Source of the DNA: Amycolatopsis pithecellobii
GTDB lineage: Bacteria > Actinomycetota > Actinomycetes > Mycobacteriales > Pseudonocardiaceae
Assembly: GCF_009707865.1 (NCBI RefSeq)
Contig: NZ_WMBA01000029.1
Location: 1 to 64,000 of the forward strand
Length of the DNA: 64,000 nucleotides
Reading direction: 5' to 3'
The position numbers and the translations under genes were made by a program. Each line of letters begins with the position of its first letter. The first letter of the stretch is position 1. Under the pieces are notes generated by a model. That model saw only the letters and a list, made by a program, of their open reading frames with translations. It made no database searches and was not told the DNA's origin. This document shows positions 1 through 64,000 of this stretch, piece after piece.

Positions 1-70
1 GGGTTGTGGCGGGGTTGGGCTATGTGGGTGTCCGCGGCGCTCAGGTGGAGTAGCGCGAGCCGCTGTCTTG

Positions 71-86
71 TGTGGCTCGGGTCACA
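71..86. promoter_or_regulatory. Possible CRP-type site
   Basis: The bases TGTGG-N6-TCACA match the CRP/GlxR consensus TGTGA-N6-TCACA at nine of ten fixed positions. The site lies 40 bases upstream of the GTG at 126. No flanking experiment or second copy supports it here, so it is only a candidate. Confidence 0.3.
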
Positions 87-125
87 TTGGGGCGGTTGGC
101 GTGACTTAACCGTTATCGTGGGCGC

Positions 126-551
126 GTGCCTCTTCCATCGATAGGACGTCGCGGTAACACGAGAACCGACCTCAAGGCGGTCAAGCCCATCAACCCCGGG
201 CGGCATCGCAACAGCGCCCGGGAAGCCGACGGCGCCGTCGAGGATCACGAGCTGACCAGTTACCTCGCCGCGCTGGCGCCGGAGACCGCTACGGGGCCCG
301 AAAGCACCGGCACCGGCAAGCGCTTCGGCGAGGCGCAGGTGTACCAGCTGCGGATGAGCCTCATCGCCAGCTCTCAGCTCCGGGACATCGCCCAGGAACG
401 CGGCACCTCGCCGCAGGCGCTGGCGCGTGACTGGATCCTCGAGCGCCTTTCCTGGGAATCCCAGGCCGCCTCCGCGCAGCGACGTCAGTTCGCCGACCAC
501 GCCGGAACCGCCAACACCGACCAGCACGTGTTCGACAAGAACTGGTCCTGA
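126..551 (+). CDS. Hypothetical actinobacterial protein, 141 aa
   Basis: I do not recognise a characterised family. The protein is hydrophilic, with no signal peptide or membrane segment. Residues 65-110 form a compact amphipathic region (FGEAQVYQLRMSLIASSQLRDIAQERG, split here only in description as FGEAQVYQL and onwards) that resembles a ribbon-helix-helix or small helix-turn-helix segment: a short strand, then the helix around QLRDIAQERG and a second helix around SPQALARDWI. That layout could mean a DNA-binding or antitoxin-like protein, but this is inference. The start is the GTG at 126; there is no strong Shine-Dalgarno sequence. The gene converges on the cold-shock gene at 672-875 and shares a terminator with it. 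Confidence 0.6.
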   Translation: MPLPSIGRRGNTRTDLKAVKPINPGRHRNSAREADGAVEDHELTSYLAALAPETATGPESTGTGKRFGEAQVYQLRMSLIASSQLRDIAQERGTSPQALARDWILERLSWESQAASAQRRQFADHAGTANTDQHVFDKNWS

Positions 552-617
552 CCCCGCCCGCAAGCCGCTGATTCCCCCGTCGGCGCAAAGAAAACAACCC
601 GGCCCCCGAACAACGAA

Positions 618-652
618 CAAGCCCCCGGCGGGAAGATCCCACCGGGGGCTTG
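618..652. terminator. Bidirectional hairpin terminator
   Basis: A 15-bp inverted repeat with one mismatch (CAAGCCCCCGGCGGG against CCCACCGGGGGCTTG) encloses a short loop. It sits between the convergent genes at 126-551 and 672-875 and could serve both. Confidence 0.75.
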
Positions 653-671
653 CGACGTGCTGCAGGAAGCG

Positions 672-875
672 TCAGATGACGCGCACCTTCTGGGCCTGCG
701 GGCCCTTCTGGCCCTGCCCGACCTCGAACTCAACCCGCTGGTTCTCCTCGAGGGTGCGGAAGCCGCGCCCATCGATCTCCGAGTAGTGCACGAACACATC
801 GCCCTCGCCGCCATCCTGGGCGATGAAGCCGAAGCCCTTCTCGGCGTTGAACCACTTCACAGTGCCTTGCGCCAC
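672..875 (-). CDS. Cold-shock domain protein (CspA family)
   Basis: A 67-residue single cold-shock domain: a small beta barrel that binds single-stranded RNA or DNA and acts as an RNA chaperone. The RNP1 motif KGFGFI is at residues 13-18 and RNP2 VFVHYS at about 28-33, both intact. The start is the GTG at 873-875, because a GAGGAG Shine-Dalgarno lies just upstream and the protein then begins exactly like the family ([10 protein letters not shown]). An upstream ATG in frame would add 12 residues that do not belong to the family. A second copy is at 10039-10242. Confidence 0.93.
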
Positions 876-1261
876 CGCTGTACTCCTCGTTACATCCGCA
901 TCGGGCGCCACCGCGGCGACACCCGGGCCGTCCCGGGCGGTTCCAACGAGACGAGCGAAGAGCGCGTGTCCGGCTCATGGCTCGCGTCAGAAGTTCCGCG
1001 AGTGTGAAGCCACGAACACGCAAAACGACGGCCTAGTGGGCAGCGTACCGGGATCTGGCGAAATCGAAAGCCCCTCCACACCCGTTCTTCGATGTCACCG
1101 GAACGTCGTACGGTGAATTCAGGGTTCGCGGCGGAGGAGGCCGGGTACTCTCATGATCTGTTCCGTCCACACAAAGTAGTGACACATGTCACCCGTTCGG
1201 GTGTCAACGTGCCAAGTTGGCGGACGTCTTCGGGGCTAAAGGGGAGAAGGGGCATCCACCG
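876..1261. other. Divergent intergenic region of 386 bp
   Basis: This stretch separates the cold-shock gene (minus strand) from the L,D-transpeptidase gene (plus strand). It includes the probable long 5' leader of the cold-shock mRNA, which is usual for this family, and the CRP-like palindrome at 1179-1192. I see no convincing open reading frame in it. Confidence 0.6.
1179..1192. promoter_or_regulatory. CRP-type palindrome upstream of the L,D-transpeptidase gene
   Basis: GTGACA-CA-TGTCAC is a perfect inverted repeat and also a perfect GTGA-N6-TCAC core of the CRP/GlxR family consensus. It ends 69 bases before the GTG at 1262. A closely related palindrome is at 30631-30644. Confidence 0.5.
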
Positions 1262-2455
1262 GTGAGACTACTCAGAACACGTCGTCTGCCAGCCGCGCTG
1301 ATCGCATTCGGCGTGTCCGCGACACTCGCGCTCAGTGCCTGCACGGGCAATCCGACGCCGACGCCGGTGAACGGCACCCCGAGTCCGGCGGGAAGTGGCT
1401 CGACGGAGGCGAAGGCAGCACTGAGCTTCCAGCCCGCCGCGGGGGCCACGAACGTCGCGCCGGGGGATCCGGTCACTGTGTCCGTCACCGACGGCGCCCT
1501 CCAGGCAGTCACTCTGACCAACCCGGACGGCAAGCAGGTCGCCGGTCAGCTCGCCGCCGACAAGCACAGCTGGGCGCCCACCGAGTCGCTCGGTTACGGC
1601 AAGACCTACACCTGGTCCGGCACCGCGGTCGGCTCCGACGGACGACCGGTCCCGCTGGCCGGCCAGTTCAGCACCGTGACCCCGAAACGGCAGATTTCCG
1701 GCAGCCTCAACGTCGGTGACGACCAGACCTACGGCATCGCGATGCCGATCGCGCTGACCTTCTCCAGCAAGGTGACCGACAAGGCCGCCGTGCAGAAGGC
1801 GCTTTCCGTGGAGACCACGCCCAAGACCGAGGGGGCATGGGCGTGGCTGTCCGACACCCAGGTTCACTGGCGCCCCAAGGATTACTTCCAGCCGGGCACC
1901 AAGGTCACCGTGGCCGCGAAGATCTACGGGGTCAAGCTCGCCGATGGCACCTACGGCAAGCAGGACGTGACCTCGTCCTTCACCATCGGCCGCTCGCAGA
2001 TCGTCCGCGGTGACACCAGGACCCACCACATGCAGGTGATCCGCGACGGGCAGCAGATCGCGGACTACCCGGTCAGCTACGGGCTCGACTCCGACCCTGG
2101 CCGCGTCACGCACAGCGGGATCCACGTCGTGATGGACAAGCACCCCGTGTACTCGATGAGCAATCCGCGCTACGGCTACACCGACGTGAACGTGCCGTGG
2201 GCCGTGCGCATCTCCAACAACGGCGAGTTCATCCACGGCCTCGCCGCCTCGGTGTGGGCCCAGGGCAAGAAGAACATCTCGCACGGTTGCCTGAACCTCT
2301 CGCCCGCGCGAGCCAAGGAGTACTACGACGGGGTGCTCATGGGTGACCCGGTCGAAATCACCGGCAGCACCCAGCAACTCAGTCCGCAGGACGGCGACTA
2401 CTCGGACTGGACCTACTCCTGGCAGGACTGGACCAAGCTCTCCGCGAGCGCGTAA
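1262..2455 (+). CDS. L,D-transpeptidase lipoprotein (YkuD domain)
   Basis: A cell-wall cross-linking enzyme that forms 3-3 links between peptidoglycan stem peptides outside the membrane. The product has 397 residues from the GTG at 1262, which follows an AAGGGG Shine-Dalgarno; a TTG at 1217 would add 15 residues before the signal peptide and is less likely. A signal peptide ends in the lipobox LSAC, so the mature protein should be lipid-anchored. Bacterial Ig-like domains fill residues of about 50-250, as in mycobacterial LdtMt2. The YkuD catalytic domain follows, with the motif SHGCLNLSP and nucleophile Cys343. It is a monocistronic gene; a CRP-type palindrome lies upstream. Confidence 0.92.
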   Translation: MRLLRTRRLPAALIAFGVSATLALSACTGNPTPTPVNGTPSPAGSGSTEAKAALSFQPAAGATNVAPGDPVTVSVTDGALQAVTLTNPDGKQVAGQLAADKHSWAPTESLGYGKTYTWSGTAVGSDGRPVPLAGQFSTVTPKRQISGSLNVGDDQTYGIAMPIALTFSSKVTDKAAVQKALSVETTPKTEGAWAWLSDTQVHWRPKDYFQPGTKVTVAAKIYGVKLADGTYGKQDVTSSFTIGRSQIVRGDTRTHHMQVIRDGQQIADYPVSYGLDSDPGRVTHSGIHVVMDKHPVYSMSNPRYGYTDVNVPWAVRISNNGEFIHGLAASVWAQGKKNISHGCLNLSPARAKEYYDGVLMGDPVEITGSTQQLSPQDGDYSDWTYSWQDWTKLSASA

Positions 2456-2468
2456 CCCTTACCCGGCA

Positions 2469-2636
2469 CTAAAGCACGTGGCCGTCGAGGTTCTCCTCGG
2501 CGGCCTGCGTGCATTCGAGGCGCTCGGTGGTGGTCTGTTCGTCAAGGAACGCCGGAACCGGAATCAGCTGCTGGGTGCAGTCGTCGAGCAACCGCGCGGC
2601 ATCCGCCATTCCCGGGGTCTCGTTGCGGTCGGTCAT
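2469..2636 (-). CDS. Small acidic protein of unknown function, 55 aa
   Basis: A short gene with an ATG at 2634-2636 preceded by a strong GAGGAGAGG Shine-Dalgarno. The 55-residue product is acidic and hydrophilic, beginning MTDRNETPGMADAARLL and ending DGHVL. It holds two cysteines (in DDCTQQ and LECTQ) that could pair or bind a metal, and has no membrane segment. I do not recognise a family. It converges on the 3' end of the L,D-transpeptidase gene with only 13 bases between the stops. Confidence 0.65.
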   Translation of the reverse strand: MTDRNETPGMADAARLLDDCTQQLIPVPAFLDEQTTTERLECTQAAEENLDGHVL

Positions 2637-2816
2637 CGCCGCCCTCTCCTCACTTACGGTGCCCCCATCTTGCCGTGGCCGAGATCACGACTCAACGCAA
2701 GGTTCTGCTGAAATACCTCGCAGTTCGTGAACGATGAACACTCGGGACCCACCAAGTGGTCCAGCCAAGTACCGTGCCGGCACTCGCCGGACGATCCGGT
2801 GAAGAGGAGGAAGTCC

Positions 2817-2924
2817 ATGGTGTTCACTGTGCTGCTCGTGGAAGGTGGCGTCGCGTTGGGTATTTCGGCGATCCTGGCGGCGTGGTCACGCCGGCACTTC
2901 GCTCCTCGCCGCACCGCCGACTGA
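2817..2924 (+). CDS. Small single-span membrane protein, 35 aa
   Basis: A very short gene with an excellent GAGGAGGAAG Shine-Dalgarno just upstream of the ATG at 2817. The product starts MVFTVLLVEGGVALGISA, a single hydrophobic helix of about 20 residues, followed by a basic tail (SRRHFAPRR) that should stay in the cytoplasm. No family is recognised. It ends right before a perfect 14-bp terminator stem. The ribosome-binding site and terminator make it more likely real than its length alone would suggest. Confidence 0.6.
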   Translation: MVFTVLLVEGGVALGISAILAAWSRRHFAPRRTAD

Positions 2925-2927
2925 GCC

Positions 2928-2967
2928 GGCAGGGGCCGCGCCTTCGGAAGAAAGCGCGGCCCCTGCC
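2928..2967. terminator. Strong bidirectional terminator hairpin
   Basis: A perfect 14-bp stem (GGCAGGGGCCGCGC with its complement) closes a 12-base loop. It lies between the stop of the small membrane protein at 2924 and the stop of the MFS gene at 2977, which converge. Confidence 0.85.
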
Positions 2968-2976
2968 CGAATCGGG

Positions 2977-4338
2977 TCAGCTCGTGGCGGTCCGCAGCCC
3001 TGCCGACGGCGTGGTCTGGACCTCGATCTGCGCGATCGGAACCCGTGCCGTCTCCGGGATGCGCAGGATCGGCACCACCGCGATCGCGGCCGCGATCATC
3101 AGGTAGAACGCCGGCCAGTCATTGTTCCCGGTGCCATGGATGAGCGCGGTGACGACCACGCCGCAGGTACCACCGAAGATCGACGTGGACACGTTGTACC
3201 CGATGGCGAACGAGCCGTAGCGCACCCGCGTCGGGAACATCGCCGGGAACGTCGAGCCGATCACCGCGAGCATCAGCACCAGCAGCAACGCCACGATGGC
3301 GAACCCGACCACCAGCAACGCGATGTTCCCGCTCTGCATCAGCTTGATCGACGGGTAGCTCAGCACGATGTACCCGATCGCCGCGGTGAGCAGCAACGGT
3401 TTCCGGCCGATCCGGTCGGACAGCGCGCCCAGCGGTGCGATCAGCGCCATCTGCACGAGCTCGACCCCGATGATGATCATCGTCGAGGTGTTGTCGTTGA
3501 TTTTCAACGTATCCGTGAAGTAGGTCGGCATCGTGGTCAGCAGCATGTAGTCCGCGATGTTGAGCAGCAGCACGATCCCGACGAGGTTCAGGATCATCCG
3601 CCAGTTCTGGGTCAGCGTCTCCTTGAGCGGTGCCTTCTCCGCCTTCTCACCGGACTTCTCCAGCCGCTGGAACTCCGGGGTGTCCTCCAGTTTCGACCGC
3701 AGGTAGAGCCCGACGAGGCCGAGCGGCAGCGCAACGAAGAACGGGATCCGCCACGCCCAGCTTTCCACCTGCTGCGCGGTGAACGACAGTGTCACCGCGA
3801 GCACGACGACGTTGCCCAGCACGTAACCGGTCAGCGTGCCGAACTCCAGGAAGCTGCCGAAGAACCCGCGGCGGCGGGTCGGGGCGTACTCGGCGATGAA
3901 CGTCGCCGCGCCGCCGTACTCGCCACCGGTCGAGAAGCCCTGGATCAGCCGGAGCAGCAGGACGAGGATCGGCGCGCCGATCCCGATCGCGTAGCCGCCC
4001 GCGTAGGTGGGCAGGCAGCCGACCAGGAAGGTACAGCCGGACATCAGCAGGATCGTGATCGCGAGGACCTTCTGCCTGCCGAGTTTGTCGCCGAGGGGCC
4101 CGAAGAACGCTCCGCCGAAGGGCCTGACCACGAACCCGATCGCGACCAGCGCGAGCGATTTCAGGACCGCGTTGCCCTCACCAGGGAAGAACACGGTACC
4201 GATGGCCGTGGCGATCGCACCGGAGGTGAACACACCGTAGTCGTACCATTCGGTTGCGTTACCCATCGCCGAGGCGATCACCGCCCGTTTGACGGTTCTC
4301 GGGTCGATTTCCTGTTCCTGGGCCGCCGAATCCGCCAT
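2977..4338 (-). CDS. MFS transporter, metabolite:H+ symporter family (ProP/MHS type)
   Basis: A 453-residue, 12-helix transporter of the metabolite:proton symporter branch, which imports small osmolytes or organic acids such as proline betaine, citrate or ketoglutarate. It shows the family's N-terminal signature (ASAMGNATEWYDYGVFTS), the MFS loop motif GDKLGRQKV between helices 2 and 3 and the LIQGFSTGGEYGGA motif in helix 4. The ATG at 4336-4338 follows an AGGAGG Shine-Dalgarno; an ATG 18 bases earlier overlaps that Shine-Dalgarno and is rejected. The substrate cannot be told from sequence. The gene is divergent from the thioesterase at 4502. Confidence 0.88.
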   Translation of the reverse strand: MADSAAQEQEIDPRTVKRAVIASAMGNATEWYDYGVFTSGAIATAIGTVFFPGEGNAVLKSLALVAIGFVVRPFGGAFFGPLGDKLGRQKVLAITILLMSGCTFLVGCLPTYAGGYAIGIGAPILVLLLRLIQGFSTGGEYGGAATFIAEYAPTRRRGFFGSFLEFGTLTGYVLGNVVVLAVTLSFTAQQVESWAWRIPFFVALPLGLVGLYLRSKLEDTPEFQRLEKSGEKAEKAPLKETLTQNWRMILNLVGIVLLLNIADYMLLTTMPTYFTDTLKINDNTSTMIIIGVELVQMALIAPLGALSDRIGRKPLLLTAAIGYIVLSYPSIKLMQSGNIALLVVGFAIVALLLVLMLAVIGSTFPAMFPTRVRYGSFAIGYNVSTSIFGGTCGVVVTALIHGTGNNDWPAFYLMIAAAIAVVPILRIPETARVPIAQIEVQTTPSAGLRTATS

Positions 4339-4501
4339 ACTCCCCGACCTCCTCATGCACAGTTCCGTAGCCAGCGGGCAATGTGGCGACCTTAGTCGCT
4401 CCCGCGCGATTGGCAGTAATTTTCCAGCTTCGCGTGTTCCTTGTCTCTCCGAAGAAGGGGCATGTGGGAAATCCAGTGCGGCCGCGAGTTAGCTTGGTCG
4501 A

Positions 4502-5065
4502 ATGAGCGACGGAACCCGGTTTCCCGCAGTGTGGCCCCCGGTCCGGACCGAGCAGCCGGCGCCGCATCCCGACACACCGCCGCCCGGCACGGAACTCCCG
4601 ATGCACTACGACCGGTGCTTCGGCTGTGGCGAATTAGACGGCGGGCTGCACATGCGCTCGACGATGGGCGAGCATGCGCTGGTGCACTCCCGGTTCACCG
4701 TCACCGAGGCACACCAGGGCGCGCCGGGACTGGCCCACGGCGGCCTGCTGGCCTGCGCGTTCGATGAAGCGATTGGCTCAACGGTCGGCAACGTGCTGCG
4801 CCGCCCGTCGGTGACCGGGAAGCTCGAGACGGACTTCGTACGGCCGGTACCGGTCGGATCGACGCTGTTCATCACCGCGAAGGTCGACGGGGTCGCGGGC
4901 CGGAAGCTCTACGCGAGCGCGGAAGGCAGGCTCGACACCGAGGACGGGCCCGTCGCCGTGCGCGCCCGCGCGCTGTTCGTCGAAGTCGCCCTCGAACACT
5001 TCACGACACACGGCGCGCCGGACGCGCTGACGAAGTTGAAGCGGGCGGAGCAGATCAACCCCTGA
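4502..5065 (+). CDS. PaaI-family hotdog thioesterase
   Basis: A 187-residue protein with a single 4HBT hotdog domain at about residues 60-170, of the kind that hydrolyses acyl-CoA thioesters. The family's HGG(L/I) active-site segment is visible as APGLAHGGLLACAFDEAIG. A short N-terminal region (residues 1-50) with FGCGELD is typical of actinobacterial PaaI-like proteins. It is a monocistronic gene between the divergent MFS gene and the convergent pknG gene; the physiological acyl-CoA is unknown. Confidence 0.85.
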   Translation: MSDGTRFPAVWPPVRTEQPAPHPDTPPPGTELPMHYDRCFGCGELDGGLHMRSTMGEHALVHSRFTVTEAHQGAPGLAHGGLLACAFDEAIGSTVGNVLRRPSVTGKLETDFVRPVPVGSTLFITAKVDGVAGRKLYASAEGRLDTEDGPVAVRARALFVEVALEHFTTHGAPDALTKLKRAEQINP

Positions 5066-5074
5066 CCCCAGCCG

Positions 5075-7453
5075 CTAGGTCAGGGTGCGCGGCCGGATTT
5101 CGTTGGCGCGGTCGACGAGGTCGATGCGGTCCGACGAAGTATGGGCAAGCCTTGCCAGGGTGCGATAACAGCGCTCCAGTCCAAATCGGACGTCCCGTTC
5201 GGACAGTGCGTAGCCCAGCACACGCGTCGACGTATGGTGATCGGGTGGACCGGAGCGCACCCACTCGAATGCGGCTTCCAGTACCTCCGCGGTCAGTTTC
5301 GTCCGGCTCTCCGCGTCGAGGCTGAGCCGCTCGAGCCGTGTTCCCGCGTCGAGGAGATCTCCTTCGGTCACCGAACCGTCGCCGCTCGCCCTGGTCTTGA
5401 TCTTGATCGCGGCGACCTGTGCGGCGACGTAGTGCGTCGACGAGGACGGCACCGATTCGAGCACCTCGACCGCGCCTGCGCGGGCGCCCTGCGCCAGATA
5501 CACCCGGGCCAGGCCGAAAGCGGCGCTCACGTAACTGCGATCGGTCCGCCACACCAGCTCGTAGAGCCGCGAAGCCGCGAAATGGTCACCGACGCCTTCG
5601 GCGCTCACCGCCAGCGCGAGCTTCGGCGCGAGCTCTCCGGGCAGATCGTCATACACCGCTTCGAAAGCGACCTGTGCGACGCGTTGCCGACCGCCGGCCA
5701 GCTCGATCAGCCCGCGGTGCCAGTCGATCCGCCAGTCGTGCGGGTATCCCGCGCGGATCGCCAGGTACTGCGCGGCTTGCAGCTGCCTGCTCGCCTCGGC
5801 GAGCTCGCCCAGCTCAATCCGGGCACGGACGATCCGCAGCCGCACCTCGATCGACTCGCGCGGCGCGCCGATGAGTGCGTCGATCGCGCCCTGCGGGTCG
5901 AGTGCGGTGGTCGTGGCCAGCACACCGGCCGCCGGGTCGCTCGTGTCGACCTGCGGGATCGGCAGCCCGCCGACGACCTCGGCGCCCTTCGGCAGCGGCA
6001 CCGGCTGCCCCGGCTCTGGTACCACGATGTCGATGCCGAACGTGCTGGTCTCCGGACCGAACACAGTGGACACTCCGGGCCGGGCTTTTCCGGTGCCCAT
6101 GGCCATGATCTCGCGCAGCACCCCGGCCAGCTGATCGGCCATGTCCTCCGCGGTGATGAACCGGCGGTCCGGGTCGGGATGCGTCGCGCGCTTGAGGAAC
6201 CGGTGGTACGAACCGAAAAGCTTGAACAGCGGGACCTCGTCCGCGCTCGGCAGCGAGTCCTTGTACTTCGTGGTGTAGCCGTTGAACTCGAAGCTGAGCA
6301 CGGCGAGGGTGCGGCCCACCGTGTACAGATCGGATGCGACCGACGCGCCATGGGTGGCCAGTTCCGGTGCGCTGTAACCGGTGGTGAAGAACAGCGGGCT
6401 CGAATAGTCATCGATCCGCCGCACCGCACCGAGATCGATCAGCTTGAGCTGCTCGTGGGTCTGGATCACGTTGTCCGGCTTGAGATCGCAGTACAGCAGG
6501 TTCTGGCTGTGCAGGTAGCCGAGCGCGGGCAGGATCTCCAGACCGTAGGCGATGACCTGGGCGATCGGCAGCGGGTCCGGCCTGCCCACCGCGCGGTAGT
6601 GCGCCAGCGCGAGCTGCCGCAGCGACTGACCGCCCACGTACTCCATCACGATGTAGCCGACCGAGTGCCCGGTGCGAGTATCCGGATGCTGGACGAAGTT
6701 GTAGATCCGGACGATGTTCGGGTGCTCGACCTCGGCCAGGAACCGGGTTTCGTTGACGGCGGCGTTCATCGCGGTCACGTCGCCGGTGTCGATCAGTCCT
6801 TTGAGGACAACCCAGCGGTCGTTGACATTGTGGTCCTGCGCCAGGTAAATCCAGCCGAGGCCACCGTAGGCGATCGCGCCCAGCACCTCGTACTGCCCGC
6901 CGACGACGTCACCGGGCTGTAGCTTCGGTACGAACGAGTACGACGTGCCGCATTTTTCGCACACGCCCTCGGGCCCGTCGTCACCTCGGCCGACCTTGGC
7001 CGAACAGTTGCCGCAGTACCGTTTTTCCTCCGACACCACCGGATTCGTCAGTACCGCGGACGCCGGGTCGCGGTAGGGCACCGGTGGCACGTCCACCAGA
7101 CCCAGCCCGAGCCGGCCGCGCCGGGAGCTGCGGCGGCCGCTGCGCCGGGAGGTGCCGGCGAACGGGCCGGACCCCGTGCCCGGACCGGTGCCGGGGCCGC
7201 TGCCGGAACCGGACCCGCGGCCGCTGGACATCTCCGGCAGCACGCTGTCGGTGCCCGGATCGGGCAGCACGCCCGGTCCGCCGTGCTCGGCCGCGGGGCG
7301 CGGCACGGCGATGCTCGTGGTCGGCGGCGCGCTGGCGAGCACGCTCGTCGCCAGTGGCTCCTCCGGTTGCGATTGCGGAGCGGGGCGGATGAACCGCGTC
7401 GCCTCCGGCGGTGCCTCGTCCAGCCGGCCGGAGATGGGTTCGTTGTCGGGCAT
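5075..7453 (-). CDS. pknG: Serine/threonine protein kinase PknG
   Basis: A soluble kinase that phosphorylates GarA/OdhI and so controls 2-oxoglutarate dehydrogenase and glutamate metabolism. The 792 residues follow the PknG plan: a disordered proline/glycine-rich N-terminus, a rubredoxin-like metal site (YCGNC, then CEKC), a kinase domain with catalytic loop YCDLKPDNV and the PknG-typical LIDLG in place of DFG, and a C-terminal TPR domain. The ATG at 7451-7453 follows GAGGAAG. It lies 7 bases after glnH in the order glnX-glnH-pknG, as in mycobacteria. Confidence 0.95.
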   Translation of the reverse strand: MPDNEPISGRLDEAPPEATRFIRPAPQSQPEEPLATSVLASAPPTTSIAVPRPAAEHGGPGVLPDPGTDSVLPEMSSGRGSGSGSGPGTGPGTGSGPFAGTSRRSGRRSSRRGRLGLGLVDVPPVPYRDPASAVLTNPVVSEEKRYCGNCSAKVGRGDDGPEGVCEKCGTSYSFVPKLQPGDVVGGQYEVLGAIAYGGLGWIYLAQDHNVNDRWVVLKGLIDTGDVTAMNAAVNETRFLAEVEHPNIVRIYNFVQHPDTRTGHSVGYIVMEYVGGQSLRQLALAHYRAVGRPDPLPIAQVIAYGLEILPALGYLHSQNLLYCDLKPDNVIQTHEQLKLIDLGAVRRIDDYSSPLFFTTGYSAPELATHGASVASDLYTVGRTLAVLSFEFNGYTTKYKDSLPSADEVPLFKLFGSYHRFLKRATHPDPDRRFITAEDMADQLAGVLREIMAMGTGKARPGVSTVFGPETSTFGIDIVVPEPGQPVPLPKGAEVVGGLPIPQVDTSDPAAGVLATTTALDPQGAIDALIGAPRESIEVRLRIVRARIELGELAEASRQLQAAQYLAIRAGYPHDWRIDWHRGLIELAGGRQRVAQVAFEAVYDDLPGELAPKLALAVSAEGVGDHFAASRLYELVWRTDRSYVSAAFGLARVYLAQGARAGAVEVLESVPSSSTHYVAAQVAAIKIKTRASGDGSVTEGDLLDAGTRLERLSLDAESRTKLTAEVLEAAFEWVRSGPPDHHTSTRVLGYALSERDVRFGLERCYRTLARLAHTSSDRIDLVDRANEIRPRTLT

Positions 7454-7460
7454 TACTTCC

Positions 7461-8417
7461 TCACTGGTACGAAACACTCGGCGGACCGGCCGGCCCGAGC
7501 ATCGGCGCGATCCACGTGTTGTAGTTCCGCTGCCAGGCCCCGTTGTTCCGGACATTTTCGAGCACGGAGTTGACGAACCGGACCATGTCCTGCTGGCCCT
7601 TCGGGATCCCGATGCCGTAGTTCTCCTGCGTGAACCGCTCGCCGACGACCGCCACGTTCGGATCCTGTTTCGCCATGCCGGCCAGGATCACGTCGTCCGT
7701 GGAGATCGCGTCGACCTGTCCCTGCTGCAACAGGACCAGGCAGTCCGACCAGTTGTCCACCGACACCGGGACCGGCTTCGACGGTGCCGCCTGTATCGCG
7801 CCGAGCGAGGTGGAACTCCTTGTGGCACAGACCTTCTTCCCGCCGAGATCGGACAACCCGGTGATGCCGGAGTTACGCGGCGCGAGCACCCGCTGCCCGG
7901 CGACGTAGTAGGTCGCGGAGAAGTCCACGTCTTTGAGCCGTGTGCAGTTGATGCTGTAGGTACGGACCACAAGATCCACCGCGTGCGTGCGCAACACGTT
8001 CTCCCGCTGGGACGACGGGATCGTCGTCCACTGCACGTGTCCTTCCCAGCTGCCGAAGATCGCGCTGGCGAGCTGCTTGACCATCTCGATGTCGAAACCC
8101 TCGAGCTGACCGTTGGCGGGATTGAGGAAACCGAACAGGTAAGTGGTCTGGTCCACTCCGGCGATCAGCCTGCCGCGCTGGCGGATCGCCGCCATGGTGG
8201 ACCCCGGCGGGATGCCCGGGCTCGGCGCGAGACTGCGCGTGTCACAGTTCGCGGAATCGGCACCGGTGTTGGTCTTGTCCGCGCCGCCCACGTTCGCGGG
8301 CGTCGGCACCTGCACCGCGCCGACCGGCGCCGGATCGATCGGACTGCCCGCGTTGCCACACCCCGCGACGAGCAACACCACGGCCACCAGAACCGTCGCG
8401 AGCCTCGTTCTGCTCAC
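7461..8417 (-). CDS. glnH: Glutamine/amino-acid-binding lipoprotein GlnH
   Basis: A 318-residue extracytoplasmic solute-binding protein of family 3 that binds aspartate, glutamate or asparagine in its mycobacterial counterpart and reports to GlnX. A signal peptide of about 20 residues ends in the lipobox VAGC. The GTG start overlaps the glnX stop by four bases (GTGA), so the two are translationally coupled. No ABC permease or ATPase lies nearby, which fits a sensing rather than a transport role. Confidence 0.92.
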   Translation of the reverse strand: MSRTRLATVLVAVVLLVAGCGNAGSPIDPAPVGAVQVPTPANVGGADKTNTGADSANCDTRSLAPSPGIPPGSTMAAIRQRGRLIAGVDQTTYLFGFLNPANGQLEGFDIEMVKQLASAIFGSWEGHVQWTTIPSSQRENVLRTHAVDLVVRTYSINCTRLKDVDFSATYYVAGQRVLAPRNSGITGLSDLGGKKVCATRSSTSLGAIQAAPSKPVPVSVDNWSDCLVLLQQGQVDAISTDDVILAGMAKQDPNVAVVGERFTQENYGIGIPKGQQDMVRFVNSVLENVRNNGAWQRNYNTWIAPMLGPAGPPSVSYQ

Positions 8418-9805
8418 CGGAACTCCCTCAGCCGGTCACGGATCCCGATGGTGACGCCGGCGGCGGCGATCACCGAGAACACAGCAACCCCCGGCGCCAG
8501 CAACGTCAGCGCCTGCTCGGCGGAGCGAGTGTCGTCGAGGAAGTTCTGGCGGCCGATGTCGATCGCGGTGCCCAGCGCCTGGTCCACCTTGGCGAACGAA
8601 GCGGCGGCGCCGTTCGGCGCCGTCGGGTCCACTGCCTCGTGTACCGCGTCGGCGTAGTTGCCGCCGTCGTCCTTCGCGCGGATGTCCTTGTGGATGTCGA
8701 ACCACGTGGTGCCGGCCGCCTGCGCCGCCTCGATCTGCTCGCCTGCCTTACCGCTCATCAGCCCGTGCGCCTGTTTCAGCAAACTGGTGACCTGCGGGTG
8801 AAGCTGCTGGTAGTCCGCCTCGTAGGTGGAGCCGTCGCCGCGCGAGACAAGGGTCATCAGCTCGTCGGCCCTGGCCTGGACCGCGCCGCTGCGCGCCTGA
8901 ACCAGCACGTCAACCGGGTGGCTACCGTCGTCGCGGCCGTCGGCGACGAGCACGCTCTGCACGATGAGCGCGACCGTGCCCCACAACAACACCACCACCA
9001 TCGCGCCCGTCGCGACGACGAGCCCGATGTTGAGCAACCGGTTCGTCCGCCGGGTCAGGTAGATCTGCGTCGCGATGAGGGCGGCGATCACGACGATGAG
9101 CAGTGGCGTGCTGACCGAAAGGAAACCGCTCACGGCCTCCTGTTCGGCGGTCAGCCTGCCGGTGTCGAGCTGGTACAGATCCCCGGCCGCGGGCAGGATC
9201 ACCGTGCGCATGAGATTCGAGGCCTCGCGCAGATAGGACGCACCCACCGGGAAGCCTTGCAGGTTGTTCACCCGCGCGCGCTCGATGATGCCGGTGTAGA
9301 CCGGAAGATTGCGGCTGAGGATGTCGACCTTCTTGGCGGCGTCGCCGTAGCCTTCGGAGTCCGAAGCGGCTTTCGCGAGCGCGGCACCGGCCCGCGCAAT
9401 GTCCACGTTGTACCGGTCACGCAGTTCGGCCGGCTCGGCGCCGATCACCAGGAACGCGTTGGCCGAAGTGGCATCCGCGTCTGAGAGCGAGCGGTAGATC
9501 TCCTGCGATGCGGCGGTCAACGGCTCGCGGTGGTCGATCAGCTCGTTGATCGTGTCTTGCTTGTGCTGGACGGTAAAAGTCCCGACCGCGCCGAACACCA
9601 AGACCAGCACGACAAGTCCGACACCCATCGCGGTGAGCCTGCCCGGACTGCGACGCAGTGACTGGATCAGCCGGCGCCACGCGGTGACAGGCAGCTCGAC
9701 CAGACCGGCGAGACCGCTGCGCCCGGGTTCGCCCTCGGGTTCGGGCACGGGAGGTTCCGGCACGGGTCCGCTCGGCGCCCCCGGCCGCACCGCGGTACTC
9801 GTCAT
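8414..9805 (-). CDS. glnX: Membrane sensor GlnX
   Basis: A 463-residue membrane protein with four predicted transmembrane helices (about 50-72, 235-257, 265-290 and 435-455) and two helical extracytoplasmic loops. In mycobacteria GlnX interacts with GlnH across the membrane and activates PknG when amino acids are present. The ATG at 9803-9805 is chosen over one 33 bases upstream, which lacks a Shine-Dalgarno sequence. The gene starts the glnX-glnH-pknG operon. Confidence 0.9.
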   Translation of the reverse strand: MTSTAVRPGAPSGPVPEPPVPEPEGEPGRSGLAGLVELPVTAWRRLIQSLRRSPGRLTAMGVGLVVLVLVFGAVGTFTVQHKQDTINELIDHREPLTAASQEIYRSLSDADATSANAFLVIGAEPAELRDRYNVDIARAGAALAKAASDSEGYGDAAKKVDILSRNLPVYTGIIERARVNNLQGFPVGASYLREASNLMRTVILPAAGDLYQLDTGRLTAEQEAVSGFLSVSTPLLIVVIAALIATQIYLTRRTNRLLNIGLVVATGAMVVVLLWGTVALIVQSVLVADGRDDGSHPVDVLVQARSGAVQARADELMTLVSRGDGSTYEADYQQLHPQVTSLLKQAHGLMSGKAGEQIEAAQAAGTTWFDIHKDIRAKDDGGNYADAVHEAVDPTAPNGAAASFAKVDQALGTAIDIGRQNFLDDTRSAEQALTLLAPGVAVFSVIAAAGVTIGIRDRLREFR

Positions 9806-9904
9806 GAAATTTCCACCCTCCGCGTCACGTACCCGCATGAAGGTATCCGAGTCGCCGCGGACGTCGCCATGGAGTGTGGCCGTTTGTCATGGCGGGAGCA
9901 AGAA

Positions 9905-9975
9905 AAAGGCGAAGCGCCCCGGGGGTCCAGTGGGCTTGCCCCCTGGCGGGGGCACGGGGGCTCGACCCCCGAAAG
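9905..9975. repeat. GC-rich intergenic repeat element
   Basis: Between glnX and the second cold-shock gene lie stacked self-complementary G/C runs: GGGCTTGCCCCCTGG, CGGGGGCACGGGGG and GGGGGCTCGACCCCC. The words GGCGAAGCGCCCC occur at about 9909 and again at about 9993. This resembles the dispersed G/C-rich intergenic repeats common in actinomycete genomes. I cannot test the copy number from one window. Confidence 0.5.
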
Positions 9976-9998
9976 ACACGCGGAGCGAAAACGGCGAA

Positions 9999-10022
9999 GC
10001 GCCCCTGCGCGAGCAGGGGCGC
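9999..10022. terminator. Hairpin terminator of the cold-shock gene
   Basis: A perfect 10-bp stem (GCGCCCCTGC with its complement) and a four-base GCGA loop sit 16 bases beyond the stop of the cold-shock gene at 10039-10242. Confidence 0.75.
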
Positions 10023-10038
10023 CCCATTCGCGAAGCTC

Positions 10039-10242
10039 TTAGATGAGGCTGACAGAGGTGGCCTGCGGGCCCTTCTGTCCCTGACCGATCTCGAACTCGA
10101 CGCGTGCGTTCTCGTCGAGGCTACGGAAGCCGTTGCCCTGAATTTCCGAGTAGTGCACGAAAACGTCGCCGCCGCCGTTGTCGGGGGTGATGAAGCCGAA
10201 CCCCTTCTCGGAGTTGAACCACTTCACGGTGCCCTGAACCAT
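10039..10242 (-). CDS. Cold-shock domain protein (CspA family), second copy
   Basis: A 67-residue cold-shock domain with intact RNP1 (KGFGFI) and RNP2 (VFVHYS), very similar to the copy at 672-875. The start is the ATG at 10240-10242, after GGAG; the frame is open a little further but the extra residues are not conserved. The bases before the start are unusually A/T-rich (TTGTTTTT), which would keep the initiation region unfolded. The gene sits downstream of the ThDP enzyme on the same strand. Confidence 0.93.
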
Positions 10243-10335
10243 AAAAACAATCTCCAAATACAGCAAAGAAATGGAGCACCGGTGCGATGCTCCGGCACTC
10301 AGTCAAGCACAATTCGGCGCGCGGCGCCAACCTGT

Positions 10336-11961
10336 TCACGAAGATCGGTCCGAACGGAACAAGGCGGACAACCTCACCTCGGGCTCCAGCACGTCGGGAT
10401 CGGTCCGCACATCGATCACACTCGGACGCTGGTGACGCATCGCGCGACCGACGGTCGGCTCCAGCTGTTCGGGTGACTCGACGGTGTAGCCGACCGCGCC
10501 GAACGCCCGCGCCGACGACGCGAAATCCAGGGTGCCCATCGCCACCCCGGACAGCCGCCCGTGTGTGCGCGCCTGATGCATCGCGACGTCGGCGTTGAGC
10601 CCGTTCTGGCTGACCACGACGATCACCGGCGCCCGGTAGCGAACCGCCGTCTCCAGCTCGTGCCCGGTGCTCATGAAGCTGCCGTCGCCGACCATCGCGA
10701 CGACCGTGCGCTGCGGTGCGGCGAGCTTGGCCGCGACCGCCGCGGGCACCGCGTAGCCGACGCCCCGGTCGGCGGGGCCGAGCTGGGTGTGCGGTTCGGT
10801 GAAACACCAGTAGCGGTGCACGAAACTGGCGAAGTTGCTGGAATCCGTGGTGACAACCGTGTCCTCGGGCACCATCTTGCGCACCGCGCGCACCACGTCC
10901 GCGGGGTGCACCAGCACACTGTCGCGCACGTCCGGAGGTGTCATGAACGTGTGCGTCGCCGCGTTGGCCGCCGAACTGCGCCGCGTGCGCGGGGACACCA
11001 GCCCGTTCAGTTCACGCAGGAACGGCCCCACCTCGGCCTCGATGCGAAAGGTCAGCCCGCGCCGGTGCGACGGGATCAGCCCGGTACCGATCATCACCAG
11101 CGTCTGACTCGTCGACGGGTAACGGAAGTTCTGGGTGGTGACCTCGTCGAGGCGGGTGCCGATCGCGAGCACCAGATCGGCGCGGTCGAGCGCGTCCAGC
11201 TGCCGCGCGGGGATGCCGATGCCGAGGTGCCCGGCGTAGCGGGCGTGGTTCTCCGGGAACGCGTCCTGACGGCGGAACGCGTTGTACACCGACAACCCCA
11301 GCTGCTCGGCGAGCTTGATCAGCTCGTCACGGGCCGGGCGGACGCCGCTGCCCGCGATGACGACCGGGTAGCGGGCATCGGCCAGCAGGTTCGACACCTC
11401 GTCCGCGGACCGCAGCAGCGCGCCGCCTCGGTCAGGACCCGGATCGGGCTGAGGCACGCCCGCGTCGTACGGCGCGACCCAGAAATCGTCGGGCACGATG
11501 AGCACCGCCGGACCACGGCGACCGCGCCGCGCCTCGCTGAGCGCGTCGGCGAGCATGATGGGGACCTCGGCGGCGGTGCCGGCGCGCGCGAACCATTTCG
11601 CGAACGGGCGGAACGGCGAGAACAGATCCGGCCCGTCGGTTTTGTCGCCGGAGAGGTTCACCGATGGCCGGTCGGGCAGCAGCACGACCAGCGGAGTCTC
11701 GTCCTGGCTCGCGGTCTGCACCCCGGTCAGCAGGTTCAGCATGCCGGCGCCGCGCGTGCCCAGCAGCAGTGCCGGCCGGTCCCGTAGCTTGCCCTCGGCC
11801 TCGGCCATGAAGGCGGCGCCGACCTCGTGCCGGGCGGTGACCAGGGCCACGGGACCTTCGAACTGGAGGACGTCGAGGAGTTCGAGGAACGAGTCACCGG
11901 CCACGGTGTACGCGCGCTGTACCCCGGCGTCGCTCAATACCCGGACCGCCATCCGCGCCAC
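10336..11961 (-). CDS. Thiamine-diphosphate-dependent enzyme (acetolactate synthase-like)
   Basis: A 541-residue enzyme with the three domains of the pyruvate oxidase/acetolactate synthase family: an N-terminal pyrimidine-binding domain with the catalytic Glu in VTARHEVGAAF, a central domain, and a C-terminal diphosphate-binding domain with MVGDGSFMST (GDG) and the metal site completed near NGLNADV. It is divergent from IlvB and no small regulatory subunit lies nearby, so branched-chain biosynthesis is unlikely; a 2-oxoacid decarboxylase or carboligase role is possible. The GTG start follows AAGGGTGG. It is divergent from the gene at 12081. Confidence 0.8.
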   Translation of the reverse strand: MARMAVRVLSDAGVQRAYTVAGDSFLELLDVLQFEGPVALVTARHEVGAAFMAEAEGKLRDRPALLLGTRGAGMLNLLTGVQTASQDETPLVVLLPDRPSVNLSGDKTDGPDLFSPFRPFAKWFARAGTAAEVPIMLADALSEARRGRRGPAVLIVPDDFWVAPYDAGVPQPDPGPDRGGALLRSADEVSNLLADARYPVVIAGSGVRPARDELIKLAEQLGLSVYNAFRRQDAFPENHARYAGHLGIGIPARQLDALDRADLVLAIGTRLDEVTTQNFRYPSTSQTLVMIGTGLIPSHRRGLTFRIEAEVGPFLRELNGLVSPRTRRSSAANAATHTFMTPPDVRDSVLVHPADVVRAVRKMVPEDTVVTTDSSNFASFVHRYWCFTEPHTQLGPADRGVGYAVPAAVAAKLAAPQRTVVAMVGDGSFMSTGHELETAVRYRAPVIVVVSQNGLNADVAMHQARTHGRLSGVAMGTLDFASSARAFGAVGYTVESPEQLEPTVGRAMRHQRPSVIDVRTDPDVLEPEVRLSALFRSDRSS

Positions 11962-12080
11962 GGTCCACCCTTGCTGATACGTGATGGATCAAGGTAAGCA
12001 ACCTTCACTACCCCGGTCAAGTGAACGGAAGGTATCGACAGTGAGGCGCGATCATCCCTGAGTAGACCTAGGGTGGGCTT

Positions 12081-13352
12081 GTGCCGAACGAAACCGTCTT
12101 CACCTACGGGGCGCCCGCGCTCAAGTACGGGCCCGGCGCCTGCGAAGAAATCGGATACGACCTGACGCAGGCCGGTGCCCGGCGGGTGCTGGTACTGACC
12201 GACCCTCAGGTTGCGGCGACCGGCTGGCCGGCGCGGATCGCCGAGGGGCTCGCCGGATACGGCCTGCACGCGGAGATCTACGACGGCGTGCACATCGAGC
12301 CGACGGACGTGAGCATGGCCAAGGCCGTCGACCACGCGCGCGGTACCGGGCCGTGGGACGCGTTCGTCGCCGTCGGCGGTGGGTCCACGATCGACACCGC
12401 GAAGGCCGTGAATCTGTTGACCAGCAACGAGGGCGAGTTGATGGACTACGTCAACCCGCCGGTCGGTGGTGGCCGCGCACCGGGCAACCCGTTGAAGCCG
12501 CTGGTGGCGGTGCCGACCACAACCGGGACGGGGGCCGAGAGCACCACAGTCTGCGTGCTGGATGTGTTGTCGCTCAAGGTGAAAACCGGGATCAGCCACC
12601 TGCGCCTTCGGCCGACGCTCGCCGTCGTCGATCCGCGGCTGACCGTCAGCCAGCCCGCCATGGTGACCGCCGCGAGCGGGATGGACATCCTGTGCCACGC
12701 CGCGGAGAGCTACACGTCGAAGTTCTATACGGATTTCGAGCAGAAGAAGCCCGAGCAGCGGGTTCCGTACTGCGGCGCCAACCCGATCTCCGACATGTTC
12801 GCCGAGCGGGCGCTGGTGCTGCTGCGCGATTCGCTGCCGGCGGCGGTGGAGAACGGCGAGGATGAGCGGGCACGGGAGAACCTCGCGCTCGCCGCGACGT
12901 TCGCGGGCCTCGGTTTCGGCAACGCCGGGGTGCACATCCCGCATGCCAACGCGTATCCGATCGCGGGGCAGGTCCGCGATTTCGTGCCGGCGGGGTACCC
13001 GCCCGGCGAAGCCCTTGTGCCGCATGGCATGGCGGTGTCACTGACCGCGCCCGAAGCGTTCCGGTTCACCTTCGAGGCCGCGCCGGAACGGCACATCCGG
13101 GTCGCGCAGTTGCTCGGCCCGGACGTCGAGCGCGCAGGCGATGACGCCGACTACCTGCCCGCGGTACTGCGGCGGCTGATGGCCCGAATCGGGATTCCGG
13201 ACGGTATCGGCGCGGTCGGCTACACGGAGTCCGATGTGGACAGTCTGGTCGAGGGTGCGCTGAAGCAGCAACGACTCCTGGCCGGCGCGCCGCGAACCCC
13301 GACCGCGGATGATCTCGCCGGGATCTTCCGCCGCTCGGTTTCGCTGTGGTGA
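12081..13352 (+). CDS. Iron-containing alcohol dehydrogenase, hydroxyacid-oxoacid transhydrogenase type
   Basis: A 423-residue group III (iron-dependent) alcohol dehydrogenase. The nucleotide site is GGGSTIDTAKAVN and the metal ligands lie in the SGMDILCHAAESY and VPHGMAVSLTAPEAF segments. The long insert NPPVGGGRAPGNPLKPL and overall pattern resemble hydroxyacid-oxoacid transhydrogenase (human ADHFE1), which oxidises 4-hydroxybutyrate with 2-oxoglutarate as acceptor. That assignment is from family resemblance. The GTG start is at 12081. The divergent ThDP enzyme could supply or use a related oxoacid. Confidence 0.82.
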   Translation: MPNETVFTYGAPALKYGPGACEEIGYDLTQAGARRVLVLTDPQVAATGWPARIAEGLAGYGLHAEIYDGVHIEPTDVSMAKAVDHARGTGPWDAFVAVGGGSTIDTAKAVNLLTSNEGELMDYVNPPVGGGRAPGNPLKPLVAVPTTTGTGAESTTVCVLDVLSLKVKTGISHLRLRPTLAVVDPRLTVSQPAMVTAASGMDILCHAAESYTSKFYTDFEQKKPEQRVPYCGANPISDMFAERALVLLRDSLPAAVENGEDERARENLALAATFAGLGFGNAGVHIPHANAYPIAGQVRDFVPAGYPPGEALVPHGMAVSLTAPEAFRFTFEAAPERHIRVAQLLGPDVERAGDDADYLPAVLRRLMARIGIPDGIGAVGYTESDVDSLVEGALKQQRLLAGAPRTPTADDLAGIFRRSVSLW

Positions 13353-13395
13353 ACGTGCCCGCCGTGCGAAAACCACTGCGAGCTACTCTCGACCC

Positions 13396-13761
13396 GTGAA
13401 TTCCGGGTTCGCGGTGGTCGTGGCGGTGGCCTCACTGGTCGTCGCCGCGTGGGCGTTCGTGCTCGCCGCGCGGAACCGGGAACCGCAACGCGCGCTGCTC
13501 GCCGGACTGGCCGTGGTCGAGCTGCTGGTGGTCGCGCAGCTGGTGCTCGGGATCGTGCTGCTGATCGGCGGCGGGCGGCCGGGCAATCTCGTGACGTACC
13601 TGGCGTACCTCATCGGCGCGCTGGTGATCATCCCGGCCGGTGCGGCGTGGGCACTGGCCGAGCGCAGCCGGTCCAGCACGGTGATCCTGGGCGTGGCCTG
13701 CCTCGCGATCCCGGTGATGGTGTTGCGGCTGCACCAAATCTGGGGAGGCGCGAGTGCCTGA
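13396..13761 (+). CDS. Small integral membrane protein, 121 aa
   Basis: Four predicted membrane helices in 121 residues from the GTG at 13396 (VNSGFAVVVAVASL). No characterised family is recognised; it resembles short actinobacterial hypothetical membrane proteins. The open frame extends upstream into the end of the previous gene but those residues are not hydrophobic. It overlaps the next gene by eight bases, so the two are probably translated together and may form a complex. Confidence 0.7.
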   Translation: MNSGFAVVVAVASLVVAAWAFVLAARNREPQRALLAGLAVVELLVVAQLVLGIVLLIGGGRPGNLVTYLAYLIGALVIIPAGAAWALAERSRSSTVILGVACLAIPVMVLRLHQIWGGASA

Positions 13762-14158
13762 ACCGCGGAACACCGCCACGGGCCCGGGCCGGGTGCTCGT
13801 CGCCGTATACGCGATCTTCGCGCTGGCCGCGACGTCGCGTGCGGCCGTGCAGATCTCGACCAAGTTCCACGAAGCGCCCCTCGCGTACGTCCTTTCCGCG
13901 GTGGCGGCGGTCATCTACATCATCGCGACGGTGGCGCTGGCCCGCCGCGGCTCGACATCGTGGCGTGTCGCGCTGGTGTGCCTGTCCGTCGAGCTCCTCG
14001 GTGTGCTGAGCATCGGCACGCTGAGCGTCTTCGACACCGAGGCCTTCCCCGATGCGACCGTCTGGTCCGGCTACGGCGAGGGTTACCTGTTCATCCCGTT
14101 GGTGCTGCCCGTGCTCGGCCTGTTGTGGTTGCGCCGCACGGCCCGCGTGTCGCGATGA
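13754..14158 (+). CDS. Small integral membrane protein, 134 aa
   Basis: Four predicted membrane helices in 134 residues, starting at the GTG at 13754. The layout mirrors the preceding gene, with which it overlaps, suggesting a pair. It also overlaps the amidase start by four bases (ATGA). Function unknown. Confidence 0.7.
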   Translation: MPEPRNTATGPGRVLVAVYAIFALAATSRAAVQISTKFHEAPLAYVLSAVAAVIYIIATVALARRGSTSWRVALVCLSVELLGVLSIGTLSVFDTEAFPDATVWSGYGEGYLFIPLVLPVLGLLWLRRTARVSR

Positions 14159-15588
14159 CCGAGGACATCTGCTGGCTGAGCGCGACCGAACTGGTCCATG
14201 CGCTGCGCGAGCGGGAGCTGTCCGCGCGCGAGGTGGTGACCGCGCAGCTGGACCGGATCGAGCGCGTCAACCCGGCGGTCAACGCGATCGTGACGCTGCT
14301 GCCGGAGTATGCGCTCGAACAGGCCGCCGACGCCGACCGGCGACTCGCGGCCGGTGAGCCGGCCGGCGCCCTGCACGGGATTCCGATGGCACACAAGGAC
14401 ACCCACGACACGGCCGGCATCCGCACCACCTATGGCTCGCCCGTGCGAACGGACAACGTGCCGGACACGGACGAGCTGATCATCGAGCGGCTCCGCAGGG
14501 CGGGCGTGATCACCCTCGGCAAGACGAACGTGCCCGAGTTCGCCGCCGGCTCTCACACGTTCAACCCGCTGTTCGGCGCGACGCGCAACCCGTACCGGCC
14601 CGACCGGAGTGCGGGCGGCAGCAGCGGGGGCGCGGCCGTCGCGCTCGCCTGCGGTCTGCAGCCGCTGGCCGACGGGTCCGATATGGGTGGCTCATTGCGC
14701 AACCCGACGTCGTTCAACAATGTCGTCGGCCTGCGGCCCGCGCCGGGCCGGGTGCCGGGCTTTCCCGGCCCTGCTGCCTGGTCGACGATGGCGGTGTCCG
14801 GTCCGCTCGCGCGCACGGTCGCGGATGTCGCGCTGATGATGTCCGTGATCGCCGGTCCGGACGACCGTTCGCCGATCTCGATCAGTGAGTCTGGAAGCGC
14901 TTTCACGCAGCCGCTCGAACGCGATCTCACCGGGTTGCGCGTCGCGTGGAGTCCGGACCTCGGGGGGAGTTTCCCCGTTGACCCCGTGGTGCGGTCGACA
15001 CTGGCGGCGCAGGTGCGGGTATTCGAGGAACTCGGTTGCGTGGTCGAGGAGGCGAGCCCCGCACTGACCGGCGCGGACGAGGTGTTCCGGACGCTGCGGG
15101 CGTGGCAGTTCGAGCTGACGCTGGGCCCGGTGCTGGACCAATCGCGCGAGCTGCTCAAACCGAGCCTGGCGGACAACATCGAGCAGGGCAGGCGCCTGCA
15201 CGGCACGGACCTGGCACGCGCCGAAACCCTGCACACCCAGCTGTACCACGAGATGCGGCGGTTCTTTCACCGGTATGACGTGCTGGCGCTGCCGGTCAGC
15301 CAGGTGCCGCCGTTCGACATCGAACTGGAGTACCCGACCTCCGTCGACGGCGTGCCCCAGTACGACTACCTCGACTGGATGCGGTCGTGCTACTACATCA
15401 CCGTGACGGGCTCGCCGGCTTTGTCGGTGCCGGCCGGGTTCACGCCCGACGGCCTCCCCGTGGGGTTGCAGTTGGTCGCGCCCCATCGTGGCGAGTTCGG
15501 TCTGCTGCAGATCGGCCACGCCTTCGAGCAGGCAACCCGGTTCGGGCTGCGCCGGCCCGCGTTACCGCCGCACCCGGTGGCGCCGTGA
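14155..15588 (+). CDS. Amidase signature family enzyme
   Basis: A 477-residue amidase that hydrolyses carboxamides with a Ser-Ser-Lys triad. The lysine is in the GIPMAHKDTH segment, the cis-serine in SAGGSSGGAAVA, and the nucleophile in the DGSDMGGSLRNP segment. There are no GatC or GatB neighbours, so this is not the tRNA amidotransferase subunit. The ATG overlaps the preceding stop (ATGA), placing it in the operon with the two membrane proteins. Its 3' end overlaps the convergent GH15 gene by 27 bases. Confidence 0.88.
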   Translation: MTEDICWLSATELVHALRERELSAREVVTAQLDRIERVNPAVNAIVTLLPEYALEQAADADRRLAAGEPAGALHGIPMAHKDTHDTAGIRTTYGSPVRTDNVPDTDELIIERLRRAGVITLGKTNVPEFAAGSHTFNPLFGATRNPYRPDRSAGGSSGGAAVALACGLQPLADGSDMGGSLRNPTSFNNVVGLRPAPGRVPGFPGPAAWSTMAVSGPLARTVADVALMMSVIAGPDDRSPISISESGSAFTQPLERDLTGLRVAWSPDLGGSFPVDPVVRSTLAAQVRVFEELGCVVEEASPALTGADEVFRTLRAWQFELTLGPVLDQSRELLKPSLADNIEQGRRLHGTDLARAETLHTQLYHEMRRFFHRYDVLALPVSQVPPFDIELEYPTSVDGVPQYDYLDWMRSCYYITVTGSPALSVPAGFTPDGLPVGLQLVAPHRGEFGLLQIGHAFEQATRFGLRRPALPPHPVAP

Positions 15589-17343
15589 CGGGCCGGGGTG
15601 CAGGAGGCGGGCGGTATTGATCAGGCCGACCATGCTGAACGCTTGCGGGGTGTTGCCGATCTGGCGGTGACGGCCGGTGTCGTATTCCTCGCTGAGCAGG
15701 CCCACGTCGTTGCGCAACGCGAGCAGCTGCTCGAACAGCTGCTGGGCCTCGGTGGTGCGGCCGATGCCGTGCAGGGCGTCGGTGAGCCAGAAGCTGCAGG
15801 TCAGGAACGCTCCTTCGGAACCGCTGAGGCCTTCCAGTTCGGGGTCAGGGTCGTAACGGCGCAGCAGGCCGTCGTGGGCGAGGTCGCTTCGCACCGCTTC
15901 GATGGTGCCGACCACCCGCCGGTCGTGCCACGGCAGGAAGCCCACCCGCGGGATGAGCAGAAGCGCCGCATCAAGGGCTTTTGACCCGTAGAACTGGGTG
16001 AACGTGTTGCGGTCGGGGTCATACGCATGAGCGCACACGTCGTCGTGAATGCGTGCGGCCAGCGCTCGCCATTCGTCGAGCGGGCCGTCGAGGCCGTGGC
16101 GTTCGACGGTGTGTACGGCGCGATCCACGCCAGCCCAGGCCATGACCTTGGAATGCGTGAAATGCCGGCGCGGGCCGCGGACCTCCCACAGACTGTTGTC
16201 CGGCTGATCCCAATGCCCCTCCAGGTAATCGAGCATGCCGCGTTGCAGTTCCCATGCCTCGTGTTCGACCGGAAGGCCGGTGTCACGCACCAGGTGCAAC
16301 CCGTCGAGAACCTCACCCCACACGTCGAGCTGGAACTGCCCGGAGGCCGCGTTGCCGACCCGCACCGGCCGGGATTTCTCATACCCGGCAAGCCAGTCCA
16401 CAGTGGACTCCGTGATGCGGCGGGCACCGTCGAGGCCGTACATCATCTGCAGATCGGCCGGGTCACCGGCGACGGCACGCACCAGCCATTCCCGCCAAGC
16501 GCGCGCTTCCTCGGTGTAACCGGTGCCCAGCAAGGCCTGCAAGGTGAACGTGGAATCCCGCAGCCAGCAGTAGCGGTAATCCCAGTTCCTGCTGCCGCCG
16601 AGCTGCTCGGGCAGTGACGTGGTGGCCGCGGCCAGTATCCCGCCGGTGGGCGCGTAGGTAAGCGCTTTCACGGTGATCAGCGCCCGCCGGACCGCGGCCT
16701 CCCACGGACCGCGGTAGCGGCAGCGGGAGATCCACTCGGTCCAGAAGCGCTCGGTGTCCCCGAGGGCCTGTTCCGCGTCCAGCGCGCGGGGTTCGGGCAG
16801 GTGCGAAGGCCGGTAGCCGAGCACGAACGGCACCCGTTCACCGGCCGCGACTTCGAACCGCGCGCTCAGGGCTGCGCCGTCGTTGGTCACGGAGACCGGG
16901 GTGGTCAACGAGACGGCGTCGGGGCCCGCGATCGCGGTGTGCGCGGTGCCGTCGCCGTGAATCCAGGGAACGATCGAGCCGTAGTCGAACCGTGGGCGCA
17001 CCGTCATGCGCATCGGGACGCGTCCGGTGACCCCTTCGACGATGCGGACGACGGTCGGCGTGTCACGACGCGGTGGCATGAAATCGAGCACCCGCACCGT
17101 GCCGTCGGGGGTTTCCCATTCGGTGGCAAGCACGAGCGTGCCGTCGCGGTAACTCCGCCGGGCCTCTCCGGACACCGGGGCGAGCTGCCAGGTGCCGGCC
17201 TGCTCGTCCTGCAACAACGCGGCGAAGCAGGCGGCCGAGTCGAACCGTGGCAGGCAGAGCCAGTCGATATCGCCACGGCGTGACACCAGCGCCGCCGTGT
17301 GCAGATCGCCCAGCAACGCGTAATCCTCGATCAGCGCGGCCAT
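15562..17343 (-). CDS. Glycoside hydrolase family 15 protein (glucoamylase/trehalase type)
   Basis: A 593-residue cytoplasmic enzyme of the GH15 family, closest in layout to actinobacterial trehalases: an N-terminal beta-sandwich (residues 1-220) opening with MAALIEDYALLGDLHTAAL, then an (alpha/alpha)6 catalytic barrel. The general acid lies in SLWEVRGPRRHFTHSK and the general base in GSEGAFLTCSFWL. It has no signal peptide. It is the last gene of the operon that begins with the SDR at 22441, 20 bases after the enolase-superfamily gene. Trehalase and glucoamylase activity cannot be told apart from this sequence. Confidence 0.85.
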   Translation of the reverse strand: MAALIEDYALLGDLHTAALVSRRGDIDWLCLPRFDSAACFAALLQDEQAGTWQLAPVSGEARRSYRDGTLVLATEWETPDGTVRVLDFMPPRRDTPTVVRIVEGVTGRVPMRMTVRPRFDYGSIVPWIHGDGTAHTAIAGPDAVSLTTPVSVTNDGAALSARFEVAAGERVPFVLGYRPSHLPEPRALDAEQALGDTERFWTEWISRCRYRGPWEAAVRRALITVKALTYAPTGGILAAATTSLPEQLGGSRNWDYRYCWLRDSTFTLQALLGTGYTEEARAWREWLVRAVAGDPADLQMMYGLDGARRITESTVDWLAGYEKSRPVRVGNAASGQFQLDVWGEVLDGLHLVRDTGLPVEHEAWELQRGMLDYLEGHWDQPDNSLWEVRGPRRHFTHSKVMAWAGVDRAVHTVERHGLDGPLDEWRALAARIHDDVCAHAYDPDRNTFTQFYGSKALDAALLLIPRVGFLPWHDRRVVGTIEAVRSDLAHDGLLRRYDPDPELEGLSGSEGAFLTCSFWLTDALHGIGRTTEAQQLFEQLLALRNDVGLLSEEYDTGRHRQIGNTPQAFSMVGLINTARLLHPGPSRRHRVRR

Positions 17344-17363
17344 CCTGGCTCACTCCTTCCGGC

Positions 17364-18464
17364 TCAGACGGCGAAGGCCTGCAGGTCGGCGTCCTTGAGC
17401 GCGAAACCGTGCCCGGCGGCGGACGGATCCGGCCGCACCTGGCCGCCGGTCGGATCGAGGGCGCCGTCGAGAAATTTCGTCGCGATCCGGTCGTGATCGG
17501 CGAACCACTCCAGGTGCCGGACGTTCGGGGTCGCCGCGGCCACATGCGCCGCGAGGTGAGGCGCGCAATGGGCGGAGACCTCGAGGTTCGCGGCGGCGGC
17601 GAGCGCCGCGATCCGGCGCCATTCGGTGTAACCGCCGCAGCGGGTGACGTCGATCTGGAGGCAGTCCACGGCACCGGCGTCGATCATCCGCGCGAAGTAG
17701 GTCAGGTCGTAACCGTATTCGCCCGCCGCGATATCCGCCGCCGTCGCCGTGCGCAGGGCGGCGAGGCCGGCAAGATCGTCGCTGGAGACCGGTTCCTCGA
17801 ACCAGGACACACCCAGCTGGTCCAGCATCGGGCCGAGGCGGCGGGCCTGCCCACAGTGGTAGCCGCCGTTGGCGTCGACGAACAGTTCCACGCTGTCGCC
17901 GATGACATCGCGAGCCGTCCGCATCCGGGTGAGGTCCCGGTCGATGCGGTGACCGCGGTCCTCACCGATCTTGATCTTCACGGCGGGCAGGTGCTGCTCC
18001 TGGACCCAGATGTCGAGTTGATCGTGCAGTTCGTGGGTCGACTGGTTGGTGAACCCCCCGCTGCCGTAGACGGCGACCTCGTCGTGCACCCGGCCCAGCA
18101 GCTGTGATACTGGGATGTCGAGGACACGGGCGGCGGCGTCCCACAGTGCAATGTCCACAGCGGACAGTGCACAAGAGACCAGGCCTGGCCGCCCGAGGTT
18201 GCGCACCGCCCGCTGCATCGCCGACCACTGGGCCGGCACGTCCAGCACAGGTTGGTTTTCGACCAGGGGCGCCAGAAACCCGGTGATCAGCGGGACGCAT
18301 GCCTCGTGGGCGTAGGTCCAGCCGAGCCCGGTGACGTCCCCGGCCCTGATGTGCACGGCCACAAGGGTCGTGCCGGTCCAGCGCAGGGTGGCATCGGCCT
18401 CGGGGCCCGGCGTCGGGATGCGATACGCCGCCGCACGGACCTCGTTCACCACGGGATCGCTCAT
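17364..18464 (-). CDS. Mandelate racemase/muconate lactonizing enzyme family protein
   Basis: A 366-residue enolase-superfamily enzyme that abstracts a proton alpha to a carboxylate. The second lysine of the KxK motif is in AVKIKIGED; metal ligands are the Asp in FVDANGGY, the Glu in WFEEPVSSDD and the Glu in IAAGEYGYD; the His base is in VSAHCAPH. This set fits an acid-sugar dehydratase. The ATG overlaps the stop of the FAD/FeS dehydrogenase by four bases, which ties sugar-acid dehydration to 2-hydroxyacid oxidation. The exact substrate is unknown. Confidence 0.85.
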   Translation of the reverse strand: MSDPVVNEVRAAAYRIPTPGPEADATLRWTGTTLVAVHIRAGDVTGLGWTYAHEACVPLITGFLAPLVENQPVLDVPAQWSAMQRAVRNLGRPGLVSCALSAVDIALWDAAARVLDIPVSQLLGRVHDEVAVYGSGGFTNQSTHELHDQLDIWVQEQHLPAVKIKIGEDRGHRIDRDLTRMRTARDVIGDSVELFVDANGGYHCGQARRLGPMLDQLGVSWFEEPVSSDDLAGLAALRTATAADIAAGEYGYDLTYFARMIDAGAVDCLQIDVTRCGGYTEWRRIAALAAAANLEVSAHCAPHLAAHVAAATPNVRHLEWFADHDRIATKFLDGALDPTGGQVRPDPSAAGHGFALKDADLQAFAV

Positions 18465-21406
18465 GAGGATGCTCCTCCGGCGAGTAGTTCGGCCAGGTGC
18501 ACGGCGCGCCGCCCGTCGAACTCCTCGATCTGGGTGCGGCAGCTGAACCCGTCGGCCAGCACAGCCGTGTCCGATGTGGACTCTTGCAACCGGGGCAGCA
18601 GCACACGTTCGGCAGCGGCCCGGCTCACGTCGAGGTGACCGCGTTCGAAGCCGAAATTACCTGCCAGGCCACAACATCCCGAGTCCAGCCGTTCGACTTC
18701 GGTCCCGGCGGCCTCCAGTAACCGGCGGTCGGCGTCCCAGCCCAGCACGGCGTGCTGGTGACAATGCACCTGCGCCACCGCGCGTCCACCGCGGGCAGGC
18801 GGGCGGTATCCGGGGGAATGCTCGGTGAGCAGTTCGGCGAGCGTGACGGTCTGCCGGCGCAGGCGCCGCACGTCGTGATCTTCGGGGAACAACTCGGCGG
18901 CATCGGACCGGAACACCGCCGTACAGCTGGGTTCCAGACCGAGCACGAGCCCACCACGCCGGACATGGGGCGCGAGCGCCTGCACCGTGCGGGTCAGCAC
19001 GCGCTTGGCGACTCCGAGCTGACCCGTGGAGATCCACGTCAGCCCGCAGCACAGCGGTTGCGCCGGCATCACCACGCGCCAGCCCGCGTCTTCGAGCAAG
19101 CGCACCGCGGCTTGCCCGATCTGCGGGTGGAAGTGGTTGGTGAAAGTGTCCGGCCACAGCAGCACTTCGCCGCGAGCGCCGGCACCCTGCTGACCGCGTC
19201 CCGCGAACCAGCGTTGCAGCGTCTGCTTGGCAAACGCGGGGATCTCGCGGTTTTCGATGCCCGCCGCCGCCGTCGCCAGCCTTGCGAGGCTGCGGGTGTG
19301 CGTGGCGGCGTTGATCAGCCGGGCACTCCGTGTGCTCGCGACAGCCTGCGCCGCGACCGGCAGCCAGCCCAGCGCGTAGTGGGCACGCGGTCGTCGCCAC
19401 GGGCGGTGCCGGTAGTGCTGGGCGAGGAACTCGGCCTTGTAGGTTGCCATGTCCACATTGGCCGGACAGTCCGTCTTGCATCCCTTGCACGCCAAGCACA
19501 AGTCCAGCGCGTCAGCCACGGCTTCCGAGCGCCAGCCGTCGGTGATCGGGCCGTCGCCGTGCCCGTTGAGCATCTCGAACAGCAGCCTCGCCCGGCCGCG
19601 GGTGGAATGCTCTTCCTCGCCGGTGACCTGATAGGACGGACACATCACCTCCCCGCCTTCGGTGACGTGCTGGCGGCAGCGACCCACGCCGACACAACGG
19701 TTCGCGGCCTGTGCGAACGAACCGCCGTCGTGCGGGAACCGGAAATACAGGCTCTGCGTGGTGGCCGGCGACCAGTCGCCGCCGAGGCGAAGATGCGTGT
19801 CCAGCGGATAGGGGGCGATCACCTTGCCCGGGTTCATCCGGTCGTCCGGATCGAAGATCGCCTTGAGCCGGCCGAACGCGCGAGTGACTTCGGGGCCGAA
19901 CATCGTGGGCAGGAGCTCGCCGCGGGTCTGCCCGTCGCCGTGCTCACCCGACAACGAGCCGCCGAATTCGGTGACCAGCTGGGCCGCACGCTCCAGGAAC
20001 CGGCGGTAGGTAGCGACCCCGTCGGCGGTGTACAAGTCGAACGGGATGCGGGTGTGCACGCAGCCGTGTCCAAAGTGGCCATACAGCGCGGGCCCGGTTT
20101 CGCCCTCGTAACCGAATTCCGTGTACAGCGCGCGCAATCGGTGCAGGTATTCGGCCAGCCGGCCGGGCGGGACCGCCGAGTCCTCCCAGCCTTCGAAGGT
20201 GTCCGGCTCACCGGGAATATGCGCGGTGGCACCAAGTCCAGCCTCCCGCACCTGCCACAACTCGGCCTCGTGTTCGGGATCGTCGAGAAGGCGGTGCGGC
20301 GTCTCGGGTAGTACGTCGATCAGCCGATTCGCACGCGTGGTGGCCTCGTCAAGGGTTTCGCCCCCGAACTGCACCATCAGGAATGCGCGGCCGTTCGGAA
20401 GCTGGTGTCGCGCCTCGGACTTGAGGCGCTTGATCTCTTCGTCGCGCAACAGCTTGGCGTCCAGGCCTTCGAGCGCGATGGGTTCGTGCGGCAAGACGTC
20501 CGTGACCGCGCCGGCCGCCTCCTCCACGTTGCGGTAGCCCAGCACGACCAGGGTTCGCTTGCGCACCACGGGAACCAGCTTGAGCTTGGCCCGCAGCACG
20601 GTGACCAACGTCGATTCGCTGCCGACCAGCAGACCGGCGACGTCGAAACCGTGTTCGGGCAGCAACGAATCGAGGTTGTAGCCGGAGACCCGACGCGGAA
20701 TGTCGGGGTAGCGCGCCCGGATTTCGTCGGCATACTCGTCACGTAGCTGCCGCAGCTGCCGGTAGATGGTCGCCCGGCTGTTGCCGTGCCGCTCGATCTC
20801 GGCGTACTCCTCGTCACTGGTCGGCCCGCACCAGAAGCGAGTGCCGTCGTAGCACAGCACTTCCAGCGCCGCGATGTTGTCGACGACCTTGCCGGTGCGC
20901 TGCGCGGTGGCACCGCACGAGTTGTTGCCGATCATGCCACCCAGCGTGCAGTTGCGGTGGGTGGCCGGCTCCGGCCCGAACCGCAACCCGTCGGAGGCGA
21001 GCTGCTGGTTCAGATCGTCGAGCACGATACCGGGTTGCACCACGCAGGTTCGCTCGCCGGCGTCCACGCTTTCCAGGCGATGGCAGTACTTCGACCAATC
21101 CAGCACGACGGCGGTGTTGGTGCCCTGCCCGGCCAGGCTGGTCCCGCCGCCGCGCGAAAGTACTGGCGCGCCGAACTCGCGGGCCACCGCCACCGCCTCC
21201 ACGGCGGCCTCGATGGTGCGCGGCAGCACAACCCCGAGCGGGACCTGCCGGAAGTTCGAGCCATCGGTCGAATACGCGGCGCGGCTGCCGGCGTCAAACC
21301 GCACCTCTCCGTCCACACGTGACCGTAACGCGTCGGCAAGGCCAGCATTGTCCACTGTGGATTGTGGGGGCCGGAGCACCGGGTCCGGCAGCTGGGACGT
21401 GGTCAC
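18461..21406 (-). CDS. FAD-linked oxidase / iron-sulfur 2-hydroxyacid dehydrogenase (YdiJ/Dld-II type)
   Basis: A 981-residue fusion of a GlcD-like FAD-binding oxidase (residues 40-480, with RGGGTSLAGQGTN), a ferredoxin-like segment (CVGVGRC around residue 580 and CLACKGCKTDC around 650) and a C-terminal CCG-domain region (LCCGLTW and SGCCGLAGNFG). Such enzymes oxidise D-2-hydroxyacids such as D-lactate or D-2-hydroxyglutarate and pass electrons to quinone or another carrier. The GTG start follows AAAGGAG. It lies 18 bases after the SDR gene and overlaps the enolase-superfamily gene. Confidence 0.88.
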   Translation of the reverse strand: MTTSQLPDPVLRPPQSTVDNAGLADALRSRVDGEVRFDAGSRAAYSTDGSNFRQVPLGVVLPRTIEAAVEAVAVAREFGAPVLSRGGGTSLAGQGTNTAVVLDWSKYCHRLESVDAGERTCVVQPGIVLDDLNQQLASDGLRFGPEPATHRNCTLGGMIGNNSCGATAQRTGKVVDNIAALEVLCYDGTRFWCGPTSDEEYAEIERHGNSRATIYRQLRQLRDEYADEIRARYPDIPRRVSGYNLDSLLPEHGFDVAGLLVGSESTLVTVLRAKLKLVPVVRKRTLVVLGYRNVEEAAGAVTDVLPHEPIALEGLDAKLLRDEEIKRLKSEARHQLPNGRAFLMVQFGGETLDEATTRANRLIDVLPETPHRLLDDPEHEAELWQVREAGLGATAHIPGEPDTFEGWEDSAVPPGRLAEYLHRLRALYTEFGYEGETGPALYGHFGHGCVHTRIPFDLYTADGVATYRRFLERAAQLVTEFGGSLSGEHGDGQTRGELLPTMFGPEVTRAFGRLKAIFDPDDRMNPGKVIAPYPLDTHLRLGGDWSPATTQSLYFRFPHDGGSFAQAANRCVGVGRCRQHVTEGGEVMCPSYQVTGEEEHSTRGRARLLFEMLNGHGDGPITDGWRSEAVADALDLCLACKGCKTDCPANVDMATYKAEFLAQHYRHRPWRRPRAHYALGWLPVAAQAVASTRSARLINAATHTRSLARLATAAAGIENREIPAFAKQTLQRWFAGRGQQGAGARGEVLLWPDTFTNHFHPQIGQAAVRLLEDAGWRVVMPAQPLCCGLTWISTGQLGVAKRVLTRTVQALAPHVRRGGLVLGLEPSCTAVFRSDAAELFPEDHDVRRLRRQTVTLAELLTEHSPGYRPPARGGRAVAQVHCHQHAVLGWDADRRLLEAAGTEVERLDSGCCGLAGNFGFERGHLDVSRAAAERVLLPRLQESTSDTAVLADGFSCRTQIEEFDGRRAVHLAELLAGGASS

Positions 21407-21424
21407 ATCCGCTCCTTTCGGGGG

Positions 21425-22441
21425 TCAGCGTCGCAGGATCCCGGCGAGCGCCGCGAGTGCCGCCCCGCCCGCTGCCGCGGCGACGGTCCCGTGATGCTGC
21501 GAGGCCCACAGCTGGGGGCTGCGGCGGTGTGAGCTCTGGTCGAAATCTCCGTGCGCTCCGGCGTCGGTGCCGGGCGCCGCGTCGACCGGTGCCCACAGGT
21601 TCACCGGCTGGTCCGGGTCATGCGGTTGATCGGTCTGCTGGGAGGAGAACCCGGTGCGCCCCAGGTAGCGATCCAGCACGCCGGGGGCGACGGCGTTGGC
21701 GATCAGGGTGGCCACCGTGTTGCCGCCGACCCAGTACTCCCGCCGGCGCGGGTGCTCGGCCGCGTAGACGATGGCCCGCGCGGCGACCTCCGGCTGGTAG
21801 ATCGGTGGTACCGGCTGGGCCTGGCGCCGCAGCCGCGACAGCACCCAGGTGAACTGGGGCGTGTTCACCGCGGGCAGCTGCACCATCGTCACCCGCACTT
21901 CGCTGCCCTCGTGCAGCAGCTCGCAGCGCAGCGACTCGGTGAATCCCTGGATCGCGTGCTTGGCTCCGCAATACGCCGACTGCAGCGGGATGCCGCGATA
22001 GGCGAGCGCGGAACCGACCTGCACGATCACCCCGCGGTCCCGGTGCCGCATCCGCTTCAGCGCCGCGCGGGTGCCGTGCACATAGCCGAGGTAGGTCACC
22101 TCCGTCACCCGCCGGTATTCATCCGGCCCGATGTCGATGAACGGGGCGAACACCGAGGTGAACGCGTCGTTGACCCAGACCGAGATCGGGCCGAGGGTCT
22201 CCTCCACCTTGCCGGCCGCCTGGTCGACGGCTTCGTAATCGGCGACGTCCACCGTGAGGGGCAGTGCGGTCGCGCCGGCACGTTCGACCTCCTCGGCCGC
22301 CGCGTCCAGCCCCCCGCCGCCGCGGGCCAGCAACGCCACGGCGTAACCACGCCGGGCGAAAGCGCGGACGGTGGCCCGGCCGACCCCGCCACTGGCGCCG
22401 GTCACCACCACCACCGGTGCATCGGTGCGTGAATGCATCAT
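21425..22441 (-). CDS. SDR-family oxidoreductase with C-terminal membrane anchor
   Basis: A 338-residue short-chain dehydrogenase with the NAD(P) motif TGASGGVG at the N-terminus and catalytic Ser and YCGAK. The usual NNAG is VNDA here, a variant common in this subfamily. After residue 250 there is a polar linker rich in Asp/Gln and a final hydrophobic segment ([16 protein letters not shown]) that could anchor it to the membrane. It is the first gene of the operon running to 15562; the palindrome at 22474-22486 lies just upstream. Confidence 0.85.
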
Positions 22442-22473
22442 TCAGCTCCCTTCGTTCCGGGGGTTTACCATCA

Positions 22474-22486
22474 TTGCGTGACGCAA
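22474..22486. promoter_or_regulatory. Probable MarR operator, copy 1
   Basis: TTGCGT-G-ACGCAA is a perfect 13-bp palindrome spanning the GTG start of the MarR gene and lying 33 bases upstream of the divergent SDR gene. It matches the palindrome at 22937-22949 at 11 of 13 positions, and both are preceded by an A. Binding here would block both promoters. Confidence 0.7.
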
Positions 22487-22936
22487 ACGTCGAAGTCGGA
22501 AACCGACGCGGCACTGGCCACATTGCGCGCGATGGTGGCGATTGCCGACGCCACCGTCGAGCACAGCAGCGGCCGGCTCACCCTCACCCAGTTCCGCACC
22601 CTGCGCGCGATCGCCGAGCGAACCCCGGTGACGATGAGCCAGGTCGCCGCCGAACTGGACATCAACCCCTCATCGGTCACCAGGGCATGCGAGAAGCTGG
22701 TGGCCGAGAAGTTGATACACAGAGCGCAAAATCCGCTGAACAAGCGGGAGACGCTGCTCGCACCGACCGCTGCGGGCCACTCGCTGGTCAACCGCGTCGA
22801 TCACGACCGGCGGCAGGCGCTCGGCGCCGTCCTCGAGCGGCTCGACCCGAGCGTGCAGGACGCGGTCATCCCGGTATTCGAGGCCTTCGCCGAAGCGGCC
22901 TTGCACATTCACCCGGACGGTACCGGCGGGCAATAA
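22478..22936 (+). CDS. MarR-family transcriptional regulator
   Basis: A 152-residue winged-helix regulator. The recognition helix lies around TMSQVAAELDINPSSVTRACEKL and the wing at NPLNKRETLLAPT. The GTG at 22478 is chosen because the protein then begins VTQTSKSETD and the upstream residues (with HH and PGV) are not family-like; no strong Shine-Dalgarno is visible. Members usually repress divergent genes and release on binding a small phenolic or acidic ligand. Palindromes at both ends of the gene suggest it controls itself, the SDR operon and the downstream efflux pump. Confidence 0.88.
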   Translation: MTQTSKSETDAALATLRAMVAIADATVEHSSGRLTLTQFRTLRAIAERTPVTMSQVAAELDINPSSVTRACEKLVAEKLIHRAQNPLNKRETLLAPTAAGHSLVNRVDHDRRQALGAVLERLDPSVQDAVIPVFEAFAEAALHIHPDGTGGQ

Positions 22937-22949
22937 TTGCTTTACGCAA
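22937..22949. promoter_or_regulatory. Probable MarR operator, copy 2
   Basis: TTGCTTTACGCAA starts immediately after the MarR stop codon and 86 bases upstream of the MFS efflux gene. It differs from the palindrome at 22474-22486 at only two positions, so the same protein probably binds both. Confidence 0.65.
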
Positions 22950-23034
22950 GTGTTGCTGGACGATGTGCTGCGACATTGGAGTGATCTGAAAGCCGCCGCC
23001 TGCCGCGCGCGGCCGTGACAAGAACAATCACAGC

Positions 23035-24219
23035 ATGGTCAACCCACGGGTGCATATCCTCGCGTTCGGCACCTTCACGGTCGGCACCGAGGGGTACGTG
23101 ATCGCGGGCCTGCTGCCGGAGGTGGCGCGCGATCTGCACACCACGGTGGCCGTCGGCGGTCAGCTGGTCACGGTGTTCGCGCTGGCCTACGCCCTCGGCG
23201 GCCCACCGCTCATCGCGCGGTTCCGCCGGGTCCGCCCCCGGCGGTTGCTCGTCGGCGCAGCGCTCGGTTTCGCGGTGGCCAACGTGCTGGCGGCGTGCGC
23301 TCCGGACCTCGGCACGCTCATCGCCGCCCGTGTCGTGGCGGCCGCCGGCGCGGCGTTGTTCATGGCGCCCGCGGCGGCTTTTTCCGCCGCGCTGAGCAAA
23401 CCGGAGGACCTGCCACGGGCCATTGCGCTCACCGCCACCGGCAACGCCCTCGCGCTCACCGCGGGTGCGCCGATCGGCACCGTGATCGGCTCGGCTTTCG
23501 GCTGGCGGGCGGCGTTCGTGTTCGTCGCGGTGCTCGCCGTCGCGGCCGCCGTACTGGTCAGGCTCCTGTTGCCGGACGTGCCACCGGCCGCGGGCGGCGC
23601 CGGTGACCGGGCGGAACTGCTCAGATCGCCGGCGGTGCGGTGGGGTTTCATCACGACGTTCGGCCTGCTGCTGGCGACGTACACCCTGTACACGTACCTG
23701 GCGCCGGTGACGGCGGCGGCCACCGGCCGCGGCAGCGACACGGTCGCGTCGCTGATGGCCGTTTTCGGGATCGGCGGGCTGGCCGGGGGCCGGCTGGTCG
23801 GGCGCCTCCTCGCCCGCCACGACCTCGGCCGGGTGCTGCGGATCGGGCTGCTGTCGGTCGCCGCGATGATGATCGTCATCGCGGTACTGACGGCGACCGG
23901 CCCCGGCGAGACTGTGCACCTGGTGGTGCTGTTCCCGGCGGTGTTGTTGCTGGGCACGGCGTTCTGGTGCGCGGGGATCAGTCAGCAGACACGGTTCGCC
24001 CTGCTCGCGCCCACACAGCGATCGGCGGCGCTGAGCCTGCACTTCTCCGCGCAGTTCCTCGGGGTAGCCGCGGCCGGAGCGCTCGGCGGGCTCACGCTGG
24101 CGGCGACGTCGGCGACCGGGACGGTGGTGACCGCGGCCGTGATCGCCCTGCTGGCGCAGGTGGGAGTCCGCAGGCTGCCGTCGCGAGCCGCGGAGGAACC
24201 ACAGGACGAACGATCATAA
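23035..24219 (+). CDS. MFS efflux transporter (DHA1 / AraJ type)
   Basis: A 394-residue, 12-helix drug:proton antiporter-1 family protein. The N-terminus FGTFTVGTEGYVIAGLLPEVA is the family's helix 1 signature; the loop motif and the glycine-rich helix 5 antiporter motif (ALTAGAPIGTVIGSAFGWR) follow. It lies 98 bases downstream of the MarR gene with a probable operator between, so it is likely induced by the toxic ligand that MarR senses. Confidence 0.87.
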   Translation: MVNPRVHILAFGTFTVGTEGYVIAGLLPEVARDLHTTVAVGGQLVTVFALAYALGGPPLIARFRRVRPRRLLVGAALGFAVANVLAACAPDLGTLIAARVVAAAGAALFMAPAAAFSAALSKPEDLPRAIALTATGNALALTAGAPIGTVIGSAFGWRAAFVFVAVLAVAAAVLVRLLLPDVPPAAGGAGDRAELLRSPAVRWGFITTFGLLLATYTLYTYLAPVTAAATGRGSDTVASLMAVFGIGGLAGGRLVGRLLARHDLGRVLRIGLLSVAAMMIVIAVLTATGPGETVHLVVLFPAVLLLGTAFWCAGISQQTRFALLAPTQRSAALSLHFSAQFLGVAAAGALGGLTLAATSATGTVVTAAVIALLAQVGVRRLPSRAAEEPQDERS

Positions 24220-24248
24220 TTCTTGCCTCCAACCGAGAATTTGTCTTA

Positions 24249-24261
24249 ACATCGGATGTTG
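24249..24261. promoter_or_regulatory. Palindrome upstream of the anthraniloyl-CoA monooxygenase operon
   Basis: AACATC-G-GATGTT is a perfect 13-bp palindrome 33 bases before the LLM gene start, in a short A/T-rich promoter region. It is a candidate operator for one of the cluster's regulators; which one cannot be told. Confidence 0.5.
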
Positions 24262-24294
24262 CACTGACCGTTTGACAAGTCTCACGGGGGCGTG

Positions 24295-25134
24295 ATGCAG
24301 GTCGGAATCGGACTTCCCAGCACCGTCCCCGGTACCACGGGGGCCACCCTGTGCGAGTGGGCGCGGCGCGCCGACGCCGGGCCGTTCAGCACGCTCGGCG
24401 TGCTGGACAGGCTGCGCTACGACAGCGTCGATCCGTTCGTGGCGCTGGCCGCCGCCGCGGCGGTGACCGAACGGATCGGCCTGGCCACGACGATCGCGAT
24501 CGGCCCGCTGCGCCGCGCCGCGATGCTGGCCAAGGAAGCGGCCTCCGTGCACGCGTTGGCCCCGGGCCGGATGACGCTCGGGCTCGCGGTCGGCGCCCGG
24601 CCGGATGACTACGAGGTGGCCGAGGCCGCCTACGAAAACCGGGGCACGGCCTTGTCGCGAGAACTGGCCTACCTGCGTGGTCCCTTCGACTCGGCGGGCA
24701 TCGGACCCGCCACAAAGTTCGGCGCCGGTGGCATCCCGGTGCTGATCGGTGGCGCCGGCGGGGCCGCGCTGACCAGGATGGCCCGGTACGCCGACGGTTA
24801 CGTGCACGGCGGCGGCCCGCCACGGGCCTTCGCCTCGGCGGCCACGAAGGCGCGTGCGGCGTGGCGCGATCTCGACCGCCCTGGCGAACCCGTGTTGTGG
24901 GGCCAGGGGTACGTGGCGCTGGGCGACGCCGACCGCGGCCGCGACTACCTGCTCGACTACTACGCGTTCACCGGACCGTTCGCCGCCCGCATCGCGGCCG
25001 GTGTGCTCACCGACGCGGATTCGGTACGCGACTTCGTACGCGGCTACGCCGGAGAGGGCTGCGACGAGTTGCTTTTGTTCCCCACCACCGGCGATCCCGA
25101 CGAAGTGGATCGGCTCGCGGAGATCCTGTCGTGA
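24295..25134 (+). CDS. LLM-class flavin-dependent oxidoreductase
   Basis: A 279-residue luciferase-like TIM-barrel flavoprotein (F420 or FMN dependent). It starts MQVGIGLPSTVPG, typical of the family, and ends with the GCDELLLFPTTGDP segment. Shorter than many members because the insertion region is reduced. The ATG at 24295 is preferred to the adjacent GTG at 24292 for spacing to the GGGGG. The GTG of the next gene overlaps its stop, so it is coupled to the monooxygenase/reductase and may supply a reduction step on the same CoA-bound ring. Confidence 0.8.
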   Translation: MQVGIGLPSTVPGTTGATLCEWARRADAGPFSTLGVLDRLRYDSVDPFVALAAAAAVTERIGLATTIAIGPLRRAAMLAKEAASVHALAPGRMTLGLAVGARPDDYEVAEAAYENRGTALSRELAYLRGPFDSAGIGPATKFGAGGIPVLIGGAGGAALTRMARYADGYVHGGGPPRAFASAATKARAAWRDLDRPGEPVLWGQGYVALGDADRGRDYLLDYYAFTGPFAARIAAGVLTDADSVRDFVRGYAGEGCDELLLFPTTGDPDEVDRLAEILS

Positions 25135-27209
25135 AGGTCGTCGTACTCGGGGGCGGCCCCGCCGGGTTGTACGCCGCGATTCAGTTGCGCAAGTCCGGGC
25201 ACGAGGTGGTGGTGCTCGAACGCAACGCGCCGGACGCGACTTTCGGTTGGGGCGTGGTCTTTTCCGAGGAAACCCTCGGCTCACTCCGCGACGCCGACCC
25301 GCCGACCTACGTACGGATCCGCGACTCGTTCGCCCGATGGGCAGAAGTAGACATCAGGTTCCGTGGCAGGACCATTCGCTCTCGCGGACACGTGTTCTCC
25401 GCGATCGCACGCAAGCGGTTGCTCGCCATCTTGCAGGAACGGGCGCGGGAACTGGGTGCGTCACTGCGGTTCGAGACCGAAGTGGACGGTCCCGCCGGGG
25501 TCGAGGCCGACCTGGTGGTCGCGGCCGACGGGGCGAACAGCCGCAGCCGCGCCCAGCTCGATTTCGGGGCCCGCACGCGTCCGCAGGGCGGCAAGTACGT
25601 GTGGTTCGGTACGGATCTGGTGCTCGACGCCTTCACCTTCGCCTTCCGGGAAACCGAGCACGGGCTTTTCCAGGCACATGCCTATCCCTTCGACGGGCAC
25701 ACCAGTACCTGGATCGTCGAATGCGCAGAGGACGTGTGGCGCGCCGCTGGTCTGGACCACCTTGACGAAGCGGGCAACATCGCGTTCTGCCAGGAGCTGT
25801 TCCGGGCCGAGCTGGCTGGGCACCGGGTGCTGTCCAACCGGTCGCTCTGGCTGGATTTCCCGCTGGTGCAGTGCGATCGGTGGCACCGGGACAACGTCGT
25901 ACTGCTCGGTGACGCCGCGCACACCGCGCATTTCTCCATCGGCTCCGGCACCAAACTCGCGATCGAGGACGCGATCGAGCTGGCGACCGCGCTGGAGGGG
26001 GCGGGCGAACTCGACGTGGCGCTGACCGAGTACGAGTCGGCGCGAAGGCCCATGGTGGAACGGTTTCAGCAGGCGGCGGCCGACAGCGCCGGTTACTTCC
26101 TGCGGACCGCGCGCTACCAGCGGTTCGAGCCCGTGCAGTTCGCGTTCAACCTGCTCACCCGCAGCGGCCGGATCACGCACGCCAATCTGACGCAACGCGA
26201 TCCGCACCTGGTGCGGGCGCTCGACGCCTTCTGCCGCCTCGGTGAACCCGCGCCGCCGGGGGCGGTCGCGGCGCCGCCGATGTTCAGCCCGCTGACGGTG
26301 GGCGGCCTGCGGCTGGCTAACCGGATCGTGGTGGAAACTCCGGACGAGGCCGGTGCACCGGAAAAGGCCGCCACCGGTGCAGGTCTGGTGCTGGCCGGCC
26401 CGGTGGCGATCGACCGCGCCGCACGGGTGAGCCCGGAGACCCCCGTACTGTCCGAAGTGGACTGGACCGTGGTCGCGGCAAAGGTACGGGAGGCGGGTGC
26501 CCGGCTCGGGGTCCGGCTGACACACGCCGGCGCGCGCGGGGCGACGCAGGCTTCCTCGGAAGGCGTGGACCTGCCGTTACCGCCATCGCAGTCGTGGCCC
26601 CTGGTGGCGGCATCGCCGATTCCGTATACGCCGTTCGCGCCGGTTCCGTCCCAGCTGAACGAAGCCGAACTGGACCAGGTACGCACGGCTTTCGCCGATG
26701 CAGCAACGAAAACCGCTCTGTCCGAAGTGGACTTGCTGGAGCTGGACATGGCCGACGGCCGGTTGCTGGCGGGGTTCCTGTCCCCGCTGACCAACCGGCG
26801 CACCGACCGCTGGGGACAGGACAGGTGGGCTTATCCGCTGTCGGTACTGGACGCGGTGCGGGCGGCGTGGCCCGCGGGCAGGCCACTGTCGGTGCGGTTG
26901 ACCGTGGCCGATCGGTTCCCCGGCGGGCTGACCGAGGACGAAGGGATCCGGCTGGCCCGCGCCGTGCGGGAACACGGCGCCGATCTGGTGCACGTACGCG
27001 CCGGCCATTCGGTCGCCGACAGCCGGGCGGACTACCGGAGCGGACACCTGACTGCACTGTCCGATCGGGTCCGGACCGAAGCGGGCGTACCCACGCTGGT
27101 GAGCGGCTATCTGACCACCCCGGACGAGGTGAACACCGCCGTCGGCGCGGGTCGCGCGGACCTGTGCGTGCTGGCCCCGGTGACGCTGGAGCCGGTGATG
27201 CCGGGATGA
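25131..27209 (+). CDS. Anthraniloyl-CoA / salicylyl-CoA monooxygenase-reductase homologue
   Basis: A 692-residue two-domain flavoprotein. Residues 1-375 form a group A FAD monooxygenase (GGGPAGLYAA, GWGVVFSEETL, GDAAHTAHFSIGSGTKLA), the pattern of salicylyl-CoA 5-hydroxylase and 2-aminobenzoyl-CoA monooxygenase. From residue 384 an Old Yellow Enzyme-like domain begins (LANRIVVE), with FLSPLTNRRTDRWG conserved. Characterised 2-aminobenzoyl-CoA monooxygenase/reductases hydroxylate and then dearomatise the ring. Here the OYE domain is short and its HxxH substrate-binding pair is replaced by Asp539 and Asp542, so the reductive half may be lost. Overlaps both neighbours (GTGA, ATGA). Confidence 0.82.
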   Translation: MKVVVLGGGPAGLYAAIQLRKSGHEVVVLERNAPDATFGWGVVFSEETLGSLRDADPPTYVRIRDSFARWAEVDIRFRGRTIRSRGHVFSAIARKRLLAILQERARELGASLRFETEVDGPAGVEADLVVAADGANSRSRAQLDFGARTRPQGGKYVWFGTDLVLDAFTFAFRETEHGLFQAHAYPFDGHTSTWIVECAEDVWRAAGLDHLDEAGNIAFCQELFRAELAGHRVLSNRSLWLDFPLVQCDRWHRDNVVLLGDAAHTAHFSIGSGTKLAIEDAIELATALEGAGELDVALTEYESARRPMVERFQQAAADSAGYFLRTARYQRFEPVQFAFNLLTRSGRITHANLTQRDPHLVRALDAFCRLGEPAPPGAVAAPPMFSPLTVGGLRLANRIVVETPDEAGAPEKAATGAGLVLAGPVAIDRAARVSPETPVLSEVDWTVVAAKVREAGARLGVRLTHAGARGATQASSEGVDLPLPPSQSWPLVAASPIPYTPFAPVPSQLNEAELDQVRTAFADAATKTALSEVDLLELDMADGRLLAGFLSPLTNRRTDRWGQDRWAYPLSVLDAVRAAWPAGRPLSVRLTVADRFPGGLTEDEGIRLARAVREHGADLVHVRAGHSVADSRADYRSGHLTALSDRVRTEAGVPTLVSGYLTTPDEVNTAVGAGRADLCVLAPVTLEPVMPG

Positions 27210-27898
27210 GCGCCCGCAGGATCGTCGTCACCGGCGGCACCCGCGGTATCGGCGCGGCGATCGCGGCGCGCTTCCGGGCCGCGGGCGACGAGGTGATCGC
27301 GATCGGGCACGCGGAATGCGACGTGACGGACGAAGCCGCCGTGGCCGCGTTCTTCGACCGGACCGGGCCGGTGGACGTGCTGGTCAACAACGCCGGTGTC
27401 GCCAGCAGTGCACCACTGGCGAAAACGACGGTGCAGCAGTGGCAGAAAGCCATGGCTGTCAACGCATTCGGCGCGTTCCTGTGCACACGGGCGGTGCTGC
27501 CCGGGATGCTCAGCCGGGACAGCGGCCGGATCGTGACGGTGGCCTCCACCGCGGGGTTGGCCGGCACGCGGTACACCGCCGCCTACACGGCCGCCAAGCA
27601 TGCCGCGGTCGGGCTCATGCGAACCGTGGCCGCGGAGGTGGCCGGGACCGGGGTGACGGCGAACGCGGTCTGCCCCGGCTTCGTGCGCACCGATCTGACG
27701 GCGGAATCCGTGCGTACCATCGTCGCCCGAACCGGCCGCACGGCGCAGGAAGCCGAAGCCACGCTCGCCGGGATGAACCCGCTGGGGCGGCTGCTGGATC
27801 CGGCGGAGGTGGCCGCCGCGGTGGGCTATCTCGCCGACCCGGGTTCCGGCGCGGTCAACGGGCGCGCGCTCGCACTCGACGGAGGGGGAATCCCGTGA
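27206..27898 (+). CDS. SDR-family oxidoreductase
   Basis: A 230-residue classical short-chain dehydrogenase with TGGTRGIG at residues 9-16, NNAG, and the catalytic Ser and YTAAK. The C-terminus VNGRALALDGGGIP fits FabG-like 3-oxoacyl reductases or 3-hydroxyacyl-CoA dehydrogenases. Its ATG overlaps the monooxygenase stop and its own stop overlaps the RidA start, so all four genes are one translationally coupled operon. A role in reducing or oxidising the hydroxylated CoA intermediate is likely. Confidence 0.86.
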   Translation: MSARRIVVTGGTRGIGAAIAARFRAAGDEVIAIGHAECDVTDEAAVAAFFDRTGPVDVLVNNAGVASSAPLAKTTVQQWQKAMAVNAFGAFLCTRAVLPGMLSRDSGRIVTVASTAGLAGTRYTAAYTAAKHAAVGLMRTVAAEVAGTGVTANAVCPGFVRTDLTAESVRTIVARTGRTAQEAEATLAGMNPLGRLLDPAEVAAAVGYLADPGSGAVNGRALALDGGGIP

Positions 27899-28314
27899 GC
27901 CCGCACCGGGTGGTCGACTCGCCACTGCTGGCCACACCGACCGGGTTCGCGCATGCGATCGTCGCCGCCCCTGGCGCACTCGTCCACTTGGCGGGGCAGA
28001 CCGCACAGGACCGCGACGGGCAGATCGCCGGGACGACCATGGCGGAGCAGTTCGACGTGGCGGCGGGCAATGTGGTCACCGCGTTGCGGGCGGCGGGCGG
28101 CGTGCCGGAGGATCTGGTTTCGATGACGGTCTACGTGACCGACGTCGGCGCGTACCGGGCCGCGTTGCGACCGCTGGGCCGGTTGTGGCGCAAGCATTTC
28201 GGCCGACATTACCCGGCGATGGCGCTGCTCGGGGTGCGGGAGTTGTTCGACGCCACGGCCATGATCGAAATGGTCGCAGTGGCCGTGGTTCCTCGTCAGT
28301 CCGAAGTGGACTGA
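27895..28314 (+). CDS. RidA-family protein (YjgF/YER057c/UK114)
   Basis: A 139-residue RidA-type protein; authentic RidA hydrolyses enamines/imines to ketones and ammonia. The conserved catalytic arginine that normally follows YPA is Met here (YPAMALLGVRELF), so classical imine deaminase activity is doubtful, as in several RidA subfamilies. RidA-like proteins also occur in 2-aminobenzoate-CoA clusters, where an enamine intermediate is expected after dearomatisation. The 3' end overlaps the convergent GntR gene by 19 bases. Confidence 0.84.
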   Translation: MSPHRVVDSPLLATPTGFAHAIVAAPGALVHLAGQTAQDRDGQIAGTTMAEQFDVAAGNVVTALRAAGGVPEDLVSMTVYVTDVGAYRAALRPLGRLWRKHFGRHYPAMALLGVRELFDATAMIEMVAVAVVPRQSEVD

Positions 28315-29027
28315 GCGGGCTCGTCGTCGCCGGTGTACTGGTGCACCAGCGCTTTGGCCTCGTGCAGGTGGCTCAGGGTGCGCTCCCTGGCGGACGTCCC
28401 GTCGGAGCGGCGGATGGCCGCGAGGATTTCACGATGTTCCTTGACCGCCTTGCTGATCTGGCCCGGCAACCGCAGCGCGGCGCGGCGTTCCGCACCGACC
28501 AGGGACAGTACCGAACGCAACAACGCGGCCACGTCGTCGTTGCCGGCGTTCTCCGCGATGACCCGGTGGAACTCGGCGTCGGTGGCGATCACCCGCAGCA
28601 TGTCGCCGCCGGCCGCCGCCTCCTCCATTTCCGTCACGTTGGCCCGCAGCTTGGCGAGCACCGGTTCGGTGTGCTGCTGGGCGAGCCGCTCGGCGAGTGT
28701 CGGTTCGACCATCATGCGCAGGTCGAACAGCCGGTCCACCAGCTGGTCGTGCTCACGGAACCAGCTGCGCAGCTGCCTGTCCCCACTGTCACGGTCCCGC
28801 ACGTAGGTGCCCGAGCCCGGGCGGATGGAGACATATCCGATCGAGTCCAGCACCCGCAGCGCCTGGCGCAGCGAGCCGCGGCTGACGTCGAGCTGGTCGC
28901 ACAGCTTGCGTTCCGCGGGCAACCGAGACCCCGCGGGGAGCTCGCCGCTGTCGATGAGCGCACGCAGGTGATCCACGGTTGCGCTCCACACCTGCTCCTG
29001 TGCCACAGGGGAATCCTGCCTGATCAC
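28296..29027 (-). CDS. GntR-family regulator, FadR/FCD subfamily
   Basis: A 243-residue repressor-type regulator with an N-terminal winged helix (residues 10-75, RLPAERKLCDQLDVSRGSLRQAL) and a helical FCD ligand domain carrying the metal-binding residues in DAEFHRVI, VKEHREIL and LSHLHEAKAL. FCD proteins usually sense small carboxylates. It is divergent from the MFS gene at 29209, and a TGGT-N3-ACC half-palindrome typical of this family lies between them. It probably represses itself, the transporter and perhaps the whole cluster. Confidence 0.87.
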   Translation of the reverse strand: MIRQDSPVAQEQVWSATVDHLRALIDSGELPAGSRLPAERKLCDQLDVSRGSLRQALRVLDSIGYVSIRPGSGTYVRDRDSGDRQLRSWFREHDQLVDRLFDLRMMVEPTLAERLAQQHTEPVLAKLRANVTEMEEAAAGGDMLRVIATDAEFHRVIAENAGNDDVAALLRSVLSLVGAERRAALRLPGQISKAVKEHREILAAIRRSDGTSARERTLSHLHEAKALVHQYTGDDEPAQSTSD

Positions 29028-29070
29028 GGGCGGCCTGTCAGTCCGTCTGACGGCAGGACGACGGCCCCAA

Positions 29071-29083
29071 TTGGTTCTACCGA
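29071..29083. promoter_or_regulatory. Candidate GntR (FCD) operator
   Basis: TTGGTTCTACCGA carries TGGT-TCT-ACC, matching the FCD-GntR consensus TGGT-N3-ACCA at all but the last base. It lies 44 bases upstream of the GntR start and 126 upstream of the MFS start. A better copy is at 40430-40444. Confidence 0.5.
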
Positions 29084-29208
29084 TTTTCGCCGCACTCTGT
29101 TAGCGTCGCTCTGCCGAGACGACCGGCGCGCCCGACCGGCGACGCTGTGCCGTCATCACCGACAGGGGGGTCGGACAAACGGCCTCACCCGGGTTGCGAG
29201 GAGAGGTC

Positions 29209-30540
29209 ATGACCGACTTGACGTCCGCGGCGATGCGGAAGGCCACCAAACGGCTGGTCCCACTGATGGCGATCTGTTATTTCGTCGCCTATCTCGATCG
29301 CACGAATCTTTCCGTCGCCGCGCTGACCATGAACAAGGAACTCGGCTTCAACGCGACGACCTACGGTTTCGGCGCCGGCGTGCTCTTTCTGGGGTATGTG
29401 CTGCTCGACGCGCCGAGCAACCTGATCATGCACCGGGTCGGCGCCCGGCGGTGGATGGCCCGGATCATGATCGTGTGGGGAATCGTGGCCGCGGCCTGCG
29501 CGACGATCTCCGGCGAGGTCAGCTTCTTCGTGCTGCGGTTTCTGCTCGGCGTGGCCGAGGCCGGGTTCTTCCCCGGCATGATCCTCTACTTGACCTACTG
29601 GTTCCCGGCCGCGCGGCGGGCCACTGTGACCGGCCTGTTCATGGTGGCGGTGCCGTTGTCGACGGCACTGGGTGCACCGCTGGGCGGACTGCTGCTCAAA
29701 CTCGATGGGGCGGCGGGGCTGAGCGGCTGGCAGTGGTTGTACCTCGCCGAGGGCGTGCCCGCGGTCATCCTCGGGATCGCGCTGCTGTGGCTGCTGCCCG
29801 ACCGGCCGGCGAAGGCCAAGTGGCTGACCGACGAGCAGCGCACGGCGATCGAGGATGTGCTCGCCAAGGAGACGGCCGAAACCGAGAAGGGCAACCCGAT
29901 GCCGGTGCGGCGCGCGTTGCTGCACGGCAGGACGCTGGCGCTGGGCCTTGTCTACTTCGGGATCGCTTTCGGGCTCTACGGTCTCGGTTTCTGGATGCCG
30001 CAGATCATCAAGTCCAGCCTGGAAATCAAGGACAATCTGAGCGTCACGTTGCTGACCGCCGCGCCCTATGCGGTGGGTGCGGTGGCGATGGTGGTCTGGG
30101 GCCGCGCGTGTGACCGGGCGGGCAAGTCGGCCACATACACGATGCTGCCCATGGTGGTCGGCGGGGTGGCGCTGGTCGTTTCGGCGTTCCTGACGAGTGC
30201 GCCGTGGCTGGGCTACGCGGGGCTGTGTGCCTGTGCGATCGGCGTGATGGCGGCGTTCCCGGCGTTCTGGACGATGCCCTCGGCGTTCCTGGCCGGCGCC
30301 GCGGCGGCAGGGGCGATCGGGATCATCAACTCCATCGGCAACCTCTCGGGGTTCATCGGGCCGTACTGGGTGGGCTGGATGTCCAGCCTGTTCGGGTCGG
30401 CTCAGTGGGGCCTGGTCACCATCGGCCTGGTGATGACGGCGGGCGGGATGCTGGCCCGCAGCCTCGGTGACACGCCACGTGGGTACGCCTCCGAGCCGCG
30501 CGGGGTGTCGTCGACGCTGGCCACCCCTCCGCAGAGCTGA
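29209..30540 (+). CDS. MFS transporter, anion:cation symporter family
   Basis: A 443-residue, 12-helix transporter of the ACS branch, which moves organic anions such as tartrate, phthalate or 4-hydroxyphenylacetate. The family signature YFVAYLDRTNLSVAAL is in helix 1 and FLLGVAEAGFFPGMILYLTYWFP in helices 4-5. The ATG at 29209 follows GAGGAGAGG. Its place next to GntR and ahead of the ligase operon suggests it carries an aromatic acid or the pathway product; direction is not known, though ACS members are mostly importers. Confidence 0.87.
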   Translation: MTDLTSAAMRKATKRLVPLMAICYFVAYLDRTNLSVAALTMNKELGFNATTYGFGAGVLFLGYVLLDAPSNLIMHRVGARRWMARIMIVWGIVAAACATISGEVSFFVLRFLLGVAEAGFFPGMILYLTYWFPAARRATVTGLFMVAVPLSTALGAPLGGLLLKLDGAAGLSGWQWLYLAEGVPAVILGIALLWLLPDRPAKAKWLTDEQRTAIEDVLAKETAETEKGNPMPVRRALLHGRTLALGLVYFGIAFGLYGLGFWMPQIIKSSLEIKDNLSVTLLTAAPYAVGAVAMVVWGRACDRAGKSATYTMLPMVVGGVALVVSAFLTSAPWLGYAGLCACAIGVMAAFPAFWTMPSAFLAGAAAAGAIGIINSIGNLSGFIGPYWVGWMSSLFGSAQWGLVTIGLVMTAGGMLARSLGDTPRGYASEPRGVSSTLATPPQS

Positions 30541-30630
30541 CTGTCCGGCCTCTCGGTACGCGGGTGCACAAATGTGCACTCAAGCCCGATCGAACTTGCC
30601 ACTTGCTTGGTGACCCGTCCTCTCAGTAGA

Positions 30631-30644
30631 GTGACATATGTCAG
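30631..30644. promoter_or_regulatory. Palindrome upstream of the ligase/anthranilate synthase operon
   Basis: GTGACATATGTCAG contains the perfect 12-bp palindrome TGACATATGTCA. It matches the CRP-like palindrome at 1179-1192 at 12 of 14 positions. It lies 76 bases before the chosen ligase start. It may be a global-regulator site or a cluster operator. Confidence 0.5.
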
Positions 30645-30719
30645 AAAAACCATAGCTTGAGCCAGTCAATCGATCATTTTCTGGCACAACGGCTTTTCGA
30701 TTGTGCGGTGGCAATCTCC

Positions 30720-32048
30720 ATGCACACGTTCTGGAATCCGCGTACCGAGACGCTCGACCGGCCCGGTCTCGAACGGCTACAGGCGGCGAAGCTGCGTCGC
30801 GTCGTCGCCTGGGCGGCCGACCGGAGCCCGTTCTACCGGCAGCGGCTCGCCGATGCGGGCGTGACGCCGGCCGACCTGCACACGGTCGCCGACGTCACCG
30901 CCCTGCCGCTGCTGACCCGGGACGAGTGGATGGCGGCGCAGACGGCCTCCCCGCCCTACGGGACGTTGCCCGCGATCGAGGCACACCAGGCCGTCCGGGT
31001 GCACACCACGAGCGGCACCACCGGGCGGGAACCGTTGCGCGCACTCGACACCCGCAAGGACTGGGCGTGGGCGGCGGAAATGTGGTGCTACGGGTTGTGG
31101 GGCGCAGGGGTGCGCCCGGCCGACACCGCCTATGTGGCCTTCGGCTACGGCTCGTTCATCGGGTTCTGGGGACTGCACTACGGGCTGGAGAAGATCGGTG
31201 CGCTGGTGGTTCCCGGCGGCGCGCAGGACACCGCGAACCGGGTGCGCCAGATCGTCGACTTCGGCGCGACGGTGGTGGCCTCGACTCCGACCTACGCGCT
31301 ACGGCTCGCCGAAGAGGCCCGAGCACTGGGCGTCGACCTTCCTTCGTCCACTGTGGACAAGGTGATCCTGTCCGGCGAACCAGCCGGGTCGATCCCCGCC
31401 ACCAAGCAGCTCATCGAAGAGCAGTGGGGCGCACGGGCCTTCGACACCGCCGGGATGACCGAGGTGTCAACGATCTTCATGTTCGAATGCGCCTACCAGC
31501 CTGGCGGCGCGCACATCATCGAGGACCACCTGCTCGAAGAGGTGCTCGAACCGGGTGGCGACACCCCCGTCGGATACGGCGAGCTCGGTGAGCGAGTGGT
31601 GACGAGTTTCGGGCGCAGCGCGGTGCCGTTGTTGCGGTACCGCACCTCGGATCTGGTGATCAGAGAACCCGGCTCGCGGTGTGCGTGCGGCCGGATATTC
31701 GACCTCTATTCCGGAGGTGTGCGTGGGCGGGTCGACGACATGAAACTGGTCCGTGGCACCAATGTCTACCCGCGGGCGGTCGAGTCGATCGTGCGCGGAC
31801 ATCCGGAGATCAGCGAGTTCCAGCTGCGGATCAGCCGCGAGGGCACGCGTGACGAAATCACGCTCAGGGTGGAGGCCGGCCGGGCCGACGACGGCCTGCG
31901 GAAGCGGCTGCTCGACGAGCTGGCCCAGGCGCACGAGGGGCTGCGGTTCCGCGTCGAGTTCTGCGAACCGGGCGGGTTGCCGCGGTTCGAGCTCAAGGCC
32001 AGACGGCTTGTCGACGACCGGCCGGAAATGGTGCCGGCACATGTCTGA
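30720..32048 (+). CDS. PaaK-type acyl-CoA ligase, probably for anthranilate or a related aromatic acid
   Basis: A 442-residue adenylate-forming ligase of the phenylacetate-CoA ligase family. From the ATG at 30720 it begins MHTFWNPRTETLDRPGLE, the usual PaaK N-terminus; the frame is open 63 bases further, but those residues are not conserved. The P-loop is TTSGTTGREP, and later motifs are FDTAGMTEVS, YRTSDLV and GRVDDMKLVRGTNVYP. It converts an aromatic acid, ATP and CoA to the acyl-CoA. Co-operonic TrpE(G) points to anthranilate as substrate; this is inferred. Confidence 0.83.
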   Translation: MHTFWNPRTETLDRPGLERLQAAKLRRVVAWAADRSPFYRQRLADAGVTPADLHTVADVTALPLLTRDEWMAAQTASPPYGTLPAIEAHQAVRVHTTSGTTGREPLRALDTRKDWAWAAEMWCYGLWGAGVRPADTAYVAFGYGSFIGFWGLHYGLEKIGALVVPGGAQDTANRVRQIVDFGATVVASTPTYALRLAEEARALGVDLPSSTVDKVILSGEPAGSIPATKQLIEEQWGARAFDTAGMTEVSTIFMFECAYQPGGAHIIEDHLLEEVLEPGGDTPVGYGELGERVVTSFGRSAVPLLRYRTSDLVIREPGSRCACGRIFDLYSGGVRGRVDDMKLVRGTNVYPRAVESIVRGHPEISEFQLRISREGTRDEITLRVEAGRADDGLRKRLLDELAQAHEGLRFRVEFCEPGGLPRFELKARRLVDDRPEMVPAHV

Positions 32049-32250
32049 ACCAACCGATCTGCTCGGCGCGCCGCTGAATGCCGCCGAGAAGCGCATTGTC
32101 ACCGTGTACCAACAACTCAAGGACCTGCTCGGGCGGGACGACCTCGCCCCGAGCACCCAGGCCAATCTGCGCAACGCGCTGGCCGCGGTGGCCATCGCGG
32201 TCACCGATCTGGGCCTTGTGTTCGAACACCTCACCGAGCTCGAGATCTGA
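32041..32250 (+). CDS. Small conserved-looking protein, 69 aa
   Basis: A short gene whose ATG overlaps the ligase stop by eight bases. The product is a two-helix protein (KRIVTVYQQLKDLL and NLRNALAAVAIAVTDLGLVFEHL) with no cysteine or membrane segment. Its length and the coupling suggest a small subunit or chaperone for the ligase or for a neighbouring enzyme. No family recognised. Confidence 0.7.
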   Translation: MSEPTDLLGAPLNAAEKRIVTVYQQLKDLLGRDDLAPSTQANLRNALAAVAIAVTDLGLVFEHLTELEI

Positions 32251-32273
32251 ACCGGCCGGAAGGAGGTCAGCCG

Positions 32274-32819
32274 ATGGCGGACCTGACGTTCACCCTCGAC
32301 GGCGCCACCCCGGAACTGGCTGGGGACGTCTTCGTCGCACCCACCGCGGCGCTGATCGGCGCGGTGCGGATCGGACCTGGCGCGAGCATCTGGTTCGGGG
32401 CGGTGCTGCGCGCCGATCAGAACCGGATCGAAATCGGCGCCGGGACGAACATCCAGGACAACGCCGTACTGCACGCCGATCCGGCGGACTACCCGGGATA
32501 TCCGGTGCTGCTCGGCGAAGACGTCACGGTCGGGCACGGCGCGGTGCTGCACGGGTGCAGCGTCGGCTCCGGCGCGCTGATCGGGTCCGGGGCGATCGTG
32601 CTCGACGGGGCTTCCATCGGCGCCGGGGCGCTCGTGGCCGCGGGGGCATTGGTGCCGGCGGGCCGGGAGATCGAGCCGGGCGTGCTCGCCGTCGGGTCAC
32701 CGGCGAAGGTCGTGCGGGAACTCACCGAGCAGGAGCGGGCCGGTCTGGTCCGCCCGCCCCAGCTGTACCGGGCGCTGGCCGAAAGGTATCTGCGGCAAGG
32801 AAAGGCAGCGGCACGGTGA
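32274..32819 (+). CDS. Gamma-carbonic-anhydrase-family protein (PaaY-like)
   Basis: A 181-residue left-handed beta-helix protein of hexapeptide repeats. The metal-binding histidines are visible in DNAVLHAD, VTVGHGAVLHGC. In phenylacetate catabolism the related PaaY is a thioesterase that frees CoA from dead-end intermediates, which would make sense beside a CoA ligase. Carbonic anhydrase activity is the alternative. A GGAGG Shine-Dalgarno precedes the ATG at 32274, and the next gene overlaps its stop by four bases. Confidence 0.82.
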   Translation: MADLTFTLDGATPELAGDVFVAPTAALIGAVRIGPGASIWFGAVLRADQNRIEIGAGTNIQDNAVLHADPADYPGYPVLLGEDVTVGHGAVLHGCSVGSGALIGSGAIVLDGASIGAGALVAAGALVPAGREIEPGVLAVGSPAKVVRELTEQERAGLVRPPQLYRALAERYLRQGKAAAR

Positions 32820-35026
32820 TCGTCGAGCGAACCGAATTCGACACCGCGGGCGGGTTGCGGATCCGGCGGACGAGCGCCGCCGCAACCGACCGGGACTGGC
32901 AGGAGCTGCTCGCGGGGGTCGATCACCGGCCCGGCGGCGTGCTCGAATGCCAGGTGACCTACCCGGGCCGCTACCTGCCGTGGCGCCTCGGCTTCGCCGA
33001 TCCGTACGTCGTATACGAGTCCACCGGGACCGGCTTCCGGTTCCTGAGCCTCCGCTCGGACGCGCGTCCGGTGCTCGATTTCCTTTACGCCGCACTGAAA
33101 TCCGCGCCGGCCATCGCGGACCTGTCGTGGTCGCCCGACGGATTCACCGGCCGTATCGAGACCACCGAAGGGGAGCTGACGGAGGAGCAGCGCACGTTGC
33201 GCCCGACCGCGGTGCACCCGTTGCGGGCGACCGGCGCGGCGCTGCGCACCACGGCGGACGCCTATCTGGGCTGGTACTGCGCCTTCGGTTACGAACTGCT
33301 GACCCAATGGGACCCGATCGAGCCGCGCCTGCCGCGTCCGGACGACCTGCGCACGGTGGTGGCGTATCTGCCGGGCAGGCTGCTCGTCGCCGGGGCCGAC
33401 GGGGACGCGCTGACCGAGCACGTCTACCGCTGCGGGGACCCGGATACACCGGTGCCGGACGGCACCGCGGACTACGTGCGGACAGCCGAAAGCTCGCACT
33501 CGCTGCCCGGCTGCACCGCCGATGCGGAGCGTTATCAGGCCGGGGTGCGGGAGGCGTTGACGCGCTTCCACCGCGGTGATCTGTTCGAGGTGGTGCTGAG
33601 CCAGACCATCGTCCAGCCGGTGCGGCAAAGCCCGGCCGCCGTTTACCGGCGCCTCACCACCGCGAACCCCAGCCCGTACCAGTTCTTGCTGAACCTGGGC
33701 CGCGGCGAGTTCCTGGTGGGCGCTTCCCCGGAGATGTTCGTGCGGGTGCGCGGGGATCGCGTCGAGACCTGCCCCATCTCCGGCACGGTCAGCCGGGGTG
33801 CGGACGCGCTCGACGACACCGTGCACATCATGACTTTACTCAAGTCCGAAAAGGACGAAGCCGAGCTGACGATGTGCACCGATGTGGACCGCAACGACAA
33901 GTCGCGGGTGTGCCGCCCCGGCACGGTGGAGATCATCGGGCGACGGCAGATCGAGCTGTACAGCAAGCTCATCCACACCGTGGATCACGTGCAGGGAAGG
34001 CTGCGCGACGACTGCGACGCGTGGGACGCGTTCCTGAGCCACATGTGGGCGGTGACCGTGACCGGCGCGCCGAAACGGGCCGCCACCCAGTTCATCGAGG
34101 ACCACGAAACTTCGGCCCGGCGCTGGTACGGCGGCGCGGTCGGAGTCGCCCGGTTCGACGGGTCGATGGAAACCGGGCTCACCCTGCGGGCCGCGCGGAT
34201 GTGCGAAGGCTCGGCCGAGATCAGGGTCGGGGCCACACTGCTGGCCGACAGCGACCCGGCAGCGGAAGAGGCCGAGACGCGGCTCAAGGCGGCCGCGGTC
34301 GTCGCCGCGATCGAAGGCCCCGCGCCCGTGACTCCCGTAGCCGCGGCTCAGGCGGAACCGGATGGCCCGTCCGTGCTGGTCGTGGACCACGAGGACTCGT
34401 TCGTGCACACCCTCGCCGACTACTTCCGCCAGGCCGGCTGCCTCACCACGACCCGGCGGTGGGGCTTCGCCGAACACCACCTGGACGAAGCCGATCTCGT
34501 CGTGCTGTCGCCGGGCCCGGGCCGTCCCGAGGACTTCGTCGTGCGGGAAACCATCGAGCGCTGCGTGCGCCGGGGACTGCCGGTATTCGGGGTCTGCCTC
34601 GGTTTGCAGGGCATCGTCGAGTACTGCGGCGGGCGGATCGGGACGCTGCCCCGGCCGGTGCACGGGCGCGGCACCAAGATCACCGTCACCGAGCCCGGTG
34701 ACCCGCTGTTCGCCGGGCTGCCGGAACGATTCGTCGCCGGGCGCTACCACTCGCTACGCGCCCGGCAGCTCGATTTGCCCGGCGAACTCCGGATGACGGC
34801 GCAAAGCGACGACGGCGTGGTCATGGCCGTGCGCCACCGCAGGCTGCCACTGCTGGGCGTGCAGTTCCATCCCGAATCCCTGCTGACACTGGACAACCGC
34901 AACGGGCATCGCCTCGTGTCCAATGTGGTCACCGAGTTCAGTCGGCGCTCGGACGCCGCGACGTCAGCTCCTCCGGTTCGGCCCCGCCAGGGAGGTGCTT
35001 ACGCCGATGCTCGCTCTGCAGAATGA
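32816..35026 (+). CDS. Fused anthranilate synthase TrpE(G)
   Basis: A 736-residue fusion that makes anthranilate from chorismate and glutamine. Residues 1-510 are the chorismate-binding TrpE part, with CPISGTVSRG, ELTMCTDVDRNDKSRV, IHTVDHVQG, MWAVTVTGAPK and WYGGAVG, all typical of rhizobial-type TrpE(G). From about residue 520 comes a class I glutamine amidotransferase (VLVVDHEDSFVHT, SPGPGRP, nucleophile Cys594 in FGVCLGLQG, His in QFHPES). PhzE-like aminodeoxyisochorismate synthases share this layout, so that product is the main alternative. The GTG overlaps the PaaY-like stop. No other trp genes are near, so a dedicated pathway is likely. Confidence 0.88.
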   Translation: MIVERTEFDTAGGLRIRRTSAAATDRDWQELLAGVDHRPGGVLECQVTYPGRYLPWRLGFADPYVVYESTGTGFRFLSLRSDARPVLDFLYAALKSAPAIADLSWSPDGFTGRIETTEGELTEEQRTLRPTAVHPLRATGAALRTTADAYLGWYCAFGYELLTQWDPIEPRLPRPDDLRTVVAYLPGRLLVAGADGDALTEHVYRCGDPDTPVPDGTADYVRTAESSHSLPGCTADAERYQAGVREALTRFHRGDLFEVVLSQTIVQPVRQSPAAVYRRLTTANPSPYQFLLNLGRGEFLVGASPEMFVRVRGDRVETCPISGTVSRGADALDDTVHIMTLLKSEKDEAELTMCTDVDRNDKSRVCRPGTVEIIGRRQIELYSKLIHTVDHVQGRLRDDCDAWDAFLSHMWAVTVTGAPKRAATQFIEDHETSARRWYGGAVGVARFDGSMETGLTLRAARMCEGSAEIRVGATLLADSDPAAEEAETRLKAAAVVAAIEGPAPVTPVAAAQAEPDGPSVLVVDHEDSFVHTLADYFRQAGCLTTTRRWGFAEHHLDEADLVVLSPGPGRPEDFVVRETIERCVRRGLPVFGVCLGLQGIVEYCGGRIGTLPRPVHGRGTKITVTEPGDPLFAGLPERFVAGRYHSLRARQLDLPGELRMTAQSDDGVVMAVRHRRLPLLGVQFHPESLLTLDNRNGHRLVSNVVTEFSRRSDAATSAPPVRPRQGGAYADARSAE

Positions 35027-35486
35027 TCATCGCCTCGTTGCGCTGGATGTTGGGCATCTTGTGCAGCACCTCCAGCATGATCTCCCGCAGGTGCAGGTGA
35101 TCACGAACCCGGAGGCTGATCACCAGGTCCCACGTTCCGCTGGTCACGTGCACCGCCTGCACCTCGTCCACGGCGAGCAACTCGCGGACGGTTTCGTCCA
35201 CGTCCTGCTGCCGGTTGAGCTGCGTGCCGACGAGCACGTCCATCCCGAAGCCGAGGGCGCCGGCGTCGACATCCGCGTGGTAACCGAGGATCACGCCCGT
35301 CGACTCCAGCCGGTTGACCCGCTCGGTGACCGCGCCGGGAGACATGCCGATCTCCCTGGCCAGCGCTCGCGAGGAACGCCGCGCGTCGGCGGTGAGCAGT
35401 TCGAGGATCCTGCGGTCGATCTCGTCCAGCCGGGAGCTGTTCGGACCTGCCGGCTGGGCGGCTTTGCGCAGACCGGGGCTTTTCAC
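34938..35486 (-). CDS. Lrp/AsnC-family regulator, cluster copy 1
   Basis: A 182-residue regulator with an N-terminal helix-turn-helix (LDEIDRRILELLTADARRSSRALAREIGMSPGAVTERVNRLE, given here as positions 19-60) and a C-terminal RAM ligand domain. The GTG at 35484-35486 follows GGAGGAGG. Such proteins usually bind an amino acid or aromatic acid. It is divergent from the BamA-like operon at 35617 and its 3' end overlaps the TrpE(G) gene by 89 bases. Confidence 0.86.
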   Translation of the reverse strand: MKSPGLRKAAQPAGPNSSRLDEIDRRILELLTADARRSSRALAREIGMSPGAVTERVNRLESTGVILGYHADVDAGALGFGMDVLVGTQLNRQQDVDETVRELLAVDEVQAVHVTSGTWDLVISLRVRDHLHLREIMLEVLHKMPNIQRNEAMIILQSEHRRKHLPGGAEPEELTSRRPSAD

Positions 35487-35616
35487 CTGATGACCTCCTC
35501 CGGAAACAGTGTCCTGCCAGCGGCGGGTTTTTCCGTACGAAAGTTTACCGTTCGGGTTTCGAACTGCATATGTGTCCAGTCAAGACAAGTTTCGATCGAG
35601 ACATCCGGGAGTAGCG

Positions 35617-36570
35617 ATGGCGAGGGTTGCGGGCCTGGCCGGCGTGGCGCACCAGTCGTTCGACACGGTGCGATACGAACGTGACGGCTGGGTCGCCACG
35701 ATCACGATCGACCGGGAACGCACGCTCAACAGCTTCTGCCTCCGGTTGTTCGAGGAGATCCAGGACGCCCTGCGGATCGCCGAACGCGACGACGCGGTGG
35801 CGGTGGTGGTGCTGACCGGCGCGGGTGAGCGGGCCTTCTGTTCCGGCGCCGATATCCGGGAGCACTGGGAGCTGTGCCAACGGCCGCGGGACTACCTCAA
35901 GTGGATCCGCGAGTTCGTGGCCATGCAGACGGCGCTGATGCGCTGCCCCAAACCCACCATCGCCCGGCTCAACGGGTTGGTGCTGGGCGGGGGCAACGAG
36001 CTGAACATGGCTTGCGACCTGGCGATAGCCGCCGACGATGTGATCATCCAGCAGGCCGAGCCCGCCCGCGGCAGCGTCTCCGGGATCGGGGTCACCCAGT
36101 GGCTGCCGCTCGCGGTCGGAGACCGGCGCGCGCGGGAGGCGATCTTCCTGTGCGAGCCGATCAGCGCCACCCAGGCGGTGGAGTGGGGCATGATCAACCA
36201 CGCGGTGCCGCGGGCCGAGCTCGACACCGCGGTGGCCGCGATGGCGGGCAAGCTGGCCGACAAGTTCCCCGAAGCGTTGCGCTACGCCAAGGTCCAGGTC
36301 AACGCCCTGCGCGAGCAGGTGTGGTCGGCGACCGCACCCCACGCCGCCGAATGGCTGGCCATCCACGCCGGCTCCCCCGAAGCACACGAAGGCATGCGGG
36401 CGTTTCTGGACAAGCGCGAGCCGGACCGCATCGGGCTGCGCGAGCGCGCGGTCCGCGACGAATCACCGGAGTTCGCCGATGGCCCCCCGGTCGGTGAGTG
36501 CCCCGAATGCGGGGCGCGGCAACTGCCCGAGCGGCACGCCTTCTGCGGTCACTGCGGCACGAAGTTGTGA
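35617..36570 (+). CDS. BamA/Oah-like ring-opening hydrolase (6-oxocyclohex-1-ene-1-carbonyl-CoA hydrolase type)
   Basis: A 317-residue crotonase-fold protein. Rather than an ordinary enoyl-CoA hydratase it shows the BamA pattern: GGGNELNMACDLAI (residues 124-137), TQWLPLAVGDRRARE (160-174), KFPEALRYAKVQVN (216-229), and a C-terminal zinc ribbon with Cys295, Cys298, Cys310 and Cys313. BamA adds two waters to an alicyclic dienoyl/oxo-CoA and opens the ring in the anaerobic benzoyl-CoA pathway. Here the substrate is probably the dearomatised anthraniloyl-CoA product. It heads a tight four-gene operon with acyl-CoA dehydrogenases and a KARI. Confidence 0.75.
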   Translation: MARVAGLAGVAHQSFDTVRYERDGWVATITIDRERTLNSFCLRLFEEIQDALRIAERDDAVAVVVLTGAGERAFCSGADIREHWELCQRPRDYLKWIREFVAMQTALMRCPKPTIARLNGLVLGGGNELNMACDLAIAADDVIIQQAEPARGSVSGIGVTQWLPLAVGDRRAREAIFLCEPISATQAVEWGMINHAVPRAELDTAVAAMAGKLADKFPEALRYAKVQVNALREQVWSATAPHAAEWLAIHAGSPEAHEGMRAFLDKREPDRIGLRERAVRDESPEFADGPPVGECPECGARQLPERHAFCGHCGTKL

Positions 36571-36576
36571 GTTGCC

Positions 36577-37737
36577 ATGGACTTTCGTGAGACGGATGAG
36601 GAAACCCGCTTCCGGTTGGAGCTACGGAAGTGGCTGGCATCGGTGCCGCATCGCCGGCAGGGCTCCGCGGATGACAGCGATACGGTCGCCATGCGGTTCA
36701 CCGCGGGCCGGCGGTGGCACAGCGCGCTCGCCGAGGGCGGCTGGCTCGGATTGGACTGGCCCACCGAATACGGCGGGCGCGGGCTGGACGGGGCGTACCA
36801 GATCATCCTCAACGAGGAGCTCGACGCCATCGACGCCCCACAGCTGGCCACCTGGGTGGGGGTCGAACTGGTGGCGCCGACCTTGCTGCGCTGGGGTTCG
36901 CCCGCGCAACGAGAGCGGCACCTGCCGCCGATCCTCGCCGGGACCGAAGTGTGGTGCCAGGGCTTTTCGGAGCCCGATGCGGGGTCGGACCTCGCCGCGG
37001 TCCAGACCACTGCGACCCGCACCGAGACGGGTTTCGTGCTCACCGGGCACAAACAGTGGACGAGCTGGGCGCAGTTCGCCCAGTACGCATTGGTGCTGGC
37101 GCGAACCGGCGAGGAGAGCGCCCGGCACCGGGCGCTGACCTGTTTCATCGTGCCACTTTCGGCGCCGGGGGTGCGGGTCACGCCGATCCCGATGCTCTAC
37201 GGCGACGCCGAGGAATGCGACGTGCACCTGGATTCCGTGCACGTGCCCGCCGATGCCGTGGTGGGTGAGGTGGACCAGGGCTGGCAAGTCGTGATGACCA
37301 GCCTCAGCCTGGCCAGGGGCGCCGCGACGCTCGCCCGCATCCGCACCCTGGGCAGCCTGTACCGGCACTTCGCGACCGAGACACTGGCCGCACGGACCGC
37401 ACATGACGTCCTGCCGCAGCCGTTGGCACTGACCGGCGCGCGCCTGGAAGCGTTGCGGTTCCTGGCTTATCGCAAGATCGGGGAAATGGTGGAGGACGGC
37501 GAGCCCGGCCCGATCGCCTCCACGGAAAAGCTGTTGTGGGCCCGGTTTTCGACCCAGCTGGCGGAGCTGGCGCTGGACAGCGCGGGCCTGCTGGGTGTCA
37601 CCGAGGCCGGCCCGTGGGGTGGTTCCACCGGCTGGCGCCGCCACCTCTACCGGTCATTCGCCAACGAGATCGAGGGCGGCACCAACGAAATCCAGCGCAC
37701 CATCATCGCCAGGCACGTCCTGGGGCTGCCCTGCTGA
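36577..37737 (+). CDS. Acyl-CoA dehydrogenase, catalytic-type subunit
   Basis: A 386-residue FAD acyl-CoA dehydrogenase of full length. The FAD-binding WCQGFSEPDAGSDLA and the catalytic-base region ANEIEGGTNEIQRTI (Glu before GGT) are intact. It lies six bases after the BamA-like gene and 21 before a shorter, divergent homologue. That pairing resembles the alpha2-beta2 dehydrogenases (FadE28-FadE29) used on bulky or ring acyl-CoA substrates in actinobacteria. Confidence 0.86.
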   Translation: MDFRETDEETRFRLELRKWLASVPHRRQGSADDSDTVAMRFTAGRRWHSALAEGGWLGLDWPTEYGGRGLDGAYQIILNEELDAIDAPQLATWVGVELVAPTLLRWGSPAQRERHLPPILAGTEVWCQGFSEPDAGSDLAAVQTTATRTETGFVLTGHKQWTSWAQFAQYALVLARTGEESARHRALTCFIVPLSAPGVRVTPIPMLYGDAEECDVHLDSVHVPADAVVGEVDQGWQVVMTSLSLARGAATLARIRTLGSLYRHFATETLAARTAHDVLPQPLALTGARLEALRFLAYRKIGEMVEDGEPGPIASTEKLLWARFSTQLAELALDSAGLLGVTEAGPWGGSTGWRRHLYRSFANEIEGGTNEIQRTIIARHVLGLPC

Positions 37738-37758
37738 AAACCCGGACGGAGCGCATCC

Positions 37759-38850
37759 ATGAGGTTCACTCTCACCCAAGACCAGATCGCCTTACGCAGT
37801 AAGGCGGCGGAGTCCTTCCGGCCGCTGCCGGTGCCGTGGCCGCCCTATCCCGGCGACCGGCTGATGCCTGCCGAGCCGGCCGACGACCGGCAGGAGGTCA
37901 CGCAGTTCGGCGCGCTCATCGACGGGGTGTGGGACGGCGAGCCCGCCGCGGGTGACGACCGGCTGCTGCGCACCGCGCTGGTCGCCGAGGCGGCAGGCGG
38001 CGCCTTCCCGGTGTCGAGCATCGTCGAACTCGTCCTGCTGCGCAGGCTGGCCGCCGGTTCCGCGGAACTGGCCGAAGCGCTGGCCGGACGGCGGCATGTT
38101 GCGGCGTTCTCGTGCGCTCCGGGGACGCCGACCGCGCGGTTGCGCCGGGCGGGCCGCAACTACCAGCTGAGCGGACGGTGTCAGGCCGTGTGCAGTCAGC
38201 CCGCCGACCGCGTTTTGTTGCCGGCCAAGCAGGACGGGCGGATCGTGCTGGTATCGGTGGACCCGGCCGAGCCCGGGATCGAGGCCACTGAACGGCATCC
38301 GGTCGCGGCCGGAACCACCTTGCTGGAACTGGATTTCACCAACGCGCGGCTGGCCCCGGACCAGGTTTTTCCGCTGCCCGCAACGGCAGGATCGCTCACC
38401 GACCTGAACTCGCTGGGCCGGCTGCTGTCCGCCGCCGAACTGGTCGGGGTCATGCAGTGGGCACTCGACGCCGCGGTCGGACGGGCACGCACCCGGCAGC
38501 AGTTCGGCCGCCCGATCGGTGCGTTCCAGGCCGTCGCCCACCAGTGCGCGGACCTGCTGTGCACGGTCGAACTGTGCCGCTCGCTGGTTTACGCCGCCGC
38601 GGTCACCCACGACGGCGGCGGTATCCCCGACCGGCGCCTGGCCGCACAGGCGTGGCTGCTGGTCTGGCACGAGTCGCTCGGGGTGCTGACCACGGCGCTG
38701 CACCTGTTCGGCGCCGACGGGCTTCGCTGGTCCGAACCACTGCACCTGCAACTCAAGCGATGCCAGCTGCGCCGGCAACTGTGGGGCGATATGCACGAGG
38801 TGTCCAGCTATCTGACCGAAACACGGCCCACCGGGAACGGAGGAGTTTGA
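37759..38850 (+). CDS. Acyl-CoA dehydrogenase, divergent partner subunit
   Basis: A 363-residue acyl-CoA dehydrogenase homologue. The FAD-domain residues are retained in part (RARTRQQFGRPIGAFQAVAHQCAD), but the N-terminal domain is eroded and the catalytic Glu/GGTNEIQR motif is absent at the C-terminus. It therefore looks like the non-catalytic subunit of a heteromeric dehydrogenase with 36577-37737. Its stop overlaps the KARI start by one base. Confidence 0.82.
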   Translation: MRFTLTQDQIALRSKAAESFRPLPVPWPPYPGDRLMPAEPADDRQEVTQFGALIDGVWDGEPAAGDDRLLRTALVAEAAGGAFPVSSIVELVLLRRLAAGSAELAEALAGRRHVAAFSCAPGTPTARLRRAGRNYQLSGRCQAVCSQPADRVLLPAKQDGRIVLVSVDPAEPGIEATERHPVAAGTTLLELDFTNARLAPDQVFPLPATAGSLTDLNSLGRLLSAAELVGVMQWALDAAVGRARTRQQFGRPIGAFQAVAHQCADLLCTVELCRSLVYAAAVTHDGGGIPDRRLAAQAWLLVWHESLGVLTTALHLFGADGLRWSEPLHLQLKRCQLRRQLWGDMHEVSSYLTETRPTGNGGV

Positions 38851-39830
38851 TGGCCCAGGTACTCACCAGCGCCGATATCGATCAGACCATACTGCTGGAA
38901 AAACCGGTCGCGGTGCTCGGCTACGGCTCGCAGGGGCGCGCGCAGGCGTTGAACCTGCGCGACTCCGGGGTGGACGTGCGGGTCGGTCTACGCGACGGCG
39001 CGCCCTCCGCGGAGCGCGCACGGGACGACGGGATGCGCGTGGTCGACGTGCCCACCGCCGTCGCCGAGGCGACGCTGGTCGCCATGCTGATCCCGGACAC
39101 CGCCGCGCCCGCCGTGTTCCGGGAGTGGGTGGCGCCGGATCTCGCACGGGGCGACGCGGTGCTGTTCGCGCACGGGTTCAACGTCCATTACTCCACTGTG
39201 GACATTCCGGCGACGGTGGACGTGATCATGGTGGCGCCCAAGGCACCGGGTCATGCGGTCCGCACCACCTTCGCCGACGGGCACGGCGTCCCCTGCCTGA
39301 CCGCGGTGTCGCAGGACTTCACCGGGCAGGCAACGGAACTGGCCAACGCCTATGCCGACGCGATCGGTGGCGGCCGGGCCGGAATCCTCGCCACGACCTT
39401 CGCCGAGGAGACCGAAACGGACCTGTTCGGCGAGCAGTCCGTGCTCGTCGGCGGTGTCACCGGGCTGATCAGGACCGCGTTCGAAGTCCTGGTCGATGCG
39501 GGCTACCAGCCGGAGTCGGCGTACTTCGAGTGCGCCCACGAGCTGAAGCTGGTCGTCGATCTCATTTACGAGCACGGGCTCGCCGGGATGTACCGGTTCA
39601 TCTCGGACACCGCCGAATTCGGCGACTACCACACCGCGAACCGCCCGGTGTGGAGCCAGGTTCGCGCGCATTTCACCGGCCTGCTGCAAGAGATTCAGGA
39701 CGGCCGGTTCGCCCGGACCTGGATTGCGGAGGACGAGTCCGGCCGCGCCATGTTCCTGGCCGCCCGCAAGGCCGCAGCCGGCCACCCGATCGAAGAGGTC
39801 GGCGAGCGGTTGCGCGGGCTCACCCGGTGA
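38850..39830 (+). CDS. Ketol-acid reductoisomerase homologue, not in an ilv operon
   Basis: A 326-residue class I ketol-acid reductoisomerase. The dinucleotide motif GYGSQG, FAHGFNVHY with the catalytic His, metal ligands in EETETDLFGEQ and FECAHELKL, and the Ser in FISDTAEFGDY are all present. It normally moves an alkyl group in 2-acetolactate and reduces the product with NADPH. Here no ilvB or ilvN is near and it ends an acyl-CoA operon, so a paralogue acting on a beta-keto, alpha-hydroxy intermediate, possibly with ring contraction or chain rearrangement, is a reasonable guess. GGAGGAG precedes the ATG. Confidence 0.85.
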   Translation: MAQVLTSADIDQTILLEKPVAVLGYGSQGRAQALNLRDSGVDVRVGLRDGAPSAERARDDGMRVVDVPTAVAEATLVAMLIPDTAAPAVFREWVAPDLARGDAVLFAHGFNVHYSTVDIPATVDVIMVAPKAPGHAVRTTFADGHGVPCLTAVSQDFTGQATELANAYADAIGGGRAGILATTFAEETETDLFGEQSVLVGGVTGLIRTAFEVLVDAGYQPESAYFECAHELKLVVDLIYEHGLAGMYRFISDTAEFGDYHTANRPVWSQVRAHFTGLLQEIQDGRFARTWIAEDESGRAMFLAARKAAAGHPIEEVGERLRGLTR

Positions 39831-39834
39831 CGGA

Positions 39835-40350
39835 TCAGGGCGAACGCACTCTGCCGCCGCCCGTACCCCGGTGAACCTTGACGTAGGTACGCCGGATGCG
39901 GGCCACCTGGTAGGAGCCCGGGAAGGCGGGATGGGAAAGGGCGTGCAGCAGCTGCCGGTGTTCGTGCTCGTCGGCCTCGACGTGCAGCACCGAACTCCAG
40001 CGGCCTGCGGTGCGATAGACAGTCCGGATGGCGGAGCCGGGCACGGTGCCGTCCGTGGCCGGATCGCCCGGCGTGGACATCGCGACGAACAGGTCCGCCG
40101 TGTCCGGTGGGATGCCGGTTCGCTCCGTGCACACCACCGCCCGGCAACCGCGCAGAACGCCGAGCTGGCCCAGCCGCCGGAGCCGGCGTTCGGCCGCCGC
40201 CGCGCTCAGACCGGTGGCACGGCCCAGCGCGGCCGACGAGAGCCTCGGGTTGAGCATGAGCACCTCCACCAACGCGCGGTCGGCGTCGTCGATACCTGGT
40301 GTGACTTCCCGGCCGGAGCCGCGATCTGAGGCGGGTTTCGCCCTGGTCAT
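39835..40350 (-). CDS. Lrp/AsnC-family regulator, cluster copy 2
   Basis: A 171-residue regulator starting at the ATG at 40348-40350 after GGAGGGACC. It has an HTH of the AsnC type (residues 20-60, ADRALVEVLMLNPRLSSAALG) and a RAM-like C-terminal domain. It converges on the KARI gene with five bases between stops and lies at the end of the anthraniloyl-CoA cluster. A perfect 15-bp palindrome is upstream. Confidence 0.78.
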   Translation of the reverse strand: MTRAKPASDRGSGREVTPGIDDADRALVEVLMLNPRLSSAALGRATGLSAAAAERRLRRLGQLGVLRGCRAVVCTERTGIPPDTADLFVAMSTPGDPATDGTVPGSAIRTVYRTAGRWSSVLHVEADEHEHRQLLHALSHPAFPGSYQVARIRRTYVKVHRGTGGGRVRSP

Positions 40351-40429
40351 GGTCCCTCCAGCGGCAAACGCGCGCGACGTACACGTTCGCATTCGCCCTT
40401 TGGTCCTATAAACCCCCAGCTCATGCCAG

Positions 40430-40444
40430 ACTGGTACTACCAGT
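40430..40444. promoter_or_regulatory. Perfect palindrome upstream of the second Lrp gene
   Basis: ACTGGTA-C-TACCAGT is a perfect 15-bp palindrome, 80 bases upstream of the Lrp ATG. It contains TGGT-ACT-ACCA, an exact FCD-GntR consensus, and shares TGGT-N-CTACC with the site at 29071-29083. So it could bind the cluster's GntR protein, or be the Lrp protein's own operator. Confidence 0.6.
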
Positions 40445-40530
40445 TCACGCTGTCAAGTCCATGACCTTTTTCAAATGAATATTTCATTCCGCGCAACGAA
40501 TGCGGGATCGAATTCGAAACCGGTATTCCC

Positions 40531-41313
40531 TTACCCGAACGAGCGGACAGCACCACCTTCGCATCGGACCGCCGCGCCGTTCGTCAGGCTCGCCAGCGGG
40601 CTGGCGATGAACGCGACGGTGCTCGCCACCTCCTGCGGCCGGGCCACCCGCTGGACCAGTGACGCGGGCACGACCTCGTTGAGGATCATCGATTCGAACT
40701 GGTCGTACGCCAGCCCCGACTCGGTGGCCAGCCGGTGAAACCCTTCGGTCTCCGTGGCACCGGCGAGGACGGTATTGACCGTCACGGCTGTCCCCCGCGT
40801 CTGCTCGGCCAGTCCCCGCGAGAGCGAAAGTCCGGCCGCCTTGGTCACCGCGTAGTCGAGGGCGAAAGGTGAAGACGTCACGGACAGATCGCTGCCGAGA
40901 AACACGATGCGCCCGGAGTTGCGCGCCAACATCAATTTCAGGTGGTGCCGGGCGAGCCGCACCCCGCTCATCACGTTCGTCTCGAACTTCCGGCGCCATT
41001 CCTCGTCCTCGATTTCGAAGAACGGCGGCGACCCGTAGGTCGCGGCGTTGTGCACGACGATGTCCACCTCCGGCGCCGCTTCCAGGACGGCGGCCGTGCC
41101 CGCATCGGTGGACAGATCCCCTGCTGCCGCACGGAGATCTGCATCCGGCTGCTCCTTCAGCAGCTTCTCGCGAGCTTCCGCCACGCGTTCCGGCGAACGC
41201 CCGTTCAGATACACCGAGCAGCCCTCCGCGGCCAGCTTGCCGGCCACCGCGAAGCCGATCCCCGCGGTCGATCCGGTGACGAGCGCGCTACTGCCTTTCA
41301 GGCCCAGGTCCAT
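40531..41313 (-). CDS. SDR-family oxidoreductase
   Basis: A 260-residue short-chain dehydrogenase with TGSTAGIG at the N-terminus and catalytic Ser and YAVTK. The NNAG motif is HNAA, a common variant. The ATG at 41311-41313 follows AAGGA. It is the last gene of the long minus-strand catabolic cluster, 16 bases after the LhgO-like gene. Confidence 0.82.
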   Translation of the reverse strand: MDLGLKGSSALVTGSTAGIGFAVAGKLAAEGCSVYLNGRSPERVAEAREKLLKEQPDADLRAAAGDLSTDAGTAAVLEAAPEVDIVVHNAATYGSPPFFEIEDEEWRRKFETNVMSGVRLARHHLKLMLARNSGRIVFLGSDLSVTSSPFALDYAVTKAAGLSLSRGLAEQTRGTAVTVNTVLAGATETEGFHRLATESGLAYDQFESMILNEVVPASLVQRVARPQEVASTVAFIASPLASLTNGAAVRCEGGAVRSFG

Positions 41314-41329
41314 GCGTTTTTCCTTTCGG

Positions 41330-42526
41330 TCAAGCCACTTTGCCGGCGAGGATGCCGGAAACGACGTGCTCGGCGATGGCGAAAGCGGAGGTGGCCGCCG
41401 GTGACGGCGCATTGCGCACGATGAGGACGTCGCGATCACCGGAGAAGGCGAAATCGTCGACGAGCCTGCCGTCCCGCGACACCGCCTGGGCCCGCACTCC
41501 CGCCGGGCCACGCTCGAGGTCGGCCAGGCACAGCTCCGGCACATAGTCACGTGCGAGCCGGAGGAACTGCCGGCGGTTCGCCGACGACGCGACCTCTTTG
41601 ACGCCCACCCGCCAGTACTGCTTCGCCAGCCGCCAGGAACCCGGCCACGTCAACGTCTGTGCGAGATCGGCGATGGAGATATCCCGCCGCCGGTACGCTT
41701 CCAGTGCCAGAGCCAAGATCGCGTTCGGGCCCACGCTCACCGTGTCGTCGACATGCCGGGTCAGATGCACCCCCAGGAAGGGCAAGCGGGGATCCGGCAC
41801 CGGATAGACCATGCCTTTGATCAGGTGTGCCGCGTGGTCCCGGAGTTTCAGGTACTCGCCACGAAAAGGGATGATCCGCGGATCGCTGGGGTGGCCGAGC
41901 TTCCGCGCGAGCCGGCTCGACTGCAACCCGGCGCAGACGATCACCCGGTCGGCGTTGACCCGTCCCGAATCGGTGATCGCCTCGATTCCCGTATCGCCCT
42001 GCCGCACACCGAGCAATCCCCGCGCTTGCCGCAGTTCTCCCCCAGCCGCAACGAATTCCTCGGCGAGCTTCGCGGCGACCTGTCCATAGTCGACAACCGC
42101 GGTGGTCGGGGACAGAATCGCGGCAACGCCATGCACGTGCGGCTCGATCTCCCGGATCCCTTGCGGCCCCATGGTTTCGATACCCGGCACCCCGTTCGCG
42201 ACAGCTCTTTCGTGGAGCTGCACGAGCTTTTCCGCCTCGGCCGGATCGCGTGCGACAACCAGCTTGCCGAGTTCCTGGTACGGAATTCCGTGCGCACGGC
42301 AGAAGTCCTTCATCAGCCCGGCACCGCGACGGCAAAGCTGCGCTTTGAGGCTCCCCGGTTGGTAGTACAGACCCGCATGAATGACGCCGCTGTTGTGACT
42401 GGTCTGGTGCCGCCCGACCGCCGATTCCTTCTCCAGCAAGGTCACCCTCGCGGCCGGGTGCCGTTGCTGCAGTTCACGGCAGATCGCGAGCCCGACGATT
42501 CCGGCGCCGGCAACCAGGAACCTCAT
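41330..42526 (-). CDS. FAD-dependent oxidoreductase, L-2-hydroxyglutarate oxidase (LhgO) family
   Basis: A 398-residue DAO-superfamily flavoprotein. The N-terminal GAGIVGLAICRELQQ, the LLEKES motif and SHNSGVIHAGLYYQPGSLKAQLC are characteristic of LhgO, which oxidises L-2-hydroxyglutarate to 2-oxoglutarate. The ATG at 42524-42526 overlaps the stop of the extradiol dioxygenase. In a catabolic operon it may oxidise a 2-hydroxyacid cleavage product instead. Confidence 0.83.
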   Translation of the reverse strand: MRFLVAGAGIVGLAICRELQQRHPAARVTLLEKESAVGRHQTSHNSGVIHAGLYYQPGSLKAQLCRRGAGLMKDFCRAHGIPYQELGKLVVARDPAEAEKLVQLHERAVANGVPGIETMGPQGIREIEPHVHGVAAILSPTTAVVDYGQVAAKLAEEFVAAGGELRQARGLLGVRQGDTGIEAITDSGRVNADRVIVCAGLQSSRLARKLGHPSDPRIIPFRGEYLKLRDHAAHLIKGMVYPVPDPRLPFLGVHLTRHVDDTVSVGPNAILALALEAYRRRDISIADLAQTLTWPGSWRLAKQYWRVGVKEVASSANRRQFLRLARDYVPELCLADLERGPAGVRAQAVSRDGRLVDDFAFSGDRDVLIVRNAPSPAATSAFAIAEHVVSGILAGKVA

Positions 42527-43458
42527 GCCGGTTCGCCCGGCGCGCAGTACATCCCGCCGAACCCGACCAGCCATTCGGGCGCCGGGCTGTAGAACTCCTC
42601 AACTGCCCGATAGCGGCCCTCTGTTCCCAGCGCGGAAAACGCCGCAATCCAGGTGCGCACTTCGTGCGTCGCGTTGCCGGCGACCCGGCTCAGCTCGTCA
42701 CCGTCCATTGCCATCGCGGCGTCGATATCGCCGTCGCGCAACGCCTGCAGGAACCGGGCATCCCATTCCGGGTTCAGTGGGGTGAACGTGGTCCGACCCG
42801 CCGCGAAATCGAGGCCGGCCTGGATTACCCGGCCCTGTGTCGCCGAATCGTCCAGCGGCCCGTCCACGAGCAACCGCGGCGAGACCTCCCCGCTTGCAGT
42901 GAGTTTCTTCGGCATCGGCGGGTCATGTGACAGCCCACCGGAGCCGACGAGCAGCACGCGCAGGCCCGTGGCCGACGCATAGGTGCCGACGGCTTCACCC
43001 AACGCACGTGCGCGGGCCATCGGCGCGATCGGGGCCGCCGCGCAGTTGATGAAGACCGGGATGACCGGCGGTGTGCTCGCTTCTTCGGTCAGCAGGAACA
43101 ACGCCTGAGTGAAGCCGTGATCCACCCGCATGGCCTCGGAAACCGCGACATCGACGCCGGCCTCCAGCACGTGACTCGCCAATCCCTCCGCCAGTTCACG
43201 TGGAACGTCCAAGGTCACCTTCGGGGTGCCGAAATCGCCGACCGTCGAGCATTGCAGGCCGATGCAGAACTGCGGCATCAAACGGTAATTGAATCCACGG
43301 TAGTGATCGGGACCGAACATGATGATGACATCCGGCGCGTAACTCTGCACCTGCTTTCGCAGGCGGTCGATTCCGTCGGTCACCGTGCGTTCGATCTCGG
43401 CGGGAACCCGATTATGGCCGAGCAGCGGGGAATGCGAGACACAGCACACGTTCAGCAC
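42523..43458 (-). CDS. Class III extradiol dioxygenase, MhpB type
   Basis: A 311-residue LigB-superfamily enzyme that cleaves a catechol next to the hydroxyls (2,3-dihydroxyphenylpropionate 1,2-dioxygenase family). Fe ligands and catalytic residues are visible: His9 in VSHSPL, His52 in GPDHYRG, His114 in RVDHGF and His178 in GGLSHD; the last two align with the catalytic histidines known for MhpB. This makes ring cleavage of a catecholic intermediate the central reaction of the cluster, with the hydrolase at 44747-46060 as the next step. Confidence 0.87.
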   Translation of the reverse strand: MLNVCCVSHSPLLGHNRVPAEIERTVTDGIDRLRKQVQSYAPDVIIMFGPDHYRGFNYRLMPQFCIGLQCSTVGDFGTPKVTLDVPRELAEGLASHVLEAGVDVAVSEAMRVDHGFTQALFLLTEEASTPPVIPVFINCAAAPIAPMARARALGEAVGTYASATGLRVLLVGSGGLSHDPPMPKKLTASGEVSPRLLVDGPLDDSATQGRVIQAGLDFAAGRTTFTPLNPEWDARFLQALRDGDIDAAMAMDGDELSRVAGNATHEVRTWIAAFSALGTEGRYRAVEEFYSPAPEWLVGFGGMYCAPGEPA

Positions 43459-43511
43459 GAATGGAACTTCCCTTCAGGAAGGGTGTGGCGAAAAAAGCAC
43501 TAAGAAATTGT

Positions 43512-44312
43512 TCAGGGACAGTTGTATGTTCTCCGCACACCCAGTGCACGAGTCACCGTCGCAGCGGCGAGCGCCACGGAATTCGCGGCCCGGCGAAGAT
43601 CGAAGGAACGAATCGGGCCCGTCACGGAAACCGCGGCAGTGCCATGCGTGCCGGGCAGGAAAATCGGCGCCGCGACACAGTTGATTCCGCGCACCGCTTC
43701 TTCGGAATCGAAGGCGATGCCGTACTTCTGGATTTTCCGGAGCTCACCCCACGGCGCACTCGGATCACACCCGATCTCCGGCACCTCGGTCAGCACCGTG
43801 CCGATGAAGGTGCCGATCTCCGGGTCCGGCATGAACGCGATCATCGCCTTGCCGAGCCCGGTGAGGTAGGCGGGCATCCGGCCGCCGTCCCGCGTCGGCA
43901 GCACGCTGCCCGGCCTGCCCCCGATCTTGAGCAGGTACAGCACATCGATCCCGGTCAGCACGCCGAGGTGGACGACCTGCCGGAACTCGTCGTAGAGCTG
44001 CTGCATGACGGGCGCCGCTCCCTCGCGCAAGTGACGGAAACGTCCGGTGAGCAGGCCCAGCTCGAACATGCTCATCGCCGGCATGACCGAGCCGCCCGCC
44101 GTTCGCTCCAGCAAGCCGTACTCGATCAGGTCGTTGACCATCCGGTACGTCGTCGACTTCGGCAGGCCGGTCCGGCGCATCAGCTCCGGCAGCGTCAAGT
44201 GCCCTTCTGTACCAAGGAAAGCCAGGAGCAACCGGGCCACGCGCTCGGTCACCCCGGACGCCGAAGTGTCCATCGAAGCCACTGCGGGCCGCACATCGTC
44301 GTGCTCCTGCAT
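43512..44312 (-). CDS. IclR-family transcriptional regulator
   Basis: A 266-residue regulator with an N-terminal winged helix (residues 22-80, with LPKSTTYRMVNDLIEYGLLE) and a C-terminal IclR effector domain (GRMPAYLTGLGKAMIAF, and GINCVAAPIF). Members control aromatic-acid catabolism by binding the substrate. Its place inside the operon, between the VOC gene and the extradiol dioxygenase, suggests it controls the cluster. Confidence 0.87.
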   Translation of the reverse strand: MQEHDDVRPAVASMDTSASGVTERVARLLLAFLGTEGHLTLPELMRRTGLPKSTTYRMVNDLIEYGLLERTAGGSVMPAMSMFELGLLTGRFRHLREGAAPVMQQLYDEFRQVVHLGVLTGIDVLYLLKIGGRPGSVLPTRDGGRMPAYLTGLGKAMIAFMPDPEIGTFIGTVLTEVPEIGCDPSAPWGELRKIQKYGIAFDSEEAVRGINCVAAPIFLPGTHGTAAVSVTGPIRSFDLRRAANSVALAAATVTRALGVRRTYNCP

Positions 44313-44327
44313 GGCTCACTCCTTCGC

Positions 44328-44750
44328 TCAGTGTGCCCACGGGGAACCCGCGCGCACTTCGATGCGGTTCCCGTCCGGATCGAGCACGAAGACATACCAG
44401 CACGAAACGTCTTCGCCCGACTGCCGTGGTGTCGAGTTTACCGGTTGAAATCGCGCCGGAACGCCGTCGATGGTCGCGCCGAATTCACGGCATCGCGTCA
44501 CCGCGTGTTCCAGATCGGGTACTTCCAGTGTCAGGAAACGCAAACCGTATGCCCGCCCCGGTGGATTGTGCTGATCCGGCGACTCCTGGTACTGGATCAG
44601 TTTCAGTACGCTTCCGTCCCGGGACAACGCCACCGCCGAATTGATTGCGGTGGTGAACTCTCCCACGCGGTCGAACCCGAACAGCTCCCGATAGAACTTC
44701 TCCGACCGGGACAGGTCGTTGACGACGAGTGCGACCTCCATGGTGCTCAC
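44328..44750 (-). CDS. VOC-family protein (glyoxalase/dioxygenase fold)
   Basis: A 140-residue single vicinal-oxygen-chelate domain. It ends with the motif VFVLDPDGNRIEVRAG, with the C-terminal Glu metal ligand. The GTG at 44748-44750 overlaps the hydrolase stop by four bases and follows an AAGG; the ATG nine bases on is the alternative. Single VOC domains form dimeric isomerases, lyases or dioxygenases; the exact reaction cannot be read. Confidence 0.8.
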   Translation of the reverse strand: MSTMEVALVVNDLSRSEKFYRELFGFDRVGEFTTAINSAVALSRDGSVLKLIQYQESPDQHNPPGRAYGLRFLTLEVPDLEHAVTRCREFGATIDGVPARFQPVNSTPRQSGEDVSCWYVFVLDPDGNRIEVRAGSPWAH

Positions 44751-46060
44751 AACGTTGCCTTCGCTTCGACGAAGAATTCCGTCACTATCCGGTTGAACTC
44801 CTCGGGTCGCTCGTAATGCGGCCAGTGACCGGCACCGGAGATGAGCTCGAAACGCACGTCCGGGATGTGCTTGAGATGCCGCTGGGCGTCGTCGAATCCG
44901 TGCAAGGGATTGGAATCCGACCATACGACGAGAGTCGGTGCGCTGATCCGCCGAATCCGATCCGGGGTCAGCACATACCGGGCCAGGTCGTCGCGATCGA
45001 ACAGGCGGCTGAACAGGCGGGTCAGCGCCACCTGCACTTCTGGTCGCTGGTAGATCACCTGCCGGAGCCTGACCAGCTCGTCAGTGACCGCATCCTGGTC
45101 CGCGAACAGCCACCGCACCCGCGCCTCCACATTCGCCCGGGTGGGATCGGTGATCGCGGCCGTGCTGCGTTTCAGCAGCTCGCCGACATCCTGCTGGTGG
45201 TGATCGCCTTCGACCGGTAGGCCGCCCGTGGTGTTCAGGACGAGACTGCGCACCAGCTCAGGATGGTCCATCGCCAGCCAGGCCCCGACCCGTCCGCCGA
45301 ACGACTCGCCGATCACGTTGACCGGGCCGAGCTTCGCCACACGGATGAAGTCGACGACATGCGCGACGACTTCGGCGGTCGTGTATTCCAGCGTTGTCGG
45401 GGCGTCGGTGAAACCGTGCCCGATCATGTCCAGCGCGATGACCCGCGAATACTCGGCGAGAGCACCGAGATTGCGCACCCAGGTCTCCGCATGTCCGCCG
45501 GATCCGTGCAGCAGCACCGTGCTCACCCGCCCGCTGCCGGCCTCGAGCGTCCGGGTTCGCACGCCGCCGACATCGTAGAATCGCTGCTCGAATCCCAGGT
45601 TCGTCAGATCGAGCCAGAGCGACCGCGTTTCTTCCGTCAAGATGTCTCCCCGGTTGGTGTTCTCGGTGCGCTGCGAGGTGATGTCGACCTGTCTCGACAG
45701 CACCCGCCACTTCCCGTTCTCGAGCACGTACTCGTCCGAATAGGACCCGCGATATGTCCGCAGCTCCCGCAGCGAAGAGTCCTTGCCCGGCCACAGTTCC
45801 GTCGCGACGAACTTCGAGGTCCCACGCGCCTTCGTGCCGTCAACGGTGAACCGGTGGTCACTGACCTCATGCCGCGAAGAAATGCATTCCCGCAGGTACT
45901 CGACGGCCCACTTCGCGAAGTCGGCGCCGGTGAGTTCGACATCTCCGTGCCGGTGCCTACTGTCCGGGTGATACGCGGCGGCGATGCCATCCTGATCTCG
46001 CTTGTCCACGGCCGCCGCGATGCCGGACAACAACGAGCGCAGCTCCTCGACGTGATTCAT
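44747..46060 (-). CDS. SnoaL-like domain fused to a meta-cleavage-product-type alpha/beta hydrolase
   Basis: A 437-residue fusion. Residues 1-130 form an NTF2/SnoaL-like domain (residues 5-130, with YHPDSRHRHGDVEL and WRVLSRQVDI). Residues 155-437 form an alpha/beta hydrolase with LHGSGG, nucleophile Ser253 in GESFGG, Asp382 and His412 in GAGHWPHYERPEE. The hydrolase part resembles MhpC/BphD C-C hydrolases that follow extradiol cleavage. Both parts are in one frame with no internal Shine-Dalgarno. Combination with an upstream SnoaL-like domain is unusual; see findings. Confidence 0.82.
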   Translation of the reverse strand: MNHVEELRSLLSGIAAAVDKRDQDGIAAAYHPDSRHRHGDVELTGADFAKWAVEYLRECISSRHEVSDHRFTVDGTKARGTSKFVATELWPGKDSSLRELRTYRGSYSDEYVLENGKWRVLSRQVDITSQRTENTNRGDILTEETRSLWLDLTNLGFEQRFYDVGGVRTRTLEAGSGRVSTVLLHGSGGHAETWVRNLGALAEYSRVIALDMIGHGFTDAPTTLEYTTAEVVAHVVDFIRVAKLGPVNVIGESFGGRVGAWLAMDHPELVRSLVLNTTGGLPVEGDHHQQDVGELLKRSTAAITDPTRANVEARVRWLFADQDAVTDELVRLRQVIYQRPEVQVALTRLFSRLFDRDDLARYVLTPDRIRRISAPTLVVWSDSNPLHGFDDAQRHLKHIPDVRFELISGAGHWPHYERPEEFNRIVTEFFVEAKATL

Positions 46061-46070
46061 CGGCGGATCC

Positions 46071-46913
46071 CTACTTCACCATCAAGCCGGCGTCGACGGC
46101 GATCGCGGAGCCGGTGATGAACCGGTTCGCCGGGTCCAGCAGCCACAACACAGCCGAGGTGACATCCTGTGGATCCACCCAGCCGGCGTCCAGCGGATGC
46201 ATTTCCTTGGCGACCGCTTCGAATTCCTCCCTCGTGATTTCCTTGCCCGCGGGTTGCGGGACGAACAGCCGCCGCGTCGGCTCGTTGTTGAACAGATCGG
46301 TGTCGACGTTCGTCGGATGCACCGAGTTCACCCGGACATCGAAGTCGGCGAGTTCGAGCGCCATCGTCCGCATCATGCCCAGCACGCCGTGCTTCGAGGC
46401 GGCGTAGTCGACGAGGTTCTTGGCGCCCCGGAGGCCGAGAATCGAGCTCACGAGCACGATCGCACCGGCTCGCTGCTCGATCATCCCGGGCACCGCCGCG
46501 CGGACCGTGTTCCACACGCCGAGCACGTTGATGTTGAGCACATCGGCGAAATCGGCTTGGTCGAGCTCCCAGAACGGCCGGAATCCACTGTAGATACCGG
46601 CGTTCGCGACGACGATATCCGGTGCGCGCCAGCGTTGCGTAGCCTCGTCCACCGCCGCCCGCAACTGCGCGAAGTCACGCACATCCGCGACCACCGGCAG
46701 GATCTCGCCGCCGGCGTCACGAACGAGACGGACGGTCTCGTCGAGATCCTCCTTGCTCGCGGTCGGCACGGCACATCGTGTCGACTGTTCACAGAGGTCG
46801 AGCGCGACGACCGCCGCGCCTTCCCTGGCAAGGCTGACCGCGTGCGTCCTTCCCTGACCACGTGCCGCACCGGTGACGAGTGCTACCCGGCCGCGGAACC
46901 GTCCTCCGTCCAT
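46071..46913 (-). CDS. Mycofactocin-type SDR oxidoreductase
   Basis: A 280-residue short-chain dehydrogenase with the TGAARGQGRTHA nucleotide motif and an insertion after strand beta-2 (LCEQSTRCAVPTASKEDLDE). These mark the SDR subfamily that keeps its NAD tightly bound and needs mycofactocin for re-oxidation. Catalytic Ser and YAASK are present. The ATG at 46911-46913 follows AAGGAGGG. It lies between the ABC permease and the hydrolase in the operon. Confidence 0.84.
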   Translation of the reverse strand: MDGGRFRGRVALVTGAARGQGRTHAVSLAREGAAVVALDLCEQSTRCAVPTASKEDLDETVRLVRDAGGEILPVVADVRDFAQLRAAVDEATQRWRAPDIVVANAGIYSGFRPFWELDQADFADVLNINVLGVWNTVRAAVPGMIEQRAGAIVLVSSILGLRGAKNLVDYAASKHGVLGMMRTMALELADFDVRVNSVHPTNVDTDLFNNEPTRRLFVPQPAGKEITREEFEAVAKEMHPLDAGWVDPQDVTSAVLWLLDPANRFITGSAIAVDAGLMVK

Positions 46914-46942
46914 TGTGTCCCTCCTTTGTGGATCAAGTTCGT

Positions 46943-47932
46943 TCACAGCGCGCGCCGGCGCCGGGTATAGGAGTCGAGGATGACCGCGAGCAGCAGGACC
47001 GATCCCTTGACCACGTTCTGCACGGCGGATTCCAGTGCCAGCGAGGAAAGCAGGTTGTTCAGCGTGGCCAGGATCAGCAGCCCCACGGCCGTGCGCCAGA
47101 CCGCTCCCTCGCCGCCGAACAAGGACGTGCCGCCGATGACGACGATCGCGATCGAATCGAGCGTGACGTTCGCGCCTTGGTCCGCGCTGCCAACGCCGAG
47201 CCGTGACGCGAGGACGATGCCGCCGATCGCCGCGGAGACCGATACCGCGACGAAGGCCGCCAGCCGGATCCGGTCGGTCGGGATACCCGCGAGCCGGGCC
47301 GCTTCGAGGTTGCCACCGACGGCGTAGATGTAGCGACCGAACACGGTTCGGCCCACCAGCACGCCGCCGACGACGAAAATGCCCACCGTGAGCCAGACGC
47401 TCCAGGACACGTCCAAAAAGGTCTTGCGTGCCAGGTCACCGAAGCCGGGCACCCGCACGGTGATCGGCCGCGAGTCGGACCACACGTAAGTCAGCCCGGT
47501 CACGATGGCGGCGGACGCAAGTGTCGTGATGAAGGGGGTGACCTTCAACTTCGTGACCACAACGCCGTTCAGGACACCGCAAACACAGCCGACGAGGATG
47601 GCGATGAGCGCGGCGAGCCACAGGCTGTGCCCCTCCTTGGCGTACATCGCATACACCGTCGAGCCGGCCGCAAGCACCGATCCGACCGACAGATCGAAGG
47701 CCCCTGACAGGATGACGATCGTCATCCCCACCGCGACGATCGCCAGCGGTGCGTTCTGCGACAACAGGTTCCGGATATTGTCCCAGGTGAGGAACTTGTC
47801 GTAGGCGACCTGCGCGCCGATCACGACCGCGATCAGCACGACGACCATGGCGTAGCGCAGCGCGAAATCGAGGACGCTCGACCGGCCACGTCCGGTGGCG
47901 CCGCGAGGAGGTTCAATACTGGTAATCGTCAC
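46943..47932 (-). CDS. ABC importer permease, RbsC family
   Basis: A 329-residue membrane protein with about ten hydrophobic helices and the family segments ILSGAFDLSVGSV and VIGGTSLFGGEG. It forms the channel of a carbohydrate-uptake-2 type importer with the ATPase encoded just upstream, whose stop its GTG start overlaps (GTGA). Such importers carry pentoses, autoinducer-2 or aromatic/steroid-like compounds; the substrate is not readable. Confidence 0.87.
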   Translation of the reverse strand: MTITSIEPPRGATGRGRSSVLDFALRYAMVVVLIAVVIGAQVAYDKFLTWDNIRNLLSQNAPLAIVAVGMTIVILSGAFDLSVGSVLAAGSTVYAMYAKEGHSLWLAALIAILVGCVCGVLNGVVVTKLKVTPFITTLASAAIVTGLTYVWSDSRPITVRVPGFGDLARKTFLDVSWSVWLTVGIFVVGGVLVGRTVFGRYIYAVGGNLEAARLAGIPTDRIRLAAFVAVSVSAAIGGIVLASRLGVGSADQGANVTLDSIAIVVIGGTSLFGGEGAVWRTAVGLLILATLNNLLSSLALESAVQNVVKGSVLLLAVILDSYTRRRRAL

Positions 47933-49503
47933 GACATCGGCTCCGCGTTGAATGATTCCTTGAGCAAGGTCTCGGGTCGCAGGTCAGCACGTGAGTCGAT
48001 GCGAGCCACGATGTTTCCTTTGTTGAGCACGATCGCGCGATCACAGAGTTCGGTGATTTCTTCGAACTCGGACGAGACGATCACCATCGACATGCCCTGC
48101 TCGGCGAGCTCTCGCAACGCCGTCAGGATGTCGCCCTTGGCACCGATATCGATGCCACGCGTCGGTTCGTCGGCCAGCAGGATGAGCGGGCGGACGTACC
48201 GCCAGCGGGCCAGCAGGAGCTTCTGCTGGTTCCCGCCGGAAAGGTTGCCTGCGAGCGCCGCCATCTTCTCGGCCGCGAAGCCGACCGGTTTCGCGGCCGC
48301 ATAAGCCCGATCGGCGGTGTAGCGATTCCGGAGGAACCCGAGCTTCGCTCCCTGGCCCACATCGGCGAGGCAAATGTTGTCCACCGCCGAGCGGCGCAGC
48401 ACGAGGCCCTGTGATTTCCGGTCCTCCGGCACCAGCCCGATGCCGAGCGCGCGTGCTTGCGCCGGCGTGCGTGGCCAGGATTTCTCGGCTCCCCTGATCC
48501 ACAACTTCCCGTTCGCCTTGGGTTCCAGCCCGGTCAGCGCTCGCAGCACTGTGGTCCGGCCGGCGCCGACCAGCCCGGCGATACCGAGTGCCTCACCGGC
48601 GCCCAAAGTGAACGACACACCGCTGACCGCACCGGGCACGGACAGGTTCTCCACGCGGAGAACCTCCTCGCGCCGGACCGACGCATCACTGTCCGCGGCC
48701 CGGTTTTCACCTGGTGTCAGGAGGTTTTCCGCGCCCTCGCCGAGCATCGCCGTCACCAGTTCGGCCTTCGTCGTGTCGGGCCCGGTGAACGTGGTGATCA
48801 GCCGGCCGTCCCGGAAAACCGAGATGGCGTCGCTGATCGCCAGCACCTCTTCGAGGTTGTGGCTGACGAAAACCATCGTGACGCCCCCGGCCCGCAGGTC
48901 CCGCATGATCGCGAACAGCCGATCCCGTTCGGACTTGGCCAGCGACGCGGTGGGCTCGTCGAACAGGAGGACACGAGGGTTCGCCTCCAGCGCCCGCATG
49001 ATCTCGATGAGCTGCTGATCGGCGACCGAGAGCGCGCCGGCGGCCACGTCCGGCGGGATGTGCCCGAGCCGGGCACTCGCCTTCGCTAGCCGGGTCCGCA
49101 TCGCGGACTCGCTCAGAAAACCTCGGCGTGCCAACGGGTTTCCGAGGAACATGTTGGCCTGCGTTGTCAGCGCCGGCACGATGGTCAGTTCCTGGTAGAT
49201 GGCGGCGATACCGAGGCGGCCGGCGGCGCGGGGACCGGTGGGCAGGCGTTCGCCGAACACCTCGACGCGGCCCGCGGTCGGCGTGACGCGGCCGGCGATC
49301 ACGCCGAGGCAGGTGGATTTCCCCGCCCCGTTTTCTCCCACGAAGGCATGGATCGTGCCCGGTCGCACCGCCAAGTTGATATCGGAAAGGGCCTGGGTGT
49401 TGCCGAACCATTGGGTCAGATTGACCAACCTCAGCGCCGCCGGCTCGCCCGGAACCGTCCCGGCCGCGGCCGAACCGCTTACGCTCACCCCTGCTGTCTG
49501 CAT
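47929..49503 (-). CDS. ABC importer ATPase, RbsA family (two ATPase domains)
   Basis: A 524-residue ATPase with two nucleotide-binding domains. The first has Walker A GENGAGKS, a degenerate signature LSVADQQ and Walker B LLFDEPTA; the second has the usual degenerate GLVGAGRTT and an intact LSGGNQQK. The ATG at 49501-49503 follows GGAGGA. It pairs with the permease at 46943 and the binding protein at 49668. Confidence 0.87.
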   Translation of the reverse strand: MQTAGVSVSGSAAAGTVPGEPAALRLVNLTQWFGNTQALSDINLAVRPGTIHAFVGENGAGKSTCLGVIAGRVTPTAGRVEVFGERLPTGPRAAGRLGIAAIYQELTIVPALTTQANMFLGNPLARRGFLSESAMRTRLAKASARLGHIPPDVAAGALSVADQQLIEIMRALEANPRVLLFDEPTASLAKSERDRLFAIMRDLRAGGVTMVFVSHNLEEVLAISDAISVFRDGRLITTFTGPDTTKAELVTAMLGEGAENLLTPGENRAADSDASVRREEVLRVENLSVPGAVSGVSFTLGAGEALGIAGLVGAGRTTVLRALTGLEPKANGKLWIRGAEKSWPRTPAQARALGIGLVPEDRKSQGLVLRRSAVDNICLADVGQGAKLGFLRNRYTADRAYAAAKPVGFAAEKMAALAGNLSGGNQQKLLLARWRYVRPLILLADEPTRGIDIGAKGDILTALRELAEQGMSMVIVSSEFEEITELCDRAIVLNKGNIVARIDSRADLRPETLLKESFNAEPMS

Positions 49504-49545
49504 TACGGCGTCCTCCGTTCGGTTCGCCACGCGCCTAGGTTCTGT

Positions 49546-49640
49546 CGCGCGAGTTGAGCGTTGGGAGCGCGCGAGTTGAGCGTTGCGTGCGGCGGGAACG
49601 CGCAACTCGCGCAGCGGGAAAGGTCAACTCGCGCGGGGCC
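49546..49640. repeat. Cluster of CGCGAGTTGA repeats, direct and inverted
   Basis: The word CGCGAGTTGAGCGTT occurs twice in direct orientation at about 49550 and 49570, followed by two inverted partners, CAACTCGCGC at about 49605 and TCAACTCGCGC at about 49623. The inverted copies can pair with the direct ones to form a long hairpin. It lies between the ABC ATPase and binding-protein genes, so it may attenuate transcription between them. Confidence 0.7.
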
Positions 49641-49667
49641 GCCAGGCAAACCACATCAACACGCTCC

Positions 49668-50705
49668 CTAGTACTCCGGCTTGAAGGTGCTGACGTTGTC
49701 CCGCGTAATGAAGGGCTCGTTGGCTCCGAGCGGCACAATGCGATCGACCGGCTTACCGGCGAAGGCGTTGACGATCTGCCCGATGGACGTCCGGATCCAC
49801 GAGGCAGGCAGGATCGCCGCGGTCAGTTCGACGTCACCACTCTTGATCAGCTGCACGGCATCCTGACCGCCGCCGTAGTCGTAGACCTTGACGCCGGTCC
49901 GGCCGGCATCCTTCAACGCCTGCACGGCACCCTTGGTCAGGTCGGTGTAGTCGGTGACGATGAGCGTCGCGTCGGGATTCGCAGTGAGCAAGTTTGCGGT
50001 CTGGTCCTGACCCGACTGTTGCGTGTAATCCCCATGACTGACGATCACCTTGAACGAGGGGTCCTGCGCCGCGAACGCCTGGAACGGCTTGCTCGAGTTC
50101 ACACTGGACGGGAGAATTTCCGGTCCTGTCACGAAAAGCGCCTTCTGCGGTCCCGGGTTTCGCTTCCGGATCTCACCGGCCCACCGGACGAAGTTGGCGG
50201 AGTCGCTCTGCCCGCTGACAAACGACAGCGTGCCGGGCTGGTACAGCTGGTCAGGCGGACCGAAAGCGCGGCCACACAACGGAACCGCCTCCGTGACGGT
50301 CACGACCCCGCCGGCCGGTGCGTCCTTGGACACCAGGTCGCAGACTCCGTTCGGGTCCATCGCGACCACGACGAATGCGTTGTACCTGCCGCTCGTGATG
50401 GCCGACTGGATCTGGTCGTACTGGACCTGGGAGTCATACCGGGCGTCGAAGACCGTGACGTCGATGTGCTGCTCCGCACCGACCTTTTTGGACTCGTCGA
50501 CCGTCACCTGGCCGAGGGTGTTGTTGGCACCGGCCAGGAACACGGCGATTCGCGGCGAGCCGGATACGGAGACCGGATCACCCGCACCGACGTCGATCGA
50601 GTGCTGCTCTCCGGTGTTGGCCGAGGTGGTCGAGCACGCGGCGAGCAAGCAGGCTCCCGCCAATGCGGCCAGGAATACACCCCGGCCTCGGATACGTCTG
50701 AGCAT
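49668..50705 (-). CDS. ABC importer substrate-binding lipoprotein, RbsB family
   Basis: A 345-residue periplasmic-binding protein of the type I fold. A signal peptide ends in the lipobox LAAC, so the mature protein should be lipid-anchored outside the membrane. Alternating ligand-binding lobes are visible (IAVFLAGANNTLGQV, VVVAMDPNGVCDLV and IVTDYTDLTKGAVQAL). It delivers the ligand to the RbsC-like permease. The repeat cluster separates it from the ATPase gene. Confidence 0.87.
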   Translation of the reverse strand: MLRRIRGRGVFLAALAGACLLAACSTTSANTGEQHSIDVGAGDPVSVSGSPRIAVFLAGANNTLGQVTVDESKKVGAEQHIDVTVFDARYDSQVQYDQIQSAITSGRYNAFVVVAMDPNGVCDLVSKDAPAGGVVTVTEAVPLCGRAFGPPDQLYQPGTLSFVSGQSDSANFVRWAGEIRKRNPGPQKALFVTGPEILPSSVNSSKPFQAFAAQDPSFKVIVSHGDYTQQSGQDQTANLLTANPDATLIVTDYTDLTKGAVQALKDAGRTGVKVYDYGGGQDAVQLIKSGDVELTAAILPASWIRTSIGQIVNAFAGKPVDRIVPLGANEPFITRDNVSTFKPEY

Positions 50706-50755
50706 TGGTACAGTCCTCTACGTTGAGGTCGGCGATCACATCGCCGTATGCGGCC

Positions 50756-51454
50756 CTAGTCGGCGAGACCGAACGCTCGTGCGGCGAGAAAGGAGTCGGC
50801 GTACTCCTTCACGAAAGTGATGCGCTCGCCGTCACGGACGTAAAACCAGGCGTATTCGTTGGTGAACGGGTCGCCTGACCTGGTCACCGCAGACATCGTC
50901 TGCAGGACGATCGCTCGTTTCCCATCCACCAGCAGGGCATGGGTTTCCCGGTGGATGGACTCGACCAGTAGGTGCTGCCCGGCCGCGCCGCCGGCCAGCG
51001 CGGCGGCGACGGCACGGGCACCGGTCACTGGTTCCGGTCCGAAACTCTTCGGTCGTTCATAGGTGACACGCTCGTGCAGAAGGTTGCGCAACAAGCCCGC
51101 GTCCTGCTGCTCACGTGCCGTCAGGACATCGGTCACCAAGGCCCGCGTGAGATCCTCGGGCCGCTCCCGTCCTTCGACGAGAACCACATCGGACCGCGCG
51201 ATCTCCTTGCGGAGGTTCAGCGCGTCGGCGTACTGCTCCGAACCGTGCCACGCCCTTGCGGCGTCGAGAGAATCGAAGCCCAGTATCACGGTCCGGCGTG
51301 GTCCGACCTGGCCTTCCACCTGCATCGCCGGGTCGCTCGCGGCGACCACCTCGACCCCGAAGTGCTCGAGTGACGACGCAGCCTTGGCGCGGTATTCCTC
51401 GAATCGTTCCTTGTCGTGCACGTCGACCTTGAAGACCAGGTAGGCGCGCGCCAT
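50756..51454 (-). CDS. DUF1330 domain fused to a SnoaL-like domain
   Basis: A 232-residue two-domain protein. Residues 1-95 are a DUF1330 ferredoxin-like domain (MARAYLVFKVDVHD), residues 110-232 an NTF2/SnoaL-like domain (TDVLTAREQQDAGLLRNLLHE, then ITFVKEYADSFLAARAF). The ATG at 51452-51454 gives the family start; an ATG four codons upstream is possible. It has no catalytic motif I can name. It is one of three SnoaL-like fusions in this operon. Confidence 0.72.
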   Translation of the reverse strand: MARAYLVFKVDVHDKERFEEYRAKAASSLEHFGVEVVAASDPAMQVEGQVGPRRTVILGFDSLDAARAWHGSEQYADALNLRKEIARSDVVLVEGRERPEDLTRALVTDVLTAREQQDAGLLRNLLHERVTYERPKSFGPEPVTGARAVAAALAGGAAGQHLLVESIHRETHALLVDGKRAIVLQTMSAVTRSGDPFTNEYAWFYVRDGERITFVKEYADSFLAARAFGLAD

Positions 51455-51455
51455 T

Positions 51456-51902
51456 TCAGCCGGCATTCGTCGCCACGGGTGGCGGCTCCACCGTCACCGA
51501 CGGCAGCCGGCCGGCCTTTTCTGCCTGGTCCTTCGCCCATTTCCAGTCGATGACCGACACGACTTCGCCCTTTTCGTCGAGCAGTTCCAGCGCACCGAAG
51601 TAATGGTTGAAACAGACCGTTTCGATGGGCGTGATGGTGCTGTCGTGGATGGCTCCGGCCTGCTCGAATCCGAAGTCGCCTGTCCTGGCAGGCTGCCCCT
51701 GGACCTCGACCTCGCCATAGACGACGTAGTAGTGGATCGCACCCTGGTGTCGGTGACTGGGAAAGACGGCACCCGGTGCCATCCTCGTCATCATCGAAAA
51801 CCCACCGGTTCGCTCGTCAACGGAAAGAACTTTGTGCCACACCCCGTCGGCGGTGTCCTGCCATTCCGACTCGGCGTCACGGACAACAAATTCTCGTGGC
51901 AT
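51456..51902 (-). CDS. Cupin-domain protein
   Basis: A 148-residue single cupin (about residues 30-105). Metal-ligand candidates are His51/His53 in PSHRHQG, His58, Glu and a second His in AGAIHDS. Related small cupins cleave diketones or hydroxyacetophenones, which would fit this oxidative cluster, but many are non-enzymatic. Stop codon one base from the DUF1330-SnoaL start. Confidence 0.75.
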   Translation of the reverse strand: MPREFVVRDAESEWQDTADGVWHKVLSVDERTGGFSMMTRMAPGAVFPSHRHQGAIHYYVVYGEVEVQGQPARTGDFGFEQAGAIHDSTITPIETVCFNHYFGALELLDEKGEVVSVIDWKWAKDQAEKAGRLPSVTVEPPPVATNAG

Positions 51903-51988
51903 CTCGAACTCCTTCGTTCGGTGACGTTATCCAGAACGGTATTAGAAGCTCCGGCACCGTTTCCTGAGATCGTCTTGCTGAGTGAGAC

Positions 51989-52927
51989 TCAGAGATCGAG
52001 CACAAGCCGCGCGCCGAGACACCGCGACACACAGATCATCATCCGGTCCCCGCCGGCACGCTGACCTTCGTCCAATATGGAGTCGCGGTGGTCGATCTCC
52101 CCGGCGAGGACCCGCGTTTCGCACGTCCCGCACGTTCCCTCGGCGCATGAGCTGAGCACGTCGACGCCGGCCGCCTCGACCACCGACAGCACGCTCCGCT
52201 CAGCCGGCACTTCGAGGACTGTGCCGGTGCTCGCCAGCTCCACCTCGAATGCGCCCGCGGGCCGAGCGTCCTCGAGTGGCTGCGGCCGGAACCGCTCGGT
52301 ATGCAGCGAGCCGACCTCGAACTCCTCGGCGAGCCGCTCGACCGCGTCCAGCAATGCCTCCGGTCCGCAGCAGTACACCCGGGTTTCCGGGGATATACCG
52401 CGCAACAGAGGCTCCAGCTCCAGCAGCCCCGACTCGTCCTGCGGGCGGATCTGGACCCGGTCGCCGTAGCGGGCGAGTTCGTCCCGGAAGGCCATGGTTT
52501 CGCGGCTACGGCCCCCGTAGACGAGGTTCCACCCAGCCCCGGCCGATTCCGCCGCCGCCAGCATCGGGAGGATCGGGGTGATCCCGATACCGCCTGCGAT
52601 GAACAGATACCGCGGGGCCGTTTCGAGCCGGAAATGGTTGCGCGGGCCGCGAATTTCGAGGGTGTCACCGGTGTTGACCGCGTCGTGCAGCCACTGCGAT
52701 CCGCCTCGGCCGTCCGGCTCACGCAGCACCGCGATCCGCCAGGCCTGCCGCGACCCTGGCGGGCCGCACAGCGAGTACTGCCGGTACTCGCCGTCGCCCA
52801 CCCGCACGTCGATATGCGCGCCCGGTTCCCATGCGGGCAGGAGTGTTCCGTCGGGCGAGGCCAGCTCGAGTTCCAGCACGCCCGAAGCGGCGTGCCTGCG
52901 GGCCTCCACTCGGAGCATGATCGTCAT
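51989..52927 (-). CDS. Phthalate-dioxygenase-reductase-type electron-transfer protein
   Basis: A 312-residue reductase with an FMN-binding domain (YRQYSLCGPP), an NAD(P)-binding domain (IAGGIGITPILPML, YCCGPEALLDAV) and a C-terminal plant-type 2Fe-2S domain (CAEGTCGTCET, then CVSRC). It carries electrons from NAD(P)H. The ATG overlaps the P450 stop by four bases, so it is most likely the direct partner of that P450. Confidence 0.87.
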   Translation of the reverse strand: MTIMLRVEARRHAASGVLELELASPDGTLLPAWEPGAHIDVRVGDGEYRQYSLCGPPGSRQAWRIAVLREPDGRGGSQWLHDAVNTGDTLEIRGPRNHFRLETAPRYLFIAGGIGITPILPMLAAAESAGAGWNLVYGGRSRETMAFRDELARYGDRVQIRPQDESGLLELEPLLRGISPETRVYCCGPEALLDAVERLAEEFEVGSLHTERFRPQPLEDARPAGAFEVELASTGTVLEVPAERSVLSVVEAAGVDVLSSCAEGTCGTCETRVLAGEIDHRDSILDEGQRAGGDRMMICVSRCLGARLVLDL

Positions 52928-54495
52928 CGCACTGCCGAGGCCGCTACCGGCTGCAGCGACGTCGGCAGGTGGTTCACGCACAGCAGCGGCCAGGTCCGCC
53001 GGGCGATGTCGCCCGAAATGGAGAAACTGCTCGTCGCCGCAAGGATTTCCTCCAGCGCGATACGCAGCTCCAGCCGCGCCAGGTTCTGCCCGATACACTG
53101 GTGCAGACCACGGCCGAACGCGACATGCCGTTTATCGGCCCGGTCGAGATCGAAGCGGCCGGCGTCCGGCCACACCTTGGGGTCCAGGTTCGCCGAGGCG
53201 AAGTTCAGCAGGATGAGCTCGCCCGCCCGGATCGTCTCGCCACCCAGTTCGACGTCCACCAGCGCCTTGCGTGGCATCGCCTGTTGCGGGGTGTCGATCC
53301 GCAGGCTTTCCTCGATCGCATCGGGGATCCGGTGCGAGTTGGCCCGGAGATAATCCTGCAGCTCGGTGTCTCGGGCAAGCCGGAGCAGGGTGTTGCCGAG
53401 GCCGCTGGTCGTGGTGATGTGGCCGGCGAACATGATGGTGAGGATCAGGTTGAGTATTTCGGGTTCCTCGAAGTCCCCGGCGAGAATCCCGCTGACCACA
53501 TCCTCGCGTGGGTTGCGCCGGTGATCCTCGATCAGCTCCCGCAAACGCGGCAGGATGGTCGCGAAGAGGCGGTCCGGGACCGGGTCGTCCGGGTCGTTGA
53601 GCCCGTGGCCGGTCGAGCGGTCCACGTCGGCGATGAACTCGTGGTGGAAGGTCCACTGGTCATCGGGCACCCCGAGAAAGCGGCACAGCACCCGGGTCGG
53701 GAACGGGAAGGCGAAATCCTGGGCGAGATCGGCGCTTCCCCGGGAAACGAGATCGGAGATCATCTCGCGGGCGTAGCGCCGGATATCGGGCTCCAGCCGG
53801 TCGATCATCTCGCGGGTGAAATGCGGGTTGAGCGCCTTGCGATATTTGCCGTGCAGCGGCGGGTCCGCCTGCAGCGGGATGATCGCCGGCCCGGACGAAG
53901 GCGTGGTGCTGCTCAGGGTCTGGTGCGCCCTGGCCGCCTCGACCATCTCGGCGTGGCTGAACGCGCCCCACCAGTTCACCTTCGAACCGTCCACCCGGAT
54001 CCGGGCGACCGGGCACCGGCCCAACAGCTCGGCATAGGGGGCGGCCATGTCACCATGCGCCGACGTCTCCAGCGAGTGCAGCTCGGCGTGCGGGTCCCAG
54101 GTGTGCGTCTGACTCGCTTTCTCCGCTTCGATCACGGTGTACAGGGGCGCCAGATCCGTGAACACCCGCAGGGACGTGACCAGCCCCGCGTCGTCACGGT
54201 CCAGCAGTGCGACCGACGCCAACCGCACCTCGGCACCGCCGTGCGTCCGGTACAACACCGACAGCTCGACGACCGCACTCTTACCGTCGCCGACCGGCCA
54301 CACGTTGTGCTTTTCGTGCCGCATAAGCGAAACCGCGGCGAAGAGTCCGCCGATCGCCGCCCTGATCGCCGCCCTGCCGACCGCGGGCGGGTTGTTCCCG
54401 AAGACCACGCTCGCGTCGGGGGCGTGCCGGTTCAGGAAGCCGTCCAGATTGCCGGCGTCCACATCGGCGTAGTAGTCATCGATCCACTGTGACAT
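52924..54495 (-). CDS. SnoaL-like domain fused to a cytochrome P450
   Basis: A 523-residue fusion. Residues 1-125 form an NTF2/SnoaL-like domain (DDYYADVDAGNLDGFLNRHAPDA). From residue 140 comes a bacterial P450 with the I-helix MFAGHITTTSGLG, the ExxR in EESLRI, and the heme loop AFGRGLHQCIG (Cys467). The reading frame is continuous and the ATG at 54493-54495 follows GAGGAGACC. The N-terminal domain sits before the oxygen-binding core, unlike the usual reductase fusions of P450s. The adjacent PDR-type reductase probably supplies electrons. Confidence 0.8.
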   Translation of the reverse strand: MSQWIDDYYADVDAGNLDGFLNRHAPDASVVFGNNPPAVGRAAIRAAIGGLFAAVSLMRHEKHNVWPVGDGKSAVVELSVLYRTHGGAEVRLASVALLDRDDAGLVTSLRVFTDLAPLYTVIEAEKASQTHTWDPHAELHSLETSAHGDMAAPYAELLGRCPVARIRVDGSKVNWWGAFSHAEMVEAARAHQTLSSTTPSSGPAIIPLQADPPLHGKYRKALNPHFTREMIDRLEPDIRRYAREMISDLVSRGSADLAQDFAFPFPTRVLCRFLGVPDDQWTFHHEFIADVDRSTGHGLNDPDDPVPDRLFATILPRLRELIEDHRRNPREDVVSGILAGDFEEPEILNLILTIMFAGHITTTSGLGNTLLRLARDTELQDYLRANSHRIPDAIEESLRIDTPQQAMPRKALVDVELGGETIRAGELILLNFASANLDPKVWPDAGRFDLDRADKRHVAFGRGLHQCIGQNLARLELRIALEEILAATSSFSISGDIARRTWPLLCVNHLPTSLQPVAASAVR

Positions 54496-54526
54496 GTCGG
54501 TCTCCTCATCGAGAGCGAGGTGAATC

Positions 54527-54961
54527 TCAGGCCACCGGCTCCAGAACGAAGACAGGAATGAGCCGGTCGGTTTTGGTTTGGTACTCCGCGTAAAGCGGGA
54601 AGGCGGCAACGGCACGGTCCCACCATTCGTCGCGCTCTTGGCCTTCGAGTTCACGCGCGACGAACTTCTTCGTGACGGCTCCGTCCTGCAGCGTCAATTC
54701 GGGATTGGCCTTGACGTTGCCGTACCAGACGGGGTGCTGCGGGGCGCCGCCCTTCGAGGCGACGATGGCGTACCGACCGTCGTGCTCGACCCGCATCAGC
54801 GGCACGTAACGCAGCTTGCCGGACTTCGCGCCCTTGATGGTGAGCAGGACGACCGGCATTCCCGCGATCTCGACACCGTCGGTCGTACCGGCGGCGAGAA
54901 TCTTCTCGGTCTGGTCGCGGGAGTTGCTCGCCGGGGGGAGTTCCACGTGTGTGTCGGCCAT
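54527..54961 (-). CDS. Nitroreductase/deazaflavin-dependent family protein (DUF385, Ddn-like)
   Basis: A 144-residue split-barrel protein with [34 protein letters not shown] and a conserved C-terminal IPVFVLEPV. The family uses coenzyme F420 in mycobacteria. The ATG at 54961 gives the family start; a GTG at 55024 overlapping the ene-reductase stop would add 21 Arg-rich residues and is less likely. It lies between the ene-reductase and the P450. Confidence 0.75.
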
Positions 54962-55020
54962 GTGCGGAGTCAACACCGCGGCACCCGGTCGCCGTCGGTG
55001 GTCGTCCCGCCTGACGAGAC

Positions 55021-56163
55021 TCACTTTGAGCCCACCGGGACCGCTTCGGTGGCCACCGGATAGTCGACGTATCCGGTCGCGTCACCACCGAAGAACGTGG
55101 CCGGATCCGGGGTCGCCAGCGGGACCCCGCCGTGGAACCGCTCGACCAGATCGGGGTTGCTGATGTACGGCCGCCCGAACGCCGCGAGGTCGATCAGTCC
55201 GCTGTCGATCAGCTCGGTGGCGCTCTCCTGCGTCAGGCCTCCGGCCAGTACGAGCGGAGTGTCGCCCAGTTCTTGACGCACCGCGTGCAGCAACGCGCGG
55301 ACCTGTCGCGTCAGCGCGCCACCGTCGTCCTCGGGAAGGAAAATGGACGTATCGATGTAGTGGACGTAGGCCAGATCGCGGGCCGCGAGCTCACGGCTCA
55401 ACGCGAGATAAGTCTCCTCCTGCTTGGGGTCGACGGGCATGCTGCCCACCGTGCTGAACGGTGACAGCCGGATCCCGACCCGATCGGCGCCGAGCTGCTC
55501 GACCACGGCATCGACGACCTCGAGGGTGAACCGGATGCGGTCCGCGACGTTGCCCCCGCCGTACCGGTCCGTGCGGTCGTTGACCTCGGCGTTGAGGAAC
55601 GTCTCGAAGAGGTACTGGGTGGCCGCGTGCAACTCGACGCCGTGGAAGCCTGCGGCGTTCGCATTCACCGCCGCTGCGGCGAAATCGGCCGCCACGCGCG
55701 GGATTTCATCGGCGCGCAGTGCGCGAGGTGTGGAGGCCACGACGCGGCCCGGGGTGCCGTCTTCCTGGTAGGCGAAGGCCGTGTCGCCGGAGGCCTTCGC
55801 GCTGGCGCTGACCGGTGGCGCGCCGTCCGCTTGCAGGGATACGTGCGACGCGCGGCCGACGTGCCAGAGCTGGGCGAAGATGCGCCCGTCGCGGCGACGG
55901 ACGGCGTCGGTGACGCGACGCCAGCCGGCCACCTGCTCGTCTGTGTAGAGGCCCGGCGTGAACAGGTAGCCGGTGCCTTCCTGGGAGATCGGTGCGCCCT
56001 CGGTGACGATCAGGCCCGCGCTGGCCCGCTGCTCGTAGTAGCGGACCGTCAGGTCGTCGGGGACCTCGGTCAGCGCGCGGGCACGGGTCATCGGTGCCAT
56101 CACGACGCGGTTCGGAAGCGGCAGGCCACGCAGGTCGAAGCCGTCCAGAAGGGTGGAAGTCAA
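55021..56163 (-). CDS. Old Yellow Enzyme-family ene-reductase (NemA type)
   Basis: A 380-residue FMN-containing ene-reductase with [33 protein letters not shown] and NDRTDRYGG. The usual HxxH/HxxN pair has Thr at the second position (HAAT). Such enzymes reduce alpha,beta-unsaturated carbonyls with NAD(P)H. The TTG start at 56161-56163 follows AAGGA. A double palindrome just upstream is a probable TetR operator. Confidence 0.85.
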
Positions 56164-56192
56164 GGAAGTGTCCTTCGCTCGCGGATCTTTCA

Positions 56193-56219
56193 GTACATAT
56201 GTACCAGGTACATATGTAC
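56193..56219. promoter_or_regulatory. Tandem TetR-type operator
   Basis: Two copies of the perfect 12-bp palindrome GTACATATGTAC lie on each side of a CAG spacer (56193-56204 and 56208-56219). It is 30 bases upstream of the ene-reductase start, the expected place for a repressor of that gene. Confidence 0.7.
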
Positions 56220-56262
56220 AGTTTCAAGGACGGCAGTTCACGAACGAAGGGACGGCCGGCGC

Positions 56263-56844
56263 TCAGCGAGGCGGTTCGACGCGCAGGCGGTTGATCAGAT
56301 CAAGGACGGCCGCGTGGAGTTGTCGAAGATCTTCGGCGTCCGGCCCGGGATAGGTGAGGGCGGTGAGGATGAGCCCTTCGAGAGTGGCCGCCACGGCGAG
56401 GCCGCGGCGGTATCCGCCGACGCATGGCGACAGCAACTCGGCGAGCCGGTGGTGAAAGGCGTGGTAGGTCGATTGCAGGGCGGGGTCGTGGATGGCCGCG
56501 ACGATCATTTCCTGCATGGCCACGACGGCGGCGCGGCGCTGCTCGACGAGCGCGATGACGTAGTCGGCGGCGAGCCTCGGGAGTTCGTCGGGAGTGCCTG
56601 TCGCGGCCGTCTCGGTGAGCTGATCGTCGACGATCTGCAATGCCCGCTCGAACATCGACCGGCGGAGGTCGTCGATGGAGGAGAAGTGGTACGTCACCGA
56701 GGCCAGGGACACCTTGGCGGTCGAGGCCACGGTGCGGTGCGTCAGGCGGGCGGACCCGGCCTCGGCGACGACGGCGATGGCCGCGTCCAACAGCACGGTG
56801 CGCCGGGCCGCCCCACGGGCGGTCAGCGTGCGTGCATCACTCAC
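56263..56844 (-). CDS. TetR-family transcriptional regulator
   Basis: A 193-residue TetR-type repressor. The N-terminal HTH is at residues 20-60 (LTHRTVASTAKVSLASVTYHFSS), followed by a helical ligand domain. The GTG at 56842-56844 follows GGAG; the frame stays open upstream but the extra residues are Arg-rich and not family-like. It is upstream of the ene-reductase, and palindromes upstream of both suggest it controls itself and that gene. Confidence 0.85.
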   Translation of the reverse strand: MSDARTLTARGAARRTVLLDAAIAVVAEAGSARLTHRTVASTAKVSLASVTYHFSSIDDLRRSMFERALQIVDDQLTETAATGTPDELPRLAADYVIALVEQRRAAVVAMQEMIVAAIHDPALQSTYHAFHHRLAELLSPCVGGYRRGLAVAATLEGLILTALTYPGPDAEDLRQLHAAVLDLINRLRVEPPR

Positions 56845-56862
56845 GGCTCCGCCTTCCAGTAC

Positions 56863-56896
56863 ACGCGTATCAGATACAAACGTACCTGATACGCGT
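56863..56896. promoter_or_regulatory. Inverted repeat in the TetR promoter
   Basis: ACGCGTATCAG and its perfect complement CTGATACGCGT enclose a 12-base spacer. The element lies in the 56-base gap before the TetR gene, as expected for an auto-regulatory operator. Confidence 0.6.
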
Positions 56897-56900
56897 TTGC

Positions 56901-57308
56901 TCACCGGACCGGTTCGAGCACGAACACCGGGATGACCCGGCTGGTCTTCTTCTGATACTCGCCGAAGACGGGGTTGTGCTCGACCAGGCGGCCCCACAAG
57001 CGGTCCCGTTCGTCCCCCTGCGCTTCGGTGGCGCGAACCTGGACCTTCTCGACGCCGATCTCGATCGTCGTGTCGGGGTTGGCCTTGAGATTGTGGTACC
57101 AAGCCGGGTGGGTGTCCCCGCCCGCATTGGAGGCGAAGATGAGCTGCCGCTCCCCGTCAGGCAGGCAGATGAGGGGCGTGACGTACGCCTTGCCGCTGTG
57201 GGCGCCGGTGGTGTGCAACAGAAGCAGGGTCTCCCCGGCGAACGTCCCCCCGACCTTGCCTTCGTTGTCCCGGAACTCGGCGATGATTGACTTGTTGAAA
57301 TCCGACAT
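56901..57308 (-). CDS. Nitroreductase/deazaflavin-dependent family protein (DUF385), second copy
   Basis: A 135-residue relative of the protein at 54527-54961, with GGTFAGETLLLLHTTGAHSGK and AWYHNLKANPDTTIEI. The ATG at 57306-57308 gives the family's MSDFNKSII start. It is upstream of TetR on the same strand and probably belongs to the same operon. Confidence 0.76.
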   Translation of the reverse strand: MSDFNKSIIAEFRDNEGKVGGTFAGETLLLLHTTGAHSGKAYVTPLICLPDGERQLIFASNAGGDTHPAWYHNLKANPDTTIEIGVEKVQVRATEAQGDERDRLWGRLVEHNPVFGEYQKKTSRVIPVFVLEPVR

Positions 57309-57359
57309 GCCCGGCGGAAACGGCCACGCGGTCTGGATCATTCCTCGATGTGACGACGG

Positions 57360-58068
57360 TCACCTGACATCGAACGAGATCTCGGCGGCGACCTCGACAG
57401 GACGCGTCACAAATGCGAAGTGGTTTCCCTCGATCTCGCTGAAACGCCATCCTTTCCCGATGGCTACCTCCTTGGCTGACATGAAGAGATCTGTTCCCGT
57501 GAAACGGATGTAGTTGATGTTGACGCCACCGAGCTCGTCAACTGCCTTCAAGTCAGTGGGAAACGGTTGGCGGAGGACCGACATGGGCATCAGGGTAGAA
57601 GACTCCTGAAGCCAGTTCGCTACTTCGTCGTCGTCGATTCCGTACGCTGCCGGGGGTGCCGGCTCGGCGTACAGACCATCGTGGGACGCGGCCAGTCCTT
57701 CAAGTATTCCCTCAACGTCCGGGCGATCGTCGAAAACGGAACGACCCGGCGTCGGGATGAAGCCATCGAGAAAGACGAGCCGACGCACCGACGGGCCGGC
57801 GCCAGATGTCGCCGCCGCCCCGCACGCCGGTATCGTTCCGTAGCTGTGTCCTACGAGGATTACCTCGTCGCCGGCGGCCGATACGCAATCGGCGACGACG
57901 TCGATGTGCTCTTCGAGCGCGATGTTCGGGCGAAGGTGGGGAGCGTCCCGTCCAAGACCGGTAAGAGTGGGAGTGGACCGTGTGTCCGGACCGCTCCAGC
58001 TCGTCGACGAGTGGACGCCAGACCCAGCTTCCACCCCAGGAGCCGTGCACAAGAACGTAGGTTGCCAT
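57360..58068 (-). pseudogene. Alpha/beta hydrolase interrupted by a frameshift
   Basis: The N-terminus (MATYVLVHGSWGGSWVWRPLVDELERSGHTV) is in one frame from the ATG at 58066-58068, but the rest of the hydrolase, PTLTGLGRD onward with GHSYG and GNHFAFVTRPVE, is in another. The switch falls near 57971-57980. Removing one base there would join VTPTLTG to give a normal 230-residue EstA-like hydrolase. It is either a real frameshift mutation, so a pseudogene, or a sequence error. It is in the lower-GC region. Confidence 0.75.
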
Positions 58069-58080
58069 GGCAAATCGGGA

Positions 58081-59106
58081 TTACTTCAGGAAATCGGCAG
58101 AGGGATGCGACCGCGGAAAAGTTCGCAGGTACTCGAAGAAGCGAGCAAGCACTCGATCACCGCGAGTAAGGTTTCCCGGAGTGTAATGCATACCGGCGAA
58201 AATCGGCACGTCCTCGCTGGCGATCGACATCTCCAAGTTCAGCACGTAGTCGAGGAATTCGCCGGTTTGCTCCGCCGTCTCTCGGGGCTCGGGCTGCGCG
58301 CAAATCGTGTAGAACACGGTAGTCTGGCCGGGAGTCGGAATCCCCATCCAACTGGACCACCCAAACCAGCGACCATCGACCGTTCCGTTCTGATGGAACA
58401 AGTTCGTTCCGTGGATCTCCGGACGAATATCGAGAACCGGCCCGGCCGGAGTTACTGCATGGATGGGGAAGGTGGCCGAGTAATCTTGCCAGGTGACATC
58501 TTCGTACGGATCGTTGCGCATGTCGAACTGATGTAGCTCAGTGATGTGCAGCAGATCAGGAGTGTTCGCGCAGATGACCCAAGGGTCGACGGAGAACCGA
58601 TCGGGGAAAGTTCCCGACCTCAGAACCAGGGAATCATCCGGGCGATCGAAGTCCGGAATCGAGAAGCGCGGCTCCAAGCCGTTGAAGGCAAAAACGATGC
58701 CGTACCGTTCCACGGCCGGGAACCGGTAGAGCGAAGCACGAGGCGGGACCGGGTCACCTGACGGGAGATACGCACACTGCCCGCTTCCACCGTCGTACTC
58801 CCAGCCATGGAACGCACACCGGATGTTGCCCGAGTCGGTGACCTGCCCGATCGACAGGTCCGCTCCCACGTGCAGACAGTACGCACTGAACACACGAATT
58901 TCTCCGTGTCGATCGCGCGAAACGATCACGCGTCCATCGAGGAAATCGCAGCCGTGCACGCCTCGCTCCGGGACGTCGGAACTCAGACAGACCGGAAACC
59001 AGGTCTCGCTGAAAACGCCTCCGTCGCCTTCCGCCGGTATTTCCCTTCCCCTGAGTCGGCGCTGCGGAGCCGTATCGCGGGCTTGATTTTCCTGAGTTGT
59101 CGTCAC
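58081..59106 (-). CDS. Rieske non-heme iron oxygenase, terminal oxygenase component
   Basis: A 341-residue oxygenase with an N-terminal Rieske 2Fe-2S domain (Cys77-x-His79 and Cys97-x2-His100) and a C-terminal mononuclear iron site (Asp184, His187, His192 in NTPDLLHITELHQ). It hydroxylates or demethylates an aromatic or alicyclic compound. The GTG at 59104-59106 is the likely start. It is divergent from the reductase at 59262, which supplies electrons, and a tandem operator lies between them. Confidence 0.86.
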   Translation of the reverse strand: MTTTQENQARDTAPQRRLRGREIPAEGDGGVFSETWFPVCLSSDVPERGVHGCDFLDGRVIVSRDRHGEIRVFSAYCLHVGADLSIGQVTDSGNIRCAFHGWEYDGGSGQCAYLPSGDPVPPRASLYRFPAVERYGIVFAFNGLEPRFSIPDFDRPDDSLVLRSGTFPDRFSVDPWVICANTPDLLHITELHQFDMRNDPYEDVTWQDYSATFPIHAVTPAGPVLDIRPEIHGTNLFHQNGTVDGRWFGWSSWMGIPTPGQTTVFYTICAQPEPRETAEQTGEFLDYVLNLEMSIASEDVPIFAGMHYTPGNLTRGDRVLARFFEYLRTFPRSHPSADFLK

Positions 59107-59199
59107 TTGCGCACCCCTATCCGTGGTTTGCGTATTCCGCGCTCAGAACGCACACCTGGTACAAGATGAGCGTGGTGGGAACTGCTTGATGCACCAGGC

Positions 59200-59221
59200 T
59201 CTAGAGTTTAAGCTCTAGAGA
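59200..59221. promoter_or_regulatory. Tandem CTCTAGAG palindromes between the oxygenase and reductase genes
   Basis: Two copies of the 8-bp palindrome CTCTAGAG lie 14 bases apart in the 155-base divergent promoter region, a spacing of about one and a third helical turns. It is a candidate operator controlling both genes. Confidence 0.6.
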
Positions 59222-59261
59222 AGCTGCTAGTCAATCACTCCCTCTCGACAAGGAGGCTTCT

Positions 59262-60191
59262 TTGCCACAGGCAAGCTTTCCCGTAGTTGTGACAGCGACC
59301 TGGACCGCGGCACGTCACGTGCTGGCTCTCGACGTGGGCGCGGATTCCGATCTTGCATTGCCGGGTTGGACGCCCGGTAGTCATGTCACGATTCATACCC
59401 CTGCCGGTTCCTGCTCCTTGTCGCTGTGCGGTCGCCCGGCCGATGATCGTTGGCGGCTAGGTGTGCGGAATCGAGAGGGCGGAGCCGCCCGGTGGTTACA
59501 CGAAAATGCCGCGGTCGGCACCTCCCTGGAGGCCAGCCCACCGTCGAACACGTTTGGAATCGATCCAACCAGTGACAACCATATTCTGCTCGCCGGCGGT
59601 GTAGGAATAACCCCGATACTCGCTATGACTCTTGAGCTTGCCGAGCGAGAGTCATCCTGGCATCTGCTGTACATCGGCTCGTCCCGCCAGGAAATGGCTT
59701 TCCTTGATCACCTTCGGAGTGTTCGAGAGAGGGTGACCATATGGGAGACGACGCTATACGGAAGGCCGAACATTCCCGCCTTGGTGAGCGAGTGGATCGG
59801 AGGGACGTCGACCACCCTCTACTGCTGCGGACCGGCCGGGCTGATCGAGTCGGTCTCCAGCGATTTCTCGGGCCGAGACGACCTGCGAGTCCTTTCCGAG
59901 CGTTTTGCGGCCACTCCCGAGTTAGGCGGGAGTTTCGAGGTCGAGCTCAGCCGATCCGGCGGTAGAATCAGGGTTCCTGCCGGCGTGAGCGTCCTGGATG
60001 TCCTCGAGGAGCGGGGAGTCGACATACCGTGGTCCTGTCGAGCTGGTATCTGCGGAACATGTGAAACTCCCCTGATCGCCGGGCGGACCGACCACGGGGA
60101 TAGTCTCGTCGGCCTGACTCGTGCCGATGACGTCTGTTTTCCCTGTGTGGTCCGTGCCGTCGACGACGACCTCATCGTGCTCGACATTTAG
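59262..60191 (+). CDS. Oxygenase reductase component (FMN, NAD, 2Fe-2S)
   Basis: A 309-residue reductase of the phthalate-dioxygenase-reductase type: an FMN/ferredoxin-reductase-like domain (SLCGRP), an NAD-binding domain (LLAGGVGITPILAMTLE, YCCGPAGLIESV) and a C-terminal 2Fe-2S domain (CRAGICGTCET, then CFPC). The TTG start follows AAGGAGG. It is most likely the partner of the divergent Rieske oxygenase at 58081-59106. Confidence 0.86.
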   Translation: MPQASFPVVVTATWTAARHVLALDVGADSDLALPGWTPGSHVTIHTPAGSCSLSLCGRPADDRWRLGVRNREGGAARWLHENAAVGTSLEASPPSNTFGIDPTSDNHILLAGGVGITPILAMTLELAERESSWHLLYIGSSRQEMAFLDHLRSVRERVTIWETTLYGRPNIPALVSEWIGGTSTTLYCCGPAGLIESVSSDFSGRDDLRVLSERFAATPELGGSFEVELSRSGGRIRVPAGVSVLDVLEERGVDIPWSCRAGICGTCETPLIAGRTDHGDSLVGLTRADDVCFPCVVRAVDDDLIVLDI

Positions 60192-60307
60192 CACGTCCTG
60201 CCAAATGGGCACAACGGGAGGCGGTGATTGGCGCCGTGGGCGGAGGTGGCGACCGCTCGTCGACCACCCCGCCCAGCGTGCCCGCCGACAGGGGGTCCCG
60301 GTTCGGC

Positions 60308-61174
60308 TTATTCGTCTTTACGGTGTGTGGAATCAAATACTTCAACGAGGCTCGAGATATCGGCAGAGCCGTCGATGCGCGCGCACAACTCGATACAATT
60401 ATCAAGGCTCGGCGTCCAGGCGCCGGCCTTGAGCATCATGGCGCGTGCAAGAAGCAGGTCCTTCTCCATCAGCCCGACGGCGCCGAACCGAGGTTCGTGA
60501 TCCCGTTTGACCATCCTCGGTCCCAGTATTCGCAGCGGGGGACTGTCGGCGAAACCCCCGAACAGCGCGTCGGGAAGCGAAGCCACGGGGATTCCGGTGC
60601 GGCGTGCGGCACTGATTGTTTCCGCAATTGCCATGATGTTGGACGCGACGATCATCTGATTGCAAAGCTTCATCGCCTGACCGGCACCGGGCCCGCCGAC
60701 GAGTGTTTTTCGTGCGCTTAAGGCGTCCAGCAACGGTGCCGCTGCTTCGATATCTGCTGCGGCCCCTCCCATGAAGAGGGTGAGCTTCCCTTCCGCTGCG
60801 GCCGCCGTCCCACCTGATACGGGTGAGTCGACCCAGCCGATTCCGTGGGCATCGGCTTCGCGGGCCAAGTCCGCGGCAGCCTCCGGACTTCCGGTCGAGA
60901 GATCCACCAAGACACGGCGTCGTCGCGGCACACTGGTCCGCGCGAACATACGCCGAGCGATTTCCCCACTCGCGACATGAGAGGTGACGCAAATACCGAT
61001 TACATCGCAGCTGTCGAACACCGCCTCGGGCGATTCCGCGACAAAGGCGCCAAGCTCCGCCAGCGGCGCCGCTTTTTTGGCCGACCGGTTCCAGACCGTA
61101 AGCGAACCGGTAGCCGAAACCAGCCGCCGGGCCATCGCCGAGCCGATATTCCCCAGACCGACAAGACCGATCAT
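60308..61174 (-). CDS. NAD(P)-dependent 3-hydroxyacid dehydrogenase (3-HIBADH family)
   Basis: A 288-residue beta-hydroxyacid dehydrogenase. The dinucleotide motif [13 protein letters not shown], the substrate-binding [22 protein letters not shown] and the catalytic Lys in [11 protein letters not shown] are conserved. The ATG at 61172-61174 overlaps the dehydratase stop by four bases. With the dehydratase and the isomerase-like gene it suggests breakdown of a sugar acid or hydroxyacid. Confidence 0.85.
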
Positions 61175-62877
61175 TGGTCGCGTCTCCAAACAACCCCGCC
61201 GGAATGGGTGACGGCACCCAAGTGCGCCGGCCCGACGACTGATGCGTACTTCTCCAAGGCACCGCCGAGTTCGCAAGAATCGGTCACCGGTCGCTGGGAC
61301 CGGCGCACAGTGAGTTCTTCCGGCGAGAGTTCGACGGTGATCGTGCGTGAGCCGGCCGATGCGTCGATCGAGACGATGTCCCCGTCACGCAGTAGGCCGA
61401 TTGGTCCACCTACCGCGGCTTCCGGTCCAACGTGACCGACACACAATCCCCGGGTTGCGCCGGAGAATCGTCCATCGGTGACCAATGCAACGGCTTCGCC
61501 ATTACCTTGCCCGTAGATGAGGGCGGTGATTCCCAGCATCTCGCGCATACCCGGTCCGCCTTTGGGGCCCTCGTTGCGGATCACAATGACATCGCCCGGC
61601 GAGTAGGCAGAATCGCGGACCGCCCGCAGGCAATCCTCCTCGGATTCAAACACTTTGACCGGTCCACGGTGCTTTAGTTTTCCCAAACCTGCAACTTTCA
61701 GGACCGCTCCGTCGGGGGCCAAATTCCCCTTGAGAACCGCAATGCCGCCCTCCGGACTGATCGGCTCAGCGGTCGACCGGACGACCAGCCCGTCTGGCCC
61801 GGGGAACTGCTGCAACTCTTCGGCGAGTGTCGCCCCACTCAAGGTATACGTCGTGCCGTCGAGGTAGCCTCCGTCGAGCAGCGCCTTGAGGATAACGGGA
61901 GCGCCGCCGACCTCGAACACGTCGCGTGCCAAGAATCGTCCGCCGGGCTTCAGATCGGCAATCAGCGGCGTCCTCGCGAGCACGTCGCCTACGTCCTCCA
62001 TCGTGAACCGGAGGCCCGCCTCATGCGCAAGTGCCGGCAGGTGCAACACAGCATTGGTGGACCCACCGGTCGCCGCGACCAGAGCGGCGGCGTTCGTCAG
62101 CGCCGGACGCGTAACGAGATCCCTCGGCAACGGCCGGTCGTTCAACGCCGCCATCATGAGTACGCGGCCGGTACGTCGTGCGAGCGAAGCCCGAGCCGAA
62201 TAGACCGCCGGAACCATCGACGATCCCAACGGAGCCAACCCGAGTGCTTCCGAGACCATAGCCATGGTGTTGGCGGTGTACTGGCCGGCGCACGCTCCCG
62301 GCGTGGGAACACTCACCCGAGCACTTTCGACGAGCTGCTTCTCATCGACTTCGCCCGCGAGTGTTCGTCCAATCATCTCGTAGGTATCGACGATGTTGAC
62401 GTCGTGCCCTTCGCTACGCCCCGGTAGTGCGGAACCGCCGTAAAGAAAAGCCGACGGAACGTTACAGCGGATCATTCCCATCATGATCCCGGGCATATTC
62501 TTGTCGCAGCCGCCGAGACCCAGGATCCCATCCCATTGGTGCGCGCGGGTGGTGGCTTCCACACTGTCAGCTATCAACTCGCGCGAAAGAAGCGAGAACC
62601 GCATTCCCGAGTGAGCGACCGAGAGGCCATCCGACACAGAGACTACCGGACACTCGTGCGGCGTCCCTCTCCCGACGGAGATGCCGGTCTTCGCATGCAA
62701 TGCCTGCTCGCGAAGAAGGAGATTGCATGGGCTCATCTCGCCCCCGGTGTGAATGACACCGATGTGGGGCCGGGCTATGTCATCGTCGTCCTGGCCGAGG
62801 GCATGGAGGAAGGCGCGAGTTGTCGTCCGGGTCACGCCCTCATAAATGGTCGCCGATCGCCACCGTCGTTCTCCCAT
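61171..62877 (-). CDS. IlvD/Edd-family dehydratase
   Basis: A 568-residue iron-sulfur dehydratase. Cluster-ligand cysteines are visible: Cys51 in EMSPCN, Cys124 in GGCDKN and Cys196 in [10 protein letters not shown]. The ATGAxSGGSTN-type segment is [13 protein letters not shown]. It is either dihydroxy-acid dehydratase (branched-chain amino acids) or a sugar-acid dehydratase; the neighbouring dehydrogenase and hydroxypyruvate-isomerase-like protein favour the latter. Confidence 0.85.
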
Positions 62878-62896
62878 AAAAGCAGCCTCTCGTAGA

Positions 62897-63679
62897 CTAG
62901 ATGTTCAGGTACGGTTGTGCCCAATTCAAACCAGCTGACGTGCGACCAATGGGGGCATACTCGCAGCCGACGACTCCTGTGTACCCGAGCTCGTCGAGTT
63001 TGGAGAGAATGGCCGTGTGGTTCAGCTCCCCGGTATCGGGCTCATGACGTCCGGGCACGCCGGCGAGTTGGACATGCGCCAGATACTCGAAATTCTCTTC
63101 GATTGTCTGAAGGACGTTACCGCCATGCATTTGCTGATGGTAGACGTCCAGTTGCAGTTTGATGTTTGACCGTTGGGAGGATCTGATGAGTCTGGTCGCG
63201 TGTGTCGCACTCATCAGGTGATAGCCGGCTCGATCCCGGGGGTTGAGGGGCTCGAGCGTCAGTGTGACTCCCGCAGAAGCTGCTATGTCCGCGGACTGGC
63301 AGAGATTCTCCAGGAATACGGCGTCGGCAGCCTCGGATTCCATCCCCGGCGGCGGCTTGCCGGCCAAGAAATGGACCAACCGGGCGTCGAGGGCGGTGGC
63401 GTAGTCCAATGCTTGGGCGAATGCGGCTGCGGCGTCGGCTTGCCGACCGGGGAGCGCGGCCAGTCCGAGTTCACCGGAGGACATATCGCCACCACTGACA
63501 TTGATCAACGTCAATGCCAGCGAATTCGCCTCCAACAGGTTTCGGAGTCGTTCTTTCGTGAAGTCGAACGCGTAGTTCCATTCTACATACTCGAAACCGG
63601 CCGACGCTGCCGCGGTAAAACGTTGCTCGAACGGCATCTCGGTAAACATCCACGATATGTTGGCCGCTAGGCGTGTCAT
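62897..63679 (-). CDS. Hydroxypyruvate-isomerase-like protein (Hyi/OtnI type)
   Basis: A 260-residue TIM-barrel sugar isomerase of the AP-endonuclease-2 fold. Metal-ligand candidates are Glu in TLEPLNPRD, Asp/His in LDVYHQQM, and the Glu in GCEYAPIG. Hyi interconverts hydroxypyruvate and tartronate semialdehyde; OtnI acts on 2-oxo-tetronate. The RidA gene upstream and dehydratase downstream complete a sugar-acid-like operon. Confidence 0.83.
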
Positions 63680-63693
63680 GATGTCGCCACTTT

Positions 63694-64000
63694 CTAGGGC
63701 AGCCGGGCAGATACTTCAACTTCGATCATGAGCTCCGGGAGGACCAGAGATCGCACCTCGACTCCGGTCGAAGCGGGGAATGGACCGTCCCCGTAGTACT
63801 GCTTCCGCTTCGGAATTGCGTCGCGCAATTTTTGCATGTCAGTCACGTACATTACCTCGCGAACGATGTCGTTGTGATTCGCGCCGAAGTGCGCCAGGCT
63901 GCGCCCGATGGCGTCGTAAACAAATTCCAGCTGCTTGTCGAAATCTCCGGGATGTGCCGCGGTGAAATCTGGTTTCAATGCCGCAGTGCCAGACAGGTAG
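63694..64000 (-). CDS. RidA-family protein, cut by the window edge
   Basis: The C-terminal part of a RidA-type protein ending LMIEVEVSARLP. The frame stays open to the end of the window (YLSGTAA before LKPDF, the family's SGTA segment), so the start lies beyond 64000. It is the first visible gene of the operon running to 60308, 14 bases before the isomerase-like gene. Confidence 0.8.
   Translation of the reverse strand, partial: YLSGTAALKPDFTAAHPGDFDKQLEFVYDAIGRSLAHFGANHNDIVREVMYVTDMQKLRDAIPKRKQYYGDGPFPASTGVEVRSLVLPELMIEVEVSARLP

Follow-up and report, generated by a model that had tools for sequence, protein, structure and literature searches.

A related system already described is the aerobic 2-aminobenzoyl-CoA pathway, found in Azoarcus evansii and in Arthrobacter sp. 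Rue61a (plasmid pAL1). Anthranilate-CoA ligase activity has been reported for a pAL1 ligase, and anthranilate-grown cells are reported to contain a C7H8O4 CoA ester that may be cyclohexanedione-carboxyl-CoA (PMC3534580). The ligase encoded beside the monooxygenase/reductase on pAL1 is taken here to be the enzyme with this activity.

The locus described here lies in a stretch of 64,000 nucleotides from Amycolatopsis pithecellobii (contig NZ_WMBA01000029.1), called the window below. With the Azoarcus and pAL1 pathway it shares a CoA ligase, a fusion protein resembling 2-aminobenzoyl-CoA monooxygenase/reductase (ACMR) and, in the case of pAL1, RidA. Clusters for anthraniloyl-CoA degradation by the kynurenine route, with the genes LLM-ACMR-ligase-SDR-crotonase-RidA, occur in the same family, and their LLM, ACMR, SDR and RidA proteins are direct relatives of those in the window. 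In the 38 loci read, these clusters obtain anthranilate from tryptophan, use another ligase and another crotonase, and have neither a TrpE-TrpG fusion (TrpEG) nor a ketol-acid reductoisomerase (KARI).

The window has both. The locus is likely to encode a single biosynthetic pathway that draws its parts from aerobic CoA-dependent anthranilate degradation.

Layout of the locus

Open reading frames and family profile matches give three compact operons, all on the plus strand. The genes named in the earlier note are all present; their third-position GC and coding scores are high, and their family matches are clear. Gene starts are predicted ones. The interval had been said to begin at 24249, but the predicted start of the first gene is 24295. 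The operons had also been called adjacent. They are there, but a GntR-type regulator (28296-28991, minus strand, family match) and an MFS permease of the HpaX/aromatic-acid type (29209-30540, plus strand; TIGR02332, 290 bits, below the cut-off) separate the first from the second.

Operon 1 encodes an LLM-class (F420/FMN) oxidoreductase (24295-25134; PF00296, 83 bits), the ACMR-like fusion of an FAD monooxygenase and an OYE domain (25131-27209), an SDR oxidoreductase (27206-27898; PF00106) and a RidA-family protein (27895-28314; PF01042, 58 bits), with a 4-base overlap at each junction. Operon 2 runs from a PaaK-type AMP-forming ligase (30708-32048; PF14535) through a 69-aa protein of the DUF6052 group (32041-32250), a frequent neighbour of this ligase clade, and a PaaY/gamma-carbonic-anhydrase-like hexapeptide protein (32274-32819; below cut-off with NF050158 at 166 bits and with PaaY at 146 bits) to TrpEG (32816-35026). 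Operon 3 consists of a crotonase with a C-terminal zinc ribbon (35617-36570), two acyl-CoA dehydrogenase subunits, ACAD1 (36577-37737; PimC-like, below cut-off) and the divergent ACAD2 (37759-38850; weak IpdE2-like match), and KARI (38850-39830). An Lrp/AsnC-like regulator on the minus strand (39835-40350; weak matches) closes the interval.

TrpEG scores above the cut-offs of two anthranilate synthase models (NF010081, 901 bits; TIGR01815 for the TrpE-clade3 fusion, 851 bits against a curated 739). It retains the catalytic motifs, which we take to be the lyase-step His and the GATase Cys and His. It is an extra copy, since the genome has seven chorismate-binding matches, the one in the window included. 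KARI is likewise above its curated cut-off (NF004017, 461 bits against 336) and is an extra copy: the genome's only other KARI match adjoins an ilvN-like gene, as judged by eye.

The crotonase had been described as BamA-like. It does resemble BamA (6-oxocyclohex-1-ene-1-carbonyl-CoA hydrolase), but at 149 bits against a cut-off of 464, and with MenB (166 bits) and BadI (149 bits) matching equally well or better. BamA is but one label among three similar ones, and none of the three reaches its curated cut-off. A role in C-C or thioester hydrolysis, or in hydration, is proposed.

Some features of the window count against biosynthesis. A scan of part of the window's genes turned up no PKS, NRPS or other gene for product assembly, and the neighbouring genes scanned are catabolic or general by family match. 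An uptake-type MFS permease with a GntR regulator is also what would be expected of a catabolic locus.

Recurrence and catabolic relatives

The set of crotonase, ACAD1, ACAD2 and KARI, together with TrpEG, ACMR, a CoA ligase, SDR and RidA, occurs in three lineages with its gene order rearranged. These are the window, two related genomes of another genus (G368 and G371), and Streptomyces eurythermus. With the crotonase as marker, members were found in at least 3 of 390 genomes of the family, at least 1 of 394 of the class (the window's own genome) and at least 1 of 382 Streptomyces (S. eurythermus). These searches scored the best five candidates per genome, and the counts may miss members. All four distinct genomes found with the marker have the full set. 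Co-occurrence elsewhere had been named beforehand as a check on the single-pathway reading, and it was found.

In the second genus the order is SDR-RidA-ligase-ACMR-crotonase-ACAD1-ACAD2-KARI-TrpEG-DAHP synthase, the last being a second class-II enzyme. S. eurythermus alone has PanC-like, P450, ACP and extra ligase genes. In the genomes searched the cluster is rare and its distribution patchy. The window set has no PanC, P450, ACP or DAHP synthase gene. For those genes of the other clusters that had no family search, among them the S. eurythermus regulators, the names rest on inspection by eye or on likeness to window genes. The extra genes of the second genus and of S. eurythermus point to biosynthesis, and because the two differ in them, end products may differ between lineages.

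The window crotonase is 75% identical to that of S. eurythermus and 60% to those of G371 and G368. ACAD1 is 62% and 55% identical to its cluster relatives, ACAD2 45% and 34%. KARI is 58-65% identical to the other cluster KARIs as against 51-53% to six other KARIs. The cluster KARIs thus form a divergent clade of their own, altered near the catalytic Ser. All four retain D191, E195, E227, E231 and S252, presumably the metal and catalytic sites, and the PK..GH loop is retained in the window and S. eurythermus, with His changed to Arg in G368 and G371. IlvD stands alongside KARI in two of the three lineages. The only IlvD-family gene near the window locus is 21 kb off and 35% identical to the IlvD of the second genus.

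SDR and RidA are present in all three lineages. The transporter has a 62% identical counterpart next to the S. eurythermus ligase, and GntR relatives (31-35% identity) lie near the clusters of S. eurythermus and the second genus. AsnC/Lrp genes are found near both as well, with no match above 60 bits there to the window's own copy.

On plasmids, KARI has matches in 43 records, with identities of 49.5-54.9% among the best 20 of the 43, and none of four records examined has this gene set. TrpEG matches 137 plasmid records (top identity 51.7% among the best 30 of the 137). Four of these were examined: three (L189-L191) have it in other kinds of cluster, and L192 has no recognisable cluster. The plasmid search gave no relative of the crotonase at E<=1e-40.

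The catabolic side is best seen through ACMR. The window's protein has relatives 56-69% identical to it that adjoin genes for tryptophan 2,3-dioxygenase (TDO) and kynureninase. This holds for 38 of 38 close relatives read, out of 41 found (G183, G208 and G209 were left out), with the full 20 kb covered for 34, in a search that scored the best two candidates per genome. It makes anthranilate the likely substrate, and together with the reported activity of one ligase's relative this substrate is well supported. TrpEG or KARI was found in 0 of these 38 loci, as the earlier note had expected of a purely catabolic set. TrpEG would thus stand in for the tryptophan route. With the recurrence above, this supports the note's central idea of a self-supplied, probably biosynthetic anthraniloyl-CoA pathway.

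Salicylate, suggested by the NCBIfam name of the fusion, was rejected as substrate in view of the same 38 loci. The ACMR relatives of pAL1 and BG43 also speak against it: the plasmids that carry them serve the breakdown of quinaldine or alkylquinolones (PMC3534580), the role of the BG43 plasmid being taken from its gene names.

The window's ACMR is itself unusual. It scores 736 bits with NF006101, below the cut-off of 1078, and the HxxH motif of its OYE half reads DxxD, so that the two halves are not both intact. The proteins of S. eurythermus and the second genus keep HxxH and pass the cut-off, and the ACMR subclades differ between lineages. Among 76 of 92 loci, those with a full-length ACMR, the window's LLM subfamily (>150 bits) is present in 40 of the 41 where ACMR has lost the first OYE histidine and in 0 of the 35 where it is retained. 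The count is of this subfamily only; L131 and L133 have LLM genes of another one. A weak LLM match (32%, 100 bits), some 9 kb upstream of SDR in G368, was not accepted as a cluster member. The proposal is that the LLM enzyme takes over the reductive half-reaction lost with the degeneration of the OYE domain, which gives a testable idea for the reductive step.

The lineages also differ in ligase type. The window's PaaK-type ligase is 73% identical to that of S. eurythermus, while the second genus has a benzoate-CoA-ligase type, a different ligase family, 56% identical to the ligase next to ACMR on pAL1 (the ACMRs are 61% identical). A species scan gave 52 PaaK loci, with matches to ACMR in 42, to RidA in 36 and to the 69-aa protein (E<1e-3) in 44; the PaaK matches of the family search came as short loci, without their surroundings. 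PF19522 is matched (E<=0.01) by 17 of 32 aligned 69-aa members, the window copy not among them. TrpEG is in 0 of the 52, an absence made less certain by the 23 loci that are truncated at contig ends. A KARI-like gene on the opposite strand, about 8 kb from the PaaK/ACMR locus of L133 (35%, 151 bits), was not accepted as a cluster member. The PaaY-like protein is 67% identical to its S. eurythermus counterpart; the G371 cluster has none, and G368 has a 51% match only, 11 kb upstream. PaaY is a thioesterase, and this may be the role of the PaaY-like protein too.

Proposed pathway and its alternatives

The pathway would start with TrpEG making anthranilate from chorismate. The PaaK-type ligase, whose substrate is read from its context, is proposed to be an anthranilate-CoA ligase that forms anthraniloyl-CoA with the 69-aa protein. 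The ACMR-like enzyme would then hydroxylate C5, and the ring would be reduced to 2-amino-5-oxocyclohex-1-ene-carbonyl-CoA with the help of LLM, where relatives would use the fusion's own OYE domain. For the ligase and ACMR, this chemistry is suggested by the literature on relatives.

RidA is proposed to hydrolyse the enamine to a 2-oxo compound, with loss of the anthranilate nitrogen, and SDR to reduce a ketone. A cyclohexanone without aromaticity or amino group would be the intermediate that precedes the KARI step. The reported C7H8O4 ester (PMC3534580) fits the predicted RidA step. Further change to the ring, or its opening, would fall to crotonase and the two-subunit acyl-CoA dehydrogenase, and KARI may rearrange or reduce (or both) a product-specific acid. 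Its substrate would be some 2-hydroxy-3-oxo acid, or it would work as a 2-keto-acid reductase. The part played by LLM, the order and substrates of the steps after deamination, and the product are all conjectural. The final product is probably a small molecule not yet described.

One version of this pathway, a tentative possibility, is ring opening. The BadI/BamA-like crotonase would cleave the deaminated ring, the ACAD pair would desaturate a C7 dicarboxyl-CoA chain, and KARI would only reduce a 2-keto acid. The likeness of the crotonase to MenB, BadI and BamA fits this, as does that of ACAD1 to PimC, but the three crotonase scores are all below cut-off. KARI moreover retains residues presumed to serve rearrangement as well as reduction, and in two lineages it is accompanied by IlvD, an enzyme whose step in known pathways follows the rearrangement. 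KARIs are, on the other hand, described as promiscuous reductases (PMC4353338).

Another version gives KARI an alpha-ketol ring contraction, with anthranilate becoming a cyclopentane building block. A C1-hydroxylated 2-oxo or 2,5-dioxocyclohexane-1-carboxylate would correspond to acetolactate in cyclic form. In it KARI would move a ring bond to give (1-hydroxycyclopentyl)glycolate, and IlvD, in the two lineages that have it, would dehydrate this to a cyclopentyl 2-keto acid, mimicking intermediates of the valine and isoleucine pathways. We regard this as doubtful.

It is unlikely that the locus joins two separate precursor supplies. TrpEG, with DAHP synthase, would provide anthranilate, and KARI, with IlvD, a branched 2-keto or pantoate-like acid. 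The product would combine the two, with the PanC-like ligase of S. eurythermus as one possible joining enzyme. A KARI paralogue beside the valanimycin cluster acts selectively on the precursors of valine, but its operon, ilvBNCE, also encodes acetohydroxyacid synthase (PMC4353338). In the window, a thiamine-diphosphate enzyme of the acetolactate-synthase superfamily lies 12 kb upstream of LLM (10336-11961), but it is below all acetolactate-synthase cut-offs shown. Nothing in the stretches of S. eurythermus, G368 and G371 matches it at E<=1, so no such gene is common to the clusters. IlvD goes with KARI in two of three lineages, but an extra PanC is found in only one of the four genomes. The divergence of the cluster KARIs near the catalytic Ser also speaks against this reading, and it leaves the crotonase and ACAD pair unexplained.

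Plain catabolism, with TrpEG and KARI as chance captures or isozymes in an aerobic anthraniloyl-CoA degradation locus, is quite unlikely. Many neighbours in the window are indeed catabolic, and ACMR, LLM, SDR, RidA, PaaK, the 69-aa protein and the MFS permease have relatives in catabolic-looking loci. Yet TrpEG and KARI accompany the same crotonase/ACAD pair in three lineages despite rearrangement, and TrpEG is missing from both the 38 ACMR loci and the 52 PaaK loci, with the truncations noted above. Synthesising anthranilate just to burn it would be futile. Extra copies of amino-acid enzymes within a cluster can be a sign of self-resistance, but that KARI, TrpEG, IlvD and DAHP synthase are resistant copies against a cluster-made inhibitor of amino-acid synthesis is very improbable: several distinct targets would be required, only KARI and TrpEG are common to all three lineages, and in the window these two sit in operons with pathway enzymes.

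Relation to known systems

If the single-pathway reading is true, a degradation route has been converted to biosynthesis: anthranilate would be made on site, lose its aromaticity as the CoA ester and then be rebuilt by an enzyme that normally serves branched amino acids. The cluster is small and conserved in three actinobacterial lineages, and one of its hosts is S. eurythermus JCM 4206, a named strain from a culture collection, open to knockout and feeding. No published account of such a cluster is among the papers listed from the open-licence PubMed Central literature, which is weak evidence of absence.

The alpha-ketol rearrangement enzymes named in a 2021 review are only KARI, on amino-acid substrates, and AuaG (PMC8551875). 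A KARI acting on a ring-derived acid would widen this short list, and a ring-contracting KARI would be new to it.

Svi2, the paralogue beside the valanimycin cluster, is likewise a KARI tied to a biosynthetic cluster. However, Svi2 adjoins genes for acetohydroxyacid synthase and is adapted to valine (PMC4353338), whereas the clusters described here were found to share no gene of that type and their KARIs are a divergent clade. The C-1027 enediyne cluster also has a PaaK-type ligase with a DUF6052 protein in a chorismate-derived branch, about 10 kb from sgcD and sgcG, which are annotated as chorismate-using. Its ligase is just 44% identical to that of the window, and the C-1027 stretch read has no ACMR, KARI or acyl-CoA dehydrogenase annotated.

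Unlike the Azoarcus and pAL1 pathway, the clusters described here have their own anthranilate synthase and a KARI, along with a distinct crotonase and an acyl-CoA dehydrogenase of two subunits, and the window has a degenerate OYE half together with an LLM enzyme.

Gene content and recurrence of the cluster

The window belongs to contig 66; the whole genome measures 7.9 Mb. A codon-based gene finder and family searches recovered the genes named in the earlier note. On the plus strand, genes for an LLM-class oxidoreductase (LLM), a 2-aminobenzoyl-CoA monooxygenase/reductase-like fusion (ACMR), an SDR and RidA occupy 24295-28314, each pair overlapping by 4 bases. A second, tight plus-strand run (30708-35026) encodes a PaaK-type ligase, a 69-aa protein, a PaaY-like protein and a TrpE-TrpG fusion (TrpEG). 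Between these runs lie a GntR regulator (minus strand) and an HpaX-like permease (plus strand). The third run (35617-39830, plus) consists of a crotonase, two acyl-CoA dehydrogenases (ACAD1 and ACAD2) and a ketol-acid reductoisomerase (KARI), followed by an Lrp-like gene. ARAGORN places a tRNA-Leu within the KARI gene (38933-39020, minus strand), probably a false positive.

TrpEG and KARI are extra copies, since a genome search finds seven chorismate-binding matches and two KARIs. The other KARI adjoins a gene that looks like ilvN.

The crotonase served as marker for the set, with the top 5 candidates per genome scored. Three of 390 family genomes have it: the window's own, and G368 and G371, which are closely related and come from a second genus. 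Among 394 genomes sampled from the class it turned up once, again in the window's own, and among 382 Streptomyces genomes once, in S. eurythermus, on which that search was centred. With G368 and G371 counted as one, this makes three lineages. The earlier note had read the three operons as a single pathway and named co-occurrence elsewhere as one test of it; with the set recurring in three lineages, the reading passes this test.

In G368 and G371 the order is SDR, RidA, ligase, ACMR, crotonase, ACAD1, ACAD2, KARI, TrpEG and a class-II DAHP synthase; the latter is short and comes on top of the full-length enzyme. An IlvD gene follows about 5 kb further on, past transporter and regulator genes, and its membership is therefore less sure. 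The S. eurythermus JCM 4206 cluster (NZ_BMSK01000007.1, 391220-412717) starts with permease, PaaK, 69-aa-like protein and ACMR, with RidA, SDR and IlvD on the opposite strand; this IlvD and its second-genus counterpart share 66% identity. Then come PaaY-like, PanC-like, P450, ACP, ligase, second PaaY-like and TrpEG genes, then Lrp, and after it crotonase, ACAD1, ACAD2 and KARI. The order of these last four is constant in all three lineages, while the remaining genes are rearranged. Identities between window and S. eurythermus are 73% for PaaK, 62% for TrpEG, 75% for the crotonase, 61% for ACAD1, 43% for ACAD2 and 66% for KARI.

To the right of the locus, on the minus strand, is an aromatic and sugar catabolic island (40531-49503) with SDR, L-2-hydroxyglutarate oxidase, 3-carboxyethylcatechol dioxygenase, HsaD-like hydrolase and sugar ABC transporter genes. 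An IlvD/Edd-family dehydratase gene at approximately 61171-62900, some 21 kb from KARI and 35% identical to the second-genus cluster IlvD, resembles a sugar-acid enzyme and is not counted in the cluster.

Anthranilate as the likely substrate

At the chosen threshold, an ACMR relative is present in 47 of 390 family genomes, including the window's own. Leaving that one aside, 41 are close relatives at 56-69% identity, with another 5 near 48%. Neighbourhoods were read for 38 of the 41, 34 of them with the full 20 kb. In all 38, ACMR has as neighbours tryptophan 2,3-dioxygenase (TDO) and kynureninase, which lead from tryptophan to anthranilate, and neither TrpEG nor KARI occurs in any of these. 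A PaaK-type ligase scan of GTDB species genomes gave 52 loci. Within the stretches covered, these hold matches to ACMR (42), RidA (36) and the 69-aa protein (44), with TDO or kynureninase in 9 and TrpEG in none. TrpEG fusions also sit in other clusters on two Streptomyces plasmids (L189, L190); L190, with annotated FAD/NAD(P)-binding and lyase-family genes, is reminiscent of nitrite-forming diazo clusters.

A study on Arthrobacter sp. Rue61a reports that the ligase whose gene adjoins ACMR on pAL1 is active on anthranilate. Anthranilate-grown cells contained anthraniloyl-CoA, along with a presumed hydroxyanthraniloyl-CoA and a CoA ester of composition C7H8O4, possibly cyclohexanedione-carboxyl-CoA (PMC3534580).

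The second-genus ligase is of the benzoate-CoA-ligase type (56% to the pAL1 ligase), and those of the window and S. eurythermus are PaaK-type. The ACMRs of the second genus and S. eurythermus are both 61% identical to that of pAL1; the window's, at 43%, falls in another subclade. The same remaining gene set thus appears to be served by different anthranilate-activating and -oxidising enzymes, and this favours a common anthraniloyl-CoA step over joint descent alone.

A small DUF6052-group protein follows the PaaK-type ligase in the window (32041-32250), in anthranilate loci from the ligase scan (L130-L181), and in the C-1027 enediyne cluster (L229:15274-15483). It may be a ligase partner.

The OYE domain of the window's ACMR is degenerate, with DxxD in place of the HxxH motif. 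Full-length ACMR is present in 76 of 92 loci compared. The first OYE histidine is lost in 41, most of them close kin and so not 41 independent events, and 40 of these have an LLM gene; the one without it, L159, comes from a contig of 5.8 kb. The histidine is kept in 35, none with an LLM of the window's subfamily. Two haloarchaeal relatives on plasmids have Asn at this position and an adjoining LLM gene. Because loss of the histidine coincides with a neighbouring LLM gene (25131-27209 and relatives L063-L102, L130-L181, L232 and L233), we infer that in this ACMR branch the reduction has passed to the LLM enzyme.

A possible pathway and its KARI

The conversion of chorismate to anthranilate and on to anthraniloyl-CoA would open the pathway, and is well supported. 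Hydroxylation at C5 and reduction would then yield 2-amino-5-oxocyclohex-1-ene-carbonyl-CoA. This step is supported by analogy with relatives: the ACMR product appears in a review as 2-amino-5-oxocyclohex-1-ene-1-carbonyl-CoA (PMC4539516). Enamine hydrolysis by RidA and ketone reduction by the SDR are plausible sequels, and the crotonase and ACAD pair would either open the ring or modify it.

A C1-hydroxylated 2-oxocyclohexane carboxylate is a cyclic analogue of acetolactate and a candidate KARI substrate. KARI would contract this ring to a cyclopentane, with IlvD then giving a cyclopentyl keto acid. Such a contraction is unlikely; its weakest point is the C1-hydroxylase that it would need, the P450 being present in S. 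eurythermus only.

Taken as a whole, we read the cluster as a version of the known aerobic anthraniloyl-CoA route to which a precursor supply of its own and a KARI have been added, probably for biosynthesis.

In an alignment, the cluster KARIs share 58-65% identity with one another across lineages and 48-54% with six other KARIs. They retain the metal and catalytic residues, except that G368 and G371 have Arg in place of His in the PKxPGH loop. Alongside these residues are fixed substitutions: G132 to Ala and L136 to Ala/Asp in the PKGPGHL loop, G242 to His, R/K246 to Gly/Ala, and S250 to Phe/His, two residues ahead of the catalytic serine. These substitutions suggest a remodelled pocket.

KARI-type genes are also seen elsewhere. 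A Solirubrobacterales MAG has a distant KARI-like gene (L133:18985-19974, 35%) on the opposite strand, about 8 kb from its PaaK/ACMR locus. A Rhodococcus pseudokoreensis plasmid (L225) has an accessory ilvC, a further extra KARI gene, beside GntR, LysR and 3-hydroxyisobutyrate dehydrogenase genes.

KARI and AuaG are listed in a review as the only alpha-ketol rearrangement enzymes then known (PMC8551875). In the window, a gene for a thiamine-diphosphate enzyme of the acetolactate-synthase superfamily (10336-11961, adjoining an iron-type alcohol dehydrogenase gene) lies 12 kb upstream and is not common to the other clusters: it matched nothing in the stretches from S. eurythermus, G368 and G371. 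Near the valanimycin cluster, a KARI paralogue is reported to belong to an ilvBNCE operon and to supply valine precursors (PMC4353338).
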